Program-made: the position numbers and the translations under genes
Notes under the pieces: generated by a model
Database searches by the model: none
The model's input: the letters and a program-made list of their open reading frames with translations, nothing else
Told to the model about the DNA's origin: nothing
Source: Lachnospiraceae bacterium
Lineage (GTDB): Bacteria; Bacillota; Clostridia; Lachnospirales; Lachnospiraceae
Direction of reading: 5' to 3'
DNA length: 62,502 nucleotides
Assembly: GCA_017635395.1 (NCBI GenBank)
Contig: JAGBLN010000033.1
Location: 1-62,502 of the forward strand
In this document: one piece after another, positions 1 to 62,502 of the stretch
Layout: each line of letters opens with the position of its first letter
Position numbering within the stretch: position 1 is the stretch's first letter

Positions 1-33
1 AAGCTTTTGTATAAGAGAACACTTGTGGGAACT

Positions 34-62
34 TTGACACAGAAGTCGTACAGAGGTAAAAT
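34..62 (+). promoter_or_regulatory. Predicted sigma-A promoter upstream of the SIMPL gene
   Basis: A consensus -35 TTGACA (34-39) is followed after 17 nt by TAAAAT (57-62). The predicted start of transcription is near 69, leaving a leader of about 160 nt before the first gene. I see no gene and no clear terminator in the rest of 1-231. Confidence 0.5.
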
Positions 63-231
63 GATGGCGTTATCGGTCTGATCATTGCATAATGTGTGAT
101 TCTTTTTTACTTCTCTATCCAACAATAACTTTACGCTGTCGAAGCTTTGCTGGAAGCTTACCCGGGGAAAAGACAGTATGATAAAATAATCAGAAAAAAA
201 TGAACTAAAAAAAAGAATGGGAGAAATAAAA

Positions 232-981
232 ATGGAAAAAAATAAGAGTAGCTGGTTAAGCGCATCTATTATCGGGGTCTGCATAGTTATAAGCTGTGCT
301 GCTATAGCGTTCGGAATGGCACATTTCAGATCGGAAAGCAATCACATCATCACAGCGACAGGAAGCGCAAACGTGGATTTTGAGTCGGATATAATCATCT
401 GGCGGGGATCTTTTTCATCTGATGCGGATACCTCCAGAGAAGCCTACAACAAGATCAAAAAGGATGCTGAACTGGTAAGGAAGTATTTGACTGATAACAA
501 TATTGATGAGAGTGAGATAGTATTCAATTCAGTTGATATTGCAAGAACCTACAGGGATATCTATGATGATGAAGGAAACTACAAGGGATGCGAACCTGAC
601 GGGTACCGGCTTACACAGAATGTTACCGTAACCTCTTCAAACCTGGATAATGTTGAAAAGATATCCAGAGAGATTTCAACGCTATTGGATCAGGGAGTCG
701 AATTGACATCGGAATCTCCTGAATATTATTATTCTGGTCTTGATGCACTAAAGCTGGATCTTATTGATAAAGCTTCACTCAATGCTAAGGAAAGAATTGA
801 TATTATAGCAAAGAATTCAGGCGCAAAGCTTGGGAAGCTTAAGAATTCCAGCCTTGGAGTATTCCAGATAACTGCAAAGAATTCTGGAACCGGAAGCTAT
901 TCCTATGACGGAGCATTTGATACAAGCTCAAGAAATAAGACTGCCACTATTACGGTGAGGCTTGAATACGATCTTAAATAA
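232..981 (+). CDS. SIMPL (DUF541) domain protein, membrane-anchored
   Basis: This 249-residue protein has one N-terminal hydrophobic segment (about residues 11-31, rich in I, V, A and C) that should act as a signal anchor, followed by an extracytoplasmic SIMPL/DUF541 domain. Family-typical features are the opening 'ITATGSANVDFESDI', the alternating beta and helix pattern, and the closing 'ATITVRLEYDLK'. SIMPL proteins (for example BP26) are periplasmic or surface proteins of poorly known function that may oligomerise. I chose the ATG at 232, not the in-frame ATG at 217, because GGGAG (219-223) sits 8 nt upstream of 232. It appears to be a single-gene unit. Confidence 0.8.
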   Translation: MEKNKSSWLSASIIGVCIVISCAAIAFGMAHFRSESNHIITATGSANVDFESDIIIWRGSFSSDADTSREAYNKIKKDAELVRKYLTDNNIDESEIVFNSVDIARTYRDIYDDEGNYKGCEPDGYRLTQNVTVTSSNLDNVEKISREISTLLDQGVELTSESPEYYYSGLDALKLDLIDKASLNAKERIDIIAKNSGAKLGKLKNSSLGVFQITAKNSGTGSYSYDGAFDTSSRNKTATITVRLEYDLK

Positions 982-1057
982 AGTGAAATCATGATACTGT
1001 GATAATCGATATTGGACCCGGAGATAATGATTCAGAAATCATAGTAAGTACATATTA

Positions 1058-1086
1058 TGATAATTTTGCACGATTTATGGTAGAAT
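1058..1086 (+). promoter_or_regulatory. Possible extended -10 promoter for copA
   Basis: TG (1078-1079), one spacer base, then TAGAAT (1081-1086) forms an extended -10 element about 70 nt before the copA start. The -35 position (around 1058-1063) is poor. I see no recognisable CsoR or CopY operator here. Confidence 0.3.
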
Positions 1087-1155
1087 ATCCTTGTTGGTTA
1101 GTTTTGGGTAACTATAGAACGGCAAGACTATTTGCAATGAATCAAGGAGCGGGAA

Positions 1156-3456
1156 TTGAAAGCATCTTTTAATGTGACGGGAATGTCGTGTGCAAACTGT
1201 GTTTCCAATGTGGAAAGGGCAGTCGGTAAAATAAATGGTGTCGAGGAAGTCAGTGTCAATCTGATAGAAGAACTGATGATGGTGTCATATGACGAGTCTC
1301 TCACCGGGGAAAGCGAGATAATGGAGGCTGTAAAAAAAGCCGGTTACGGGGCGGAGAGCTGTAGCAGGCCGCAGAACCGTCCGGGTACTGCAGCCGGATC
1401 TTCGGAAATGTCCTCCGAAAAATCTTTAAAAAAAGATAAGGACTACAAGGGAATCGGGCTGTTAATATCGGTTATCCTTATGGTCATCCTTATGGTCATT
1501 GCCATGGGAGAAAAGCACAGCCTGTCCATGAATGCATTGACACAGCTATTGCTTGTGATCCCGGTCATGTTTATCAACAAAAGGTTTTATATAAATGCAT
1601 TCAAGGCATTACGGTCCGGCGGCACGAATATGGATGTGCTGGTTTCCTTAAGCTCTTTATGTGCTTTTGTTTACAGTCTGTACGGACTGTATATGATACT
1701 TGCCTGCACAGAGAGAGGCGATATGGAATCGGCAATGCAGTACGCCCATAATCTGTTCTTTGATTCGGCTGGCATGATACTGACTTTAGTATCTGTGGGA
1801 AAATTTCTGGAGGACAGGTCAAAGAAAAAAACAAAGGATGCCATCGACTCGCTTATCGATATCTGTCCCAAAAAGATCACACGCATCATTACGGACAGGG
1901 ATGGAAATGAGACGGAAGAAACGGTGGCTGCTGAAGATATACGGCAGGGCGACATTATCCTCATATCAAAAGGAGAGGCTTCGGCTGTTGACGGAATAGT
2001 AGTGAAGGGCAGTGCGAAATTTGATGAATCTGCAATCACCGGTGAAAGTGAAGCCATAGATAAGGCTGAGGGCGATGAGGTCATTTCCGCCACTATGGCA
2101 ATAGACGGATATGTCAGGGTACGAGCCCAGGCGGTTGGTGAAGACTCTACACTTATGAAGATCGTCAGGATGACTAAGGAAGCTGGTGCGTCCAAGGCCC
2201 CTATCGCAAAGCTTGCGGACAGGATATCTGCAGTTTTTGTTCCGACGATAGTAGTCATTTCCATTGTCACATTTGCGATATGGTTCTTTGTGACGAGGGA
2301 TTTTGCCACGGCCTTCTCATTTGGGATATGTGTGCTGGTAATATCCTGCCCCTGCGCCCTTGGACTTGCCACGCCTGTCGCTATTACCGTCGGTATGGGA
2401 GTTGGTGCTAAAAACGGCATTCTTTTCAAAACAGCAGAATCGCTTCAGATGTTAAGCAGTATCGATACGGCAGTATTTGACAAGACCGGGACCATCACGA
2501 ACGGTACGGTATCCGTGGAGGGCGAGGTAAGGAAAGATACCGTAAGAAAAACTTCCGCCCGGGCAATGGCAATCTTAAAAAAGCTGGGTATTGGAACCGT
2601 CATGCTCACCGGGGATAAAAAGGAGAAAGCGCTTGTCATAGCAAAGGAAGCCGGAGTTTCGGATGTAAGATATGAATTAAAGCCTGAGGACAAGGCCGGC
2701 AGTGTGAAAGAATTTCAGGAAAAAGGCAAAAAGGTCCTTGCAGTCGGCGACGGAATAAACGATGCACCGGCGCTTGCGGCCGCTGAGGTCGGGATGGCAA
2801 TGGGAGCAGGAAAGGATATCGCCATAGAATGTGCAGATGTGGTGCTTATGCACAGCGACCTGCTGGATGTGGTCAGAGCCATCAGGCTGAGCAAGGGGAC
2901 TTTGCGAAACATTAAAGAGAATCTTTTCTGGGCGTTCTTTTATAATGTAGTAATGATACCTGTCGCAGCCGGGGCGGCGTATCCACTGTTCGGACTTAAA
3001 TTCAGCCCTATGATGGGGGCGGCATGCATGAGCCTTAGCAGTATATGCGTATGCCTGAATGCAGTAAGGCTTATGGGTATCAGGCTTGATAAGGATATAG
3101 CGGCCGGGGGGCGTACTGACGATTTTTCATCGGCCGGCAATAAAACAGACAGCATGCTATCATCAGATGAAGATACTGTTTGTGGTGTGAATTCTTCATC
3201 AAAAGAGTGTGAAGAGGTTGGAAAATGTAATTGTAATATAGCGAAAGGAGAAACGGAAATGATCAAATTCGGAGTGGATGGAATGATGTGTGCACATTGC
3301 AAGGGGCGTGTGGAGGATGCTCTCAAGGCTATTGACGGAGTAACGGGGGCAGTCGCTGACCTTGATGGAAAGTGCGTAACAATAGAGGCCGGTGAAGGCG
3401 TCACAGAGGAAATGTGCAAAGAGGCGGTTACCGCAGCAGGATACAAGGTGCAGTGA
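1156..3456 (+). CDS. copA: P1B-type copper ATPase lacking the N-domain, fused to a C-terminal CopZ-like domain
   Basis: The family exports Cu(I) across the membrane using ATP. Visible in order: an N-terminal HMA domain with GMSCANC (Cys12, Cys15); transmembrane helices; an actuator domain with a TGES motif; the transport motif SCPCALGLATP (C398, C400); phosphorylation motif DKTGTIT (D442); MLTGD (483-487); GDGINDAP (531-538); and a second HMA domain with GMMCAHC after residue 702. The oddity is that only about 40 residues separate D442 from MLTGD. The ATP-binding N-domain, including the SEHPL-type HP motif and the GxG motif, is missing in frame. Translation appears to start at TTG 1156, preceded by AAGGAG (1144-1149). 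The linker before the last HMA domain is rich in Cys, Ser and Glu. Without an N-domain, pump activity is doubtful. The metal specificity is inferred from the CPC motif. Confidence 0.85.
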   Translation: MKASFNVTGMSCANCVSNVERAVGKINGVEEVSVNLIEELMMVSYDESLTGESEIMEAVKKAGYGAESCSRPQNRPGTAAGSSEMSSEKSLKKDKDYKGIGLLISVILMVILMVIAMGEKHSLSMNALTQLLLVIPVMFINKRFYINAFKALRSGGTNMDVLVSLSSLCAFVYSLYGLYMILACTERGDMESAMQYAHNLFFDSAGMILTLVSVGKFLEDRSKKKTKDAIDSLIDICPKKITRIITDRDGNETEETVAAEDIRQGDIILISKGEASAVDGIVVKGSAKFDESAITGESEAIDKAEGDEVISATMAIDGYVRVRAQAVGEDSTLMKIVRMTKEAGASKAPIAKLADRISAVFVPTIVVISIVTFAIWFFVTRDFATAFSFGICVLVISCPCALGLATPVAITVGMGVGAKNGILFKTAESLQMLSSIDTAVFDKTGTITNGTVSVEGEVRKDTVRKTSARAMAILKKLGIGTVMLTGDKKEKALVIAKEAGVSDVRYELKPEDKAGSVKEFQEKGKKVLAVGDGINDAPALAAAEVGMAMGAGKDIAIECADVVLMHSDLLDVVRAIRLSKGTLRNIKENLFWAFFYNVVMIPVAAGAAYPLFGLKFSPMMGAACMSLSSICVCLNAVRLMGIRLDKDIAAGGRTDDFSSAGNKTDSMLSSDEDTVCGVNSSSKECEEVGKCNCNIAKGETEMIKFGVDGMMCAHCKGRVEDALKAIDGVTGAVADLDGKCVTIEAGEGVTEEMCKEAVTAAGYKVQ
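3243..3261 (+). promoter_or_regulatory. Internal ribosome-binding site and ATG inside copA (CopZ-like product)
   Basis: AAAGGAG (about 3244-3250) lies 8 nt before an in-frame ATG at 3259. Initiation there would give a free 65-residue HMA protein (3259-3456) with GMMCAHC, the size of a standalone CopZ copper chaperone. The codons that form the site encode part of the linker in the full protein. Confidence 0.4.
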
Positions 3457-3549
3457 CAGTTTACCTGCATGCTTAAACACCATCAGGCAAGGCTGCATGA
3501 ATACATATCGCTTTGCCCCGTATTATTCATGTATACGGTCATGATGAAG

Positions 3550-3593
3550 AAAAAGGTCACGTACTGATTACTTAAGTGCGGCAGACCTTTTTT
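3550..3593 (+). terminator. Probable terminator after copA
   Basis: AAAAAGGTC (3550-3558) pairs with GACCTTTTT (3584-3592), giving a 9-bp stem that ends in a U tract. The loop is long (25 nt), which lowers confidence. Confidence 0.45.
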
Positions 3594-3643
3594 ATTGTTC
3601 ATAAAATGTTAAAAATGTTTATCATAAAATCCCGGAAAATATC

Positions 3644-3721
3644 TTGACATTCAAAATAAATTGTATTATTCTCTTGTTCGTGACAAGAAAAACTTTGAAA
3701 TTCAAAATACTTGAAAATCAA
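3644..3721 (+). promoter_or_regulatory. acpP promoter with three FabT-like boxes
   Basis: TTGACA (3644-3649) is followed after 17 nt by TATTCT (3667-3672). Three copies of TTGA-N3-TCAA are present: 3644-3654 (overlapping the -35), 3695-3705 (inside the perfect palindrome TTTGAAATTCAAA, 3694-3706) and 3711-3721. The known FabT operator core of streptococci is TTTGA-TTA-TCAAA, with the same N3 spacing. An inverted repeat TCTTGT-N5-ACAAGA (3672-3688) lies near the predicted transcription start. The MarR protein at 11510-11962 is the likely ligand. Confidence 0.55.
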
Positions 3722-3737
3722 ACAAAGGAGAAGAGAA

Positions 3738-3968
3738 ATGGAAAAATTAATCGCTATCATCGAAGAGAAGTTAAATGTTGAAGGTAAGGAAATCACTGCT
3801 GAGAGCAGATTCAAGGAGGATCTTGAGGCAGATTCACTTGATCTTTTCGAGCTTGTAATGGCACTTGAAGAGGAGTACGGCGTAGAGATCCCTTCAGAGC
3901 AGCTTGAGAATTTCACAACTGTAGGCTCTGTTGTTGAGTATCTTAAAGAGAAGAACATAGAGCTCTAA
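3738..3968 (+). CDS. acpP: Acyl carrier protein
   Basis: A 76-residue acidic protein with the helix II motif EADSLDLFELV. Ser33 is the predicted attachment site for 4'-phosphopantetheine. It carries growing acyl chains between the Fab enzymes in the cytoplasm. The ATG at 3738 is preceded by AAAGGAG (3724-3730) and gives the normal ACP length; an earlier in-frame ATG at 3711 lies in the operator region and is not credible. It is the first gene of the fatty acid operon and is separated from fabK by a long hairpin. Confidence 0.93.
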   Translation: MEKLIAIIEEKLNVEGKEITAESRFKEDLEADSLDLFELVMALEEEYGVEIPSEQLENFTTVGSVVEYLKEKNIEL

Positions 3969-3989
3969 GAAACAGCTTGAAGATAGGAT

Positions 3990-4036
3990 AAAAGCTCATG
4001 GGATAATCAAAATTGCGAGCAGCTCATGAGCTTTTA
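3990..4036 (+). terminator. Hairpin between acpP and fabK, possible attenuator
   Basis: AAAAGCTCATG (3990-4000) and CATGAGCTTTT (4025-4035) form an 11-bp stem that ends in T4, with a 24-nt loop. It could partly terminate transcription and so raise acpP expression relative to the downstream enzymes. Confidence 0.4.
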
Positions 4037-4088
4037 GTTTGTCTGAACATAGACGGATAAAAAAGCGGCGGAAAGCAGAAAGAGAAAA

Positions 4089-5015
4089 ATGAAGAACAGG
4101 ATAACAGATTTACTTAAAACTGAATACCCCATCATACAGGGGGGCATGGCATGGGTGGCTGAGCACAATCTGGCTGCAGCAGTATCGAATGCCGGCGGAC
4201 TTGGAATCATCGGAGCTGCTTCTGCACCTGCAGAAGTGGTCCGCGAAGAAATAAAGAAGTGCAAGGAGCTGACAGATAAGCCTTTCGGCGTCAATGTCAT
4301 GCTTCTCAATCCCAACGCTGATGATGTAGCAAAGATCATCATAGAGGAGGGCGTAAAGGTTGTTACTACCGGTGCAGGAAACCCGGGCAAGTACATGGAT
4401 GCATGGAAAGAGGCCGGAGTGGTAGTTATTCCCGTAGTGGCAAGCACTGCAATGGCTATCATGATGGAGCGTGCCGGTGCTGATGCGGTGGTAGCAGAAG
4501 GTATGGAAAGCGGCGGACATATAGGTGTGACCACTTCCTTCGCCCTTATCCCTCAGGTAGTGGATGCGGTAAGCATTCCCGTGGTGGCCGCAGGCGGAAT
4601 CGCAGACGGACGCGGCATGGCAGCAGCATTTATGCTTGGCGCAGAAGGCATACAGATGGGAACAAGATTCGTTGCAGCAAAGGAATCCATCGTGCATGCT
4701 GCATATAAGGAAAAGATAGTAAAGGCAAAGGACATCGACTCCGTAGTTACCGGAACTACAACAGGTCATCCCGTAAGATGTCTCAAGAACCGCATGACCA
4801 AGGAATATGTAAAGCTTGAGCGTGAGGGTGCTGATTTTATGGAGCTTGAGAAGCTGACACTGGGATCTCTCAGGAAGGCAGTTATAGACGGAGACGTTGT
4901 AAACGGTACTCTTATGGCAGGACAGATCGCAGGTCTCATAAAGAGCGAGGAAAGCTGTGCGGACATTATTTCATCCATCTCGGATGAAGCAGAGAAGCTT
5001 ATGAAGCTTGCATAG
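4089..5015 (+). CDS. fabK: Enoyl-ACP reductase II (FMN-dependent)
   Basis: A 308-residue TIM-barrel flavoprotein of the FabK/nitronate monooxygenase family. It reduces trans-2-enoyl-ACP in the last step of each elongation cycle. The start 'YPIIQGGMAWVAEHNLAAAVSNAGGLGIIG' is typical, and ESGGHIG places His144 at the position of the essential histidine of pneumococcal FabK. The nitronate monooxygenase alternative is disfavoured by the position inside a complete fab operon. It takes the place of FabI, and no FabI is seen in the window. Only a weak purine-rich ribosome-binding site precedes the ATG. Confidence 0.92.
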   Translation: MKNRITDLLKTEYPIIQGGMAWVAEHNLAAAVSNAGGLGIIGAASAPAEVVREEIKKCKELTDKPFGVNVMLLNPNADDVAKIIIEEGVKVVTTGAGNPGKYMDAWKEAGVVVIPVVASTAMAIMMERAGADAVVAEGMESGGHIGVTTSFALIPQVVDAVSIPVVAAGGIADGRGMAAAFMLGAEGIQMGTRFVAAKESIVHAAYKEKIVKAKDIDSVVTGTTTGHPVRCLKNRMTKEYVKLEREGADFMELEKLTLGSLRKAVIDGDVVNGTLMAGQIAGLIKSEESCADIISSISDEAEKLMKLA

Positions 5016-5054
5016 TAACAACGAGTAACTATTAGAGATAGTCTGATGCACTTG

Positions 5055-5190
5055 TTGGTTCGGGTGTATTAAAGAGCAAATATGGTAATGGCAGCCCGAC
5101 ATTAGCGAAGCAAATCTTTCAATGTGGGCTTCCGTAACCGGAAGAACCGAAGGAGTAAGAACAGCTACTAAAAGAAGTAACTGTTCGGGA
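5055..5190 (+). other. Structured fabK-fabD intergenic region
   Basis: The 233-nt gap holds several stems. AGCCC-g-ACATT (5093-5103) pairs with AATGT-GGGCT (5121-5130). CTTCCG (5129-5134) pairs with CGGAAG (5139-5144) and partly competes with the first stem. GAACAG (5159-5164) pairs with CTGTTC (5181-5186), enclosing a TACT/AGTA extension. No T-run follows. The region could be a fabD mRNA leader or a processing site. I do not recognise it as a known riboswitch. Confidence 0.35.
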
Positions 5191-5248
5191 GATGGCATCT
5201 GAAAGAACATAGAGATTCTGAATGGTTGTAATAAAGGAAAGAGGAAAC

Positions 5249-6184
5249 ATGGGAAAGACAGCATTTATCTTCCCGGGCCAGGGGGCTCAGTATCCCGGCA
5301 TGGGAAAGGATTTTTTTGAAAAACATGAAGAGTCACAGGAGATATTCAAAAAGTCTTCTGAGGCTACGGGGCTTGATATCGAGGCACTCTGCTTTAGTGA
5401 AAATGATGATCTGAATCAGACGGAGTATACACAGATAGCCATGATCACTGCAGAGCTTGCCATGTGGAAAGCGGTAGTTTCAAAGGGAATAAAGGCTGAT
5501 GTTTGTGCCGGCTTAAGTCTTGGTGAGTACGCAGCACTTGCAGCATCAGGGGTAATGGAGCCTGCGGATATTTTTCCTGTAGTTCGTAAGCGCGGGATAT
5601 ACATGCAGAACGCTTATCCCAACGGAGGCGGTATGACAGCAGTGCTTGGACTTTCACCTGAGCAGGCCGACGCTGCATGCAAAAAGATTGCCGGGGAAAC
5701 AGGAAAGCCTGTATCCGTTGCAAACTACAACTGTCCCGGACAGATTGTTATTACAGGTGCGAAGGAAGCTGTAGACAAGGCTGCTGAGGAATGTCAGGCA
5801 GCAGGCGCAAAGCGTTGTGTTCCACTGAATGTAAGCGGTCCTTTCCATTCGGCACTTCTTAAGGAAGCTTCGGAACTCCTGGCAAAAGAGCTGGAGCAGG
5901 TAAGCCTTTCTGATCCCCAGATACCTTATCTTACAAATGTGACGGCAGAGCCTGTCACAAAGGCAGAGGGGATAAAGGAACTTCTTGCAGCACAGATCTG
6001 CTCACCCGTCAGATGGCAGCAGAGTGTTGAGAAAATGATCGCTGACGGTGTGGACTGCTTTATAGAGATTGGTCCGGGCAAGACTCTGGCAGGATTTATG
6101 AAGCGTATTAATAAGGAAGTAAAAGTCTTCAATGTTGGAACCGTCGAGGAGCTTGAGGCATTGTCAGAATCTCTTGCGGGCTGA
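5249..6184 (+). CDS. fabD: Malonyl-CoA:ACP transacylase
   Basis: This 311-residue acyltransferase moves malonyl groups from CoA to ACP. The N-terminus FIFPGQGAQYPGMG is diagnostic. The nucleophile elbow is GLSLGEYAAL with Ser90; the usual GHS His is replaced by Leu in this motif. The catalytic His is in GPFHSALL. I chose the ATG at 5249, with AAAGAGG just upstream, over the in-frame ATG at 5222, which would add nine unrelated residues. fabG follows after 31 nt. Confidence 0.93.
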   Translation: MGKTAFIFPGQGAQYPGMGKDFFEKHEESQEIFKKSSEATGLDIEALCFSENDDLNQTEYTQIAMITAELAMWKAVVSKGIKADVCAGLSLGEYAALAASGVMEPADIFPVVRKRGIYMQNAYPNGGGMTAVLGLSPEQADAACKKIAGETGKPVSVANYNCPGQIVITGAKEAVDKAAEECQAAGAKRCVPLNVSGPFHSALLKEASELLAKELEQVSLSDPQIPYLTNVTAEPVTKAEGIKELLAAQICSPVRWQQSVEKMIADGVDCFIEIGPGKTLAGFMKRINKEVKVFNVGTVEELEALSESLAG

Positions 6185-6215
6185 CAGTTACGGATAAGTT
6201 ATTGGAGGAAATCGG

Positions 6216-6956
6216 ATGTTAAGCGGAAAGACAGCATTAGTCACAGGTGCAGGCAGAGGCATAGGAAAAGCCATTGCCAAGAAACTTGCTTCTCTTGGTG
6301 CTACAGTGGTAGTTAACTACAGCGGATCCAAAGAAAAAGCAGAGGAAACTGTGGCAGAGATAGTTGCAGCCGGCGGAAGTGCAGAAGCAATGCAGTGTGA
6401 TGTTTCTGATTTTAAGGCTTGCGAAGAGTTTTCAAAGGCAGTAGTTGCAAAGTATGGAAAGCTGGATATCCTGGTAAATAATGCAGGTGTCACCAGAGAC
6501 GGACTGCTTATGGGCATGTCGGAAGATGACTATGACAAGGTGCTTGATACGAACCTTAAGGGCGCTTTCAATATGACAAGACATTTTTCAAGGGTGTTCT
6601 TAAAGCAGAGGTCAGGTAGGATCATAAACATCTCTTCCGTAAGCGGAGTCATGGGAAATGCCGGCCAGGCCAATTACAGTGCATCAAAGGCAGGTCTTAT
6701 CGGTCTGACCAAGAGTGTGGCCAGGGAGCTTGCAGGCAGAGGAGTATGTGTAAATGCCGTGGCACCGGGCTTCATCGAGACAGATATGACTAATGCCATG
6801 AAGGAAGATGCCAAGAATAAACTCATAGAAAATATTCCACTGGGAAGGATAGGAAAGCCTGATGACATTGCTGAAGCAGTAGCTTTCCTGGCAGGAGATG
6901 CGTCCTCGTATATCACAGGACAGGTGCTGTGCGTAGACGGCGGAATGGCTATATAA
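6216..6956 (+). CDS. fabG: 3-oxoacyl-ACP reductase
   Basis: A 246-residue short-chain dehydrogenase. Visible are the NADPH-binding TGAGRGIG (residues 10-17), NNAG (88-91) and the catalytic triad Ser141, Tyr154 and Lys158 (YSASK). It reduces 3-ketoacyl-ACP in the second step of the cycle. GGAGG precedes the ATG. The gene ends immediately before fabF, whose ribosome-binding site begins within a few bases of the fabG stop, so translation is probably coupled. Confidence 0.95.
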   Translation: MLSGKTALVTGAGRGIGKAIAKKLASLGATVVVNYSGSKEKAEETVAEIVAAGGSAEAMQCDVSDFKACEEFSKAVVAKYGKLDILVNNAGVTRDGLLMGMSEDDYDKVLDTNLKGAFNMTRHFSRVFLKQRSGRIINISSVSGVMGNAGQANYSASKAGLIGLTKSVARELAGRGVCVNAVAPGFIETDMTNAMKEDAKNKLIENIPLGRIGKPDDIAEAVAFLAGDASSYITGQVLCVDGGMAI

Positions 6957-6972
6957 ATTGGGAGGAGATATG

Positions 6973-8208
6973 ATGAACAGGAGAGTAGTTGTGACAGGCC
7001 TTGGTGCTGTGACGCCCATAGGCAATGACGTGGAAAGTTTCTGGTCCTCAGTAAAAGAGGGAAAGATTGGTTTTGGTCCCATTACTGCCTTTGATACTAC
7101 TGATTACAAAGCAAAGCTTGCCGCTGAGGTAAAGGATTACGATCCTACTCTCAGCATGGATAAAAAGGCATCCAGGCGCATGGAACGTTTTTCCCAGTTT
7201 GCAGTTACTGCTGCAGGCGAGGCGCTTAAGGATTCGGGCCTGGATATGGAAAAAGAGGATCCTTTCCGCGTGGGCTGTGCCATAAGCAGCGGAATAGGAA
7301 GCCTGGAGACTGTGGAAAGGGAGCATCAGAGGATCGTAGACAGAGGACCCGGAAAAGTGGGGCCGCTTATGGTTCCGCTTATGATATCCAATATGGCAGC
7401 AGGAAATGTCAGTATCGCATACGGCCTTAAAGGAAAAAATATAGATGTAGTGACCGCCTGTGCTTCAGGTACGCATTCTATAGGTGAAGCTATGCGTACC
7501 ATCCAGTACGGCGATGCGGATGTTATGCTTGCAGGCGGAACGGAATCATGTATCAGTCCCGTGGGCGTGGCGGGCTTTACGGCACTTACTGCGCTCAGCA
7601 CTTCAGATGATCCGAATAGCTGCTCACTTCCCTTTGATGCGAGAAGAAGCGGTTTTGTAATGGGTGAAGGTGCAGGCATAGTTGTTCTGGAAGAATATGA
7701 GCATGCGAAGAATCGCGGTGCAAAGATACTTGCCGAGTTAGTCGGATATGGTGCAACAGCCGATGCTTATCACATTACTTCCCCTGCGGAAGACGGTTCC
7801 GGTGCTGCAATGGCGATGAAATTTGCAATGGCTGATGCCGGCATAAAGCCTGAGGATGTAGACTACATCAACGCTCATGGTACGGCAACTCATTATAACG
7901 ATCTGTTTGAGACCAGGGCCATCAAGCTTGCGTTCGGTGAGCATGCATATAAGCTGAAAGTCAACTCTACCAAATCAATGATAGGCCATCTGTTAGGTGC
8001 AGCCGGAGCAGTGGAATTCGTTGTCACCGTAAAGGAGCTTCAGGAAGGCTTTTTGCACAGGACAGTCGGTTACAAAGAAAAGGATGAAGAACTTGATCTT
8101 GACTACTGTGCAGAGGAATACAGTGGTGATATAAAGTATGCCCTGTCGGATTCACTGGGATTCGGCGGACACAATGCGGCAGTAGTTGTAAAGAAGTTTT
8201 CGGAATAA
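6973..8208 (+). CDS. fabF: 3-oxoacyl-ACP synthase II
   Basis: A 411-residue condensing enzyme that elongates acyl-ACP with malonyl-ACP. The start MNRRVVVTGLGAVTPIG is family-typical. The catalytic Cys163 is in TACASGTHSIG, with the two histidines in NAHGTATHYND and GHLLGAAG. GGAGGAG (6961-6967) fits ATG 6973, though ATG 6970 is also possible. The TTG at 6958 overlaps the ribosome-binding site and is unlikely. In many Firmicutes accB follows fabF; here fabZ comes directly. Confidence 0.94.
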   Translation: MNRRVVVTGLGAVTPIGNDVESFWSSVKEGKIGFGPITAFDTTDYKAKLAAEVKDYDPTLSMDKKASRRMERFSQFAVTAAGEALKDSGLDMEKEDPFRVGCAISSGIGSLETVEREHQRIVDRGPGKVGPLMVPLMISNMAAGNVSIAYGLKGKNIDVVTACASGTHSIGEAMRTIQYGDADVMLAGGTESCISPVGVAGFTALTALSTSDDPNSCSLPFDARRSGFVMGEGAGIVVLEEYEHAKNRGAKILAELVGYGATADAYHITSPAEDGSGAAMAMKFAMADAGIKPEDVDYINAHGTATHYNDLFETRAIKLAFGEHAYKLKVNSTKSMIGHLLGAAGAVEFVVTVKELQEGFLHRTVGYKEKDEELDLDYCAEEYSGDIKYALSDSLGFGGHNAAVVVKKFSE

Positions 8209-8260
8209 TCACAAAATCTTTTGCCGGTTATGATGCCGGCTATGAAGAGAGGAGCGGACA

Positions 8261-8692
8261 ATGTCTGTTTACAGTACCAAAGAGATCATGGATATAATTC
8301 CTCACAGGTCACCGTTTTTACTGATCGATACCATAGAGGAACTGGAGCCCGGTGTACGGGTTGTTGGGAAAAAATGCGTAAGCTTTAATGAACCGTATTT
8401 TGCAGGCCACTTTCCCGGAAATCCGGTAATGCCCGGAGTACTTATTATAGAAGCAATGGCACAGACCGGTGCGGTGGCGCTTTTGGGACTTCCCCAGTGG
8501 AAGGGAAAGACTGCTTACTTTGTGGGTATAGACAAAGCTAAGTTCAGCAGAAAAGTAGTTCCCGGTGATGTGCTTATGTTTGAGGTAAACATCATAAAGC
8601 AGAAAGGTCCCTTCGGGATCGCAGAGGCTGTGGCAAAAGTAGATGGAGAAACAGCCGCAAAGGCAGAGCTTACATTTGCAGTGGGCGACTGA
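8261..8692 (+). CDS. fabZ: 3-hydroxyacyl-ACP dehydratase
   Basis: A 143-residue hot-dog-fold dehydratase. The motif AGHFPGNPVMPGVL contains catalytic His50, and Glu64 follows in LIIEAMAQ. It makes trans-2-enoyl-ACP, the substrate of FabK. GAGAGGAG precedes the ATG. The 5' gap contains only a short GCCGG/CCGGC hairpin. The usual accC does not follow. Confidence 0.94.
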   Translation: MSVYSTKEIMDIIPHRSPFLLIDTIEELEPGVRVVGKKCVSFNEPYFAGHFPGNPVMPGVLIIEAMAQTGAVALLGLPQWKGKTAYFVGIDKAKFSRKVVPGDVLMFEVNIIKQKGPFGIAEAVAKVDGETAAKAELTFAVGD

Positions 8693-8705
8693 TGAGGTGT
8701 GACAG

Positions 8706-10418
8706 ATGAATGTGATAATGGGTTTACAGAAATTTTTGGAAGACCGCAAGATCTTTAAAAAGGAAGAAGCGCCTGTTGAGACAGGCCTTATCAAATGCCC
8801 AAAGTGTGGCAAGATGGTGGATAAGGCAATCGTTGCAAAGCGCAGATATATATGCTACGAATGCGAGGGGTATTTTCGTGTAAAGACCGGAAACCGTCTC
8901 AAGATGGTAACCGATCCCGGTACTTTTGAGGAGTGGTTCACGGATATGGAAGTATCCAATCCGCTGGACTATAAAGGCTACGAGGAAAAGCTTGCGGAAG
9001 CCAGGGAAAAGACCGGTCTTAAGGAAGCTTTTACCGTAGGAAAGTGCAAAATATTCGGAGAGGAAGCTGTAGTCGGTGTTTGTGATTCCCGTTTCATGAT
9101 GGCCAGCATGGGCCATGTGGTGGGAGAGCGTGTTACAGCAGCAATAGAACGTGCTACCAAAGAAAAGCTTCCCGTATTTATCTTCTGCTGTTCAGGCGGC
9201 GCCAGGATGCAGGAAGGCATCATCTCGCTTATGCAGATGGCGAAGACATCGGCAGCAATAAAACGGCACGGTGATGCAGGACTTTTTTACTGCACCATCC
9301 TGACGGATCCCACAACAGGCGGCGTGACTGCAAGCTTTGCGATGCTGGGTGACGTGATCATGGCTGAGCCCGGGGCACTTATCGGTTTCGCAGGTCCCAG
9401 AGTAATCAGGCAGACCATAGGTCAGGAGCTTCCTGAAGGTTTCCAGACTGCGGAGTTCCTTGTGGAGCATGGTTTTGTGGATGGCATAATACCCAGAAGA
9501 AGCCTTAAGAAGATAATGTATCTTTTGATAAGAGCACATAAATGTACCAATAAAAACACATGGTCGGATTTCCATGGTGAGGAATTCCATTTCCATATGA
9601 CAGAGATCCTGAAGGAACGTGTATGGCTCGACAGGTACAAGTCAGCATGGGAAAAGGTAAAGGGTGTACGCCGTATAGAGAGGGCATCGGCGCTTGACTA
9701 TATGGAGCATATTTTTGACAGCTTTGTGGAGGCCCATGGTGACAGATACTTTGCGGATGACCCTGCTATTGTGGGCGGCGTCGGATTCCTGGCAGAGCAG
9801 CCTGTTACGGTAATAGCGGATATCCGCGGTTCAAATGCAAAGGAATGCCGTGAGAGGAATTTCGGAATGCCGAAGCCCGAGGGATACAGAAAGGCACTTC
9901 GTCTTATGAAGCAGGCTGAGAAATTCAACCGTCCCATTGTGAGCTTTGTAAATACCAGCGGTGCATTCTGTGGCATAGAAGCTGAGGAAAGAGGGCAGGG
10001 CGAGGCCATCGCAAGGAACCTCATGGAGATGTCGGCCCTTAAAGTGCCTATCCTTGTAATCCTTATAGGAGAAGGCGGAAGCGGCGGAGCTCTTGCAACT
10101 GCAGTGGGAAATGAAGTGTGGATGCTGGAAAATGCTACATATTCGATCCTTTCCCCGGAAGGTTTTGCTTCCATACTGTGGAAGGATGCGGGCCGTGCCA
10201 AGGAAGCCAGTGAAGTGATGAATATCACTGCCCAGGACTTAAAGCGCCTCAAGGTAATAGAGGAGATCATTCCGGAATTCGGCGGTGCCGACAAGGATAC
10301 CGCAAAGGGAATCGGTGAGTATCTGAAGGAAAAGATCATGGACTTCTTAAGGAAGTACGACGGAATGACACCGGAAGAAATCGTAGCACAGAGATATGAC
10401 AGATTCAGAGCATTCTGA
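8706..10418 (+). CDS. accDA: Acetyl-CoA carboxylase carboxyltransferase, fused beta and alpha subunits
   Basis: A 570-residue fusion of AccD (about residues 1-290) and AccA (about 300-570). The AccD part has the zinc ribbon CPKC (C31, C34) and CYEC (C50, C53) and the crotonase-like core GGARMQEG. The AccA part has [14 protein letters not shown] and EGGSGGALA. The complex transfers a carboxyl group from carboxybiotin to acetyl-CoA, giving malonyl-CoA for FabD. Neither accB (biotin carrier) nor accC (biotin carboxylase) is in the window, so those subunits must be encoded elsewhere. GAGGTG precedes the ATG at 8706. Confidence 0.93.
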
Positions 10419-10445
10419 TAAGGCGGGATACTGAAAAAAAAGCGT

Positions 10446-10464
10446 CAGCACTCTCAAAGTGCTG
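10446..10464 (+). other. Hairpin before fabH
   Basis: CAGCACT (10446-10452), loop CTCAA, AGTGCTG (10458-10464). It is a perfect 7-bp stem with no T tract, so it is more likely an mRNA processing or stability element than a terminator. Confidence 0.4.
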
Positions 10465-10485
10465 AACAGATATGAAAGGTGAGTT

Positions 10486-11457
10486 ATGGCAGTTACTATA
10501 AAAGGAACAGGCAGTTTTCTGCCTGAAAAGGTATTAACGAATTTTGATCTGGAAAAGATGGTGGATACATCTGACGCATGGATCCGTGAGCGTACAGGCA
10601 TGTCGGAAAGACACATAGCCGAAAATGACACAGTTGCATCCATGTCAACAGAGGCGGCAAAAAAAGCCCTGGAGGATGCGGGAAAAGACGCATCGGATGT
10701 GGATCTGATAATTGTTGCTACCTGTACAGGAGAAGTGATGGTTCCCTGTACGGCGTGTAAAGTGCAGGCGGAGATAGGTGCGGATAACGCAGTGGCATTC
10801 GATATCAATTCGGCCTGTTCGGGATTTCTTTTTGCCCTTCAGACTGCGGCTGCCTATATTTCATCGGGAATGCACAGAAATGCTCTGATTATCGGTGCTG
10901 AAATGCTGTCAAGCATCATAAACTGGGAGGACAGAAGTACCTGTGTGCTTTTCGGTGACGGTGCGGGTGCGGCATTTGTTGAAAAATGCGAAGAAGGCCG
11001 AGGCATACTGAGCATGGCACATGGCAGCAACGGTGCGAAGGGCGGTGTGCTTTATTTCAGAAAAAAAGAAGCAGATCCGGCTAAAGAAGATGAATACGAA
11101 GGTAAGGATGCATTCGTGCATATGAATGGTGCCGAAGTGTATAAATTTGCGGTGCGCCAGGTGCCCGACTGTATTGAAAAAGTCCTCTCTGATGCCGGTC
11201 TGAAAGCATCGGATGTTGATCATTTCGTACTGCATCAGGCAAACATCCGCATCATAGAGGCAATATCAAAGAGGCTGGGAGTTGGCATGGACCATTTCCC
11301 TGTGAATATTGAAAAGACCGGCAATACTTCGTCAGCTTCAATACCGCTGCTGCTTGATGAACTGAATAAAAGCGGAAAGTTAAAGGATGGAGACACCATG
11401 GTGCTTTCAGGATTTGGCGGCGGACTTACCTATGGCGCCTGCGTGCTGAAGTGGTAA
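10486..11457 (+). CDS. fabH: 3-oxoacyl-ACP synthase III
   Basis: A 323-residue initiation condensing enzyme that joins acetyl-CoA (or a branched acyl-CoA) to malonyl-ACP. Catalytic Cys111 lies in NSACSGF. The His is in HQANIRI and the Asn in GNTSSASIP, giving the full Cys-His-Asn triad. The C-terminus SGFGGGLTYGACVLKW is typical. Its position at the 3' end of the cluster, next to the MarR regulator, differs from the common order in which fabH leads the operon. AAAGGTG precedes the ATG. Confidence 0.94.
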   Translation: MAVTIKGTGSFLPEKVLTNFDLEKMVDTSDAWIRERTGMSERHIAENDTVASMSTEAAKKALEDAGKDASDVDLIIVATCTGEVMVPCTACKVQAEIGADNAVAFDINSACSGFLFALQTAAAYISSGMHRNALIIGAEMLSSIINWEDRSTCVLFGDGAGAAFVEKCEEGRGILSMAHGSNGAKGGVLYFRKKEADPAKEDEYEGKDAFVHMNGAEVYKFAVRQVPDCIEKVLSDAGLKASDVDHFVLHQANIRIIEAISKRLGVGMDHFPVNIEKTGNTSSASIPLLLDELNKSGKLKDGDTMVLSGFGGGLTYGACVLKW

Positions 11458-11509
11458 TATGTAAATAGTAATGGAATGACAGACACCGGTCAGATAAGTG
11501 AGGGATAAA

Positions 11510-11962
11510 ATGGCAAGAAAGGGCGGTGCAGTAGAATTAAATGAATTGATGGTTAATCTGTTTAACCGTGTGATGAATGCGGAATCCAAAGCAGTCATCA
11601 CTGAAGAGTTCCGCGATATTTCGAATAACGACATGCACATTATGGAAGCTATCGGCGTGAGGGAGCCCCAGAATGTGTCGACCATCGCCGGAAAGCTTTT
11701 GGTGACGGTGGGCACGCTTACGGTCAATATGAACAGCCTGGAGAAAAAGGGCTACATAGAGCGCAAGCGCAGCACGGAAGATAAGCGTGTGGTTCTGGTT
11801 ACCCTTACTGAGAAGGGCCGGAAGGCATTCTTCCACCACAGGGATTTCCACAAGGCCATGATACATGCGGCGGTCAAAGACCTGGACCAGGATGAGATGA
11901 AAGCGCTGATCAACTGCCTGAACAAGCTGAACACATTCTTTGAAGAAAAGCAGAACGAATGA
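11510..11962 (+). CDS. fabT: MarR-family regulator, probable FabT
   Basis: A 150-residue winged-helix protein. The DNA-binding region spans about residues 45-95, with the wing SLEKKGYIERKRSTEDKRVVLVTLTEKG. In Firmicutes a MarR protein encoded in the fab cluster is normally FabT, which represses fab genes when bound to acyl-ACP. The three TTGA-N3-TCAA boxes at the acpP promoter match the FabT operator core, which supports this name. I use ATG 11510 (GTGAGGG just upstream) instead of the GTG at 11498. Its last base overlaps the start of a 260-nt foldback element. Confidence 0.75.
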   Translation: MARKGGAVELNELMVNLFNRVMNAESKAVITEEFRDISNNDMHIMEAIGVREPQNVSTIAGKLLVTVGTLTVNMNSLEKKGYIERKRSTEDKRVVLVTLTEKGRKAFFHHRDFHKAMIHAAVKDLDQDEMKALINCLNKLNTFFEEKQNE

Positions 11963-12221
11963 AACTTCCCATATACAGTCTATGAAATCCGAACGACAAC
12001 TCGCACCGTTCCGGAACCGATGCAACGCTCCGGGAAACTAATCGCTAACAGCCCGTAATTACCCGTAGTATGCGAGCCGACCAAAAGCGCGTCGTCTCGC
12101 AACCCTACAACGGTTAATAACGGGCTGTAAGCACTGGATTTCCCCGGAGCTAAAACCGCATCGTGATTGTTCCGAAACATGTGCGAGTGTCGTTCTGTAT
12201 AGTATTGTGAGTGGGAAGTTT
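11962..12221 (+). repeat. 260-nt foldback element
   Basis: Almost the entire stretch folds on itself. From outside in: AAACTTCCCA (11962-11971) with TGGGAAGTTT (12212-12221); ATACAG (11973-11978) with CTGTAT (12195-12200); a 15-bp stem with one bulged A (11991-12006 with 12181-12195); CGATGC (12018-12023) with GCATCG (12158-12163); an 11-bp stem (12027-12037 with 12139-12150, one bulge); ACAGCCCGT (12048-12056) with ACGGGCTGT (12120-12128); and an apical GCGAG/CTCGC hairpin (12072-12100). No protein is encoded. It could be a MITE-like element or a structured RNA. I see no clear target-site duplication. Confidence 0.6.
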
Positions 12222-12277
12222 ATATAAAAAGGTCTGAAATACAGGGCAGTTAATTATCTTACGGTTTTAGCCGAAAT

Positions 12278-12309
12278 AAATACTACAGGAGCAGTCCTGT
12301 AGTATTTTT
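12278..12309 (+). terminator. Intrinsic terminator of the fatty acid operon
   Basis: AAATACTACAGGA (12278-12290), loop GCAG, and TCCTGTAGTATTT (12295-12307) ending in a T run. This is a near-ideal terminator. Confidence 0.85.
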
Positions 12310-12364
12310 GCGTGTAAGCATTCTTAAAAAGCAACGCAATGCAGGACAGGGATTCCCCATAGGG

Positions 12365-12373
12365 TGATATAAT
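12365..12373 (+). promoter_or_regulatory. Extended -10 promoter for the flagellar genes
   Basis: TG-A-TATAAT (12365-12373) is a perfect extended -10 element 44 nt before the next start codon. No good -35 is visible (GACAGG at 12345-12350). Confidence 0.5.
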
Positions 12374-12417
12374 GTGATTGTGGGGAAAATAATACATGAT
12401 CAGATTGGGGTGTGTAC

Positions 12418-15400
12418 ATGAACGGCAACGAGATCGGCAACATCATACAGCATAACAGGAACAGCAATAATTACGGTGCGGACGCACTGACGCATACATT
12501 AAATAATTCAAATAAGGTCAAGGACCACGAGGCTGTTGCGAAATCCGGAGCCGCAGGCTTTACCCTTAATATCGGTGACGGCATGGGGCAGGGAATGATG
12601 CCGCTTACGGATACTGATAAGAAAAGTGCGGCATCCGCACTGAGACAGGTCACGTCAGGAGTGTCGGAGGATGTAATGAAGGATAGGATGATAGTCATGT
12701 CCAACACCATGTCTGATGAGGCATACAAAAAAGCGGCAGAGAACGGCTATTCCTTAAGTGAGATGGATCCGGAAGAGGCTGTCACAATTGCCGACGAGAT
12801 AAAGATTACCATGGCTAAGTCCGGCGTAGTCATAAAAGGCTACAATGATGATCTGACAGCTGAGCAGCTGGAAGCCGTGACCGGAAGCGTGACAATGGCA
12901 AATGAAATCTCTGAGAGCCTTCACGCCGCAGGTGTTCCGGCTACTGAAATAAATGTGAAGGATATGAAGGAGCTTGTGGATATGGCAGAAAGCCTGGAGG
13001 CACCTTCACATGAAGTAAAGAATTATCTTGTGGAAAATGAACTTCCCCCCACTATTCAGAATATCTATTACGCTGAGCACAGTGTGAGCGGAACCGGAAG
13101 CATCAACGCCGGTTCAGCAGACAGCGCCATTGACAGCAGCGAGACCATTAAGAACCAGATCGAGAAGATCATCAGGTCTGCAGGCTTTGAGGCAGACAGT
13201 GAAAACTATGACATCGCAAAGCAGATGGTACATGACGGCCTGGTTCTTGACGAGAAGAGTTTCACGGCTATGCGTGAGCTGCAGGATATGGAGTTCCCCA
13301 TTGACCATGAGAAACTGCTTAAGTCCGGAGCAGACGCCGTTGCATCGGGACTCAGTGCCCTGCAGGCAGATCCCGTTCATGAAGGTTCACTTATGGAAAG
13401 AGCGATAAAGGCAGCGGATGTGGTGGAGACCGCCGCATCTGATGTAAGGTATGTCCGTGAGCTGGTTGACAGGGACATGATGCTCAATGTCAAAAACCTT
13501 GAGGCCCTTACGGAGGAACTGCCTGACATCGCAGAAGAGGATAAGGTCTCTGTAAGCAGCGCATTAGCCAAGCTTGGAGAAAATCAGGATACACCCGTTC
13601 AGGAAGACACTCATGTCCTTCAGCTGACAGCTGAATCTTTCAATAATGATGCAAAGTACATTACCGCTTACCGCCGCATGGAGGAAGTCCGCCTATCAAT
13701 GACCGTTGAGGCTAATCTTTCAATCCTGCGCATGGGCGTGGATATAGATATCACCGAGCTTTCAGACCTGGTGGATCAGCTGAAGCTGGCAGAGGCAGAG
13801 ATTAATAAAAAGAAATTCGGAACTGATGACGGCGTGATCGCTTCCGAAAGAGCTTCCATATATAAAGAAACAATGCAGACGGTTTCCGAGCTGCCCAGGC
13901 TCCCCGTTTCCGTGATAGGCAGTGTGGTCATTGCAAGCGAGGAGGAAGCACTTTTCCGGGCAAACTACGGGATCAACAATGTCACACTTGAAGATTTCTC
14001 AGCACGGGGGCGTGAGCAGAGGAGCCGTTACGAGCTGGCAGGCGAGGCATACGAAAGCCTGCAGACTGAAGTCAGGGCTGACTTAGGCGACTCCATACAG
14101 AAGGCATTTGCCCATGCGGACAGCCTGCTTAAGGAGCTTGGCATAGAGGCAAGCGACAGCAATCTCCGTGCAGCCAGGGTACTTGGCTATAACCATATGG
14201 AGATAAGCGACGAGAATATCGCGCTGGTTAATGAAACCTGCAGCGTTGTTGACAATATAATAGAAAAAATGAATCCGGCAGCTACCCTGGATATGATACG
14301 GAACGGCATCAATCCTATGAAGCTTTCCATGAAGGAGCTGGAGGAAAAGCTGGATGCCCTTGAGGCCGAGGACACCGGCGAAAAGTACAGCGAGTACCTG
14401 GTACGCATGCAGGACAGGGGCCTTATCACTGATGAAGAGGCTGAATCCTTTGTGGGAATTTACCGCATGATGCACCAGACAGAGCTTAAGGACGGAGCCG
14501 CTATAGGCACACTTCTGTCCCAGGGCAGGGAAGTAAGCTTTACCAACATCCTTTCCGCCATCCGCAGCGGCCACAGCGCAGGTATGGATGTGTCCGTGGA
14601 TGACGGTTTCGGCGGAATGGAAAGTAATATAGACAAAAATATCGAGGCTCAGATAGAGACGGCTTTCAGGCAGGTGCAGGCTGAGAGCATGGCAGAGAAC
14701 ATAAGGGATGCGGCCGATGCTTCTACCCAGATATATAGGGAACTGGTGGAGAGCGAAGTCATCGCCACCGCCGAGCATGTAAGGGGGCTTAAGCGCCTCA
14801 GGTCCGACAGGGGCGAGGTCTTTGATGAAATAAGAAAGATCGCTGCCGATGCAGGTGACGATTGGCTTATAACTTCCGGCTACAAGAGAGTCCTGGACAA
14901 TTTTGATAATGAGGATTCCGCCAAGTCCGTGTATAATGAGATCATGAACCTTATGGGGGCTGTGGTAAGACAGTCTTCCGCAGGCGAAGGTGAGGACATT
15001 GATGTAAGGCAGTACAGCCTGACAATGGCCCAGCTTTCCGTAGCGGGAAGTCTTTCAAAGAACGAATCTTACGAGATCCCCATGGAGATAGACGGATCAC
15101 TGACATCCGTTACCGTTAAGATCCTGCATGGAAGCGGGAAAACACCGGCAACGGACATTTCCTTAAAGACTGAAAAGTTCGGCAGTATAAAGGCGCGCTT
15201 TGAAATGTCCGGTGACGGCACAGGCCTGACAGGTCTTGCCGTAAGCGACAGGGAGGGCGCGGCTGATGCCCTTCAGGCACTCTCAGAGAGGCTTTCGGCC
15301 CGCTTTGAGGAAAACGGCCTGAGTGTCAGTGAGTTCAGTTTTGCGATATCCCCAAGGGCTGATGTTAATTTATCCGGCAGAAATGCCGAAAAAAATAATA

Positions 15401-15468
15401 GCAATGTCGATACGGCATCTCTCTACAGGACGGCAAAGACTTTCCTGCAGACAGTTGGAGAGGCATAA
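12418..15468 (+). CDS. Large FliK-like flagellar protein
   Basis: A 1016-residue, acidic, mostly helical protein with no signal peptide or membrane segment. It has repeated blocks of the type 'V(K/R)NYLVENELPPTIQNIYYAEHS' and 'LxxLEAEDTGEKYSEYLVRM' along its length. The C-terminal 130 residues, with pattern 'LKTEKFGSIKARFEMSG' then 'LSERLSARFEENGLSVSEF', resemble the C-terminal domain of flagellar hook-length control protein FliK. It lies 53 nt before flagellin. I infer a role in hook or filament assembly; Lachnospiraceae contain large uncharacterised proteins of this kind. I prefer ATG 12418 (GGGG 7 nt upstream) over GTG 12412. Confidence 0.6.
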   Translation: MNGNEIGNIIQHNRNSNNYGADALTHTLNNSNKVKDHEAVAKSGAAGFTLNIGDGMGQGMMPLTDTDKKSAASALRQVTSGVSEDVMKDRMIVMSNTMSDEAYKKAAENGYSLSEMDPEEAVTIADEIKITMAKSGVVIKGYNDDLTAEQLEAVTGSVTMANEISESLHAAGVPATEINVKDMKELVDMAESLEAPSHEVKNYLVENELPPTIQNIYYAEHSVSGTGSINAGSADSAIDSSETIKNQIEKIIRSAGFEADSENYDIAKQMVHDGLVLDEKSFTAMRELQDMEFPIDHEKLLKSGADAVASGLSALQADPVHEGSLMERAIKAADVVETAASDVRYVRELVDRDMMLNVKNLEALTEELPDIAEEDKVSVSSALAKLGENQDTPVQEDTHVLQLTAESFNNDAKYITAYRRMEEVRLSMTVEANLSILRMGVDIDITELSDLVDQLKLAEAEINKKKFGTDDGVIASERASIYKETMQTVSELPRLPVSVIGSVVIASEEEALFRANYGINNVTLEDFSARGREQRSRYELAGEAYESLQTEVRADLGDSIQKAFAHADSLLKELGIEASDSNLRAARVLGYNHMEISDENIALVNETCSVVDNIIEKMNPAATLDMIRNGINPMKLSMKELEEKLDALEAEDTGEKYSEYLVRMQDRGLITDEEAESFVGIYRMMHQTELKDGAAIGTLLSQGREVSFTNILSAIRSGHSAGMDVSVDDGFGGMESNIDKNIEAQIETAFRQVQAESMAENIRDAADASTQIYRELVESEVIATAEHVRGLKRLRSDRGEVFDEIRKIAADAGDDWLITSGYKRVLDNFDNEDSAKSVYNEIMNLMGAVVRQSSAGEGEDIDVRQYSLTMAQLSVAGSLSKNESYEIPMEIDGSLTSVTVKILHGSGKTPATDISLKTEKFGSIKARFEMSGDGTGLTGLAVSDREGAADALQALSERLSARFEENGLSVSEFSFAISPRADVNLSGRNAEKNNSNVDTASLYRTAKTFLQTVGEA
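15366..15392 (+). promoter_or_regulatory. Possible sigma-28 promoter for flagellin
   Basis: TAAT (15366-15369), 15 nt, GCCGAAAA (15385-15392). The flagellar sigma-28 consensus is TAAA-N15-GCCGATAA, so this matches 3 of 4 and 7 of 8 positions with the exact spacing. It lies in the 3' end of the preceding gene, about 130 nt before the flagellin start. Confidence 0.4.
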
Positions 15469-15521
15469 TGACTTAACGATGATCCGAAATCGCAGCCACT
15501 AAAGCGGCAGAAAGGGAAAAC

Positions 15522-16661
15522 ATGAGAATAAATTACAATGCAAGCGCAATGCACACCAACAAGGCACTTAACCGTACCGATAATCTGATGACGCAGTCAA
15601 TGCAGCGTCTTTCTTCAGGATTAAAGATAAATTACGCAAAGGACAATCCTGCGGGCCTTGCCATCGCAAACCGCATGAATGCACAGATAGAGGGCTTAGG
15701 CGTAGGCTCCAGGAATACCAATGACGGCATCTCCGTAGTGGAAACTGCAGACGGCGCCCTTTCGGAAGTTACTTCCATACTTCAGAGAATGAACGAGCTT
15801 GCCGTTCAGGCAGCTACGGATACCAAGACTGATTACGACAGGGAGCTTATCCAGACTGAGATAGAGCAGCTCCAGAAGGAAATTACCCGTATCGCAAAGG
15901 ATACGGAATTCAACGGCCAGCCTCTTTTGGACGGCACATTTGACCTGAAGGGATACTCTGACAATCCTGATGTAAAGGTAAACTATTACACGGAGGATGT
16001 GGATCCCGGAAAATACACAGTAGATATCGGCTCGCTTCTTAATGGAGACGGCACTGTAAACTTAAGCGCCCTGGGTCCGGAATTCCCTAATGTAGGAACC
16101 CTTACCGGAACTGCAGAACAGATTACTGACATTAACGGAAATCCGGTAGAGACAAGGTACAAGATACTAGGTACCGGCGGATTCGAGCTGAACTTTACGG
16201 CGGCGCAAGGTGCATCAGGCACGGTTGAGCTGGATATCACCGGCATCGGCGCCATGAAGATACAGACCGGCGCAAACGAGGGCAACGAGCTGGCAATCCA
16301 GATCAGGACGGTTTCCTTAGAGAATATGGGCATCCCCGATGATCCCAAGAATCCCCTGCGAATGGATCTTTCCACACAGGAAGGTGCATCAAAGGCAATA
16401 GATGCTATATCCGGCGCGCTGGAATATATCAGCAGTGTACGCTCAAAGCTTGGTGCATACCAGAACCGTCTGGAGCACAACGAGGCCAGCGTAAAGGTTT
16501 CCGAGGAAAACATGACTTCATCCTACTCCAGGATAATGGATGTGGACATGGCTGAAGAAATGACCGAATATACCACACAGCAGGTACTCACCCAGGCCGG
16601 CATCTCCATGCTTGCACAGGCTAACGAGAGACCCCAGCAGGTACTGCAGCTGCTGCAGTAA
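15522..16661 (+). CDS. fliC: Flagellin
   Basis: A 379-residue flagellin, the filament subunit exported by the flagellar type III system. The N-terminal D0/D1 region is standard: MRINYNASAMHTNKALNR, QRLSSGLKINYAKDNPAGLAIANRM, and NDGISVVETADGALSEV. The C-terminal D1/D0 region is also standard: SSYSRIMDVDMAEEMTEYT and QVLTQAGISMLAQAN. The central variable domain (about residues 145-290) is short. AAAGGG precedes the ATG. fliS follows after 49 nt. Confidence 0.96.
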   Translation: MRINYNASAMHTNKALNRTDNLMTQSMQRLSSGLKINYAKDNPAGLAIANRMNAQIEGLGVGSRNTNDGISVVETADGALSEVTSILQRMNELAVQAATDTKTDYDRELIQTEIEQLQKEITRIAKDTEFNGQPLLDGTFDLKGYSDNPDVKVNYYTEDVDPGKYTVDIGSLLNGDGTVNLSALGPEFPNVGTLTGTAEQITDINGNPVETRYKILGTGGFELNFTAAQGASGTVELDITGIGAMKIQTGANEGNELAIQIRTVSLENMGIPDDPKNPLRMDLSTQEGASKAIDAISGALEYISSVRSKLGAYQNRLEHNEASVKVSEENMTSSYSRIMDVDMAEEMTEYTTQQVLTQAGISMLAQANERPQQVLQLLQ

Positions 16662-16710
16662 CTATAACTGAACGAGTGCACAGACTAATACATTACAAGG
16701 AGGATCATAC

Positions 16711-17202
16711 ATGACAGGCGAGAAGAAACAGGAATTCATGCTGCGCATCAGTGAGGCTAACAGGAGTCGTATGGTTGTCATCCTTTACGATATGTTCCTT
16801 ACCTATGTAAAAGAGGCAGAGAACAGCCGCGCAGGAGAGGAATTCACCCTTGAGGACATGAATACCTACAAGACCGGCATAAGGAATGCCAAGGCTGTAC
16901 TCAGGGAACTGATTGACTCCCTTAATATGGAATATGACCTTGCACGCCGCACATACCAGATATACCGTTTCGTGGAGCGGGAGCTGATAATGGCGGATAT
17001 CCGCAGGGACCCTGCAGGGCTCGAGGAAGCTGAAAAGATCATGAAGAGCTTAAGGGATGCCTACGCCAGCGCTACAGAATCGGACAGCGCGGAGCCAATA
17101 ATGAAGAATACCGACACAATCTACGCAGGCATGACCTATTCCCGGGGGAAGCTTACTACAGACAGTGCGGCAAGCTGTACAAACAGAGGTTTTCTTGTAT
17201 AA
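16711..17202 (+). CDS. fliS: Flagellar export chaperone FliS-like
   Basis: A 163-residue helical protein that begins KKQEFMLRISEANRSRMVVILYDMFL, matching the FliS pattern of an N-terminal helix followed by a helical bundle. FliS binds the disordered flagellin C-terminus and prevents premature polymerisation. Its position directly after flagellin, with AAGGAGG before the ATG, supports the call. The C-terminal tail 'TIYAGMTYSRGKL...NRGFLV' lies outside the core bundle. Confidence 0.75.
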   Translation: MTGEKKQEFMLRISEANRSRMVVILYDMFLTYVKEAENSRAGEEFTLEDMNTYKTGIRNAKAVLRELIDSLNMEYDLARRTYQIYRFVERELIMADIRRDPAGLEEAEKIMKSLRDAYASATESDSAEPIMKNTDTIYAGMTYSRGKLTTDSAASCTNRGFLV

Positions 17203-17295
17203 AAAACGTAAAACAGAACACGGTAATTAGGAAGCCGTTTGAAACTGCCTGAACAGCCGGTCATTACAGGGTAAATAGTAGTAAATTGCAGTAAT

Positions 17296-17333
17296 AAGAA
17301 AAACGGGGCAGATCTTTCTGCCGCGTTTTTCTT
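17296..17333 (+). terminator. Terminator after fliS
   Basis: AAGAAAAACG...GCAG (17296-17311) pairs with CTGC...CGTTTTTCTT (17318-17333). There is a T tract on one side and an A tract on the other, so it could work in both directions. Confidence 0.8.
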
Positions 17334-17709
17334 ATGCAGGCATTTTTTGCCGGAAGCGTACCGTAATCGTACCCTCAGGCAGGGAAAAATTATGCTTTGC
17401 CGGTGATTTAACCCCCGGATTTTTTCTTTTATGGGCATTTTCGTCTCTATTCTATGGGAAACAGTTATAATTTTGGGGACTTTTATTGTGATTTTTGCCA
17501 AATATCTCATTATAATCACCTTTTTTTGTGTAAAAAATCACAAAAATCATATAAAATAAAAAATGTAGTCGAAAAAGGGGAAAATATTCGGTTTTGGGTA
17601 CGATAGGGAGATTATAATGACATCAACGTAGGAAAGTACCCGCTTTACCTGCGGGGAAAAGTAGATCAGGACCGATAATTAAAAGTGAGAGAAAAAAGGA
17701 GGTAGCACA
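17334..17709 (+). other. Leader region before the giant gene
   Basis: This noncoding stretch of about 375 nt contains an AT-rich segment (17510-17570) and TATAAT (17613-17618) with no convincing -35. Its downstream part is structured: GGGTAC (17596-17601) pairs with GTACCC (17636-17641), and CCCGC (17639-17643) pairs with GCGGG (17651-17655). The two stems overlap, so they exclude each other. I see no known riboswitch signature. Confidence 0.35.
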
Positions 17710-20700
17710 TTGGACAACAATATGATGCATAAGCTGCAGAAGGTTGATGAGCAAACAGAATACAACCTTAATTATCAGAAGAATGCCAATGAAGAGCAGA
17801 TCAGGAATTACGTAACTACACGTGTTCCGCTTAAGACACAGGAAGAATTTGGCCAGGGGGATGCTCAGCAGCATGCTGAATTCCTTCAGCAGGAGATCAT
17901 GAAAACAGGTGTGGTCGTGGGTGAGCAGAATCAGATGCTTTACCAATATAGCCAGCGGGAATTTGAGGAAGCTGACGAGACCCAGACAGAGAAGGATAGA
18001 GCATTCAAAAATGTGCTTCCGTCACAGAGAGGCTATTGGAAGGATCGCAGGGCTGAAAAGAAACAGGTTAATAAGCTCCGCAGGGAAACCAATGAGAAAG
18101 TTGATACGAACACTATCCGTGAGAAGAAGGATCTGGATTTCTATACCAAGTACCGCAGAGGATTTCTTGACCGTCATAAGGGCTATGCATCAAAGCTCTA
18201 TGAGAATGCTGAAACCAAGTACGGTATACCTCAGGCAACAGTTAAGGACGGCCTGCTCCCCTTCATGCATGTGTATAAGAGGAAATGGGATACTTTCAGA
18301 AAGAAGTCTATGGACGGCTATTCTGCATCCCCCAGTGCCAATAAGACCATGTTCAAAAACTATTTCAATAAGGGCGGGCTTCTGGATTCTATAAAGAGCT
18401 TTTTCTATGAGATAGCAAATGGCTGCAACTGGATATTAAGCAAGCTTCATATCACCCAGAGAAAGACACGTTCCCTCAGGATTGATACCCTGAATAAGTG
18501 TCTGGGCATGGTTCTCGAAAATCCTATCACAATGGATATGCTTACCGACAAGTATTATGCAAAGCATGCTGTTGAGTTTGAGGCACGTCTTGCCAGAATA
18601 AAGGGATTCAACATTCTTTTGAACGACAACAGGGAAGAGTGGTTTTCCAAGCTGCCTAAATCAGTACAGGATGTTGTAGAGCATCTTGTTATTAAAATGG
18701 AAAAGCCTCTTGAGGATTTCATGAACAGGCATAAGGAAATACACTGCCTTAAGCAGGGGCCTGATGGTGAGGAAGTCAAGGGTGAAGTTAAGAAGGCTTA
18801 TAATAACAGGCACGAGATCGTTGGAGGTGAAGATTACAAGTATAAACCTGTTGAAATTGAGCGTGAAGAGAATGAGTCTGATAAGCACTATGAAAAGCGC
18901 AAAAAGGACGCAGAGGCAGCTCACTTTGCAAAGATCGAGGCTGATAAGAATGCCATGACCGAGGAGAATATCCAGACATCCTGGGCAGCTATCCGTGAGC
19001 AGCAGCTTAGGGCTCAGGAGGTTATGACCGGCCTTATCAATGAAGGAACAGCCAAGCTTCTTGGCAGCGTTGAGAATGATGCAAAGAAAGCACGTAATAA
19101 GAGGGTAAGCAAAGCACAGAAAAAGAACCAGGCTCTCGACGAAACTGTATTTAAGTATGATGTTACCGGTGAGCTGGGCCAGAAGGTTGCAAGCCTGCAG
19201 ACATTGATTGCCAGCAATGAGAGCTCATTCCATATGCTGGGCTTAGAGATAAATACCGTATTTGAGAAGTTCTACCGCCTGACCACTGTAATGGACGAGC
19301 TTAAGGCTCGGGAGGTAGTCCTTGGGAAGGAAAAGTCACTTCTCAGCAAGACCGATATCGAGAGCCCTATCATGAAGGCAATGTTCCAGTCTCAGCGTAT
19401 TGTTGAGCTTCGCAGAAATAAGCAGAAGCAGTCTGTTATCCAGGACCGTATGAATGCTTATGAAAATGCCCTGAGGTTCCTTGCCAGCGGCGGAGAGGGA
19501 GAGCTTACAGCAAATGCAAAGGCACTGCTTAAGGCAGAGGGATTCCCTTATGTAGAGCATTTCCCTCAGTGGAAGAAGAACTATGCTGTGCTGTATAAGG
19601 ACGGTCTTGGAAAGGATCCCGCAGCTCTTAATGATGCCGAGATGGCAGATCATTTCTGGGAGATGCGCAAGGTGACCAGGACCCAGGCTAATCTTAAGGC
19701 GCAGCTTGAGGCAGAGAAGGCTAATGAGCAGCAGCCTCTCAATGCTCTGGAAATAGATTATAAGGAATTCTCAAAATTCAATATTACCAGTATTTCCAAG
19801 CTTATGAATGCAGAAGGCCTTAAGACCTACAGAAAGGTTAAATGTCTGACCGATTTCGCCAAGAGATTTGATGAGATGACTGAAGAGCAGAAGATGGCGG
19901 AATTCGACACTGAAGAGAAGAGAATAGATGCCGAGGTAAGGGCAGATGCATTCCGCAAATACGGAGCAAAGTGGATAACTTTCTTCGAGCGTGCCCTTGA
20001 GCCTAAGTATTATATGCCTGTTACCACACTGTCCCAGCTGAATGGTGAGGCACTTGAAAATGCAGAGAATAAGCTCACCGAGAAGTATCCTCAGAAGGAA
20101 GGAGAACTTACAAAGGATGAGCAGCAGATTCAGGAACTGATACAGGAAGTTAAGAACCAGCGTGCCGTTTACAGTGCTGATAACGCGTTCGAGTACTTCA
20201 GCGAAGGTGTTTACGAGAACCGCCGCCGCCATTTCCAGGATCAGATCAAGTGGAAGTTTATCCGCTATAACAACAATGCATTTGCTGACAAGACCATTGT
20301 TGATATACAGTCATCCATCAGAAAATTCCAGTCAGATCAGGTTAGACCCGAGGCAGAGCGTGTTGATGCCAAGATTGCAGCTGGTAAGGCAAAGGATGGA
20401 AAGGATCCGGAAGCAAGGGAGAAGGCTCAGCAGTTCGTTAACCAGAGAATATCTGCTTTCCTGAATATTAAGCTTGATCCTGCCGCATTGGAGATGGCTC
20501 ATTTCCATACCAATATCAGGGATTATCTCAATATCGTACAGAGCTACCGTGAGATGAAGTCCCTGATGAAGAATCCTGATCTGAAGGAATACTTCGATAC
20601 CTATGCCGATGTTAAGGACATGCTGGAGTCCCGCCTAAATAATGGTGCCATGGAGGCTGTCGATCAGGCTGTTTCCAAGTATCTGAAGAGTTTCGGATTC

Positions 20701-23148
20701 AAGGACAATCTGTCCGGTGATTTTGAGGAGAAGCTGGGCGAAAAGGATCTCGGACTTGTGGGCATGACAGAAGAAAAGCGCAAGGAAGAGTGGGAGAAGC
20801 GCTTTGGAGCTATATATAAGGAGTCTGAAGAAGCTCTCAAGAAGGCAAAGCAGAAGAGCGCAGAGCTTAAGGCTGCTGAGCAGTCAATGGCATCCAACGA
20901 GCTCTTTAACCTGCTTTATGAAAAGAGCAAGAATATCCAGGGCTTCGATCAGAGTGAATGGCAGCAGGCTCTCAGGGATATTGTTGAGCAGAAAAAGTGG
21001 AAAGGCAAGCTTGAAAAGTCAGAGGGACTGCGTGCACTGGTTATCGCTGAGGCAGAACGCCGCCTGAAGGCCGGTCCTAATGCAATGAACGACTACTTTG
21101 AATTCCAGCTCAGAAAGAATATATCTATGGATTTCGCAAAGCGTCTGGGTGAGCTGAACTACAAGATAGACGAGGATGCTGCGGCTCAGATCTTCGAGAC
21201 CTCACAGGGAGTTATGGATGCGACTGCAATGCAGTACAGGGTGCTTGATATTGATACCGACAGCCGTCTGCAGGAGGCGATCAACAAGAGGAACGAAGAG
21301 AATAAGGAAAAGGATAAGGAAGCGGAAAAGATAGATATTAAATCTTTCAGATTGCTGCTTCGTGACGTATACAGACAGCAGAACGGTCTGGCTATCAACC
21401 AGCAGTCCGAGGAGGATTTCAAGAAGAACAATGCGGATATAATGGATTATCTGAAAGGTAATAAGTACAATTTCCTGAAGCAGGCAACAGACCAGATCCT
21501 AAGCTTTACGCTGACTGAAGACATGTTCAAGTATGAAAATATCAGAGCAAACTTCAAGGATCTGTACAAGAATGCACTCCGTATAGAAGCCTTTGCACAG
21601 ATCTATAACTCCGAAAAGGCATTCTTTGCGAGTGATGCGCTGCCTAAAGAAGTAAGGGATGAACTGAAATGGCGTTACAGCAAGCTGGCAGGTGGTGCAT
21701 ACTTATCATTCGTTGACATGATCAAGGCTTATGTAAGCTCCCAGGGCGTGGATGAGTACGGACAGCCCGGCATGGGTATTGATTTCGCCCAGGCTGAGAA
21801 GGATAAGGAAAGGCGTGACAAGACCATTAAGTGGTACAACGTATATGAGAAGCTTGTTAAGTTCTCTACAGGCTCATACAGACATAATAAGTCAGTGGGC
21901 TTAAAGATAGAGGCTAAGAAGAATGAGGCTCTTGGCGAATTCGAAAAGGCATACGAGGAAGCCAAGATGCCGTTTATGGAGATGGAAGCTGCAAATGCCC
22001 TCAGGGAAGTTAACAAGCAGTATTCACGATGCGTCACCGATTCGACTGTCCAGGGTCTTGCTGAGTTTATCGGCGTGAATGATAAAGTGCAGAAAGTGCA
22101 GTTTGCAGATGTTAAATATCTCTTTACTCCGTATCCGATAAATGATAAGGCCGGCGAAGTTGAGGCGATGGAAAAGAATGCCAAGATGATCGATATGATA
22201 AAGGATGCTAACGTAAAGTCGATCGTCCGCAGTGAAAAGAACTTCAGCAGGCGCCAGTTTGCAAAGGATATGCAGTTCTTCGCACCCATGGCAGGTCAAA
22301 TGAATGCCATCATGAGGAAACTTAAGGATATCAAGCTTACCAGTGAAGACGATGTGCGCAAGATGATCACTCCTGAGCTTTATATCGAGTTTAAGAAGCT
22401 TAACGCATATCTGATGCTGGCTGAAGGACACAGAGGTGAATGGCAAAACGGCAAATTACTCCGCAGTTACCAGGCCTTTAACGAAAAGAACTCTCACTTC
22501 AAGGGTGATAAGAAGATCAATCTGGGTGTAAGCCAGGATGATATGGCAGAAATGAGTGATTTTGCGGGTGCTCTTATGGATGGCCAGTTCATCGCAAGGA
22601 TGAGAAGCTTCACCAAGATCATGGATATCTATGCTGATTATGTAGGTGTTGCTTCAGACGGAACACTTTTCAGAGATGATGTGGACGCAAAAGTGGGCAA
22701 TGATCAGACTGATAATTATAAGGTTGAGATCATCGAAGAGAGCCGCAGGAAGCGTAAAGAGTACTTCAATGCAGTCCTTAATGTAATGAATACAGAGAAG
22801 GTACCGGATCTTGTTCTTGAATATGGATCAGAAGGCGAAAAAGCTGCCTATATGAAGAATAAGGATAAAGAGGACAAAGAGAAGAAAAAGGAAGACGATA
22901 AGCGAAAGAAAGAAGAGGAAAAGCAGAAGGCTGCGCAGAAAAAAGCGGAAGAAAAGGCTGCGAAGGAACGTCTGGATAATGAAAAGGCGCAGGCGAAGAG
23001 GAATAAGAAGGCTGATAAGCAGGAAGCGGAAGAAAAGGCTGAGAAAGAAAAGAAAAAGAAGAAGGCGGAAGCTAAACAAAGAAAGACCGTAGAGCAGAAA
23101 CCGGAGGGAGAGAAGAAAAGCAGCTGGTTCAGTTGGGGCAAGAAGTAA
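17710..23148 (+). CDS. Unrecognised 1812-residue charged, largely helical protein
   Basis: I recognise no catalytic domain. The protein is soluble (no signal peptide, no membrane segment), rich in Lys, Glu, Ala and Asn, and predicted to be almost entirely helical with long coiled coils. The last 120 residues are an extreme K/E/A-rich helix (such as KKEDDKRKKEEEKQKAAQKK) ending in a short aromatic tag SSWFSWGKK. A more hydrophobic island at about residues 205-240 (LLDSIKSFFYEIANGCNWIL) could contact membrane or a partner. AAGGAGG ends 7 nt before the TTG at 17710, which I take as the start; ATGs at 17722 and 17725 are alternatives. It is followed by a GNAT-like gene in a probable two-gene unit. 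A scaffold, cytoskeletal or secreted-effector role is possible but not shown. Confidence 0.6.
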   Translation: MDNNMMHKLQKVDEQTEYNLNYQKNANEEQIRNYVTTRVPLKTQEEFGQGDAQQHAEFLQQEIMKTGVVVGEQNQMLYQYSQREFEEADETQTEKDRAFKNVLPSQRGYWKDRRAEKKQVNKLRRETNEKVDTNTIREKKDLDFYTKYRRGFLDRHKGYASKLYENAETKYGIPQATVKDGLLPFMHVYKRKWDTFRKKSMDGYSASPSANKTMFKNYFNKGGLLDSIKSFFYEIANGCNWILSKLHITQRKTRSLRIDTLNKCLGMVLENPITMDMLTDKYYAKHAVEFEARLARIKGFNILLNDNREEWFSKLPKSVQDVVEHLVIKMEKPLEDFMNRHKEIHCLKQGPDGEEVKGEVKKAYNNRHEIVGGEDYKYKPVEIEREENESDKHYEKRKKDAEAAHFAKIEADKNAMTEENIQTSWAAIREQQLRAQEVMTGLINEGTAKLLGSVENDAKKARNKRVSKAQKKNQALDETVFKYDVTGELGQKVASLQTLIASNESSFHMLGLEINTVFEKFYRLTTVMDELKAREVVLGKEKSLLSKTDIESPIMKAMFQSQRIVELRRNKQKQSVIQDRMNAYENALRFLASGGEGELTANAKALLKAEGFPYVEHFPQWKKNYAVLYKDGLGKDPAALNDAEMADHFWEMRKVTRTQANLKAQLEAEKANEQQPLNALEIDYKEFSKFNITSISKLMNAEGLKTYRKVKCLTDFAKRFDEMTEEQKMAEFDTEEKRIDAEVRADAFRKYGAKWITFFERALEPKYYMPVTTLSQLNGEALENAENKLTEKYPQKEGELTKDEQQIQELIQEVKNQRAVYSADNAFEYFSEGVYENRRRHFQDQIKWKFIRYNNNAFADKTIVDIQSSIRKFQSDQVRPEAERVDAKIAAGKAKDGKDPEAREKAQQFVNQRISAFLNIKLDPAALEMAHFHTNIRDYLNIVQSYREMKSLMKNPDLKEYFDTYADVKDMLESRLNNGAMEAVDQAVSKYLKSFGFKDNLSGDFEEKLGEKDLGLVGMTEEKRKEEWEKRFGAIYKESEEALKKAKQKSAELKAAEQSMASNELFNLLYEKSKNIQGFDQSEWQQALRDIVEQKKWKGKLEKSEGLRALVIAEAERRLKAGPNAMNDYFEFQLRKNISMDFAKRLGELNYKIDEDAAAQIFETSQGVMDATAMQYRVLDIDTDSRLQEAINKRNEENKEKDKEAEKIDIKSFRLLLRDVYRQQNGLAINQQSEEDFKKNNADIMDYLKGNKYNFLKQATDQILSFTLTEDMFKYENIRANFKDLYKNALRIEAFAQIYNSEKAFFASDALPKEVRDELKWRYSKLAGGAYLSFVDMIKAYVSSQGVDEYGQPGMGIDFAQAEKDKERRDKTIKWYNVYEKLVKFSTGSYRHNKSVGLKIEAKKNEALGEFEKAYEEAKMPFMEMEAANALREVNKQYSRCVTDSTVQGLAEFIGVNDKVQKVQFADVKYLFTPYPINDKAGEVEAMEKNAKMIDMIKDANVKSIVRSEKNFSRRQFAKDMQFFAPMAGQMNAIMRKLKDIKLTSEDDVRKMITPELYIEFKKLNAYLMLAEGHRGEWQNGKLLRSYQAFNEKNSHFKGDKKINLGVSQDDMAEMSDFAGALMDGQFIARMRSFTKIMDIYADYVGVASDGTLFRDDVDAKVGNDQTDNYKVEIIEESRRKRKEYFNAVLNVMNTEKVPDLVLEYGSEGEKAAYMKNKDKEDKEKKKEDDKRKKEEEKQKAAQKKAEEKAAKERLDNEKAQAKRNKKADKQEAEEKAEKEKKKKKAEAKQRKTVEQKPEGEKKSSWFSWGKK

Positions 23149-23173
23149 TACCGGCTGAAGGGTAATCAGCAAA

Positions 23174-23199
23174 GGCAGACCGCAGGCCTGCGGTCTGCC
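23174..23199 (+). other. Perfect 26-nt palindrome between the giant gene and the GNAT gene
   Basis: A 13-bp perfect inverted repeat beginning GGCAGACCGCAGG and ending in its complement. It is flanked by a further ATCAG (23165-23169) and CTGAT (23204-23208) pair. No T-run follows, so it is not a standard terminator. It may stabilise or separate the two mRNAs, or be a protein-binding site. Confidence 0.6.
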
Positions 23200-23262
23200 G
23201 TAACTGATGAAAACAATTAGGGGTTTGATAGTTATTACACAAGAATAGGAGAGAAAACTGAT

Positions 23263-24402
23263 ATGGCAATGAATTTTGATATGAAAGTAAAAAGGATCAC
23301 GCAGAACAACATAGAGTATTTTAGAAATCTCTTTGCCCCTGAAGTGGCAGATCTGATAGCTGCCGGTGCTCCGATCACAGCTCTTGGAGCATTCTCAGAC
23401 GGTATATGTCATGGCGCTATTGCCGGAGCACTTTCGGATGATTATGTGTTCACCATTTTATCATTGTATGTTGCTCCTTCCGCAAGACGTAAAGGAGCAG
23501 GTACGCTGCTTATTGAAAGTATCAACAATATGCTAATACCTTTTAGTGCCCGTGTGGAGATCGAGTACAATGAGCTTGAAATGGAGCAGGAGATCCTGAC
23601 AGAGTTCCTTCTGGTAAGCGGTTATGAATTTGATTCAGCAGTGGATGCGGCTTATTTTATGACTACCCTTGATAAGATCCTTGAATCACCTGTTATCAAG
23701 AGTCTGGATAAGGATATCACTGATGGCGAGATAACACCATTTGAATCAGTACTTGCCCGCAGGCTTACTGCCGCAAATGACAATGCTGAGAAGAAAGGAG
23801 CACCTGTTCCCGAAGGCGGACTGGCAGCAGAAACGGTTGATAAGGATATCAGCATGGCATATGTCAAGGATGATGAAGTACAGGCATATATTGCTATCGA
23901 GAAGTTAGCAGATGACCTTCTGGATGTTTCTGCTGTATATGACGGAAAGGGCGGCCCTGTCGTTCTGATAGCTATGGTAAAGAAGGCGTTGAAGGCAGCA
24001 TCTAAGAGATATTCCCCTGCTACAAAGGTGGTTACATGTGCGATAAATGACAGTTCCGAGAAGCTTATGGACCAGCTCTTTGACGGCAATGTGATCAGCA
24101 GAAAGCTTTACAGACGTGCAGAGCCTCTGTTCTCTGATGTTGAGATCGAGCGCTTCATTGACAGGACAATGGAGGCAGACGAGCAGGGCTATGTAAACAT
24201 GAGCGACGTTTTTGTAGAGGGAGACATAAGCGAGTTCACCACGCCGGGTGAGTCTGATCCCGATGATATCTTTGCGGATATTGAATATGATCCGGATATT
24301 CTTGATGGTGATGAGAAGGAAACAGTCTATATCGGAAAGCATGGTGCTGACTTCATGATGGATGAGGATCTCGGGGACGAGGATGAGGATGACGATGAGT
24401 AA
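23263..24402 (+). CDS. GNAT-like acetyltransferase with acidic tail
   Basis: A 379-residue protein. The first 150 residues have a GNAT fold, with the acetyl-CoA loop in LYVAPSARRKGAGTLLIESI (R-x-K-G-A-G). A second, degenerate half (about residues 190-290, AYIAIEKLADDLLDVSAVY...) looks like a second GNAT-type fold without a clear CoA motif. The C-terminus is extremely acidic (LGDEDEDDDE). The substrate is unknown. The basic giant protein encoded upstream could pair with this acidic tail, but that is speculation. AGGAGAG precedes the ATG; ATG 23269 is an alternative. Confidence 0.65.
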   Translation: MAMNFDMKVKRITQNNIEYFRNLFAPEVADLIAAGAPITALGAFSDGICHGAIAGALSDDYVFTILSLYVAPSARRKGAGTLLIESINNMLIPFSARVEIEYNELEMEQEILTEFLLVSGYEFDSAVDAAYFMTTLDKILESPVIKSLDKDITDGEITPFESVLARRLTAANDNAEKKGAPVPEGGLAAETVDKDISMAYVKDDEVQAYIAIEKLADDLLDVSAVYDGKGGPVVLIAMVKKALKAASKRYSPATKVVTCAINDSSEKLMDQLFDGNVISRKLYRRAEPLFSDVEIERFIDRTMEADEQGYVNMSDVFVEGDISEFTTPGESDPDDIFADIEYDPDILDGDEKETVYIGKHGADFMMDEDLGDEDEDDDE

Positions 24403-24502
24403 GTGATCCCCATAGGGATGAAGAGGATGACGAAGCAGACGGCGATGAGGATGATGACGAGTAATCCCGTCCCCTACTTGGCAGAAAGATAAAAACTATT
24501 CA

Positions 24503-24531
24503 GGGCCGGCACTGTTGTGCCGGTCCTTTTT
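24503..24531 (+). terminator. Terminator after the GNAT gene
   Basis: GGGCCGGCAC (24503-24512), loop TGTT, GTGCCGGTCC (24517-24526), then T5. A strong intrinsic terminator. Confidence 0.85.
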
Positions 24532-24611
24532 GATTTACATAGCTAATTATGTCTTTTATGCCGAAAAGTTGTATAATTTATGCAGTGTTGGCTTTAAACG
24601 GTGTGATCATC

Positions 24612-27600
24612 ATGGCAGACATATTAGAGAAGTTTAATTTTCAGCTGAATAAACGCAGTGTTGCGATGATTGTCTTAGGGGTGATAATCAATATCATGGG
24701 GCGAAGCATAGCCCTTTATTACCACCTTCCTTTATTCCTTGATTCCATAGGAACATTCCTTGTGGCAATAGTACTGGGTCCGGTAGGAGGCGCCATATCC
24801 GGCACCATCATGAATTTCATCGTGGCGGCATGGCCGTCATGGGAGTGGTCCTACTGTCTGGTAAGTATTGCAGGCGCAATAGTGGTGGGGCTTATTTTAT
24901 ATAAAAGGGAACGGATGGATTCCTTTACCATTGTGGGATGCAGCGTGCTTACAGGCATCGTTATGACCGTGGCATCCACTCCCCTTAACCTGCTCATAAG
25001 GGACGGAATGACCGGCAATGACTGGGGCAACGCAATGGTAGAGCTGATGGAGCAGTACATCAGCCTTAAGAGCCTGTGCTGCATAGCCGGCGAGCTGATA
25101 GTGAATATTCCGGACAAGATAATCATTCTTATCTTCCTGTCCTTCGGCATAGTAATGTTCAGGAAAGCCGGCATAACCATGATTCCTGAAAAGGACGGAG
25201 AAAAGAAGGAAAAATCTTCATCAAATAAGATACCTATGATTATCGTTGCCATAGCAGTGCCTTTGACAGCCCTCAGCTTTTCAACGCCGGTACTGGCATC
25301 TGTTGAGGATTTCGTGTCAGATTATGCGACCACCGTTTATGGCGTATATGAGGGCTTGAGTTCTGCGGAGATCAATACGGTGACTCAGACAGGTGACGGA
25401 TACATCTGGGCCGGCGCCTATTCGGGACTCTACAGATATAACGGCACTAATTTTGAACAGATGGATTTAGATCCCAGGATCAGCAATGCCATAGTACTTC
25501 GCACCGATAAAAAGGGGCGCCTTTGGATAGGAACCAATGACAGCGGTGTGGCATGTTATGATACTTACCGGGATACCATCAGGTTTTTTACTTCTGAGGA
25601 CGGTCTTCCATCTGATTCCATCAGGGAAATCTGTGAAGACGGCCAGGGCAATATCTATGTGGCAACGGCATCATATATCTGCAGGATCGATGCGCTTTCC
25701 GGAAGCCAGACTGCCGGCGATACGGAAGTGGATGCGGAGGTCATTGAAAGCAACGATGATGTGAATATCACGGTCTATGATTCCCTTACGGATATTACTT
25801 CAGTTTATTCAATGGTATGTTTGGAGGATGGCAGCATATGCGGCGTCACTGCCACGGGAACGCTGTTCCTTATGCGTGACGGCGAGATTGTTTATACCCT
25901 TGAAAGCAAGACGGATGGCCAGCCTTATACCTGCGTGGCATACAGGGGCGAAGGGCATTATTTGGTGGGCACCGCCGGAGATACCATGGAGTTCCTGCAC
26001 TTAGAGGATGGCGGATTCGTAAAGACAAAGACTATCAAGACGGATATGTCCGGCTTTAACCGTATGTATTATTCAGAGCGTTACGGCGGATATTTTGTGA
26101 CTGCGATTTCCGGCTTATGCTTTGTAAGTGCAAGCGGCGTAGTGCAGGATCTTTCAATGGAAGGATTCAATACTTCTGTGGAGGACCTTCTGATAGACAA
26201 GCAGGGGAATATCTGGTTTTCTTCCAGCAAGCAGGGAATACTTAAGCTTTCAAAGAATCCTTTTTCTGATCTGTATAAGCGCATAGGCCAGCCTGCGCAG
26301 GTTGTAAACGCCATAATCATAGACGGGGACTATGCTTACATTGGAACGGACAACGGCGCGGTAAAGGTAGACCTTAAGAACAACATAAGGGTAAGCGACG
26401 AAATTTTAGAGGACTTAGGCGAGGTCCGTATCAGGGATATCATGCAGGATTCAAAGGGAAATCTTTGGTTCTGTACATACGGCGAAGAGGGACTGGTGCG
26501 CATCGATCCCAATGGGAATAAAAAGTCATTTACAGAAGAAACTGACAGCTCGGTATTGGGCTCAAGGTTCCGCCTGGCAAAGGAGTTAAGTGACGGACGG
26601 ATCTTTGCAGTATCCACATCCGGCATTAATTTTATCGACGGTGACAAAGTGGTTCTGACCATAGGCGCGGATGACGGCATGGCAGTGCCCAAGGCACTTT
26701 CAGTAGTAGAGGCTGTGGACGGAACGCTTTGGGTAGGAACTGACGGTGACGGAGTATATACCATAGTCGATGATAAAGTGAAGGGCCACTGGGGCAGGGA
26801 CGAAGGACTTTTATCCGGTGTCGTAATGAAGATGGTTGCCTGCAGGGGAGGAAGGCTGTATGTGACCAGCAACGGCCTTTACTACCACTCGGACAAGGGA
26901 ATCACCAAGCTGGACAACTTCCCTTATAACAATGTATATGACGCGTACATAACTGAAGACGGCACTGCGTACATTACATCAAGCGCAGGACTCTATGTTA
27001 CCAGGGAAGACGACCTGCTTAAAAATGATGAAGACTATACATATGCGCTTTTAAACAGCAAGCGTGGTCTTACCACCACCTTTACCGCAAATTCCTTCAA
27101 CTGCGTGGAGGGAGACCGCATGCTTTTCTGCTGTACTGACGGCGTGCAGATACTTAATACGGATGCGTACAGGAATTTTGACGAGCACTATCAGATAGTA
27201 ATAAAGGAAATGTCAAAAGAAGGCGTTCCCATCAGCATCGAGAACGGTGTCTACAATATACCTGCAGGTGCCGGCAGCTTGATGATCACGCCGGGAATAC
27301 TCAACTATACTGTTTCCGATCCCTTGGTAAAGGTAACCCTTGTGGGCGTTGATACTGAGGGAAGGATAATGAGGCAGTCCGCAATGGAAAGCATCTATTA
27401 TCCGTCCTTGGCTCCCGGAGACTACAAGTTTTCCGTACAGGTAATGGATGATGCGGGAGTGAAGCCGGAAAAGGAGATGGATTTCCTTATACACAAGGAT
27501 GCAAGGCTTTACGAACAGCCCTACTACAAGACATACATAGTTGTGGTAATAACTATAATGATAGCCTTTATAGTATGGCTGATATCCAAGCTGGGAAATA

Positions 27601-29549
27601 TGGCCGTCATCAACCGCCAGTACGACCAGATACGGGCCGCTAAGGAAGAGGCCGAATATGCCAACCAGGCTAAGTCAAAATTCCTGGCGCAGATGTCCCA
27701 TGAGATCAGGACTCCCATAAATGCCGTAATGGGAATGGACGAGATGATACTCAGGGAAAGCAGGGATCCGGACATCAGGGCATATGCCCGTGACATATAT
27801 GATGCCGGCAATGTATTGCTTTCGCTAATTAATGATATCCTTGATACCACAAAGATAGAATCAGGCAAGATGGAGATCGTTCCTGTTGAGTACGGAATGA
27901 AAAAGCTGATCCAGGATCTTGTGAACCTGACATCCCAGCGCGCCCAGGCCAAGGACATAAAGCTTGAGCTGGAGATAGATCCCGACCTGCCTAAAGTCCT
28001 GTACGGTGACGATGTGCGCATCAGACAGGTAATAACCAATATCCTTACGAATGCCGTGAAATATACTATGACCGGCACGGTGTGGTTTAGGATAAAGGGT
28101 GCAAGGAGCGGCGAGAAGATACGCCTGCATGTGGAGGTGGAAGACACCGGTATAGGCATAAAGGAAGAAGACCTGCCGAAACTCTTTGAGGAGTACCGCA
28201 GGATAGAAGAGGGCAGGAACCGCAGCATCGAGGGCACTGGCCTTGGAATGACCATAACCGTGAAGCTCCTTAAGCTTATGGGAAGCAGGCTGGAAGTAAG
28301 CAGCATATATGGAAAGGGTTCAAAATTCTATTTTGACCTGGACCAGAAAGTCATAGACAGTACGCCCATAGGCTATATCGGAACCAAGAGCCGGACGGAA
28401 GAAGTATATGCGGCAAGCTACGAGCCCTTTACCGCTGAAGAGGCCAAGGTACTTGTGGTGGATGACAATTCCATGAACCGCAAGGTATTCAGGAACCTGT
28501 TAAAGCCTACAAGAGTAAGGGTTAGCGAGGCAGCCAGCGGTCCGGAATCCTTAGTAATGGTAGAGAACGAACACTACGATGTGATATTTATGGACCACAT
28601 GATGCCGGAGATGGACGGCGTGGAGACCATGCAGCGCATGAGGAAAATGGAATGCTGCAATGGCATACCCATTTATGTTCTCACTGCGAATGTTATGTCC
28701 GGCGCAAAAGAGTCCTATATGTCAATGGGCTTTGACGGCTTTATCTCTAAGCCTATAATTGCAGGCAATCTCGAGGATACGCTCCGGGCGGCCCTTCCTG
28801 CCGAATATGTTCATCCTCTGTCTGATGAGGAAAAGGAAGCGCTTAAGGCTGACAGCCGTACTGCGGGCAATCCCGTGCCGGAAGACCTGCCGGATGTGGA
28901 AGGCCTTGACTGGAATTACGCATGGCTCCATCTCCCTGAAAGGGATATGCTGCGCGGAAGCGTTGAATCCTTCTATGAAGTGATCAATGCCCAGGCTGAC
29001 AGGCTGCAGGAGCTTTATGTGGATCTTGTGACCCATGCAGGAAACATGAATGCCGCGGCATTAAAAGGTGACGGCGAGAACGGCAATGGCAGTGCAGACG
29101 ATCCAGTAGCCGCATATAGGATACAGGTTCACAGCATGAAGAGCTCGGCTGCAACCATAGGCATAGTGCCACTTGCGGGAATGGCAAATGTTCTTGAGTC
29201 AGCGGCTCGTAATAACGATATAGAGATTATCAGAGCCCTCCATGGACCTTTCATAAAGGAATGGAAATCCTATGAAGATAAGATGCGCGGAGCTTTTGGA
29301 CTGGGACTTAAAGCAAAGACAGAAGCCGTAAAGGAAGATGTGGAAGTGCTGAAAGCCATGTTAGACTTGCTGGAGCCCAAGATCAGCGAGCTGGATGTGG
29401 ACGGTGCTGATGAGATAATGGAAAAGATGAAGAAGTGCAGTTTTGCTCCGGAAGTAGACGAACTTATACCGAAGCTTGGAGCGGCGGTTATGGATCTTAA
29501 TGAGGAACTGGCAGTCAGCATCATAAACGAAATGCGCGGGTTGTTATAA
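24612..29549 (+). CDS. Giant hybrid histidine kinase: S-component-like membrane domain, propeller, HK, receiver, HPt
   Basis: About 1645 residues. Order: (1) five or so membrane helices (about 15-190) resembling ECF transporter S-components, with LPLFLDSIGTFLVAIVLGPVGG; (2) a further helix near 206-228; (3) an extracytoplasmic two-component propeller region (about 230-870) with repeats such as GYIWAGAYSGLYRYNG and a Y_Y_Y-type domain; (4) a helix near 976-996; (5) HisKA with H1030 in MSHEIRTP; (6) HATPase with DTGIGI and GTGLGM; (7) a receiver with D1328 in MDHMMPEMDG; (8) HPt with H1507 in VHSMKSSA. All phosphorelay residues are present, so it should be an active multistep phosphorelay sensor. 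I prefer ATG 24612; ATG 24549 has no ribosome-binding site. The next gene encodes receivers, a likely target. The ligand is unknown. Confidence 0.85.
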   Translation: MADILEKFNFQLNKRSVAMIVLGVIINIMGRSIALYYHLPLFLDSIGTFLVAIVLGPVGGAISGTIMNFIVAAWPSWEWSYCLVSIAGAIVVGLILYKRERMDSFTIVGCSVLTGIVMTVASTPLNLLIRDGMTGNDWGNAMVELMEQYISLKSLCCIAGELIVNIPDKIIILIFLSFGIVMFRKAGITMIPEKDGEKKEKSSSNKIPMIIVAIAVPLTALSFSTPVLASVEDFVSDYATTVYGVYEGLSSAEINTVTQTGDGYIWAGAYSGLYRYNGTNFEQMDLDPRISNAIVLRTDKKGRLWIGTNDSGVACYDTYRDTIRFFTSEDGLPSDSIREICEDGQGNIYVATASYICRIDALSGSQTAGDTEVDAEVIESNDDVNITVYDSLTDITSVYSMVCLEDGSICGVTATGTLFLMRDGEIVYTLESKTDGQPYTCVAYRGEGHYLVGTAGDTMEFLHLEDGGFVKTKTIKTDMSGFNRMYYSERYGGYFVTAISGLCFVSASGVVQDLSMEGFNTSVEDLLIDKQGNIWFSSSKQGILKLSKNPFSDLYKRIGQPAQVVNAIIIDGDYAYIGTDNGAVKVDLKNNIRVSDEILEDLGEVRIRDIMQDSKGNLWFCTYGEEGLVRIDPNGNKKSFTEETDSSVLGSRFRLAKELSDGRIFAVSTSGINFIDGDKVVLTIGADDGMAVPKALSVVEAVDGTLWVGTDGDGVYTIVDDKVKGHWGRDEGLLSGVVMKMVACRGGRLYVTSNGLYYHSDKGITKLDNFPYNNVYDAYITEDGTAYITSSAGLYVTREDDLLKNDEDYTYALLNSKRGLTTTFTANSFNCVEGDRMLFCCTDGVQILNTDAYRNFDEHYQIVIKEMSKEGVPISIENGVYNIPAGAGSLMITPGILNYTVSDPLVKVTLVGVDTEGRIMRQSAMESIYYPSLAPGDYKFSVQVMDDAGVKPEKEMDFLIHKDARLYEQPYYKTYIVVVITIMIAFIVWLISKLGNMAVINRQYDQIRAAKEEAEYANQAKSKFLAQMSHEIRTPINAVMGMDEMILRESRDPDIRAYARDIYDAGNVLLSLINDILDTTKIESGKMEIVPVEYGMKKLIQDLVNLTSQRAQAKDIKLELEIDPDLPKVLYGDDVRIRQVITNILTNAVKYTMTGTVWFRIKGARSGEKIRLHVEVEDTGIGIKEEDLPKLFEEYRRIEEGRNRSIEGTGLGMTITVKLLKLMGSRLEVSSIYGKGSKFYFDLDQKVIDSTPIGYIGTKSRTEEVYAASYEPFTAEEAKVLVVDDNSMNRKVFRNLLKPTRVRVSEAASGPESLVMVENEHYDVIFMDHMMPEMDGVETMQRMRKMECCNGIPIYVLTANVMSGAKESYMSMGFDGFISKPIIAGNLEDTLRAALPAEYVHPLSDEEKEALKADSRTAGNPVPEDLPDVEGLDWNYAWLHLPERDMLRGSVESFYEVINAQADRLQELYVDLVTHAGNMNAAALKGDGENGNGSADDPVAAYRIQVHSMKSSAATIGIVPLAGMANVLESAARNNDIEIIRALHGPFIKEWKSYEDKMRGAFGLGLKAKTEAVKEDVEVLKAMLDLLEPKISELDVDGADEIMEKMKKCSFAPEVDELIPKLGAAVMDLNEELAVSIINEMRGLL

Positions 29550-29580
29550 AGTTTGAAAGAAAATCTCAAACGGAGGAAGT

Positions 29581-30345
29581 ATGAAGAAACTTTTGATCAT
29601 CGGAAGAATGAATGATGTCATGAAGAACCTTGCGGAGTATATGCAGAAATACTTCCGGGTCCAGCTGTGCATGGAAAACACCCAGCATGCATCCGCAATA
29701 ATGAAAGTCGTGGAGCCCGACCTGGTGATCATACTTCTTGTGGGCGTTTATGAGATAGACATGAATATCTTTGATGTGCTGGCGAAGGATTTCTCCGGTG
29801 TGCCGGTTATCACCATAGGAACCCAGAGGGAGTATGACAGTTTTTCTGCCCACTTGAAAGGCGTAAACTGTGAAAACATCATAAGGCCTGTTAACAATAC
29901 GGATATACTGCAGGCTGTCTGCAGGAAGCTGGACATGAGCGAAGACGGAATGCTTTCTGATCAGGATAAAGATAAACGCAAGCATATACTCCTCGTGGAT
30001 GATGACCCTGCGTCACTGCGCAGCATCAAGTCCATGCTTGATGACAAATACCGTATAAGTCTTGCCAATTCAGGCACAAAGGCGATGGTATCCATAGGAA
30101 AGGATAGGCCGGATCTGATACTTTTAGACTACGAGATGCCGGTGTGCGACGGCAGGCAGACCCTCATTATGATAAGGGAGGATGATGACCTTAAGGACAT
30201 ACCTGTTATTTTCCTTACAGGCGTCAATGACAGGAAGAATATCGAAGCGGTGCTTATGCTAAAGCCTGCAGGCTATATATTAAAACCGCCGGTACCGGAG
30301 CGGCTTAAGTCTTCTATTGAGAAGGCTCTTTCGGAAAATAATTGA
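29581..30345 (+). CDS. Double-receiver protein: degenerate receiver plus canonical receiver
   Basis: 254 residues with no output domain. The C-terminal half (about 135-254) is a normal receiver, with LLVDDD and phospho-acceptor D183 in LLDYEMPVCDG, and a conserved Lys in LKPP. The N-terminal half has the same alternating pattern but lacks the acceptor Asp (the equivalent segment is IILLVGVYEID), so it is a pseudo-receiver. It may relay phosphate from the hybrid kinase upstream (31 nt away) and act on the HD-GYP protein downstream (36 nt away). GGAGG precedes the ATG. The operon is inferred from the tight spacing. Confidence 0.85.
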   Translation: MKKLLIIGRMNDVMKNLAEYMQKYFRVQLCMENTQHASAIMKVVEPDLVIILLVGVYEIDMNIFDVLAKDFSGVPVITIGTQREYDSFSAHLKGVNCENIIRPVNNTDILQAVCRKLDMSEDGMLSDQDKDKRKHILLVDDDPASLRSIKSMLDDKYRISLANSGTKAMVSIGKDRPDLILLDYEMPVCDGRQTLIMIREDDDLKDIPVIFLTGVNDRKNIEAVLMLKPAGYILKPPVPERLKSSIEKALSENN

Positions 30346-30381
30346 TATCATCCTGCATGATATCAGGAGGCATAAACGGAA

Positions 30382-32562
30382 ATGGATAAAGAAAAAAATA
30401 AATCAGTCAGCATTAAAAAAATAAATTATATGAAGAACATGCACAGATGGCAGCTGGTACTGCCTGCAGTTCTGTGTGTGATCGGAATAATGCTAAACCT
30501 TGGCGGAAAGATGACGGCCACATATATGGGCCTGCCTTTCTATTTAGAGAGTGCGGGAACCATACTGGCATCAGCGCTTGGCGGTTATATTCCCGGCATA
30601 CTGGCAGCGCTTATCACTAACCAGATAATTATTCTTACTAATCCTGATTATATTTATTTTGCTCCCATATCCGTGATCATCGCGATCATAACGGCTCTGG
30701 CATATTCCAAGGGATACCTGTCAAAATACAGACACCTTGTACTTTATACCCTGCTTATAGCCACTGTTTCACTGGGAATCGGTGCAACTACCGAATGGGT
30801 AATGAACGGTGCTGCGGCTGATGTGAGAAGAGCGGGATTTATAGAATTCTTTAACGCAAGAGGTATGGATGAGTTTTTCTCATGGTTTACCGCTGAAGTG
30901 CTGGCAGAATTTGCCGACAAGATAATCTCGGTATGTTTTGTCCGGTTGATACTGTTCCTGATCCCGAAAAAACTCTGGTCTAAGTTTGAGATGACCTTGT
31001 GGATGCAGGATCCTGAGGCAGTCAAAAAAGAAGACAGTGGTGAACAGACAGGCGGAACAAGACACGGTCTGTCTCTTAAGGTTAAGCTGGTTACCTGCCT
31101 GATACTCATATCCGTTACGATAGCTACATGTGGTATCAGCATATGTCTGATGCTCTTTAGGGACTATTCGGTGCAGCAGCATACATACCTTGCTGAAGGT
31201 GTTGCGGCTCTGGCAGCGTCTGTGGTAGATGGCGACCGGGTAGATGATTATCTGAACAATGGAGAAGATACAGAGGGATACAAGGAGACGGAAAAACTTC
31301 TTGAGGATATCCAGAAGAATACTGCGGATGTTGAATATGTATATGTATATAAGATAAAGACTGACGGCTGTCATGTGGTATTCGATACGGATCCTAACTA
31401 TGCGACAAGAGGCAAGGTAGGCACAGTCATTCCTTTTGATGAATCCTTTATGACAGTGGTTCCGGATCTTTTAAGCGGCAAGCGTATTGAACCGCGGATA
31501 TCTAATGATACATACGGATGGCTGCTTAGCGCCTATGAGCCTATATATGATTCAAGCGGAGAGTGTGTGTGCTATGCGGCTGCGGACATTACTATGAAAG
31601 GGCTGTTAGGTTATGAGAAGGATTTCCTTCACAAGCAGATATGTCTTTTCACAGGATTCTTTGCGCTGATAGTTGCTGTTACACTATGGATAGCACAGTA
31701 CTTCCTGTTGCTTCCTCTTAATACAATGGCCCGTGTGGCATCGGGATTCGGTTACGATGACGAATACGCAAGACGTGAAAACATACAGAAGATCACCCAG
31801 CTTGATATAGGTACCGGTGATGAGGTGGAAAACCTGTACCGTGCCCTTATTAAGACCACCGAAGAAAGTACCAGGTTCTTTGAAGAGAACAAGCAGAACA
31901 ATGAAAAGATTTCCGCACTGCAGAGCGGACTGGTGCTTGTGCTTGCGGACATGGTGGAAAACAGGGACGGATCTACCGGTGACCATGTAAGAAAGACTGC
32001 AGCCTATGTGGGAGTAACTGCAAGGAAGATGAAGGAGCTTGGCTATTACAAGGACCAGCTTAGCGAACAGTTTATAGATGATATCGTCCGTTCGGCGCCG
32101 CTCCACGATATAGGAAAGATTGCCATACCTGATGCAGTGTTAAATAAGCCGGGCAAGCTTACGGATGAAGAGTTTGAGATAATGAAGACCCACGCTGCGA
32201 AGGGGCGACTGGTAATAGAACAGGTTATAGCTTCTATGCCGGATGCGGACTATCTGGAAGAGGCTAAGAATGTAGCCGGTTACCACCACGAGAAGTGGAA
32301 TGGAAAAGGATATCCGGAAGGGCTGGCCGGTGAGGACATACCCCTTGCAGCCAGGATAATGGCTGTTGCGGATGTTTTCGATGCACTGGTATCAAAGAGG
32401 TGCTACAAGGATGCTTTCGCATACGATACGGCACTGGACATCTTGAAGAAGGATGCCGGCAGCCACTTTGATCCGCTGGTTGTGGATGCCTTCATCAAAT
32501 CAAAGGAAGAGGTGTTAGCAATAGCGGAGATGTTCAAGGAGAATGACGGGAAGGCAGTGTAG
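30382..32562 (+). CDS. HD-GYP phosphodiesterase with S-component-like membrane domain
   Basis: 726 residues. The N-terminus has about five membrane helices with LPFYLESAGTILASALGG, closely resembling the membrane domain of the kinase two genes upstream. Next come a helix near 235-255, an extracytoplasmic Cache-like sensor (about 256-410, with TADVEYVYVYKI and WLLSAYEPIYD), a helix near 415-440, a HAMP-like segment, and an HD-GYP domain with HDIGK (H575, D576), HHEKW (635-639) and GYP (643-645). HD-GYP enzymes hydrolyse cyclic di-GMP, and the full metal-binding set is visible. It probably forms a signalling module with the kinase and the double receiver, and could lower c-di-GMP to favour motility. 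That output is inference. Confidence 0.85.
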   Translation: MDKEKNKSVSIKKINYMKNMHRWQLVLPAVLCVIGIMLNLGGKMTATYMGLPFYLESAGTILASALGGYIPGILAALITNQIIILTNPDYIYFAPISVIIAIITALAYSKGYLSKYRHLVLYTLLIATVSLGIGATTEWVMNGAAADVRRAGFIEFFNARGMDEFFSWFTAEVLAEFADKIISVCFVRLILFLIPKKLWSKFEMTLWMQDPEAVKKEDSGEQTGGTRHGLSLKVKLVTCLILISVTIATCGISICLMLFRDYSVQQHTYLAEGVAALAASVVDGDRVDDYLNNGEDTEGYKETEKLLEDIQKNTADVEYVYVYKIKTDGCHVVFDTDPNYATRGKVGTVIPFDESFMTVVPDLLSGKRIEPRISNDTYGWLLSAYEPIYDSSGECVCYAAADITMKGLLGYEKDFLHKQICLFTGFFALIVAVTLWIAQYFLLLPLNTMARVASGFGYDDEYARRENIQKITQLDIGTGDEVENLYRALIKTTEESTRFFEENKQNNEKISALQSGLVLVLADMVENRDGSTGDHVRKTAAYVGVTARKMKELGYYKDQLSEQFIDDIVRSAPLHDIGKIAIPDAVLNKPGKLTDEEFEIMKTHAAKGRLVIEQVIASMPDADYLEEAKNVAGYHHEKWNGKGYPEGLAGEDIPLAARIMAVADVFDALVSKRCYKDAFAYDTALDILKKDAGSHFDPLVVDAFIKSKEEVLAIAEMFKENDGKAV

Positions 32563-32571
32563 ACACTATAG

Positions 32572-32606
32572 ACGGCTTATCAGATTTATCTGGTAGGCCG
32601 TTTTTT
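32572..32606 (+). terminator. Terminator after the signalling locus
   Basis: ACGGCTTATCAGAT (from 32572) pairs with ATCTGGTAGGCCGT (to 32601) with minor mismatches, followed by T6. Confidence 0.8.
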
Positions 32607-32678
32607 ATTTGTATGCCGCACCGATAGCTAAGCAAAAACTGTAATTATGAACAATGTGTGTTTTTTATGTAAATCGTA

Positions 32679-32706
32679 TTGAAAACAGAATTCAAGTGCT
32701 TATAAT
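32679..32706 (+). promoter_or_regulatory. Promoter of the efflux operon
   Basis: TTGAAA (32679-32684), 16 nt, TATAAT (32701-32706), about 67 nt before the next start codon. Confidence 0.6.
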
Positions 32707-32772
32707 AGGAAAATGTATTCAATTGCCATAAATTAAAGAATAAAAATATTTTTGAAGTATGAGAGGGAGAGT

Positions 32773-34281
32773 ATGAAAAAGAAAAAGAAATTTAAGATCA
32801 GATGGATTGTGATCCCGGTAGTTATCATAGTGATTATTATTCTTATTGTGGCCGCTATGGCTGGTGCATCTAAGAAAATGATGGCTACTGAGGTGGTTAC
32901 CAATAGGGATATTATGACATATCACAGCTTTACGGGTGTGGTTAAGCCTGTTGATGAAGAGGAGCTGATGCCTGCTGATAAGGATATGAAGATCCTCAGC
33001 ATAGAGGTTGAAGAAGGCGACATGGTAAAACCCGGCGATGTCATCATGTATCTGGACCGCAAGTCCATAGAGGACCAGATAGCTGAGCTTGAGACTTCCA
33101 TGTCAGTGAATGCGGCAGGTTCTGCACTTAAAATACAGCAGGCAAGGACCGATTATACAAATTACAAAAAGGATCTTGAAGAAGGACTCAACCCAGAGAT
33201 AATCAATGCAGAGCAGTCAATGGAAAAAGCAGAGCTAGCCATGAACAGTGCCGTAAGAAAATATGAGGACACGGTCAGCATGAATTCTGCCGGCATAAAC
33301 CAGACTCTTTTAAAGGCAAAGACCAGCGTGGACAGTGCATATCTCAGCGTGCGCAATGCACAGGAAAACCTTAATCTGGCAGATTACAATAAGCGTCACA
33401 ACAATAATACGGCTACACAGACAGAATACGAGAAAGCTGAGCATAACCTGGAGGATGCATGGATAAACTATAATAATGCAGTGGCAGCTTCGAAAGCAAC
33501 GGCTATCACAGAGGAAACAAATCTGGCTAATCTTTACGACGATATGGTATCAGCTCAGAGCGCATACCTTGCATCTGTTGATTCTTATAATGCAACGGTA
33601 AGGGCTACGGAAGAGAAGCTTGAAAACTACAGGCTTCAGTATCAGGTAGCTCTTCAGGGAGCTGACACTTCAGTTGATGACCTTAAGCTTGCAAGGCTTT
33701 ATGAAAAGCTTGATGACTGCACCATAAGGGCTTCCATAAGCGGTGAGGTTACAAGCATTCCTGTTGAAGAAGGTTCTATGACAGAAGCAAGCAAGTCAGT
33801 CGCTACCATTACCAATTTTTCCAAATTAAAGATAGACATCAAGATCAACGAGTATGACATAAAGGGCGCATCCGTAGGTGAAGATGTTACCGTTATACTG
33901 AATGCAGTAGGAACAGAGTATGACGGAAAGATCACAAAGATCAGCCGTAATGCAAAATCGGAGAACGGTGTTTCATACTTTGAATCCGAAGTTGAGTTTG
34001 AAGGAGATGCGGATGTGCGAAGCGGCATGAGCGTGGAAGTACATCTGGTCACCAATGACCTTCATGATGTTCCCACACTTCCCAATGATGTGATACAGCT
34101 CCGTGATGACGGAACAGCATATGTACTTGTATGCACCGCGGATCACAAGACCACAGAAGAGCGTGACATTGAATGTGGCGTAACAGACGGTATGTATACG
34201 GAAATCACATCTGGACTTAAGACAGGGGATGAGATTGTGTATATCCCCCTGATGACAGGTGATGTGGAAGTGATGATGTAA
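32773..34281 (+). CDS. Efflux transporter adaptor subunit (MacA/HlyD-type)
   Basis: A 502-residue membrane-fusion-type adaptor. It has a Lys-rich N-terminus and one membrane helix (about 10-32), a lipoyl/barrel half-motif (VEEGDMVKPGDVIMYLDRK), a long coiled-coil hairpin (about 95-310, rich in Ala, Asn and Glu), the second lipoyl half (CTIRASISGEVTSIPVEEGSM) and beta-barrel domains. In Gram-positives such proteins couple to MacB-type permeases to export peptides, antibiotics or lipids. The permease and ATPase genes follow in order. I chose ATG 32773 with GGGAG nearby; the TTG at 32752 lacks a ribosome-binding site. Confidence 0.85.
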   Translation: MKKKKKFKIRWIVIPVVIIVIIILIVAAMAGASKKMMATEVVTNRDIMTYHSFTGVVKPVDEEELMPADKDMKILSIEVEEGDMVKPGDVIMYLDRKSIEDQIAELETSMSVNAAGSALKIQQARTDYTNYKKDLEEGLNPEIINAEQSMEKAELAMNSAVRKYEDTVSMNSAGINQTLLKAKTSVDSAYLSVRNAQENLNLADYNKRHNNNTATQTEYEKAEHNLEDAWINYNNAVAASKATAITEETNLANLYDDMVSAQSAYLASVDSYNATVRATEEKLENYRLQYQVALQGADTSVDDLKLARLYEKLDDCTIRASISGEVTSIPVEEGSMTEASKSVATITNFSKLKIDIKINEYDIKGASVGEDVTVILNAVGTEYDGKITKISRNAKSENGVSYFESEVEFEGDADVRSGMSVEVHLVTNDLHDVPTLPNDVIQLRDDGTAYVLVCTADHKTTEERDIECGVTDGMYTEITSGLKTGDEIVYIPLMTGDVEVMM

Positions 34282-34331
34282 TACGAAGCGGCGGGGGAAT
34301 CCTGCTGTAAGCGTGAAGGTGTAGGATAGAT

Positions 34332-35534
34332 ATGATTGGAATTTCAGTAATACGGCAGAGCATAAAGATGGCCCTGCAGAATATAAAAGCGAATAAGATG
34401 AGATCCTTTCTGACCATGCTGGGTATTGTCATCGGTGTTGCGGCAGTTATTGCCCTGATGACAATAGTGCAGATGGTATCGGAAAGCGTAATGGGACAGA
34501 TGTCTGGCCTTGGTGCAGGTACGCTTACCATTGCTACTATGCAGTCCCCCATGAAGGAGGGATTGTCGGAAAAGGATATAAAGACCCTTGATGAAATTGA
34601 AGGAGTAGATGGCGTGTCGCCTACTCTTTCATTTACATCCACTTCAGTTTACAATGGCGAGGTTTATGACAAGACGGATGTCCAGGGAAAAACGGATCTT
34701 TATTTTAAGCATAATGAGGATATCATGGGCGGCGGCAGAGGTCTCAATGAAATGGATATGTCCGGAGATGTCTATGTATGCGTAGTGGATCCTCAGTATG
34801 TAAAAACAGTCCTGTTAGGCAAACAGGTAATAGGCAACAAGATTCTTATAGGCGGATATGAATATACCATAGTGGGCGTGAGGAAAACGGATGAGAGTAT
34901 TTCCAGCTACATGTCCGATAACAGTACCCATCACGGTACTGTTATCATTCCTTACAAGAATGCGCTCTCCATGTCCGGCAAGGGTTTTGTGGATAATGCG
35001 GAAGTGTATATTGAGGAAGGTCACAGTGTAAATGATGTGGAAAAAGCCTTAAGGCAGGGCCTGAGAAACATATACAACGGAAGCGAGGATTTCTTCTATA
35101 TCATAAATATGGAATCCCTTATGACCATGATGGCATCTGTTCAGGGAATGATGGGAACGCTGCTCGGCGGTATCGCTTCCATCTCGCTGGTGGTTGGTGG
35201 TATAGGCATAATGAACATGATGCTTACTACAGTGACGGAGAGAACCAAAGAGATCGGTCTTCGTAAAGCTTTGGGTGCGGAGCCCTTCAGGATACAGGCT
35301 CAGTTCCTTATCGAGTCTGTAGTGCTTTCCGTGTGCGGCGGAATAATAGGTATCATTCTTGGACTGCTTATAGCTTTAATAGCGGCAAAGCTTCTGCAGA
35401 CTGATTTTTCGCTTTCAATGACCGCCATACTTTTGGGATTCGGATTTTCCGGAGGCGTTGGCGTGATATTTGGATGGATGCCGGCAAAGCGCGCCAGTGA
35501 GCTGAATCCTATTGATGCTCTGAGGGCAGACTGA
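34332..35534 (+). CDS. ABC transporter permease (MacB/FtsX-type)
   Basis: 400 residues with the MacB layout: an N-terminal helix (KANKMRSFLTMLGIVIGVAAVIALM), a large extracytoplasmic domain (about 50-270), and three C-terminal helices including GGIASISLVVGGIGIMNMMLTTVTERTKEIGLRKALGA, the FtsX signature. The end 'MPAKRASELNPIDALRAD' is typical. It is the mechanotransmitting permease partner of the ATPase downstream and the adaptor upstream. The exported substrate is unknown. Confidence 0.88.
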   Translation: MIGISVIRQSIKMALQNIKANKMRSFLTMLGIVIGVAAVIALMTIVQMVSESVMGQMSGLGAGTLTIATMQSPMKEGLSEKDIKTLDEIEGVDGVSPTLSFTSTSVYNGEVYDKTDVQGKTDLYFKHNEDIMGGGRGLNEMDMSGDVYVCVVDPQYVKTVLLGKQVIGNKILIGGYEYTIVGVRKTDESISSYMSDNSTHHGTVIIPYKNALSMSGKGFVDNAEVYIEEGHSVNDVEKALRQGLRNIYNGSEDFFYIINMESLMTMMASVQGMMGTLLGGIASISLVVGGIGIMNMMLTTVTERTKEIGLRKALGAEPFRIQAQFLIESVVLSVCGGIIGIILGLLIALIAAKLLQTDFSLSMTAILLGFGFSGGVGVIFGWMPAKRASELNPIDALRAD

Positions 35535-35579
35535 TTTTGCAGGAGTTACATCCGTGGTTCCTGTTCGTGGAGATAAAAT

Positions 35580-36278
35580 ATGGAAAACTCAGAAATAATT
35601 TTAAGCATGAAGAATATAGTCAAGGAATACGAGATGGGCGAGGAAGTCTTCCGCGCACTGGATGATGTATCCCTTGAAGTAAGGAGGGGCGAGTTTTTAG
35701 CGGTTCTCGGTCCTTCCGGTTCCGGAAAGTCAACACTTATGAATATCATAGGCTGTCTGGATACGCCTACATCAGGTGAATATATCCTGAACGGCGAGCT
35801 TGTGGCAGATCTGGATGAAAGGCAGCTTGCCCACATCAGGAATAAGGAGATAGGCTTTATCTTCCAGTCCTTCCATCTGCTGCAGAGGCAGACTGCCCAG
35901 GAGAATGTGGAGCTTGCGCTTATATACGCCAACCAGGACGGCAGGAAAATGCACCAGAGGTCAGCGGAGCTGCTTACCAAGGTAGGTCTTGAGGATAAGA
36001 TAAAGAGCCTTCCGAACCAGCTGTCCGGCGGCCAGCAGCAGAGAGTGGCCATAGCCCGTGCCATTGCCAATAACCCTACCATACTCCTGGCGGACGAGCC
36101 TACCGGTGCCCTGGACCAGAAGACCGGCGCCCAGGTTATGCAGCTTTTCCATGAGCTGAATGAAGAGGGCCGTACCATAATAATGATCACCCATGATTCA
36201 AAGATAGCTTCCCATGCGGGCCGTATAGTTAAGATCCTTGACGGACGCATAAGTGAAGGCGAGATAGGGGATGCATGA
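35580..36278 (+). CDS. ABC transporter ATP-binding protein (MacB/LolD-type)
   Basis: 232 residues. Walker A is GPSGSGKST, the signature is LSGGQQQRVAIARA, Walker B is ILLADEPTGALD and the H-loop is MITHD. The closest relatives are LolD/MacB/FtsE ATPases that drive FtsX-type permeases. It completes the three-gene adaptor-permease-ATPase operon; a terminator follows closely. Confidence 0.92.
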   Translation: MENSEIILSMKNIVKEYEMGEEVFRALDDVSLEVRRGEFLAVLGPSGSGKSTLMNIIGCLDTPTSGEYILNGELVADLDERQLAHIRNKEIGFIFQSFHLLQRQTAQENVELALIYANQDGRKMHQRSAELLTKVGLEDKIKSLPNQLSGGQQQRVAIARAIANNPTILLADEPTGALDQKTGAQVMQLFHELNEEGRTIIMITHDSKIASHAGRIVKILDGRISEGEIGDA

Positions 36279-36305
36279 TGGCACAATCTCTTCTTGACAG
36301 GAATT

Positions 36306-36340
36306 AGACTCGTTAGGAATATGGTAACGGGTCTTTTTTT
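36306..36340 (+). terminator. Terminator of the efflux operon
   Basis: AGACTCGTTA (36306-36315) pairs with TAACGGGTCT (36325-36334) with one G-U, followed by a T run to 36340. Confidence 0.8.
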
Positions 36341-36432
36341 ATCTCTTTTTTTACAGGTCTGCCGGGCAGACTGTCTCTGTGGAACCGGAACAAATGAATA
36401 TTGATGCGATGAAAAATAGTTCACAAAAACGC

Positions 36433-36461
36433 TTGACATAGTAATGAAAACTACTTATGAT
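36433..36461 (+). promoter_or_regulatory. Promoter of the degV gene
   Basis: TTGACA (36433-36438), 17 nt, TATGAT (36456-36461). A near-consensus sigma-A promoter. Confidence 0.65.
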
Positions 36462-36493
36462 TTAGTCGGAAATCATTTATGAGGTGTCAAACT

Positions 36494-37417
36494 ATGAGAG
36501 GCTATACATATGAGATTTTTACGGATTCTGCGAGCAACCTTACGGATGACCTGATAAAAAACGGAAACATCCGGATGATAAGCTATATCAGTACCATAGA
36601 TGGGAAAAAGTTCAAGTGCTACAAGGAAGGCCGCGACTATGAGGAAGCCGGCCGCAAATTCTATAATGCAATGCGGCGGGGAGCTGATGTACACACTTCC
36701 CTTATAGATATGGAAACGCTGCGGACTGCTTTTGAGCCCGTGGTTAAGGAAGGCAAGGACATTATATTCGTTGGAATATCAGGCGGACTGTCAGGAACGG
36801 TACAGGCTGCACGCATTGTGGCAAATGACCTTATGGAAGAGTATGAAGGCCGTACCATCCGCTGCATAGATTCAATGTCTGCATCACTGGGCGAGGGACT
36901 GCTTGTTATGCAACTTTCAAGGCTCAGGGATTCAGGCGCAACTCTTGAAGAGGCTGCTGAATATTATGAGAGCCACAAGATGAAGATGAACCACATTTTC
37001 ACTGTAGGCGACCTGGCATACCTGAAAAAAGGCGGTCGAATTTCACCTGCAGAGGCCCTGATCGGCAATCTTATAGGAATAAAGCCCATACTTAAGGCGA
37101 ATGATGACGGCAAGATAGTTGTCCACGGAAAAGTGCGAATGCGCAGGAAGGCTTTAGATTATCTGGTGGACATGACATGCGAGCGCATAGTCCGTCCCGA
37201 GTCCCAGGTAATTTCTATCTGCCACTGCGATGCACCTTCGGATGCGGCTTATGTAGCGGACAAGCTCCGCACGGCCCTTCCGGTAAAGGACATTATAGTC
37301 AGGTACTACGATCTTTGTACCGGTTCCCATGTGGGTCCCGGCACCGTTGCCATATTCTTCATGGGTGAAAACCGCATGGAGAACATGAAGGCCGCAAGTA
37401 CATCAACAGTGGCGTAA
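36494..37417 (+). CDS. DegV family fatty-acid-binding protein
   Basis: 307 residues of the DegV/FakB family. The N-terminus YEIFTDSASNLTDDLI carries the family's conserved Asp and Ser residues; the second site is in SGGLSGTVQAARI; GDLAYLKKGGRIS follows, with the family motif KPILK. FakB proteins bind a fatty acid and present it to the kinase FakA. No fakA is visible nearby, so a role in fatty acid use is inferred from the family only. ATG 36494 (GAGGTG upstream) is preferred to ATG 36479, which has no ribosome-binding site. Confidence 0.85.
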   Translation: MRGYTYEIFTDSASNLTDDLIKNGNIRMISYISTIDGKKFKCYKEGRDYEEAGRKFYNAMRRGADVHTSLIDMETLRTAFEPVVKEGKDIIFVGISGGLSGTVQAARIVANDLMEEYEGRTIRCIDSMSASLGEGLLVMQLSRLRDSGATLEEAAEYYESHKMKMNHIFTVGDLAYLKKGGRISPAEALIGNLIGIKPILKANDDGKIVVHGKVRMRRKALDYLVDMTCERIVRPESQVISICHCDAPSDAAYVADKLRTALPVKDIIVRYYDLCTGSHVGPGTVAIFFMGENRMENMKAASTSTVA

Positions 37418-37439
37418 AGAGTTCAATCGTTTTTTCTGG

Positions 37440-37468
37440 CACACCGGACCTTTCCCGGTGTGTTTTTT
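37440..37468 (+). terminator. Terminator after degV
   Basis: ACACCGG (37441-37447) pairs with CCGGTGT (37455-37461), followed by T6. Confidence 0.8.
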
Positions 37469-37562
37469 ATTTTGTGCTTTACACATGAAATTCTCCGTGA
37501 TAGCAGTTTTACGTTTCTGGAAATATCCACGGCATTAGCCGCATTTTTCCAAGAAAATCCGG

Positions 37563-37591
37563 TTGAAGTGGTTAACTATGGTATTTATAAT
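37563..37591 (+). promoter_or_regulatory. Promoter of the first lysR gene
   Basis: TTGAAG (37563-37568), 17 nt, TATAAT (37586-37591), about 45 nt before the start codon. Confidence 0.55.
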
Positions 37592-37635
37592 AAAAGGAAA
37601 GATGAATGGACGAAATCAACAGGGCGGAGGATAGA

Positions 37636-38541
37636 ATGAATATCACACAGATTAAATATGTACTGGAAATTGCATCATCTTCATCCATGAGAGAAGCGGC
37701 CACGAAGCTTTTCGTGTCGCAGCCTGCTCTTTCAGCCAGCGTAAGCGAATTGGAGGATGAGCTGGGAATACTCATATTCGAAAGGACCAATAAGGGAATA
37801 TCCCTTACCGATGAGGGCAGGGAGTTTGTAAGCTATGCCAAAAAGGCTGTGGGACAGTATGAGATACTTGAGGACAGATACCTGTCAAAGGATAGTGACA
37901 AGGAGAGATTTTCAGTATCCACGCAGCACTATAATTTTGCCATAAAAGCTTTTACTGATGTGATAAAGACGGCTGACCCGGAAAGGTATGTTTTCTCCGT
38001 ACACGAAACAAAGACCAGGGATGTGCTGGAAGATGTCAGGACTATGAAAAGCGAAGTGGGGATCATTTCTTTTTCAGGTGCCAGTGAGAGGGTTATAAAA
38101 AAGCTTTTCAGGGAATACCAGCTTGAGTTTACGCCGCTTATGCAGAGGGAGACTTATGCATATGTATGGAAGGATCATAAATTTGCCAAAAGAAAAAATA
38201 TTTCGATAGAGGAATTAAAAGATTATCCCTGCGTATCATTTGACCAGACAGACGACAGCAATTTCTATCTGACGGAAGAGGCTATGGCGGATTATGATTT
38301 CCAGAAGATGATAAAGTCTGACGACCGTGCTACCACTATGGAGATAATAGCTGAGCTCCACGGATATTCTATTGGCTCGGGGATGCTTGCAAATGATAAT
38401 GCCATACTTCAGGGAATGGTTTCCATTAAGCTTAAGGAAGAAGATCCGCTCATTATCGGATACATAATCAGAAAAGGAAGCCAGCTTTCCGTATATGGAC
38501 AGGCGTATGTGGAAGAGCTGATGAAATATAAAGAATTATAA
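37636..38541 (+). CDS. LysR-family regulator, probable sulfur amino-acid regulator
   Basis: 301 residues. The N-terminal winged helix (about 1-60) has ITQIKYVLEIASSSSMREAATKLFVSQPALSASVSELE. The effector domain opens FSVSTQHYNFAIKAF and is clearly paralogous to that of the LysR encoded at 45618-46532 (shared STQHYxFAxK, SFxQ and KxxDRAT segments). The start at 37636 has GGAGG upstream and gives the normal LysR N-terminus; ATG 37606 adds ten unrelated residues. It sits directly upstream of metY-cysK and of a LysR-type operator at 38636-38665, so it is a good candidate to control the sulfur genes here. The inducer is unknown; O-acetylserine or a related metabolite would fit the family. Confidence 0.85.
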   Translation: MNITQIKYVLEIASSSSMREAATKLFVSQPALSASVSELEDELGILIFERTNKGISLTDEGREFVSYAKKAVGQYEILEDRYLSKDSDKERFSVSTQHYNFAIKAFTDVIKTADPERYVFSVHETKTRDVLEDVRTMKSEVGIISFSGASERVIKKLFREYQLEFTPLMQRETYAYVWKDHKFAKRKNISIEELKDYPCVSFDQTDDSNFYLTEEAMADYDFQKMIKSDDRATTMEIIAELHGYSIGSGMLANDNAILQGMVSIKLKEEDPLIIGYIIRKGSQLSVYGQAYVEELMKYKEL

Positions 38542-38635
38542 TTTTATATCTAAAAGGTTCTTGTAATTATCTCTGCTGTATATTTTCCTATCCTCAGGCG
38601 AGTCTATACGGTGGGGAGTACTGCAGAAATGAATT

Positions 38636-38705
38636 GTGATAATTTCTGCTTATCACACACGATAAATTCTCAATAATTTTCAAATTTATTCTCACTTGTT
38701 AATAT
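38636..38705 (+). promoter_or_regulatory. LysR-type operator A and promoter of the metY operon
   Basis: GTGATAA (38636-38642), 7 nt, TTATCAC (38650-38656), 3 nt, CGATAA (38660-38665). The -10 TG-T-TAATAT (38697-38705) starts its hexamer exactly 40 nt after the C of CGATAA; a shifted TATAAT (38703-38708) is also possible. The inverted pair contains T-N11-A, the LysR binding signature. The -35 region is poor, as expected for an activated promoter. Confidence 0.6.
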
Positions 38706-38776
38706 AATCCCAGAACGAAAGAAACACTCGCTGATAAAGCAGGGGTGATGATCAAGATAACAGGAAGGAGGTGCGG

Positions 38777-38902
38777 ATGATGACAAATACAATAGTTACT
38801 AAGTGGATGGCTTGTATGTGTTGTCGAATGTTTAACTCCCGGGTGGATGAGATGGCCCGGATGAGCGGTGGATCCGCATATCCGGAAAAGATACGATGTT
38901 GA
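38777..38902 (+). CDS. Cys/Met-rich leader peptide upstream of metY
   Basis: A 41-residue ORF with one of the best ribosome-binding sites in the window, AAGGAGG (38765-38771). It may start at ATG 38777 or 38780. It contains MACMCCRMF, with Cys codons at 38813, 38819, 38822 and 38897, seven Met codons, and ends RC-stop. The segment just after the Cys codons, CTCCCGGG (38836-38843), is perfectly complementary to the terminator's 5' arm. It has the same length, Cys position and final RC as the leader at 42271. Its likely role is a cysteine-sensing attenuator: stalling at Cys codons lets the antiterminator form, whereas free translation lets the terminator form. Confidence 0.7.
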   Translation: MMTNTIVTKWMACMCCRMFNSRVDEMARMSGGSAYPEKIRC

Positions 38903-38929
38903 AACAGGTATCATGAAGTGTGCCAGCTG

Positions 38930-38960
38930 CCCGGGAGCTAAATGAAGCCCCGGTTTTTTT
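38930..38960 (+). terminator. Attenuator terminator before metY
   Basis: CCGGG-a-GCT (38931-38939), loop AAATGA, and AGC-CCCGG (38946-38953, counting the extra C), followed by T7 (38954-38960). The 5' arm CCCGGGAG (38930-38937) can pair alternatively with CTCCCGGG (38836-38843) inside the leader peptide gene. A shorter competing stem pairs CCGGG (38839-38843) with CCCGG (38856-38860). Confidence 0.75.
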
Positions 38961-39003
38961 ATCGGAAGATTAAAAATTCAGAAGAGATAAGGAGAATAAA
39001 AAA

Positions 39004-40284
39004 ATGAGCGATTACAGATTTGAAACATTACAGTTACACGTTGGTCAGGAACAGGCAGATCCCACTACAGATTCAAGGGCAGTTCCCATTTATCAGACTA
39101 CATCATATGTATTCCACAACAGCAAGCATGCGGCAGACAGATTCGGTCTTGCAGATGCGGGAAACATATACGGAAGACTTACCAACAGCACACAGGATGT
39201 TCTTGAAAAGAGAGTTGCGGCTCTGGAAGGCGGAAGCGCAGCGCTTGCTGTAGCATCCGGAGCGGCTGCCATCTCATACACGATAGAAGCACTTGCGGCT
39301 AACGGCGGACATATCGTAGCACAGAAGACAATCTACGGTGGAAGCTACAATCTTCTTGAGCATACGCTTCCCCAGTACAATATAGAGACAACATTTGTAG
39401 ATGCACATAATCTTCAGGAGGTTGAAGGCGCAATTAAGGAAAATACAAGGGCGATCTACCTGGAGACACTTGGAAATCCCAACAGTGATATTCCTGATAT
39501 CGATGCAATAGCTGAGATAGCACACAAGCATGGACTTCCTCTTGTGGTAGACAACACCTTCGGAACACCTTACCTTATCAGGCCTATCGAGCATGGCGCT
39601 GATATCGTGGTTCATTCCGCAACAAAGTTCCTTGGCGGGCACGGAACCACACTGGGCGGTGTTATCGTAGAGGCAGGCAAGTTTAACTGGAAGGAAAGCG
39701 GAAAGTACAAGGGCATCGCAGATCCAAATCCCAGCTACCATGGAGTATCCTTCTATGATGTAGTCGGCCCGGCAGCATTTGTTACATATATAAGAGCTAT
39801 TCTTCTCAGAGACACAGGAGCAACTCTTTCACCCTTCAATGCATTCCTCCTTTTGCAGGGTATTGAGACTCTGTCTCTGAGACTGGAAAGGCATGCAGAA
39901 AATACCAAAAAAGTGGTAGAATATCTTTCAAAGAATCCTAAGGTTGCAAATGTAAACCATCCTTCGCTTGCTGACCACCCGGATCATGCACTGTATGAGA
40001 GATACTTCCCCAACGGCGGTGCATCGATATTCACTTTCGACATAAAGGGCGGACAGGAAGAAGCATGGAAGTTTATCGACAGCCTGGAGATCTTCTCATT
40101 GCTTGCAAATGTTGCTGATGTGAAGAGCCTTGTTATCCATCCTGCTACTACTACACACTCACAGCTTTCTGAGGAAGAACTGCTGGATCAGGGTATCAAA
40201 CAGAGCACCATTAGACTTTCGATAGGTACAGAACACATTGACGACATCATTGCCGACCTTGAGAAGGGATTTGCAGCAATCTGA
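39004..40284 (+). CDS. metY: O-acetylhomoserine sulfhydrylase / aminocarboxypropyltransferase
   Basis: 426 residues of the Cys/Met metabolism PLP family. The PLP lysine is K208 in HSATKFLGGHG. MetY features are the opening FETLQLHVGQEQADPTTDSRAVPIYQTTSYVF, the insertion around residues 226-262 (KESGKYKGIADPNPSYHGVSF), and a length of about 425 instead of the 380-400 of cystathionine enzymes. It makes homocysteine from O-acetylhomoserine and sulfide. AGGAG precedes the ATG. It is the first enzyme gene after a Cys-codon attenuator and forms an operon with cysK. Confidence 0.93.
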   Translation: MSDYRFETLQLHVGQEQADPTTDSRAVPIYQTTSYVFHNSKHAADRFGLADAGNIYGRLTNSTQDVLEKRVAALEGGSAALAVASGAAAISYTIEALAANGGHIVAQKTIYGGSYNLLEHTLPQYNIETTFVDAHNLQEVEGAIKENTRAIYLETLGNPNSDIPDIDAIAEIAHKHGLPLVVDNTFGTPYLIRPIEHGADIVVHSATKFLGGHGTTLGGVIVEAGKFNWKESGKYKGIADPNPSYHGVSFYDVVGPAAFVTYIRAILLRDTGATLSPFNAFLLLQGIETLSLRLERHAENTKKVVEYLSKNPKVANVNHPSLADHPDHALYERYFPNGGASIFTFDIKGGQEEAWKFIDSLEIFSLLANVADVKSLVIHPATTTHSQLSEEELLDQGIKQSTIRLSIGTEHIDDIIADLEKGFAAI

Positions 40285-40409
40285 TCCGGAAAGCCGGATA
40301 GAATAGCCTGAAAGGGCTGCATAACAGAATGAAGAATCAAAAGTATAACTGTCCGGGTGTCACAGACATCAGGACAGTTAGCTATGAAAAAAGGAGGAAG
40401 GTATCAACT

Positions 40410-41342
40410 ATGTCTAAGATTTACAAGGGAACATTAGGCCTGATAGGGAACACCCCGCTGGTTGAGGTGGTTAATATTGAGAAGGAGCTTGGGCTTGAAG
40501 CGACAATCTTAGTTAAGCTCGAATATTTCAATCCCGCAGGAAGTGTTAAGGATCGTATCGCAAAATCCATGATCGAAGATGCTGAGGAGAAGGGACTCTT
40601 AAAGGAAGGTTCAGTCATCATCGAACCCACATCCGGAAATACCGGTATAGGACTTGCGGCTATAGCTGCATCAAAGGGATACCGTATCATCCTTACCATG
40701 CCTGAAACCATGAGTGTTGAACGCCGTAATATCCTTAAAGCTTACGGTGCAGAGATTGTCCTCACAGAGGGCTCAAAGGGAATGAAGGGCGCTATTGCAA
40801 AGGCTGAGGAGCTTTCTAAGGAAATCCCGGACAGCTTCATACCCGGGCAGTTCGTAAATCCTGCAAATCCTGCGGTTCACAGAGCAACTACCGGACCGGA
40901 GATCTGGAACGATACAGACGGTAAGGTCGATATCTTCATTGCAGGCGTAGGTACAGGCGGAACAGTAACGGGAACCGGTGAATATCTTAAATCGCAGAAT
41001 CCTGGTATTAAAGTAGTTGCACTGGAGCCGGAGGATTCACCTGTGCTTTCTGAGGGAAGGGCAGGTGCTCATAAGATCCAGGGAATAGGCGCAGGCTTCG
41101 TGCCGGATGTGCTTAATACAAAAGTTTATGATGAAGTCTTCAAGGCTGCCAATCAGGATGCGTTTGATACTGCCAAGCTTCTTGCAAGGAGGGAAGGTAT
41201 TTCTGTGGGAATATCTTCAGGTGCTGCTCTTTTCGGAGCTATCCAGTTAGCTAAGAGGCCTGAAAACAAAGGAAAGACGATAGTTGCATTACTTCCTGAT
41301 AGTGGAGACAGATATTATTCAACACCGTTATTTACAGAATGA
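40410..41342 (+). CDS. cysK: Cysteine synthase A
   Basis: 310 residues, fold-type II PLP enzyme. PLP lysine K47 lies in NPAGSVKDR; TSGNTGIG and GTGGTVTGTG bind substrate and phosphate. It makes cysteine from O-acetylserine and sulfide. I place the start at 40410, where AAAGGAGG lies upstream and the protein begins like other CysK proteins. An in-frame ATG at 40329 would add 27 residues and is unlikely. The intergenic region contains an 8-bp inverted repeat AACTGTCC/GGACAGTT (about 40347-40381). Confidence 0.94.
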   Translation: MSKIYKGTLGLIGNTPLVEVVNIEKELGLEATILVKLEYFNPAGSVKDRIAKSMIEDAEEKGLLKEGSVIIEPTSGNTGIGLAAIAASKGYRIILTMPETMSVERRNILKAYGAEIVLTEGSKGMKGAIAKAEELSKEIPDSFIPGQFVNPANPAVHRATTGPEIWNDTDGKVDIFIAGVGTGGTVTGTGEYLKSQNPGIKVVALEPEDSPVLSEGRAGAHKIQGIGAGFVPDVLNTKVYDEVFKAANQDAFDTAKLLARREGISVGISSGAALFGAIQLAKRPENKGKTIVALLPDSGDRYYSTPLFTE

Positions 41343-41355
41343 TATGAACTATCAG

Positions 41356-41387
41356 AGCCCGGGGAAAGATTTCCCCGGGCTTTTTTT
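41356..41387 (+). terminator. Terminator of the metY-cysK operon
   Basis: AGCCCGGGGAA (41356-41366) pairs with TTCCCCGGGCT (41371-41381), followed by T7. Confidence 0.88.
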
Positions 41388-41421
41388 GGAATAAAATGAG
41401 TTAGAGGAATATCATCGGGGC

Positions 41422-41491
41422 GTGATAATCATAATTTATCACAGAAGATAAGATATAGAGAATATCCAACTTATATGTCGGGTGATATGCT
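41422..41491 (+). promoter_or_regulatory. LysR-type operator D and promoter of the SGNH gene
   Basis: GTGATAA (41422-41428), 7 nt, TTATCAC (41436-41442), 3 nt, AGATAA (41446-41451). An extended -10, TG-A-TATGCT (41483-41491), has its hexamer exactly 40 nt after the first base of AGATAA. The predicted transcription start falls at about 41498, which is the ATG itself. Confidence 0.55.
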
Positions 41492-41497
41492 TATAAC

Positions 41498-42127
41498 ATG
41501 AAAACAATAGTTGCATTTGGAGATTCGAATACATGGGGGCTTGTACCTAAGTCTGAGCCTCACGAGAGATATCCTGAAGATGTCAGATGGACAGGTGTGC
41601 TGCAGGGCTTATTAAAAGATGCCCGTGTGGTGGAAGAGGGACTCTGTGGAAGGACGACGGTTTTTGAGGATGAACTGAGACCGGGGAGAAAAGGTCTGTC
41701 AATGCTTCCGGTCATACTTGAAAGCCAGTATCCGGTAGATGCCGTGATCATAATGCTTGGAACCAATGACTGCAAAAGCGTTTACGGCGCATCCGCACAT
41801 ACCATAGGCAAGGGAATGGAACTTTGCATTGATGAATTAAAGAAATATGTTTCCGCAGAAAAGATTCTTCTGGTATCACCGATATTTTTGGGGAATGATG
41901 TGTGGTGGCCGGATAAGGATCCGGAATTCGGACCGAGATCGGTTGAGGTAAGCAAAGAGCTGAAGGCGATATATGTTCGTATAGCAGAAGCTAAAGGCAC
42001 TGCGTTTCTCGCTGCTTCGGATCATGCTTATGCAGATGATCTGGATAATGAGCATATGAATGAGAAAGGTCATGCAAGCTTTGCAAAGGCAGTCTATGAA
42101 AAGCTCGTAGAAATGAGAATAGCGTGA
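41498..42127 (+). CDS. SGNH/GDSL-family hydrolase
   Basis: 209 residues of the SGNH superfamily. Block I FGDSNTWG contains the nucleophile Ser10, block III is GTNDCK, and block V, with the Asp-x-x-His pair, is near DNEHMNEKGHA. Close relatives are small arylesterases or acyl-hydrolases. The gene has no good ribosome-binding site, and the predicted promoter places transcription start at the ATG, so the mRNA may be leaderless. The shared LysR-type operator places it in the sulfur regulon, which would suggest an acyl-ester substrate linked to O-acyl amino acids, but that is inference. Confidence 0.82.
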   Translation: MKTIVAFGDSNTWGLVPKSEPHERYPEDVRWTGVLQGLLKDARVVEEGLCGRTTVFEDELRPGRKGLSMLPVILESQYPVDAVIIMLGTNDCKSVYGASAHTIGKGMELCIDELKKYVSAEKILLVSPIFLGNDVWWPDKDPEFGPRSVEVSKELKAIYVRIAEAKGTAFLAASDHAYADDLDNEHMNEKGHASFAKAVYEKLVEMRIA

Positions 42128-42160
42128 CAGTCTCTTTCACGGTGTGGAAAGTTTTGATAG

Positions 42161-42230
42161 GTTATAAGTAAAAATTATCACAGGCGATAAGAAGTAATGA
42201 TTTTTCGAAGATGCCTGCGGATGGTAACAT
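42161..42230 (+). promoter_or_regulatory. LysR-type operator B and promoter of the mcc operon
   Basis: GTTATAA (42161-42167), 7 nt, TTATCAC (42175-42181), 3 nt, CGATAA (42185-42190). An extended -10, TG-G-TAACAT (42222-42230), has its hexamer exactly 40 nt after the first base of CGATAA, the same geometry as at the metY operon. Confidence 0.6.
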
Positions 42231-42270
42231 TACCAATGTCAGATAAATTTTATAAAAGCAGGAAAAGGAA

Positions 42271-42396
42271 ATGACTAAAGTATTGATGACAAAAATGAAT
42301 AACACACAGTGTTGTTGCAGTAACGTATTCCGGGCTGGATTGGCGGTCGGGATGTGGGAGGATATTTCCTTGATTCCTGATAGAGAGCGATGTTAA
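42271..42396 (+). CDS. Cys-rich leader peptide upstream of mccB
   Basis: A 41-residue ORF with three consecutive Cys codons (42310-42318; peptide NNTQCCCSNVF), a final RC-stop, and a purine-rich ribosome-binding site (GGAAAAGGAA). It is the same length as the leader upstream of metY, and in both there are 27 residues from the CC pair to the end. CCGGGCT (42330-42336), starting 11 nt after the last tandem Cys codon, is perfectly complementary to AGCCCGG (42424-42430) at the terminator's 5' arm. The role is as proposed for the metY leader. Confidence 0.7.
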   Translation: MTKVLMTKMNNTQCCCSNVFRAGLAVGMWEDISLIPDRERC

Positions 42397-42423
42397 TGCA
42401 AGAACATTGTAACTTATGCCAGA

Positions 42424-42453
42424 AGCCCGGGAGTATGTATCCCGGGTTTTTTT
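42424..42453 (+). terminator. Attenuator terminator before mccB
   Basis: CCCGGGA (42426-42432), loop GTATGTA, TCCCGGG (42440-42446), then T7. It is mutually exclusive with the 7-bp pairing between 42330-42336 and 42424-42430. Confidence 0.8.
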
Positions 42454-42487
42454 ATAGATTATCATTAATTAAACGGAGGAAAAGAAA

Positions 42488-43649
42488 ATGAGCTTAAAGA
42501 TTGATTCGGTACTGATACACGGAGGCAGGGACGGAGATGAAACCACAGGTGCGGTAAATGTTCCCATATACCAGACATCCACATATAAGCAGGATGGTCT
42601 GGGAGAAACAAGGGGCTGGGAGTATTCCAGGACAGGAAATCCTACACGGGATGCTCTGGAAAAACTGCTCGCAGACCTGGAACAGGGGGAGTACGGATTT
42701 GCATTTGCATCAGGACTGGCAGCCATCAACACGGTACTTTCATTATTTAAGTCAGGCGATAAGCTGATCGTTTCAGATAATATTTACGGCGGCACGTTCA
42801 GAATACTTGATAATGTGTTTAAGAATTTCGGCATCACATATGAGATAGTGAATACTTCGGATGTTTCGCTTATAGAGAAAGCGATCGATGACAGCGTAAA
42901 AGCTGTATATGTTGAAAGCCCGGCGAATCCTCTGCTTACTGTCACGGATATTGCTGCTGTTGCGGAGGTCGCTCATAAATACAATAAGCTCTTAATAGTA
43001 GACAATACATTTCTGACACCCTATCTGCAGAGACCTCTTACACTCGGTGCGGATATAGTTATACACAGCGGTACAAAATATCTTGGCGGACACAGTGATA
43101 CGGTATCAGGTCTCGCGGTTGTTAAGGATAAGGAACTTGCGGACAGGCTTTATTATCTTCAGAATGCCATAGGCGGAGTGCTTGCACCCTGGGACAGTTT
43201 CCTTGTGATACGTGGGATAAAGACTCTGGGCGTCAGGATGGACAGGCATGTTGCAAATGCAGGTAAGATCGCAGAGTGGCTTGAACAGAGCGGATATGTA
43301 AGTAAGGTATATTATCCGGGACTTAAGTCGGATCCCGGATATGAGGTTCAGAAAAAAACAGGCAGATGGAGCCGGTGCAATGATCTCGTTTGTACTGGAT
43401 GAAAAGTATGATTATCGTAAATTTTTCAAATCACTTAAGCTGATAACTCTTGCGGAAAGCCTTGGCGGTGTGGAGTCGCTTGTCTGCCACCCTGCAAGCA
43501 TGACACATGCTGCTATACCTGCGGATATCAGAAAGAAAGTCGGGATAGTTGATGAGCTTATACGTTTTTCTGTAGGAATAGAGGATGCTGACGATCTGAT
43601 AGAAGATCTTAAGCAGGCGATAGAAGCATCTGCAAAGGAGGTGAAATGA
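42488..43649 (+). pseudogene. mccB: Cystathionine gamma-lyase/synthase-like gene, frameshifted at a poly-A tract
   Basis: The first 289 or so codons encode a normal Cys/Met metabolism PLP enzyme: YSRTGNPTRDALE, and PLP lysine K197 in HSGTKYLGGHSD. At a run of seven A (43352-43358) the frame shifts and stops at 43402. The remaining C-terminal part continues in the +1 frame as QADGAGAMISFVLD... to 43649. Removing one A restores a full enzyme of about 386 residues. Its place before mccA suggests MccB, the lyase of the reverse transsulfuration pair. It could be a true mutation, a phase-variable tract, transcriptional slippage, or a sequencing error. AACGGAGGA precedes the ATG. Confidence 0.75.
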
Positions 43650-44563
43650 TCATGGATGTATATATGAGTGTTCATGAAATGATAGGTTCTACCCCGGTAC
43701 TTAAGCTGAATCACCTGGGGATAAAAAAGGAAGTGAATCTGTATGCAAAGCTTGAGCTTATGAATCCTGCAGGAAGTGTGAAGGATCGTGTGGGAATGTA
43801 TATGCTCGACGATGCTGAAGAAAGAGGACTGATAAAACCGGGTGGAACTATTGTGGAGGCCACTGCCGGCAATACCGGAATAGGCATAGCGATAGCTGCA
43901 TTAAACCGGGGATACAGGGTAATATTTACTGTTCCGGAAAAGTTTTCCATCGAGAAGCAGAAGATAATGAAAGCCCTTGGTGCGGAGATCATACATACCT
44001 CCAGAGAAGAGGGAATGCTTGGCGCAGAGAGAAAGGCTCAGGAGATACTTAAAGAAATCCCAGACTCGATATCACTGGGGCAGTTTCATAATCCGGCAAA
44101 TCCAAAGGCCCACTATGAGACTACGGGACCGGAGATATACAGGCAGCTTGACGGACAGATAGACTATCTCGTGGCAGGTGCAGGCAGCGGCGGAACATTT
44201 AGCGGAATAGTGAAGTATCTTAAGGAAAAGGATGAAAGTATAAAGGGTGTACTTGCGGATCCCTACGGTTCGATCATCGGTGGCGGCGAGCATGCAGACT
44301 ATGATATAGAAGGTATTGGAAATGATTTCATAGCGGATACGATGGATGTGACGCTTATTGACAAGGTGATAAAGGTAACGGACACAGAGGCCTTTGAAAC
44401 ATCAAGAATCCTTGCGGCAAAGGAAGGAATCCTTGCTGGATCATCATCAGGTGCTGCGCTCTCTGCAGCGATAAGGCTGGCAGACGAGATAGACCATGGA
44501 AACATAGTTGCGGTTCTTCCCGACAGAGGGGACAGATATCTGAGTAAGGGACTTTATGATTGA
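43646..44563 (+). CDS. mccA: Cystathionine beta-synthase-like enzyme (MccA-type)
   Basis: 305 residues, CysK-like fold without CBS or C-terminal regulatory domains. PLP lysine K46 lies in NPAGSVKDR. The loop reads TAGNTGIG, as in MccA and cystathionine beta-synthases, where CysK has TSGNTGIG. MccA makes cystathionine from homocysteine and an activated serine, and MccB cleaves it to cysteine. The ATG at 43646 overlaps the mccB stop (ATGA) and follows AAGGAGGTG; ATG 43652 is also possible. Cysteine synthase is the alternative function. Confidence 0.8.
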   Translation: MIMDVYMSVHEMIGSTPVLKLNHLGIKKEVNLYAKLELMNPAGSVKDRVGMYMLDDAEERGLIKPGGTIVEATAGNTGIGIAIAALNRGYRVIFTVPEKFSIEKQKIMKALGAEIIHTSREEGMLGAERKAQEILKEIPDSISLGQFHNPANPKAHYETTGPEIYRQLDGQIDYLVAGAGSGGTFSGIVKYLKEKDESIKGVLADPYGSIIGGGEHADYDIEGIGNDFIADTMDVTLIDKVIKVTDTEAFETSRILAAKEGILAGSSSGAALSAAIRLADEIDHGNIVAVLPDRGDRYLSKGLYD

Positions 44564-44655
44564 TATTGGTAATCACTGTGAGGGAATAAGCTGGTCGTTT
44601 AGGACAGAATTCATCGTAGCAAACATGAAAAGGATATATACCGAAAGGTAAAGAA

Positions 44656-45588
44656 ATGGTTGAAGAAAGAGAAAGCATAACCTCAAAACTGTGCTCTTTC
44701 GCAAGGGCGTGGCATACATATCATTCAAGAGACATTATCTTTGATGACTATCTTGCTTTTGACATGATGGGTAAAGAAGAATATGAAAATATGTATGAGC
44801 TGATAAAGGAAGGTCTGAACGGTGACGGGCGTTTAAGCCGTGAAGACACGGAGAAAGTGATCGATGAATATTTTGCACCGATTCCGCTTTCAAGGATCCA
44901 TTTCTGTGAAAGCAGACTGGCAGAATTTGCAGAAGGGAAGGATAAGATCCAGTATGTGATCTGCGGAGCTGGAGGAGATACTTTTGCATTCAGGAATGCG
45001 AATGACAATATAGAGATATTTGAGGTGGATCACCCGGATACGCAGAGATACAAGCTTGAGAGGATCAGGGAGCTGGGATGGCTGATGCGCCCTAATGTCC
45101 ATTTTGTATCAGTGGACTTTGAAAAGGAAAAAATGCGTGAAAGACTTATTGAGTCCGGCTTTGATCCCAAGGTTCCTGCTTTTTTCAGTATCCTTGGAGT
45201 GACATATTATCTTTCACTGGACAATCTTAAGGATGTCCTTGGACAGATAGCGAGTCTGTCCGGAGCATATAATGAAGTTGTATTTGATTATCCTTTTAAG
45301 AGCCATGGTTTTCCGGAAAGAGTTAAGAGACTGGAAATGATCACGGAATCATTGGGTGAGGTCATGTGCGGCGGTTTCCACTCAGATGAGATCAGGTGTG
45401 TGCTCTGCGGATTGGGATACCGGATCAATATTTTTCTTCCACCGGAAGAGATACAGTCTCTGTATTTTGAGGGAAGGGAGGATAACCTGAGGGCATTTGA
45501 AAATGTGAGTCTGGTTTCAGCATATTTTGCAGGATATGGCAGCATCAAAGAGATGGACGACATTAATACTATGACGCAGGCAGAATAA
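44656..45588 (+). CDS. SAM-dependent methyltransferase (LCM/PPM-like)
   Basis: 310 residues. The SAM-binding motif is VICGAGGDTFAFRN, followed by FEVDHPDTQRYKLERI. This pair of motifs is typical of the leucine carboxyl methyltransferase-like family (PF04072). The substrate is unknown. In Bacillus subtilis a methyltransferase (YrrT) accompanies mccA-mccB, so a link to SAM recycling is plausible, though I judge this one to be from a different methyltransferase family. Probably in the same operon as mccA (92-nt gap). Confidence 0.8.
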   Translation: MVEERESITSKLCSFARAWHTYHSRDIIFDDYLAFDMMGKEEYENMYELIKEGLNGDGRLSREDTEKVIDEYFAPIPLSRIHFCESRLAEFAEGKDKIQYVICGAGGDTFAFRNANDNIEIFEVDHPDTQRYKLERIRELGWLMRPNVHFVSVDFEKEKMRERLIESGFDPKVPAFFSILGVTYYLSLDNLKDVLGQIASLSGAYNEVVFDYPFKSHGFPERVKRLEMITESLGEVMCGGFHSDEIRCVLCGLGYRINIFLPPEEIQSLYFEGREDNLRAFENVSLVSAYFAGYGSIKEMDDINTMTQAE

Positions 45589-45617
45589 AGATAAGCGCTG
45601 CAGGAAGGTATGAGAAT

Positions 45618-46532
45618 ATGACAATACAGCAGTTGAATTACGTGATCAAAATTGCAGAAATGGGTTCGTTAAATAAGGCTTCTGAGATTCTCTATGTGGC
45701 GCAGCCGTCATTGACCACAGCAGTGCAGGAATTAGAGAAAGAGTTTGGGATATGTCTGTTTCACAGAAGCGGAAAGGGCGTGCGTCTTACGGCGGATGGA
45801 GAAGAGTTTATCCAGTATGCCAGAAGCATTGTGGAACAGTATGACGGGCTGATAGAGCTTTATGTGGGGGGATCCTATAAGAAAAAATTCGGAATCTCGA
45901 CGCAGCATTACTCTTTTGCGGTAAAGAGTTTTGTAGAGATGGTAAAAAAATACGATACCGGAGAATACGAGTTTGCCATCAGGGAAACCAGGACACTTGA
46001 AGTCATTGAAGACGTATATACGGGAAAAAGTGAGATAGGTGTTCTGTATAAAAGTGATTTTAACCGGGCTGCTATTGAAAAGGTATTAAAGAGCAACCAT
46101 CTGGAATTTACCGGACTGACGGAGTGTGACACATTTGTCTATCTGTGGAAGGGTCATCCCCTGGCAAAAAAGAAGAGCATCCGGTTTCCGGAATTATCAG
46201 AATATCCATGTCTTTCATTTGAGCAGGGGGGATCTGCATCGTTTTATTTTGCTGAAGAGATCCTGAGTACTGAAAAATATGCAAGGACGATAAAAGCAAA
46301 CGACCGTGCAACTATGTTAAACCTGATGGTCGGTCTTTTGGGATATACGCTATGCTCGGGGATCATTTGCGAAGAGCTGAACGGCAGCGATTATGTGGCG
46401 GTTCCTTTTGTTCCCGAGCATGAAAAGCAGAACAGCAAAATGGAGATCGGCTATATCACAAGAAAAAACGGGAGGCTTAGAAATCCGGCCACATTGTACA
46501 TTGAAGAGCTTAAAAATTACCTCGGGGTATAG
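45618..46532 (+). CDS. LysR-family regulator, paralogue of the 37636 gene
   Basis: 304 residues. The winged helix opens TIQQLNYVIKIAEMGSLNKASEILYVAQPSLTTAVQELE. The effector domain opens FGISTQHYSFAVKSF and aligns with the other LysR across its length. It is probably the last gene of the mcc operon, 29 nt after the methyltransferase. Both LysR proteins are candidates for the four tripartite operators in this region. A short Arg/Lys-rich C-terminal segment differs between them. Confidence 0.85.
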   Translation: MTIQQLNYVIKIAEMGSLNKASEILYVAQPSLTTAVQELEKEFGICLFHRSGKGVRLTADGEEFIQYARSIVEQYDGLIELYVGGSYKKKFGISTQHYSFAVKSFVEMVKKYDTGEYEFAIRETRTLEVIEDVYTGKSEIGVLYKSDFNRAAIEKVLKSNHLEFTGLTECDTFVYLWKGHPLAKKKSIRFPELSEYPCLSFEQGGSASFYFAEEILSTEKYARTIKANDRATMLNLMVGLLGYTLCSGIICEELNGSDYVAVPFVPEHEKQNSKMEIGYITRKNGRLRNPATLYIEELKNYLGV

Positions 46533-46565
46533 AACGAATCTATATGCTGATATACGCAAGTGTTA

Positions 46566-46595
46566 TTAGACGAATCAGGCCGGCTTAAATATACT
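46566..46595 (+). promoter_or_regulatory. Weak candidate promoter of the first metQ operon
   Basis: TTAGAC (46566-46571), 18 nt, TATACT (46590-46595). No LysR-type tripartite operator and no Cys leader peptide are seen here, in contrast to the second metNIQ operon. Confidence 0.35.
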
Positions 46596-46644
46596 TTAGA
46601 ATATCCTACAGAATAAAAAAGAGGAACAAAAGGAGGACAAAACT

Positions 46645-47592
46645 ATGAAGAAAAAAACAATTGCAGCACTTGGATTAGCACTTATTGCAACGCTTGGCCT
46701 GACAGCATGCGGAAATGCTGACGGACAGGGTTCGGCTGAAGTACAGGCAGCGGAGGATGCAGGAACGGCAACGGAACAGGTGGAAGCTCCTGCGGAAGAG
46801 ACAAAAGAAGAAGGGGCAGATGCAACGGAGTCATCATCGGAAGAAAAGACTTATGACAATGTAACTGTAAAGCTCGGAATCATGGGCGGAAGTGATGAAA
46901 CCGTCTGGGATCCCATAGTAGAGGAATTTGCGGCAAAGGGTGTGACTATCGAGTATGTATTCTTTACGGATTATACACAACCCAATGCGGCATTGGATGC
47001 GGGGGATATCGATCTTAATTCATTCCAGCATTACACATACCTCAATAAGGAAAAGGAAACTTTCGGATACCAGATAGATGCTATCGGAGACACACTGATC
47101 ACTGCGCTGAATGTATATTCTGATAAGCTTGAATCCATTGATGATCTTCCTGAGGGCGGCAAGATCGCAATCCCAAATGATGCAGTCAATGGCGGAAGAG
47201 CACTTAATGTACTTCAGGCAGCAGGCGTTATCAAGCTTGCAGAAGGCAAGGAACTCACACCGACCGTAGCAGACATTGAGGAAAATGCCAAGAATATCGA
47301 GATCATTGAAGTAGATGCTTCACAGACAGCAAGCCTTCTTCCTGATGTTGATGCGGCTGTTATCAATGGCGGATATGCACTTGATGCAGGACTTTCACCT
47401 ATTGATGATTCAATATTCTTTGATGATCCTTCATACTATACGACCAACGCATATGTGAATGTTATAGCGGCACGTACCGAAGATAAGGATAATGAGCTGT
47501 ATCAGGAAATCGTTAAGGCATATCAGACAGAGCGTACTAAGGAAATCTATGCAAACGATTTCCAGGGACTTTACATAGCAGCCTGGGAATGA
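46645..47592 (+). CDS. metQ: NlpA/MetQ-family substrate-binding lipoprotein
   Basis: 315 residues. Lipoprotein signal peptide with lipobox LTAC (Cys22), then an acidic linker (about 23-70), then the MetQ domain (VKLGIMGGSDETVWDPIVEEF...DLNSFQHYTYL). It binds methionine or a related sulfur compound outside the membrane and delivers it to the permease encoded downstream. AAAGGAGG precedes the ATG. It heads a six-gene run with an ATPase, permease, M20 hydrolase, PLP lyase and Fe-S protein. Confidence 0.9.
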   Translation: MKKKTIAALGLALIATLGLTACGNADGQGSAEVQAAEDAGTATEQVEAPAEETKEEGADATESSSEEKTYDNVTVKLGIMGGSDETVWDPIVEEFAAKGVTIEYVFFTDYTQPNAALDAGDIDLNSFQHYTYLNKEKETFGYQIDAIGDTLITALNVYSDKLESIDDLPEGGKIAIPNDAVNGGRALNVLQAAGVIKLAEGKELTPTVADIEENAKNIEIIEVDASQTASLLPDVDAAVINGGYALDAGLSPIDDSIFFDDPSYYTTNAYVNVIAARTEDKDNELYQEIVKAYQTERTKEIYANDFQGLYIAAWE

Positions 47593-48662
47593 TCATGGAA
47601 ACTATTATTGAATTTCAAAATCTGAAAAAAAAATTTGAGACAAAAGATCATGTTGTGGAGGCTGTCAGAGATGTCAGCCTCCGCATTCAGCGTGGTGAGA
47701 TATACGGGATAATCGGGTTTTCCGGAGCCGGCAAATCTACACTGGTCAGATGCATTAACATGCTGGAAAAACCTTCATCCGGCAAAGTGATAGTGGATGG
47801 TGTGGAATTAAGTGCACTGGGAGAAAAGGCACTTCGGCATGAACGGAAAAAGATCGGCATGATCTTTCAGCAGTTTAACCTGATGCCTTCTCGGACAGTA
47901 TTTGACAATGTAGCTCTTGCTCTTCACGGTTCGGGCTTATCAAAGGAAAAGACCGAAAAAAAAGTTGAGCAGCTTCTGGAGTATGTAGGCTTAAGTGAAC
48001 GGGCAAATTCATACCCGTCACAGCTTTCCGGAGGACAGAAGCAGAGAGTGGCAATTGCAAGGGCATTAGCCAATGATCCCAAGGTGCTTTTATGTGACGA
48101 GGCAACAAGCGCACTGGATCCGCAGACTACAAGGGCGATTCTGGAGCTTCTTCGCAGACTGAATAAGGAACTGGGCATTACTGTTGTGGTGATCACTCAT
48201 GAGATGAATGTGATAAAGAGGATCTGCGACCATGTTGCTGTCATGGAAAACGGCGAAGTAGTTGAGGAGGGAGATGTTTTTTCAGTATTTGCTTCGCCAC
48301 AGAAACAGATCACAAAGGATTTTATAAATATCACATCCAACCTGACAGAGATATATGATCTGGTGGAAAGGAAAGATCCGATAGTGGATCTGCAGTCCGG
48401 AGAAGTGCTTGCAATGCTTAAGTTCAGGAACGCAACAGTTTCCGAACCGTTAATATCTTCAGTATCAAAAGAGTTTGATGTTGTTTGCAATATACTCTTT
48501 GGTGATCTGGATATTATTTCCGGCGCTCCCATTGGAGGAACAGTGGTTATATTCGGCGGCGAGGAAGAAAAGGTCACATCGGCTCTTAACCATCTGACCG
48601 ATAAAGGAATTTCAGTGGAGGTGATAAGGGATGCAAGATCTGCTTCTAAAATTATTGCCTAA
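47589..48662 (+). CDS. metN: Methionine-type ABC transporter ATPase
   Basis: 357 residues. Walker A GFSGAGKST, signature LSGGQKQRVAIARA, Walker B VLLCDEATSALD and an H-loop in VITHEM are followed by a C-terminal NIL domain (about 270-355), the ligand-sensing domain of MetN proteins. Its ATG overlaps the metQ stop; ATG 47595 is a possible alternative. It drives import with the permease whose gene overlaps its end. Confidence 0.92.
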   Translation: MIMETIIEFQNLKKKFETKDHVVEAVRDVSLRIQRGEIYGIIGFSGAGKSTLVRCINMLEKPSSGKVIVDGVELSALGEKALRHERKKIGMIFQQFNLMPSRTVFDNVALALHGSGLSKEKTEKKVEQLLEYVGLSERANSYPSQLSGGQKQRVAIARALANDPKVLLCDEATSALDPQTTRAILELLRRLNKELGITVVVITHEMNVIKRICDHVAVMENGEVVEEGDVFSVFASPQKQITKDFINITSNLTEIYDLVERKDPIVDLQSGEVLAMLKFRNATVSEPLISSVSKEFDVVCNILFGDLDIISGAPIGGTVVIFGGEEEKVTSALNHLTDKGISVEVIRDARSASKIIA

Positions 48663-49311
48663 CCTAATGGTAAGGATACCGGAGTTTATAGATTCCATAA
48701 TCGATACCTTAAAGATGGTTGCCATTTCCGGAGGTTTTGTATTTTTATTTGGAATACTGATCGGAGTTACGCTTATCGTGACGAGAGACGGAGGCATTCT
48801 GGAACAGCGTGCTGTATTCCAGGCTTTTGATAAGCTGATCAACATATTCAGGTCCGTTCCTTTTGTGATCCTTATATCTCTGCTTCTGCCACTGACCAGG
48901 CTGATCGTACATACCAGCATTGGTGTTAAGGGGGCGATAGTTCCGCTGGTGATCGGAACGGTTCCTTTTTTTGCCAGACAGGTGGAGGCAGCATTGTCCG
49001 AAATAGACAAGGGTGTGATAGAGGCAGCCAAGGCTATGGGCATGGGACCGGTTACCATCATATTCAAAATCTATCTGCGGGAAGGGATACCTGCCCTTGC
49101 AAGAGCAACGACCATTACAGCGATAAATCTTCTTGGGCTAACAGCTATGGCCGGGGCTGTGGGTGCCGGAGGACTTGGCGATTTTGCCATAAGGTACGGA
49201 CATAACAGATATATGACGGATATCACATGGGTAACGACTATCGTACTTATACTGTTTGTCTGTGTGATCCAGGTAGCCGGTAATTTCATTGCAAAGAGGA
49301 GTACGCATTAA
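48631..49311 (+). CDS. metI: Methionine-type ABC transporter permease
   Basis: 226 residues, five or so membrane helices. The coupling motif EAAKAMGMGPVTIIFKIYLREGIPAL matches MetI. The start overlaps metN by 32 nt and GGAGGTG lies upstream, so translation is probably coupled. The stop overlaps the next start (TAATG). Confidence 0.92.
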   Translation: MQDLLLKLLPNLMVRIPEFIDSIIDTLKMVAISGGFVFLFGILIGVTLIVTRDGGILEQRAVFQAFDKLINIFRSVPFVILISLLLPLTRLIVHTSIGVKGAIVPLVIGTVPFFARQVEAALSEIDKGVIEAAKAMGMGPVTIIFKIYLREGIPALARATTITAINLLGLTAMAGAVGAGGLGDFAIRYGHNRYMTDITWVTTIVLILFVCVIQVAGNFIAKRSTH

Positions 49312-50504
49312 TGGGTAATGGTATTCTTTCGGAAATGGTCCGGCAGGAGCTGGAGACTTATACTGAGGAGCTGTACGGGTTTCGAAGAGACCTTCACAGA
49401 TATCCCGAGCCCAGTGGAAAAGAAGAGATCACTTCCGCAAAGATAAAAGAGAAGCTTGAGTCATACGGATATGATGTCAGGATCATCGGCGGGACCGGTC
49501 TGTATACGGAATTAAAAGGAATAAAAGAAGGACCGGTGATAATACTGCGGGCAGATATTGATGCACTGCCCATAGAAGAGAAAAGCAGTTATCCGTATCC
49601 GTCGGAGCACAAAGGATTTATGCACGCCTGCGGACATGATGTGCATACGACTGCACTGCTTGGTGCTGCAAGATTTCTTTCCGCACACAGAGATAGCTTA
49701 GCCGGAACAGTACGGTTTGTATTTCAGAATGCTGAAGAGCAGGGACATGGCTCAAAGTATTTCCTGGCAGAACGTGTTACCGATGGAGCTGAAAGGGTAT
49801 ACGGCTTTCATGTATCGCCGCATGTCAGGCTGGGAAACATACTGATAACTGAGGGCGCCGATCTTGCTTCCTGTGATTCTATGAAGATACGTTTATATGG
49901 GAAGAGCTCCCATATCGCCAGGCCCCACCTTGGGAATGATGTATCTGTATGTGCTGCGGACATTGTGATTCATCTGCGGGCACTGGCAGGCGGACTCGAT
50001 CCCCTTACACCGGCACTTATCGGTATAGGAAGGATCAGCTCCGGTACCGGATGGAATATCATTTCCGATTATGGTGAGATAGAGGGAACAGTACGTACCT
50101 TTTCCGTGGAGCAGCGTGAAATGCTTATACGCTCCGTGGAGGAAGTGATAAACAGGGTGAGTACGCTGTACGGCGTAAGAGCGGAAACTGAATTTGAGCT
50201 TAATGCCGGATGCCTTATCAATGATGCAGGAGCATATGCAACTGCGTATCAGGCATCAGCTGATACTGTTGGAGAAGCTGGTGTTACCGTAAAGCATACA
50301 CCCTTCGGATTCACTGCAGATGATTTTTCGGAATTCTCAAAAGAGGTTCCCGGCTGTTTCATACATGTGGGGACTGCTATTGATGACAGGGAAGATACAA
50401 AGGTTTCCCTGCACAGTCCGGATCTGTATATTACGGATGAGGCCGTAACTATAGGATCCGAATTACTGATCAGATGTGCTTTGGAGCATCTGGAAACAAA
50501 ATGA
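49311..50504 (+). CDS. M20-family amidohydrolase
   Basis: 397 residues of the M20D peptidase/amidohydrolase family. Metal motifs HACGHDVH and QNAEEQGHG, substrate loop RADIDALPIEEKS, and a dimerisation domain (about 190-300) are visible. Such enzymes remove N-acyl groups from amino acids. Its place between a methionine-type importer and a PLP C-S lyase suggests that it deacylates imported N-acyl sulfur amino acids, by analogy with YtnL/YxeP-type enzymes in Bacillus. That substrate is inference. Confidence 0.85.
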   Translation: MGNGILSEMVRQELETYTEELYGFRRDLHRYPEPSGKEEITSAKIKEKLESYGYDVRIIGGTGLYTELKGIKEGPVIILRADIDALPIEEKSSYPYPSEHKGFMHACGHDVHTTALLGAARFLSAHRDSLAGTVRFVFQNAEEQGHGSKYFLAERVTDGAERVYGFHVSPHVRLGNILITEGADLASCDSMKIRLYGKSSHIARPHLGNDVSVCAADIVIHLRALAGGLDPLTPALIGIGRISSGTGWNIISDYGEIEGTVRTFSVEQREMLIRSVEEVINRVSTLYGVRAETEFELNAGCLINDAGAYATAYQASADTVGEAGVTVKHTPFGFTADDFSEFSKEVPGCFIHVGTAIDDREDTKVSLHSPDLYITDEAVTIGSELLIRCALEHLETK

Positions 50505-50532
50505 AAATTTATTTTGAAAAGAGGATAAAAAA

Positions 50533-51729
50533 ATGAGCGAGAGTTTAACAACAGTATTGGCACATGCAGGAGACGGTCAGGCAGAAAAGAAATACCGGAC
50601 ATATACATCGATTCCGGAAGTGCTGCCTGTTTACATGACCAGCGTATTCGCTTTTGATGATGTGAAGAGTGTGGATGATATTTATGAAGGCGAATCCGAA
50701 GGTTATGTATATGCAAGGATGCAGCACCCGAATAATGAAGCTGCAGCGGATGCATTGGCATTTGCTGACAAGGCGGAAGCTGGACTGGTATTCTCTTCGG
50801 GAATGGCAGCGATAATCTTAAGTATACTGAGCGTTGTAAAAACCGGAGACCATATAGTATCTTCACCTGTACTCTACGGCGGTGTACGTGATTATCTTGA
50901 GAATGAGTTAAAGCGCTTTGGTGTAGAGGTGACATTTACTGATTTTGGTGATCCGGAAAATGTAAGGGCTGTAATAAGACCTAATACAAGAATCGTTTAC
51001 ACGGAAACCATCAGCAATCCGCTGATGCAGGTGGCGGATTATCCTGTTATAGCTGATATAGCACACGAAAACGGGGCATTGTTTTTCATAGATAATACAT
51101 TTGCATCACCTATAGTGGCAAATCCCGTAAAGTATGGCGCCGATCTTGTTTTATACAGTGCGACCAAATATCTGGGAGGGCACAGCGATCTGGTAGGCGG
51201 CGCTGCTACCGGCTCAGCTGAAGTTATAAGCGGCATAAAAAAGAAGCTGACATTATACGGAGCTACTCTTGGTGCGGCAGAAAGCTGGCTCCTTGCAAGG
51301 AGCCTCAGGACACTTGATCTCAGAGTGACAAAGCAGTCTCAAAATGCACTTAAGATCGCACAGTTCCTGGAGCAGCATGATGCTGTGGAAAAAGTATATT
51401 ATCCGGGACTTGAATCGGCACCGGAGCATGCGCTTGCTGAAAAACTGTTTAACAATGGCTTATATGGCGGTATGCTGAGTGCAGATATAAAGGGTGGTGA
51501 GGAAGCTGCAGTAAAGGTAGTCAATAATCTCGGCTTTATAAAATATGTACCCAGTCTTGCAGGTACTGCCACATCAGTGTCATATCCTGCGAAAACATCG
51601 CACAGGGCATACAGCAAAGAAGAGCTGGATAAGGCAGGAATATCTTTGGGACAGCTTCGTTTCTCAGCAGGAATCGAAGATGCCGATGATATCATAAATC
51701 AGCTTGAAAGTGCATTGGGGAGTCTGTAA
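50533..51729 (+). CDS. PLP-dependent sulfur amino-acid lyase/synthase
   Basis: 398 residues, Cys/Met metabolism PLP family. PLP lysine K212 lies in YSATKYLGGHSD; YARMQHPNNEAAADALA and SSGMAAI match the family. The subgroup (methionine gamma-lyase, cystathionine gamma-synthase or lyase) cannot be fixed by eye. Its context, after an M20 deacylase, favours a catabolic lyase. It is intact, so it might compensate for the frameshifted mccB. Confidence 0.85.
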   Translation: MSESLTTVLAHAGDGQAEKKYRTYTSIPEVLPVYMTSVFAFDDVKSVDDIYEGESEGYVYARMQHPNNEAAADALAFADKAEAGLVFSSGMAAIILSILSVVKTGDHIVSSPVLYGGVRDYLENELKRFGVEVTFTDFGDPENVRAVIRPNTRIVYTETISNPLMQVADYPVIADIAHENGALFFIDNTFASPIVANPVKYGADLVLYSATKYLGGHSDLVGGAATGSAEVISGIKKKLTLYGATLGAAESWLLARSLRTLDLRVTKQSQNALKIAQFLEQHDAVEKVYYPGLESAPEHALAEKLFNNGLYGGMLSADIKGGEEAAVKVVNNLGFIKYVPSLAGTATSVSYPAKTSHRAYSKEELDKAGISLGQLRFSAGIEDADDIINQLESALGSL

Positions 51730-52515
51730 ATGAAAGAACTGACATCTACTGAAAGAGCAGCATTAAAAAGGAAACTTAAAAGAGAAGCCGTGAGTCTTGG
51801 CGTCATTATGGTAGGCTTTGCCAATGTGGAACGCTGGGAGAAATACGACCTCACAACGGAAGAATTCTATCCGCATACCATATGGCCCTGGGCAAAGACT
51901 GTGATGGTAATGGGCGTGCAGATCTATCCGTCCATGCTGGAGACGACGCCGTCGGTTGTTTATTCAGAACTGTACAATACCACAAACCGCATGCTTGATG
52001 AGATCGCATACAGGATAGCCAATAAGCTTAATACCTACGGTTATCGGGCACATTTCTTCCCCAGGGACTGCTATGGTGATATTTCCGTGCTGGTAAAAAA
52101 GCCCGAGGTGGCATTTTCCCATGTAATAGCAGGTTATTATGCAGGACTCGGTACAATAGGAATGAACCATACCCTTTTAACCGAGGAATACGGTCCGAGA
52201 GTACGACTGGTAAGTGTGATAACCGATGCGGAGATAACACCTGACAGGATGCTCAAAAAAGATATCTGCGTCGGATGCAAGCAGTGTGTGAAGAACTGTC
52301 CTGTCAAAGCCTTTTCGGTAAAAGACGGTCAGAAGGTTGCAACTATGGACAAACATAAGTGTGCCAAGTACCACAGTGAACTGAAAGGAAAATTCAAGTA
52401 TCCCTGCGGAAGATGCACGGCTGTCTGTCCCATCGGAGCTGATAAGAAAAAATATGGAAGGAACAGCGTAAGTCCGGAGGGAATAGAGCATATAAGGTCA
52501 TTCGGATCAAATTAG
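51730..52515 (+). CDS. Epoxyqueuosine-reductase-like 4Fe-4S protein
   Basis: 261 residues. A C-terminal double 4Fe-4S ferredoxin segment is visible: C180-VGCKQCVKNCP and C226-GRCTAVCP. The N-terminal region (GVIMVGFANVERW...IWPWAKTVMVMGVQIYP) and AGLGTIGMNHTLLTEEYGPRVRLVSVIT resemble QueG and related reductases. It lacks the C-terminal HEAT repeats of full QueG. It starts directly after the PLP lyase stop. Similar short proteins occur in various operons as reductases of unknown substrate; a sulfoxide or other sulfur compound would fit here, but is not shown. Confidence 0.75.
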   Translation: MKELTSTERAALKRKLKREAVSLGVIMVGFANVERWEKYDLTTEEFYPHTIWPWAKTVMVMGVQIYPSMLETTPSVVYSELYNTTNRMLDEIAYRIANKLNTYGYRAHFFPRDCYGDISVLVKKPEVAFSHVIAGYYAGLGTIGMNHTLLTEEYGPRVRLVSVITDAEITPDRMLKKDICVGCKQCVKNCPVKAFSVKDGQKVATMDKHKCAKYHSELKGKFKYPCGRCTAVCPIGADKKKYGRNSVSPEGIEHIRSFGSN

Positions 52516-52537
52516 AGCTTCCAGGATGGTTTTATGT

Positions 52538-52607
52538 GCTATAAGCAAAAGTTATCACCGATAATAAAATGTATTGAATTTACTAATGACTGTTTTGCAT
52601 TTAAGAT
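52538..52607 (+). promoter_or_regulatory. LysR-type operator C and promoter of the second metNIQ operon
   Basis: GCTATAA (52538-52544), 7 nt, TTATCAC (52552-52558), 3 nt, TAATAA (52562-52567). The -10 candidate TAAGAT (52602-52607) is again exactly 40 nt from the third element. The extended TG is absent here. Confidence 0.5.
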
Positions 52608-52668
52608 AAAGTCATCCTGATAAGAGAGTTACAGGAAATACATTAAATAAATTGGAAAGGAAAAGCAG

Positions 52669-52758
52669 ATGATGAATTATATGTACACACGATTGTTTAT
52701 GTGCTGTGACTGTATGAATACCGGATCGTGTTATCGTCGTCTGTCTGTTCCTGAATGA
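52669..52758 (+). CDS. Cys/Met-rich leader peptide upstream of metN2
   Basis: A 29-residue ORF whose middle reads FMCCDCMNTGSC, with Cys codons at 52702, 52705, 52711 and 52729 and five Met codons. A GGAAAGGA-type ribosome-binding site lies upstream. It is shorter than the other two leaders and lacks the final RC, but occupies the same place between operator and terminator. ACCGG (52720-52724) can pair with CCGGT (52788-52792) in the terminator. TTATCGTC (52731-52738) pairs perfectly with GACGATAA (52766-52773), enclosing the stop codon. Confidence 0.6.
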   Translation: MMNYMYTRLFMCCDCMNTGSCYRRLSVPE

Positions 52759-52783
52759 CATAAGAGACGATAATGATTTAAAT

Positions 52784-52827
52784 CGGCCCGGTTTTCAGAA
52801 ATGGATGCCGGGCTGTTTATTTTTATA
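52784..52827 (+). terminator. Attenuator terminator before metN2
   Basis: CGGCCCGG (52784-52791) pairs with CCGGGCTG (52808-52815), 8 bp with one G-U, followed by a T-rich tract (52816-52827). Confidence 0.7.
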
Positions 52828-52879
52828 AAAGACAAAGGGCATTTATTTGCAGGATGAAATTTAAACGGGAGACTGGGTC

Positions 52880-53881
52880 ATGGAGTCGGTTTTTAAACTT
52901 GAAAATGTCAAAAAAATATATAAGAACGAGGGTAAAGAATTTACCGCATTAGAGGATGTGAGTCTTGAAATCCATGAAGGAGAGATATTCGGAATCATCG
53001 GAATGAGCGGGGCCGGCAAGTCAACATTGGTACGGACTTTGAACCGGCTTGAGGATATATCTTCAGGAAGCGTAAGTTTCTATGGTCAGGAATTATCCGG
53101 ACTTAAAGCAGGAGAGATCAGAAAGATACGCAGGCAGATAGCGATGATTTTCCAGAGCTTCAACCTGTTGAATCAGAGAAGTGTCCTCGATAACGTGATG
53201 CAGCCCTTAAGAATAGCCGGAGTAAAGAGGTCAGAAAGAAAAGAAAAAGCGCTGGAGATGCTTAGGGTTGTAGGCCTGGAAGAAAAAAGAAGCCAGTATC
53301 CAACAAGGCTTTCCGGAGGACAGAGACAGAGGGTGGCTATAGCAAGAGCCCTTGCGGGTGATCCGAAAGTTCTGCTCTGTGATGAGGCTACAAGCGCTCT
53401 TGATCCCCGGATGACAGAAGAGATACTGGATCTCTTAAAAGAGATAAACAGAAGCAGGAAACTGACTATAGTGATAATCACCCATGAAATGTCCGTAGTT
53501 GAAAAAATCTGTGACAGGGTAGCGATAATCGATAAAGGTCGTCTTGCGGAAGTCGGAGAAGTAAAGGAAATATTCCGCACACCGAAATCTGCAGCAGCAA
53601 AGAAACTGGTATTTCCAAGCAACCCCTTTGATCCGTCGGATAAGGACAGCAGACTGATAAGGATAGCATTTGACGGACTGGAAGCGAGCAGACCGTTCAT
53701 AGCAGAGTTAGTAGAGAAGACAGGAAAGAAAGTAAATATACTGAGTGCCAATACAAAGAGTGTAGGTGGGATAGGGTACGGACAGATGGTAGTGGAATTA
53801 CCTGAAGGTGCAGAAGATCAGGACATAGTGATCAATTTCTTTAAGGATAACGGGCTCAGCCTGCAGGAGGTTGAAAGATAA
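52880..53881 (+). CDS. metN: Methionine-type ABC transporter ATPase (second copy)
   Basis: 333 residues. Walker A GMSGAGKST, LSGGQRQRVAIARA, VLLCDEATSALD and a C-terminal NIL-like domain (about 255-330). It is the first gene of an operon metN-metI-metQ-adh-AhpD-like, a different order from the first transporter. Controlled by a Cys leader peptide and a LysR-type operator. The stop overlaps the metI start. Confidence 0.92.
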   Translation: MESVFKLENVKKIYKNEGKEFTALEDVSLEIHEGEIFGIIGMSGAGKSTLVRTLNRLEDISSGSVSFYGQELSGLKAGEIRKIRRQIAMIFQSFNLLNQRSVLDNVMQPLRIAGVKRSERKEKALEMLRVVGLEEKRSQYPTRLSGGQRQRVAIARALAGDPKVLLCDEATSALDPRMTEEILDLLKEINRSRKLTIVIITHEMSVVEKICDRVAIIDKGRLAEVGEVKEIFRTPKSAAAKKLVFPSNPFDPSDKDSRLIRIAFDGLEASRPFIAELVEKTGKKVNILSANTKSVGGIGYGQMVVELPEGAEDQDIVINFFKDNGLSLQEVER

Positions 53882-54531
53882 TGAGTGCCTATATCATAGA
53901 AACGATACAAAGAGGAATAATCGAGACCATAGAGATGACATTTTTTGCATCGGTATTCGCATATATCATTGGACTTCCTTTAGGGATACTTCTGTATGCT
54001 ACATCAGGCGGAAGGATACTTGAGAACAGGCCGGTAAATTTTATCGCCGGACTTTTGGTAAATGTCTGCAGGTCTCTGCCGTTCCTGATACTGCTGGTAC
54101 TCCTGATACCGTTTACAAGATTTGTAACGGGGTCTTCTATCGGAACAGTTGCATCGATAGTACCGCTTACAGTAGGTGCGATACCGATAGTAGCAAGAAT
54201 GGTGGAATCCTCCTTAAATGAGGTATCCCCCGGCATAATAGAAGCTGCCACATCAATGGGCGCTTCACCATTATACATTATCATCCATTTCATACTGCCG
54301 GAGGCAGCACCGTCACTTCTGTTGGGAGGTGCAATAAATATAGCAACGGTGCTCGGATATTCTGCAATGGCCGGGGTCATCGGCGGAGGGGGACTTGGAG
54401 CGATAGCTCTTCAGTACGGATACTACAGATATCAGAAGGATGTGCTTTGGACTACGGTAACAATACTGGTGATCATGGTGATGCTCATACAGGAAGGCGG
54501 AAATCTGATAGCAAAGAAAACAAGGAAATAG
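53881..54531 (+). CDS. metI: Methionine-type ABC transporter permease (second copy)
   Basis: 216 residues, about five membrane helices, with the coupling motif EAATSMGASPLYIIIHFILPEAAPSLLLG. It starts at the overlapping TAATG with metN. The 118-nt gap after it is very A-rich and holds the metQ ribosome-binding site AAAAAGGAG. Confidence 0.92.
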   Translation: MSAYIIETIQRGIIETIEMTFFASVFAYIIGLPLGILLYATSGGRILENRPVNFIAGLLVNVCRSLPFLILLVLLIPFTRFVTGSSIGTVASIVPLTVGAIPIVARMVESSLNEVSPGIIEAATSMGASPLYIIIHFILPEAAPSLLLGGAINIATVLGYSAMAGVIGGGGLGAIALQYGYYRYQKDVLWTTVTILVIMVMLIQEGGNLIAKKTRK

Positions 54532-54649
54532 TATTACGGATGATTAGATCTGATTTTTAACATATCCGGAATGTTGAAGAAAACGATCTTATCTATATAA
54601 AAAAAGAAAACAAAAGAAAAAAGAACAAAGAAAAAAGGAGAACAAAACT

Positions 54650-55540
54650 ATGAGAAGCACTTTATTAAGAAAATCAATAGCAGCATTTTTAGGGCTCACA
54701 CTGACATTTTCACTGGCAGCATGCACAAGCGGTGGTGGTGCAGGCGGACAGACCGCAACAGATGCTGGTACAGTAACCGAAGCTTCGGGATCAGGTGATG
54801 AGGCATCAGAGAACGTAACAATTAAAGTAGGTGCAAATATCACACCTCATTCAGAGATACTTGAGCAGGCAAAGCCTATTCTTGCGGAAAAAGGAATTAC
54901 ACTCGAGATCGTGCAGCTTGAAGATTCCATCACCCCTAACACAGGTGTTATAGAGGGTAGCCTTGACGCAAACTACTTCCAGCATGTGCCCTATCTTGAA
55001 CAGTTTAATCTTGAGAACGGCTCGGATCTGGTATCGATAGGCGCAATCCACTATGAGCCCTTTGGAATCTATGCAGGTAAGACTACAGATCTGGCAGCAC
55101 TTCCGGATGGGGCAACAGTAGCTGTACCAAATAATGTGACTAACGAGGCAAGAGCTCTTCTTTTACTTGCACAGGAAGGACTGCTCACACTTAAGGATGA
55201 TGCCGGCATCAACGCAACCATAGAAGATATTGTTGAAAATCCCAAGAACATCCAGTTCAAGGAGCTTGCACCCGAGCAGCTTGTGGCAGCACTTCCGGAT
55301 GTGGATGTGGCAGTTATTAACGGTAACTATGCGATAGAAGGCGGTCTCCATGTAAGCCAGGCGCTTGCTGTAGAAGCAAATGACGGACTTGCAGCTACTA
55401 CCTATGGAAATATCATTGCAACATCTCCGGCAAAGGCAAATGATCCTGCGCTCCTTACGCTTGTAGAGGTACTTCAGAGTGAAGAGATCAGCAGCTATAT
55501 CAACAGTACTTATGACGGAGCGGTAGTTCCTTTGAACTAA
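54650..55540 (+). CDS. metQ: NlpA/MetQ-family substrate-binding lipoprotein (second copy)
   Basis: 296 residues. Lipoprotein signal peptide with lipobox LAAC (Cys25), a Gly/Ser/Thr-rich linker, and a MetQ domain (VKVGANITPHSEILEQAKPIL...LDANYFQHVPYLEQF). It probably binds methionine, cystine or a related compound. A hairpin without a T run, CCCGG (55556-55560) with CCGGG (55585-55589), separates it from the dehydrogenase gene and might lower downstream expression. Confidence 0.9.
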   Translation: MRSTLLRKSIAAFLGLTLTFSLAACTSGGGAGGQTATDAGTVTEASGSGDEASENVTIKVGANITPHSEILEQAKPILAEKGITLEIVQLEDSITPNTGVIEGSLDANYFQHVPYLEQFNLENGSDLVSIGAIHYEPFGIYAGKTTDLAALPDGATVAVPNNVTNEARALLLLAQEGLLTLKDDAGINATIEDIVENPKNIQFKELAPEQLVAALPDVDVAVINGNYAIEGGLHVSQALAVEANDGLAATTYGNIIATSPAKANDPALLTLVEVLQSEEISSYINSTYDGAVVPLN

Positions 55541-55611
55541 GGATAATGAAAAATGCCCGGTAAAACGCAGGAACTGCTGATATCCCGGGATGTTAAAGGA
55601 GGATAAGTGAA

Positions 55612-56772
55612 ATGATAGGTTTTGAATACTATAATCCGGCTAAGATAATCTTCGGAGAAGATAGTGAGAAAAAACTTAAGTCCCTTCTTGAAGCATATGG
55701 TGTTAAGTCTCTGCTGTTAGTATACAGCGGGGACTTCATCAAAAGCCTGGGGATATATTCGGTAATAGAGGATGCAGTAAAAGAGCTGGGGATCAGATTT
55801 AGCGAAAACGGAAATGTAGTGCCGAATCCTTCAATCGAACTGGTGCGTGAGCTTGTCAGTCAGGGAAAAAAGGATGGTGTGGATTTTGTGCTTGCAGTAG
55901 GCGGAGGAAGCTCAATAGATACCGCCAAGGCTGTGGCACTGGGAATCCCGTATGAAGGAGATGTGTGGGATTTCTTTGAAAAAGGCATATCTCCTAAAGA
56001 GGTACTTCCCGTAGGCGTCATAGCCACCACAGCATCCAGCGGATCGGAAACCTCCAATGCAGCGATACTTTCAAGCGGAGAATGGAAGCTGGGATTTGAA
56101 GATGACAGGATCATTCCGAGGTTTGCCATAATGAATCCAAAATTTACCGCAGGACTCCCTGCCTACCAGACATTTGTGGGTGTGGCGGATGTACTTTCAC
56201 ATCTGCTGGAAAGATATTTCTCTGATGAAAAGTATTCGGATACCACAGATTATCTGATAGAAGGTGCGGTGAGGGCTTTGCTCGTAAATGCAGACAGGCT
56301 TTTAAGTGATCCTTCGGATATAAATGCAAGAGGTGAAGTACAGTGGCTTGCAAGTGTGGCTCATAATAATTTCCTTGACGCCGGAAGACGGGCTGACTGG
56401 GGATCACACAGGATAGAGCATGAATTATCCGCCCAGTACAATATCACTCACGGTGAAGGCATGGCGATAGTCACTCTTGCATGGATCAGGTATATGGCTG
56501 AAAAGAAGCCCTGGAGGCCTGCACTTCTTGCAAGCAGGGTATTTGGAGTGGATCCTTATGATCGGGGGGAGAAAGAAAGAGCATACGTACTTGCTGAAAA
56601 GTTGGAGTATTTCTTTAAGAAGATCGGGCTTAAGACAAAGCTTTCAGAGCTTGGTATTGATGAAAAAGACTTTGAGGTAATGGCAAAGCGAGCAGTAAAG
56701 AACGGACCGGTGGGGCATTATGAACCATTGGATGCAAAGGCGATAGTTGAAATCCTGAAGGCAGCATTATAG
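55612..56772 (+). CDS. Iron-containing alcohol dehydrogenase
   Basis: 386 residues, Fe-ADH (type III) family. The NAD(P) motif is GGGSSIDTAK; TTASSGSETSNAAI and the metal-binding histidines in HRIEHELSAQYNITHGEGMAI match butanol-dehydrogenase-like members. It reduces an aldehyde or oxidises an alcohol. AAAGGAGG precedes the ATG. Its presence behind a sulfur importer is unusual; it may handle a carbonyl product of sulfur amino-acid breakdown, such as 2-ketobutyrate-derived propanal, but this is a guess. Confidence 0.88.
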   Translation: MIGFEYYNPAKIIFGEDSEKKLKSLLEAYGVKSLLLVYSGDFIKSLGIYSVIEDAVKELGIRFSENGNVVPNPSIELVRELVSQGKKDGVDFVLAVGGGSSIDTAKAVALGIPYEGDVWDFFEKGISPKEVLPVGVIATTASSGSETSNAAILSSGEWKLGFEDDRIIPRFAIMNPKFTAGLPAYQTFVGVADVLSHLLERYFSDEKYSDTTDYLIEGAVRALLVNADRLLSDPSDINARGEVQWLASVAHNNFLDAGRRADWGSHRIEHELSAQYNITHGEGMAIVTLAWIRYMAEKKPWRPALLASRVFGVDPYDRGEKERAYVLAEKLEYFFKKIGLKTKLSELGIDEKDFEVMAKRAVKNGPVGHYEPLDAKAIVEILKAAL

Positions 56773-56874
56773 GACAGCTGAATAAGAATCAGATTGCGAC
56801 AGGCAAGCTATCGTTATGAGGAATCTAACAGTTATAAAAAGTATAACAATCAACAAATTAAGGAGGAAACGAAA

Positions 56875-57429
56875 ATGGCGAGAGTTAATTTAAAGCAGCC
56901 GGATGAACTTACCGGTGAAGCAAGGAAGGCTTATGAGGAGCTGGAGGCAGCAGGAAAGGTAACCAACATGAAGCTGGTAATGCTGCAGGATTACGGTACA
57001 TACAAGGCTTTCATGGGCTGGTATGATTCCTGGGGAAGTCTTGTGGAAGTAGTGGGACAGAGAGCGGCAACGATCTATGCGCATGCGGTATCAACTACCA
57101 ACGGCTGCCAGTTGTGCTCGCTTTTCTTCATAAGCGATCTCAGGGAGCTGGGCATAGATCCAAACAGCTTTGAAGTATCCGAAAATGAGGCACTTCTCCA
57201 GCAGCTGGGTCAGCAGATCGTAAAGGATCCTACCAAAGTATCTGATGATCTTCTCAATGGATTACGCAAGTTCTATTCTGATGAGCAGATCATCGTGATC
57301 GTAGGCTTTGGCGCACAGATGCAGGCAACAAACAATTTCAATTCGGTACTGGGCGTTGATGTGGACAAGCGTCTCCTTCCGCTTAAGGATGAGTTCAAGC
57401 CTGCAACATGGAGAGAAGTTATAAAGTGA
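56875..57429 (+). CDS. AhpD-like / carboxymuconolactone decarboxylase family protein
   Basis: 184 residues, all helical. The motif NGCQLCSLFF carries a CxxC pair (C78, C81), as in AhpD-type thiol peroxidase partners, though the usual following His is absent. It could be a peroxidase or thiol-reductase-like protein. I chose ATG 56875, with AAGGAGG upstream; ATG 56794 would add 27 residues that do not resemble the family. It is the last gene of the metN2 operon and runs convergent to the MATE gene. Confidence 0.8.
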   Translation: MARVNLKQPDELTGEARKAYEELEAAGKVTNMKLVMLQDYGTYKAFMGWYDSWGSLVEVVGQRAATIYAHAVSTTNGCQLCSLFFISDLRELGIDPNSFEVSENEALLQQLGQQIVKDPTKVSDDLLNGLRKFYSDEQIIVIVGFGAQMQATNNFNSVLGVDVDKRLLPLKDEFKPATWREVIK

Positions 57430-57511
57430 CTGAAACTTCACACCGTGTAGCATTGTCTGGTGGTGTTTATGTGAGCAGTGCGATCTGCACCACCGTCAGG
57501 CAGGCTGCCGG

Positions 57512-58891
57512 TCAGACTTTCTCATCAGTCAGATTTGATATCCATATGCCCTTCTTAAATATGGCAAATCCGATCGCTGTTTTGATAAAGTCCATGCACT
57601 GGATGGCGATGTATATTCCGAATATATTCAGTCCGGTATAGTGTGCAAGGATATATGCGCAGCTTGCACAGGCCACCCATGAGAAGACGGAATCAAACAG
57701 GAAAGTGATAAGAGTCTTCCCGCCGGCACGCAGGGTAAAATATAATGCGTTAAGGAATCCCTGGAGAGGGAAGAATAACGCGGTGATACGGATGAACCAC
57801 TTTGCCATGTTTTTTGCGGAATCCGTAGTGTCATAGAATTCCGGAAAGCTTGCGGAGAATATAAAGAGTACGACCGTAAGTATTCCGCATATAATTGCAG
57901 TGAACCACATAAGCATCACGGAGTTTTCCTTTGCCCGTTTGAAATCCTTTGCACCGAGTATCTGGCCTATCACGATACCGACCGCATTACCCATTGCAAT
58001 GAATGCGACATTTAAGAGATTGCAGAGTGCATTGGATATGTTAAGACCGGCAAGCACATCAAGCCCGCGTACGGAGTAGCACTGCGTCATAAAGGCAATC
58101 GACCCTGCCCAGAGAAATTCATTGAGCATGATCGGTATGCCTTTTTTTATTATAGGCATTACACTGATGTTTTTGATCCTGAGGGTCCTGTATATCCCTT
58201 TCAGGAAAAAGTGTTTTTCCCTGGCGATATGGGCCCATATGATCAGTACGACAAATTCAACTATCCTTGCGATCACTGTGGCCCATGCCGCACCGGCAAC
58301 ACCGAGCTTTGGGAAACCGAAATTACCATATATCAGCAGATAATTGAAGACAACATCAGCGGCAACGGATATTATTCCTGCTATCATAGGCTTGAAGCTT
58401 TCGTCAGTCTCCCTTAAGCTGGTGGCATAGACCTGGGTGATGGCAATGAAGGGAATGCTCACAAGCATGATGCGGAGATACTCTTTGGCAAGCTTAACCG
58501 TAAGGGTGACATCAATGTCCTCAGACTGGCCCTGCATATACAGTCCTATAAAGAAGTTGTCAAACAGTAAAAATATCAGTGCACCGATAAGGCCTACGAT
58601 CAGACCTTCCCAAAGTTTTAATCTGAAAACATCCTGGACGCCCTTTATGTTTCCTTTTCCGTAGTACTGTGCACCGAAGATGCCGGGACCGCTGAGGGCG
58701 CCGAACAGTGCGAGCCAGAAAACAAACATAAGCTGTCCCGAAACCGACACAGCTACTATGGCTTCCGTTCCCTGGCTTCCCACCATAAGATTATCCACAA
58801 GCCCTACGGCGTTGGAGATACCATTCTGGATCATGATGGGTATGGCAAGGACTATTGTCTTTTTGAGTAAGTTTTTATCTATCTTGAGCAT
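57512..58891 (-). CDS. MATE-family efflux transporter
   Basis: 459 residues, twelve predicted membrane helices in two homologous halves. Typical pieces are IPIMIQNGISNAVGLVDNLMVG at the N-terminus and FPLQGFLNALYFTLRAGGKT in the second half. Exports drugs or cationic compounds using an ion gradient. It is the only - strand gene in the window. On the - strand a promoter TTGATG-N17-TATAAT (about 58904-58932) ends only about 10 nt before the ATG, so the mRNA would have almost no leader, and I see no ribosome-binding site. Confidence 0.92.
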   Translation of the reverse strand: MLKIDKNLLKKTIVLAIPIMIQNGISNAVGLVDNLMVGSQGTEAIVAVSVSGQLMFVFWLALFGALSGPGIFGAQYYGKGNIKGVQDVFRLKLWEGLIVGLIGALIFLLFDNFFIGLYMQGQSEDIDVTLTVKLAKEYLRIMLVSIPFIAITQVYATSLRETDESFKPMIAGIISVAADVVFNYLLIYGNFGFPKLGVAGAAWATVIARIVEFVVLIIWAHIAREKHFFLKGIYRTLRIKNISVMPIIKKGIPIMLNEFLWAGSIAFMTQCYSVRGLDVLAGLNISNALCNLLNVAFIAMGNAVGIVIGQILGAKDFKRAKENSVMLMWFTAIICGILTVVLFIFSASFPEFYDTTDSAKNMAKWFIRITALFFPLQGFLNALYFTLRAGGKTLITFLFDSVFSWVACASCAYILAHYTGLNIFGIYIAIQCMDFIKTAIGFAIFKKGIWISNLTDEKV

Positions 58892-58975
58892 AACGCACTA
58901 ATTATACATAGTTTTGTATGCTCCATCAAATCTCTGTGGGAATTTCATATATATGCAGATTATTGAAAAAAAATA

Positions 58976-59004
58976 TTGACAATGTTTTTTTCACCCTGTA
59001 CAAT
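58976..59004 (+). promoter_or_regulatory. Promoter of the trp operon
   Basis: TTGACA (58976-58981), 17 nt, TACAAT (58999-59004). A near-consensus promoter; transcription should start at about 59011, just before the T-box leader. Confidence 0.75.
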
Positions 59005-59029
59005 TCAAAACAACTGAATAAAACAAACC

Positions 59030-59338
59030 TGTGAAGCGGAAGAAAAAGCATTTTATCGCCGGAATAATAATTCCAAGCGAGTCCGGGATGGTGAGAGCCG
59101 GATGGTATGAGGGGTGCGTGAGATCGTGAATCGTGAAGTTCGAAAGATTTCTTATATGGGCCGCTGAGGGCATGGGGAAAGAGTGATCGAGTATCCGTGA
59201 CGTGAGGCATACGTTAGTTGCCGGGGATATGAAGGTATCCCGCAAGAGCACGGATCAAACCGTGAATCAAGGTGGCACCGCGGATATAGAATTAGTATTC
59301 GTCCTTGACAGAAGCATATTTCTGTCAGGGATTTTTTG
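59030..59338 (+). ncRNA. Tryptophan T-box leader
   Basis: Stem I is closed by AGCGG (near 59036) with CCGCT (59161-59165) and has the conserved distal loop GGTGAGAGCC. Immediately before the 3' strand of the stem base lies TGG (59157-59159), which fits as the specifier codon for tRNA-Trp. The T-box sequence AAGGTGGCACCGCGG is at 59269-59283. The terminator hairpin CCTTGACAGAA (59303-59313) with TTCTGTCAGGG (59320-59330) and its T6 follow. Uncharged tRNA-Trp should bind and allow readthrough into trpD. Confidence 0.92.
59303..59337 (+). terminator. T-box terminator
   Basis: An 11-bp stem with one G-U, followed by T6 (59332-59337). It competes with the antiterminator containing the T-box sequence at 59269-59283. 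Confidence 0.88.
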
Positions 59339-59442
59339 TTTGTGCGATAAAGTCGGCAGGGAATCCTGCCGGATGATCGGAAAGTTCCGGGCAGAACAGT
59401 AAATGTACAACAGTGTAAATTTTAAAAAAGGAGGCTGCGGCA

Positions 59443-60459
59443 ATGATCAAGGAAGCAATCGTAAAAATCGTAAACAAAGAGGATTTAAGCTATGATGAGG
59501 CTTATGCCGTGATGAATGAGATCATGAGCGGTGAGACTTCACCCACACAGAATGCGGCATTCCTGTCCGCACTTTCCACGAAGAGTGCAAGGGCGGAGAC
59601 CACTGATGAGATAGCAGGCTGTGCTGCAGCGATGCGCGACCATGCTACAAAGGTGGATACGGGAATGGATGTACTTGAGATCGTGGGCACCGGCGGAGAC
59701 AATGCAGGGAGCTTTAATATTTCTACCACAACGGCTATCATTGCGGCGGCAGCAGGCATCAAGGTGGCAAAGCACGGCAATCGTGCGGCATCATCGCTCT
59801 GCGGAACAGCTGACTGCTTAGAAGCCCTTGGTGTAAATATCGACCAGAGCCCTGAGCTTTGCGTAAAGCTTTTACAGGAAGCAGGGATGTGCTTCTTCTT
59901 TGCACAGAAGTATCACACATCCATGAAGTATGTAGGTGCTATCAGAAAGGAGCTGGGCTTCAGGACCGTGTTTAATATCCTTGGCCCCCTTACAAATCCC
60001 GCATCTCCTTCAATGCAGCTCCTGGGTGTATATGATGAGTATCTTGTGGAGCCCCTTGCACAGGTTCTCGTAAGCCTGGGCATCAAGCGCGGCATGGTGG
60101 TATACGGAATGGACAAGCTGGATGAGATCTCACTTTCAGCTCCTACGAAGATCTGCGAGATCAAGGACGGATGGTTTAAGACAAGCATTATCAAGCCTGA
60201 AGATTTCGGCTTCGAGAGATGCGAGAAGAGCGACCTTAAAGGCGGAGCACCTGCAGAGAATGCACAGATCACCAGAGATATCTTAAGCGGTGCAAAGGGG
60301 CACAAGAGGAATGCAGTGCTTATGAATGCCGGTGCGGCGCTTTACATCGGCGGCAAGGCTGACAGCATGAAGGATGGTGTGGCAAAGGCTGCGGAAATAA
60401 TCGATTCCGGCAAGGCAACGGAGACACTGGAGAAGATCATTGCGGTAAGTAATAGCTGA
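59443..60459 (+). CDS. trpD: Anthranilate phosphoribosyltransferase
   Basis: 338 residues. PRPP-binding [14 protein letters not shown] (residues 82-95) and [12 protein letters not shown] (110-121) are diagnostic. Transfers a phosphoribosyl group to anthranilate, the second step of tryptophan synthesis. AAAAAGGAG precedes the ATG. It is the first structural gene behind the T-box; trpE and trpG are not in the window. Confidence 0.95.
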
Positions 60460-60465
60460 TTAATT

Positions 60466-60680
60466 CTGCCGATGGCTCCCCCGGCGGTGGTGCCGTTCGC
60501 TAAGCGGTTCTATCGGAAATGGTAAAGTGAGTTCATGTCGTCCGGGACCGTTCACACGCTACATCCGTGTAGCGTTGTTCACTCGGCCCGTCATCCTTGA
60601 CGGTCCGTCCCTGCGATGCTTGATCATTTCCGAGACCCGCTAAGCTCACTTAAACACCGCCGGGTGAGACCATACGGCAG
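60466..60680 (+). repeat. Foldback element between trpD and trpC
   Basis: About 215 nt of noncoding sequence. CTGCCG-ATGG (60466-60475) pairs with CCAT-a-CGGCAG (60670-60680). CCCGGCGGTG (60480-60489) pairs with CACCGCCGGG (60655-60664). Apical hairpins are ACGCTACA/TGTAGCGT (60556-60575) and CCGTCA/TGACGG (60588-60603). AAGTGAG (60525-60531) with CTCACTT (60645-60651), and CGGAAATG (60514-60521) with CATTTCCG (60625-60632), cross each other, so they form a pseudoknot or two alternative folds. No coding region. It is not similar in sequence to the foldback at 11962. Confidence 0.55.
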
Positions 60681-60762
60681 GAAATAAACCAGATATGTAG
60701 GATAAAATAATATAAGTGGGACAGTTCTTCTGTCGTACAATCAATAAGAAGTGGAGTAGGGT

Positions 60763-61542
60763 ATGACCATACTTGATGAAATAGCTGCATATGCGAGGGA
60801 AAGGGTAAAGGCTGCAAAAGAGGCAAGACCGCTTTCAGATATAATGGAAGAGGCGTATAAAATGCCCAAGGGTGAGCTGGTTTTTAAGCAGGCTCTGCTT
60901 AAGGATGACATATCGTTTATCTGTGAGTGCAAGAAAGCGTCGCCGTCAAAGGGCGTAATTGCGGAGGAGTTTCCCTATCTGCAGATTGCCTGCGATTATG
61001 AGAAGGCCGGAGCTGATGCAATATCCGTTCTTACTGAGCCTAAGTGGTTTCTGGGAAAGGATGATTATCTGAAAGAGATAACATCGACAGTAAATATCCC
61101 GGTGCTTCGCAAGGATTTCACTGTTGATGAGTACATGATATATGAAGCAAAGCTGCTGGGGGCGTCGGCGGTTCTCCTGATTGTTGCAATTCTTTCTGAT
61201 GAAGAGCTGAAAAGATATTCGGCAATCTGTGACGAGCTGGGACTCTCTGCATTGGTTGAATGCCATGACGAGAGTGAGATTGAAAAGGCTCTTAATGCAG
61301 GCGCAGGCATCATCGGTGTGAACAACCGTAACCTTAAGGATTTCTCTGTGGACATAAGCCTTGGGAAGAAGCTCAGGAAATGCGTGCCGGAAGGTGTGGC
61401 CTATGTCTCTGAAAGCGGAGTGAAGGAAAAGGCTGACATAGACCTGCTTCGCGAGATCGGTGCGGATGCCGTGCTTGTGGGCGAGACACTGATGCGGGCT
61501 GAGGATAAAAAAGAGAAGCTTGAATACCTGCGCGGAAAATAA
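60763..61542 (+). CDS. trpC: Indole-3-glycerol phosphate synthase
   Basis: 259 residues, TIM barrel. FICECKKASPSKG, RKDF followed by YEAKLLGASAVLLI, and IGVNNRNLKDFSVD are family motifs that carry the catalytic Lys and Glu residues. Closes the indole ring in tryptophan synthesis. GGAGTAGG precedes the ATG. It is separate from trpF, not fused. Confidence 0.95.
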   Translation: MTILDEIAAYARERVKAAKEARPLSDIMEEAYKMPKGELVFKQALLKDDISFICECKKASPSKGVIAEEFPYLQIACDYEKAGADAISVLTEPKWFLGKDDYLKEITSTVNIPVLRKDFTVDEYMIYEAKLLGASAVLLIVAILSDEELKRYSAICDELGLSALVECHDESEIEKALNAGAGIIGVNNRNLKDFSVDISLGKKLRKCVPEGVAYVSESGVKEKADIDLLREIGADAVLVGETLMRAEDKKEKLEYLRGK

Positions 61543-61598
61543 GTACGCTGGTTTTTGGAGCAGTTGTTCATACCAGGCTGATAAAAGGAATTACAACA

Positions 61599-62264
61599 AT
61601 GACAAAGGTAAAATTCTGCGGCATAACAAGGGAACAGGATATTGAAGTGATCAACCATCTGAAACCGGACTATATTGGTTTTGTCTTTGCTAAGAAGAGT
61701 AAAAGGTTTATTGATAAAGAAAAGGCGGAAGTTCTAAAGGAAAAGCTTAATCCGGCAATAAAGGCTGTGGGAGTCTTCGTTGATGAAGATGTAAATGCGG
61801 TTGCAGAGTTTCTGAATGAAGGGATCATCGATGTGGCCCAGCTTCATGGGAATGAGGATGAGGAGTATATAGGGCAGCTGAGAAAGCTAACGAGAATAAA
61901 TTATGCTGCAAAGTTTTGTGGGTTTGATGAGGAAGCAGAAATCGCAACTTTATTGGAGCCAATAAACTGCTACATAATAAAAGCCTTCCAGATCAAGAGT
62001 GAGGCTGACCTGCAGGCTGCAGAGAAAAGCACAGCAGACATGATACTGCTGGATGCTGGCAAAGGCGAAGGAAAGACTTTCGAGTGGAACCTGCTGAAAG
62101 GGTTCAAAAGAGATTATTTTTTGGCCGGTGGTCTGGACACTGACAACGTGACGGAAGCACTGAAACGCCTTAACCCCTATGGACTGGACGTCAGCTCAGG
62201 CATAGAGCGGGACGGAGTAAAGGATGAGGCATTGATGGAGAATTTCATTTCTGTTGTGAGATGA
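61599..62264 (+). CDS. trpF: Phosphoribosylanthranilate isomerase
   Basis: 221 residues, TIM barrel. KFCGITREQDIE has the catalytic Cys7, and the catalytic Asp is in ILLDAGKGEGKTF. AVGVFVDE and FLAGGLDTDNV are also typical. Isomerises phosphoribosylanthranilate. The 56-nt gap after trpC keeps it in the operon. Catalytic order in the pathway is TrpD, TrpF, TrpC. Confidence 0.95.
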   Translation: MTKVKFCGITREQDIEVINHLKPDYIGFVFAKKSKRFIDKEKAEVLKEKLNPAIKAVGVFVDEDVNAVAEFLNEGIIDVAQLHGNEDEEYIGQLRKLTRINYAAKFCGFDEEAEIATLLEPINCYIIKAFQIKSEADLQAAEKSTADMILLDAGKGEGKTFEWNLLKGFKRDYFLAGGLDTDNVTEALKRLNPYGLDVSSGIERDGVKDEALMENFISVVR

Positions 62265-62389
62265 TTTTGCAAACAGCATGATGATAGTTTCTTACACCGT
62301 ATAGATTTTACCGGCACCACCGCAGAGAGAACTATCGGTGTGAGTGGAAAAATAGAATCTGTATTAGACAATATGTAATGACCTCCATT

Positions 62390-62418
62390 TTGTAGCAACG
62401 TGGATTTACCTGTATACT
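62390..62418 (+). promoter_or_regulatory. Promoter of the last, truncated gene
   Basis: TTGTAG (62390-62395), 17 nt, TATACT (62413-62418). A short inverted repeat GGTAA/TTACC (about 62437-62452) lies downstream. No clear terminator is visible after trpF, so readthrough is also possible. Confidence 0.5.
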
Positions 62419-62473
62419 ATAGTTGTCAAAACAAATGGTAACAGGGATTACCGCATACAAAAGGAGGTCACAA

Positions 62474-62502
62474 ATGAATAATACCACAGTTTACGTAGGA
62501 AT
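62474..62502 (+). CDS. Start of a gene cut off by the window end
   Basis: AAAGGAGG (62460-62467) precedes an ATG at 62474, and the nine codons MNNTTVYVG are visible. This is too short to identify. A trp gene would fit the context, but the separate promoter leaves other options open. Confidence 0.5.

Follow-up and report, generated by a model that had tools for sequence, protein, structure and literature searches.

Cysteine-codon leader ORFs of a conserved clostridial family are likely ribosome-mediated attenuators of sulfur-amino-acid operons

Short upstream ORFs (uORFs) with tandem Cys codons precede the metY and mccB operons in a 62,502-nucleotide stretch of Lachnospiraceae DNA, here called the window. 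Both leaders proved genuine and fall into a single conserved family, whose members are likely ribosome-mediated attenuators. We consider it very probable that both are transcription attenuators that read the supply of cysteinyl-tRNA via their tandem Cys codons. A third leader, upstream of metN, may be a Cys attenuator of the same mode, a single plausible case that rests on one sequence (Table 1).

Table 1 Genes and leader elements at the metY, mccB and metN loci of the window
Feature	Position	Strand	Basis or remark
metY–cysK leader ORF	38777..38902	+	41 aa; translation MMTNTIVTKWMACMCCRMFNSRVDEMARMSGGSAYPEKIRC; Met/Cys control codons and terminal Cys; homologous leaders
metY leader control codons, Cys-Met-Cys-Cys (TGT ATG TGT TGT)	38813..38824	+	Sequence; position-specific enrichment
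metY leader CGAATG (Arg-Met), near-invariant, abuts control codons on their 3′ side	38825..38830	+	27/27 metY-type leaders
metY leader segment 2, predicted antiterminator 5′ strand, CTCCCGGGT	38836..38844	+	Pairing and matched changes
metY leader segment 3, predicted antiterminator 3′ strand and terminator 5′ arm, GCCCGGGAG	38929..38937	+	Pairing and matched changes
metY leader intrinsic terminator hairpin and T-run	38931..38960	+	Folding
metY, O-acetylhomoserine/O-acetylserine sulfhydrylase family	39004..40284	+	TIGR01326
cysK, cysteine synthase	40329..41342	+	TIGR01139
mccB–cysK2 leader ORF	42271..42396	+	41 aa; translation MTKVLMTKMNNTQCCCSNVFRAGLAVGMWEDISLIPDRERC; R1 match 42324–42451, 36.4 bits
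mccB leader control codons, Cys-Cys-Cys (TGT TGT TGC)	42310..42318	+	Sequence
mccB leader segment 2, TTCCGGGCT	42328..42336	+	Duplex test
mccB leader segment 3, AGCCCGGGA	42424..42432	+	Duplex test
mccB leader intrinsic terminator and T-run	42425..42453	+	Folding
mccB, N-terminal part (cystathionine gamma-lyase/gamma-synthase family)	42488..43402	+	Frame broken in this assembly
cysK2 (mccA of the original prediction), cysteine-synthase family	43646..44563	+	Profile match
Cys/Met-rich leader ORF, second metNIQ operon	52669..52758	+	Translation MMNYMYTRLFMCCDCMNTGSCYRRLSVPE; weakly supported
metN leader possible segment 2, GAATACCGG	52716..52724	+	Pairing with 52788–52796
Hairpin and weak T-tract upstream of metN	52784..52815	+	5′ arm holds possible segment 3 (52788–52796)
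metN, methionine ABC transporter ATPase; then metI and metQ	52880..53881	+	Best NCBIfam match TIGR02314, below its cut-off

The original prediction had placed a Cys- and Met-rich ORF and an intrinsic terminator ahead of each operon, and for metY and mccB both ORFs and both terminators, hairpins with T-runs, proved to be present. The complementarities that it proposed between a segment behind the Cys codons and the terminator 5′ arm (38836–38843 with 38930–38937; 42330–42336 with 42424–42430) were verified, and each extends to nine positions including one G–T pair. When the spacer was shuffled by dinucleotides, a duplex at least as stable as the observed one arose in 1 of 1000 sequences for the metY leader and in 1 of 1000 for the mccB leader. 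A mechanical promoter and terminator scan of the window did not pick up the terminator of any of the three leaders.

Relatives were collected with the exact pattern CGAATG-N5-CTCCCGG, which has 54 occurrences spread over 50 of 397 genomes (the reversed pattern occurred in 4 genomes), and from metY loci, of which 26 of 80 were kept. The exact pattern yields chance matches; 33 of its 54 places were judged leaders by the presence of a uORF and segment 3, and the remaining 21 were excluded from later counts. L081, where segment 3 was not found, was excluded from the resulting 56-leader set, 44 of which were used in A2. A covariance model, R1, starts at CGAATG, so that no Cys codon lies inside it. 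R1 found 35 new leaders outside its training set, and all 35 carry Cys in the four preceding codons. Its matches outside training also included L093, L100, L134 and L138, already among the 56 and all with Cys; the mccB leader of the window was counted apart, a later match (L033, with MMCM before CGAATG) stands outside all counts, and L266, a duplicate of L030, was excluded from the larger set of 91. Both the metY leader of the window (94.5 bits; in the training set) and the mccB leader (outside training; E 5.3e-7 in 20 kb) were assigned to the CGAATG/CTCCCGGGC family. The hexamer CGAATG is absent from the window mccB leader.

R1 carriers comprised 36 of 298 other genomes of the family Lachnospiraceae and 11 of 340 other genomes of the class Clostridia; many carrier records are of rumen or gut, going by their titles. 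When the two ORFs that follow each leader were classified by similarity, the genes downstream of the 91 leaders were metY (52), metQNI (16), mccB (9), cysK (3), lysR (1) and others (10), several of the last being transporters or sulfur-linked. Family members also precede amino-acid ABC transporters and a sulfopropanediol-dehydratase-like gene. Many leader sequences are related, so these counts are not independent events.

A Cys codon lies at most four codons ahead of the near-invariant CGAATG in 55 of 56 leaders, and in 90 of 91 in the larger set. Cys is concentrated at codons −1 (74/91) and −2 (75/91); from −7 to −16 no position has it in more than two leaders. It is written TGT 167 times against 22 for TGC. 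Met occupies codon −3 in 55, codon −4 in 40 and codon +1 in 90 of the 91 leaders. In codons −6 to −1 the number of Met per leader is 2.0 for metQNI (n = 16) and 1.23 for metY, mccB or cysK (n = 64; one-sided Mann–Whitney p 6e-5); the metQNI figure stays at 2.0 (n = 10, p 8e-4) when the six metQNI leaders of one genus are left out. Because Met codons are also enriched, and more so before metQNI, dual sensing of Cys and Met, as originally suggested, is plausible; the support it gains is statistical and of no other kind. The same Met counts could carry a bolder reading, that the leaders are joint sulfur-amino-acid sensors in which Met is sensed as much as Cys and those reading MCM, MMC or MCMCMC are mainly Met sensors. 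We rate this a serious contender, if somewhat short of an even chance: Met has a single codon, which makes RNA-level causes of ATG inseparable, all but one of the 91 leaders keep at least one Cys within the four codons, and the samples are related.

Segment 2 pairs with segment 3, the 5′ arm of the terminator, at 9/9 positions in 53 of the 56 leaders and at 8/9 in the other three. This 2:3 helix, extended by ATGGC:GCCAT and by an inner hairpin GGGGCG:CGCCTC, forms an antiterminator that is mutually exclusive with the terminator (3:4). Antiterminator pairs are formed in 89.9% of cells of the leader comparison, versus 29–50% when slid, with both-side changes in 40 cells versus 13.0 in shuffles. 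For the terminator, pairs are formed in 92.0% of cells versus 20–69% when slid, and three pairs have both-side changes, which 15 of 500 shuffles reach; in 6/56 leaders a search out to 51 nt from segment 3 showed no T-run. Ahead of these structures, a Shine–Dalgarno match of at least 5/6 was found in 52/56 leaders (best in-frame start chosen), the stop codon stands 15–37 nt before segment 3 in 45/56, and the last control Cys stands 19–29 codons before the stop in 48/55. No classical 1:2 (anti-antiterminator) hairpin was seen in the leaders. By its own terms the original prediction would have failed if relatives conserved no Cys codons or no alternative pairing; the metY and mccB leaders instead have conserved Cys codons, alternative pairing with matched changes and the same class of downstream gene, whereas the metN leader is without such conservation.

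Partition functions favoured the antiterminator in 46/50 leaders with a ribosome at the Cys codons and the terminator in 44/50 with a ribosome at the stop codon. Naked RNA favoured the antiterminator in 34/50 leaders and the terminator in 14/50; the predicted default is thus ON, turning OFF upon completed uORF translation. In the mccB and metN leaders of the window, equilibrium folding favoured the terminator in both ribosome states; any antitermination in these two would therefore need to be kinetic. A riboswitch that binds a metabolite and contains an ORF by accident might also produce the dominance of a long, branched antiterminator that most naked leaders show. Such a riboswitch is nonetheless highly improbable, as, apart from CGAATG, strongly conserved bases are confined to the partner-switching helices, the inner region is variable in both length and sequence, and every new leader recovered by the codon-blind R1 carries Cys codons. 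Rfam also gave no match at the leaders searched: none at the three window leaders for the S-box and other families at gathering scores, none at the metY leader with E up to 1 and none in six related metY loci with E up to 0.05. In six further loci there was a single Clostridiales-1 fragment, which scored below threshold and lay outside the leader.

Behind the Cys codons, Arg follows in 86/91 leaders and Met in 90/91. CGA is present in 85/91 and accounts for 85 of the 86 Arg codons at this position, whereas long open frames from the same loci use it for 247 of 6057 Arg codons, a bias that points to RNA or decoding and not to the side chain. Pairing of CGAATG with CATTTG, beside segment 3, is possible in 80.7% of cells versus 18–48% when slid, and complete in 19/44; the 5′ side never varies, so that the pairing is without covariation. 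The attenuation model leaves the near-invariance of CGAATG unexplained. Nascent-chain arrest, in which a conserved CCRM peptide would stall the ribosome on a metabolite and not on empty Cys-tRNA, could account for the near-invariant Arg-Met, and NFRNG.M is common to a second leader type. Known arrest peptides, however, require residues upstream of the stall, and here residues −14 to −5 are unconserved, the commonest reaching at most 27%. The near-exclusive use of CGA and the replacement of Arg by Cys (L262, L263, L265) or Trp (L261) further make arrest unlikely. We tentatively envisage a joint Cys/Met attenuator regulon of Clostridia, with the Met/Cys codon mix tuned per operon, a sensor that includes the near-invariant CGAATG together with two uncommon codons, TGT and CGA (through an RNA-polymerase pause aligning the ribosome, or segment 1 pairing with CATTTG beside the terminator), and a default of ON without translation; possible as this is, we hold it to be less likely than not as a whole.

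For the metN leader, the predicted ORF, Cys codons and hairpin are there, but the T-tract is weak and the family model gives no support (6.3 bits, E 2.3), placing it outside the CGAATG/CTCCCGGGC family. The original prediction offered no antiterminator here; we found that its possible segment 2 pairs at 8/9 positions with the hairpin 5′ arm, a pairing met in 52/1000 or 1/1000 shuffles depending on where the test stretch starts. The Shine–Dalgarno match is 4/6. No comparable Cys leader was found upstream of metN among 24 related loci, and in six of these inspected by eye the upstream stretch resembles the end of another gene. Cys-bearing short frames at two related metN loci (L187, L198) were judged not to be leaders. 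The poor model score, the related loci, the weak ribosome-binding match and the shifting shuffle support would all suit a chance Cys-rich ORF ahead of an unrelated terminator. We take that possibility seriously while thinking it less likely than not, given four Cys in 29 codons in the order Met-Cys-Cys, a correctly placed complementarity, and family members that precede metN or metQ elsewhere (L092, L123, L216).

In the model that we favour, a shortage of Cys-tRNA would stall the ribosome at the leader Cys codons with its leading edge just ahead of segment 2. The long antiterminator could then fold while segment 3 is being synthesised, and RNA polymerase would go on to transcribe the operon. 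With ample Cys-tRNA the ribosome would pass segment 2 and the inner hairpin and reach the stop codon; the 2:3 helix would be too late to form, and the terminator would stop transcription. Conserved Cys codons, switching helices and the downstream genes support the original proposal that stalling frees segment 2 at metY and mccB. Met codons among the Cys codons may add a second signal, methionine supply, above all before metQNI, and the metN leader of the window possibly works in the same mode. Because the uORF continues about 20 codons beyond segment 2, that segment would not itself be covered by a ribosome that has reached the stop codon. The Escherichia coli trp leader differs in that a ribosome at its stop codon covers segment 2.

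Among systems described earlier, leaderless short ORFs with polycysteine stretches in mycobacteria are reportedly cysteine-responsive attenuators of operonic genes, going by the title of Canestrari et al. 2020 (cited in PMC13236596). By that title they share with the clostridial leaders Cys codons in a short ORF and cysteine-responsive attenuation. Passages of PMC1262725 predict Cys leader peptides in Actinobacteria before cys/cbs genes, with Cys runs near the stop codon, and state that conserved terminator hairpins were not found in mycobacterial cys leaders. By these two sources, then, the actinobacterial leaders likewise use Cys codons but are leaderless in mycobacteria, carry Cys near the stop and are without conserved terminators, whereas the clostridial ones have Shine–Dalgarno-led starts, Cys far from the stop, intrinsic terminators, and an antiterminator whose two strands change in step; we therefore rejected an assignment to the mycobacterial class. 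The uORFC-8-2 motif before cysS in Rhodobacterales, for which passages of PMC8632094 propose ribosome-mediated attenuation, shares a conserved AUG, tandem Cys codons and an intrinsic terminator. As described there, it has its Cys codons inside the first stem, mostly UGC, and is limited to cysS and to Rhodobacterales; the clostridial leaders mostly use UGU, carry their Cys codons ahead of the antiterminator and the conserved structure, and precede several operon kinds (metY, mccB, metQNI, cysK and others), and were not assigned to this motif either. Within Firmicutes, passages of PMC2965389 describe His leader peptides of hisS/hisZ in bacilli as regular leader-peptide attenuation replacing T-boxes; this is the same mode for histidine in Bacilli, and those passages name no cysteine system.

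None of the three leaders matched the T-box model (RF00230), either at its gathering score or, when the genome was searched, with E up to 0.001, and the metY leader gave no match with E up to 1; elsewhere in the genome there were five matches, two over the cut-off. A T-box binds uncharged tRNA directly, and translation is not needed, whereas the leaders are predicted to be translation-based. In the passages of PMC2940859 consulted, cysteine control in clostridia is described via T-boxes and S-boxes, with a Cys-specific T-box of Clostridium perfringens at cysK–cysE, cysP1, cysP2 and the ubiG operon; gene kinds (cysK, mccB), premature-termination output and cysteine response are the same as those predicted for the leaders. 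Word matching in the open-licence PubMed Central literature found no description of such leaders in Clostridia.

From sequence comparison, many gut and rumen Clostridia thus appear to switch on sulfur-amino-acid genes through stalling on Cys, and perhaps Met, codons of a uORF, unlike the described clostridial T-boxes and riboswitches. This suggests that Firmicutes with T-boxes use leader-peptide attenuation alongside them, and it adds, for many Clostridia within and beyond the Lachnospiraceae, a predicted sensor based on translation that serves the same kinds of gene. The leader family may serve as a marker for sulfur-responsive operons, including those of ABC transporters of uncertain substrate and of the sulfopropanediol-dehydratase-like gene, and it raises the question of whether a single leader in which Met and Cys codons are interleaved can read both amino acids.

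Between 38.5 and 55.5 kb the window, which is contig 24 of a 2.1-Mb assembly (72.6% complete), carries metY–cysK, mccB–cysK2, two metNIQ sets and a methionine-gamma-lyase-like gene; Lachnospiraceae bacterium AB2028 is a close relative (MetY identity 96%). Short leader ORFs rich in Cys and Met codons precede metY, mccB and one metN. For the first two, the ORFs, Cys codons, complementary segments and terminators in the window sequence all match the original prediction, and the duplex energy between segment 2 (the 5′ antiterminator strand) and segment 3 (the 3′ antiterminator strand and terminator 5′ arm) was equalled by 1 of 1,000 dinucleotide shuffles of the spacer for each leader. For metN, where an ORF had been claimed without an antiterminator, we now find a candidate pairing (8/9), reached by 52 or 1 of 1,000 shuffles depending on the start of the test stretch; the Shine–Dalgarno match is only 4/6. 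Among short frames on both window strands (15–60 aa, ATG start, Shine–Dalgarno match of at least 5/6), 24 starts passed, of which four, representing three frames, contained CC: the metY leader, the mccB leader and one frame within metY.

The window mccB reads as two frames that overlap, through either assembly error or a real break; mccB of the nearest relatives is a single open frame of about 391–414 aa. Operator-like boxes (TTATC-N2..6-GATAA, part of ATAAG-N5-CTTAT-like repeats) lie upstream of all three leaders and of a GDSL-lipase gene, with four found versus 0.35 expected from mononucleotide shuffles. Because of these boxes and the nearby LysR-type regulators, promoter control may add to attenuation at the window leaders.

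Leaders and other features in the window and in one further locus
Feature	Coordinates	Strand	Remarks
metY leader ORF	38777-38902		window
mccB leader ORF	42271-42396		window
metN leader ORF	52669-52758		window
metN leader candidate pairing	52716-52724 with 52788-52796		window
Operator-like boxes	38650, 41436, 42175, 52552		window
LysR-type regulator genes (two)	37606-38541, 45618-46532		window; near operator-like boxes
mccB, two overlapping frames	42488-43402, 43341-43649		window
T-box match	59022-59309	+	window; upstream of trpD-like gene; 51 bits, under the gathering score (93)
TwoAYGGAY RNA	60496-60653	-	window; between trpD-like and trpC-like genes
(2S)-3-sulfopropanediol-dehydratase-like gene	L247:1500-3134		locus outside the window; after leader; NF048011, 777 bits on partial sequence (cut-off 1000)

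The 80 best metY loci, out of 554 relatives, included 26 whose leader ORF was of the ...MCC-RM-xx-SRA... type. A covariance model of the family, R1, matched 26 of the same 80 at E < 0.01, 25 of them shared with the ORF-type set, many R1-matching loci there being its training sequences. The Arg-Met codons were CGA ATG in 27/27 metY-type leaders (26 relatives and the window), a count that depends neither on a CGAATG pattern search nor on R1; the script left the Arg codon free for 25 of the 27. The pattern CGAATG-N5-CTCCCGG occurred in 50/397 family genomes, versus 4 for a reversed control pattern. In all, 56 leaders combined from metY loci and pattern matches were compared: segments 2 and 3 paired at 9/9 positions in 53 and at 8/9 in 3, segment 3 being the best match in the 220 nt that follow, a choice biased towards good pairing. 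Changes were matched across the duplex in SRT leaders such as that of locus L087 (CTCCCGGAC with GTCCGGGAG), in L071 (CTCCCGAGC with GTTCGGGAG) and in L030 (CTCTCAGAC with GTCTGGGAG). A T-run was recognised at most 51 nt past segment 3 in 50 of the 56, and none within that distance in L030, L057, L062, L076, L093 and L138.

Aligning 44 leaders (A2) gave three antiterminator helices, with CTCCCGGGC:GCCCGGGAG paired in 99.5% of cells and ATGGC:GCCAT and GGGGCG:CGCCTC in 81.8% each. Overall, 89.9% of antiterminator cells were paired, compared with 29–50% when slid; 12 pairs were changed on both sides (3/500 shuffles get that far), as were 40 cells (0/500). The terminator was paired in 92.0% of cells, against 20–69% when slid, and had 3 pairs changed on both sides (equalled by 15/500 shuffles); its number of pair types was no higher than in shuffles (239/500). 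The two structures are mutually exclusive, with segment 3 common to both.

R1 starts at CGAATG and is therefore blind to the Cys codons, numbered here upstream of that hexamer. All 35 new matches outside training, drawn from family, class and phylum genome searches, carried an in-frame ORF with Cys somewhere within codons -4 to -1. Across 91 leaders (the 56 compared, 34 of the 35 new matches and the window mccB leader), Cys stood at -1 in 74, at -2 in 75 and within -4 to -1 in 90 (exception, L086), and at any one of codons -7 to -16 in at most 2. These control Cys codons were 167 TGT and 22 TGC, against a rough background of 511 TGT and 831 TGC (open frames 250 codons or longer, loci L086 onward), and the following Arg codon was CGA in 85/86, against 247/6057 in that background; such counts overstate independence, given the relatedness of the sequences, the discovery of 30 of the 56 through a pattern that includes CGAATG, and R1's own preference for that hexamer. 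Arg-Cys-stop ends 13 of the 56 leader peptides.

R1 gave 94.5 bits on the window metY leader, a training member, and 36.4 bits (E 5.3e-7) on the mccB leader, which lies outside training and lacks CGAATG; a search of their genome with E allowed up to 1 gave no others. The metN leader scored 6.3 bits (E 2.3) and was seen in 0/24 related metN loci. We judged Cys-rich leaders, including CCCS, TCCRM, MCCQ and CCCCRM, present in 8/22 related mccB loci, own excluded (L141, L142, L147–L150, L152 and L153), and in larger stretches of relatives four mccB-side leaders matched R1 (L170, L171, L176 and, weakly, L177).

Earlier papers describe or predict Cys-codon attenuation in mycobacteria and other Actinobacteria (PMC1262725; Canestrari 2020, as cited in PMC13236596) and at Rhodobacterales cysS (PMC8632094), predict Firmicute leader peptides for hisS/hisZ (PMC2965389) and place clostridial cysK and the mccB-containing ubiG operon under Cys T-boxes (PMC2940859). 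Rfam gave no match among the present leaders searched, and word matching in open-licence PubMed Central found no paper on them. We rate the principle as known and the lineage and anatomy as new, together with the control of several operon kinds rather than one and a near-invariant hexamer that is unexplained.

Another conserved leader type, (YFEKLVRE)NFRNG.M, mostly followed by CC, lies within about 230 nt before metY at L010, L034, L041, L046, L053, L056, L060, L063, L064 and L077, labelled Treponema, Ruminococcus or Clostridiales. Its profile, A3, matches 10/10 of these genomes, 8 of them in A3 itself; one genome matches twice, the second copy also preceding metY, and the frame of that genome stops ahead of any Cys. 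L258 (NFRCG-RM) and L086 (NYRFG-RM) look intermediate between this type and the main family.

The leading edge of a ribosome lies about 16 nt beyond the start of its P-site codon; a ribosome paused while the second Cys codon occupies its A site would thus end just short of segment 2. In folding calculations, RNA free of the Cys-stalled ribosome had an antiterminator probability above 0.5 in 46/50 leaders, RNA beyond a stop-codon ribosome alone formed the terminator in 44/50, and naked leader RNA formed the antiterminator in 34/50 and the terminator in 14/50. The stop codon lies 15–37 nt upstream of segment 3 in 45/56 leaders, a spacing at which a ribosome ending translation would sit between segment 2 and segment 3 during terminator synthesis. 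For the mccB and metN leaders of the window, the terminator remains the favoured fold at equilibrium even when the ribosome is stalled, and the choice there would therefore have to be kinetic. Judged from sequence, the family probably works by ribosome stalling.

Methionine occurred at -3 in 55 and at -4 in 40 of the 91 leaders, alternating with Cys (such as MCMCMC) in L249, L252 and L123. Mean Met in codons -6 to -1 was 2.0 before metQNI (n=16) versus 1.23 before metY, mccB or cysK (n=64; one-sided p 6e-5), and the excess persisted when the six metQNI leaders from a single genus were set aside (2.0, n=10, p 8e-4). These figures favour, but cannot prove, a joint sulfur-amino-acid sensor.

R1 matches at E up to 1e-4 were found in 37/299 family, 12/341 class and 2/299 phylum genomes, each count including the own genome and, given stricter filters, being a lower bound. 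When the 91 leaders were classed by comparing the first two ORFs after each with window proteins, the downstream genes were 52 metY, 16 metQNI, 9 mccB, 3 cysK, 1 lysR and 10 others; the first gene is a PepT-like peptidase at L262 (classed mccB) and a short-chain dehydrogenase at L134 (classed cysK). Among the ten others are ABC substrate-binding proteins or a permease at L102, L251, L260 and L206; for L260 the closest named transporter is a cystine-binding protein, well below cut-off. At L126 such a gene is second, after one without a family; the second gene at L087 encodes a GST-domain protein, L255 has a putative cyclase gene, and the downstream genes at L117 and L261 gave no family. The leader before the sulfopropanediol-dehydratase-like gene of L247, which completes the ten, would fit cysteine-controlled use of sulfonates as a sulfur source.
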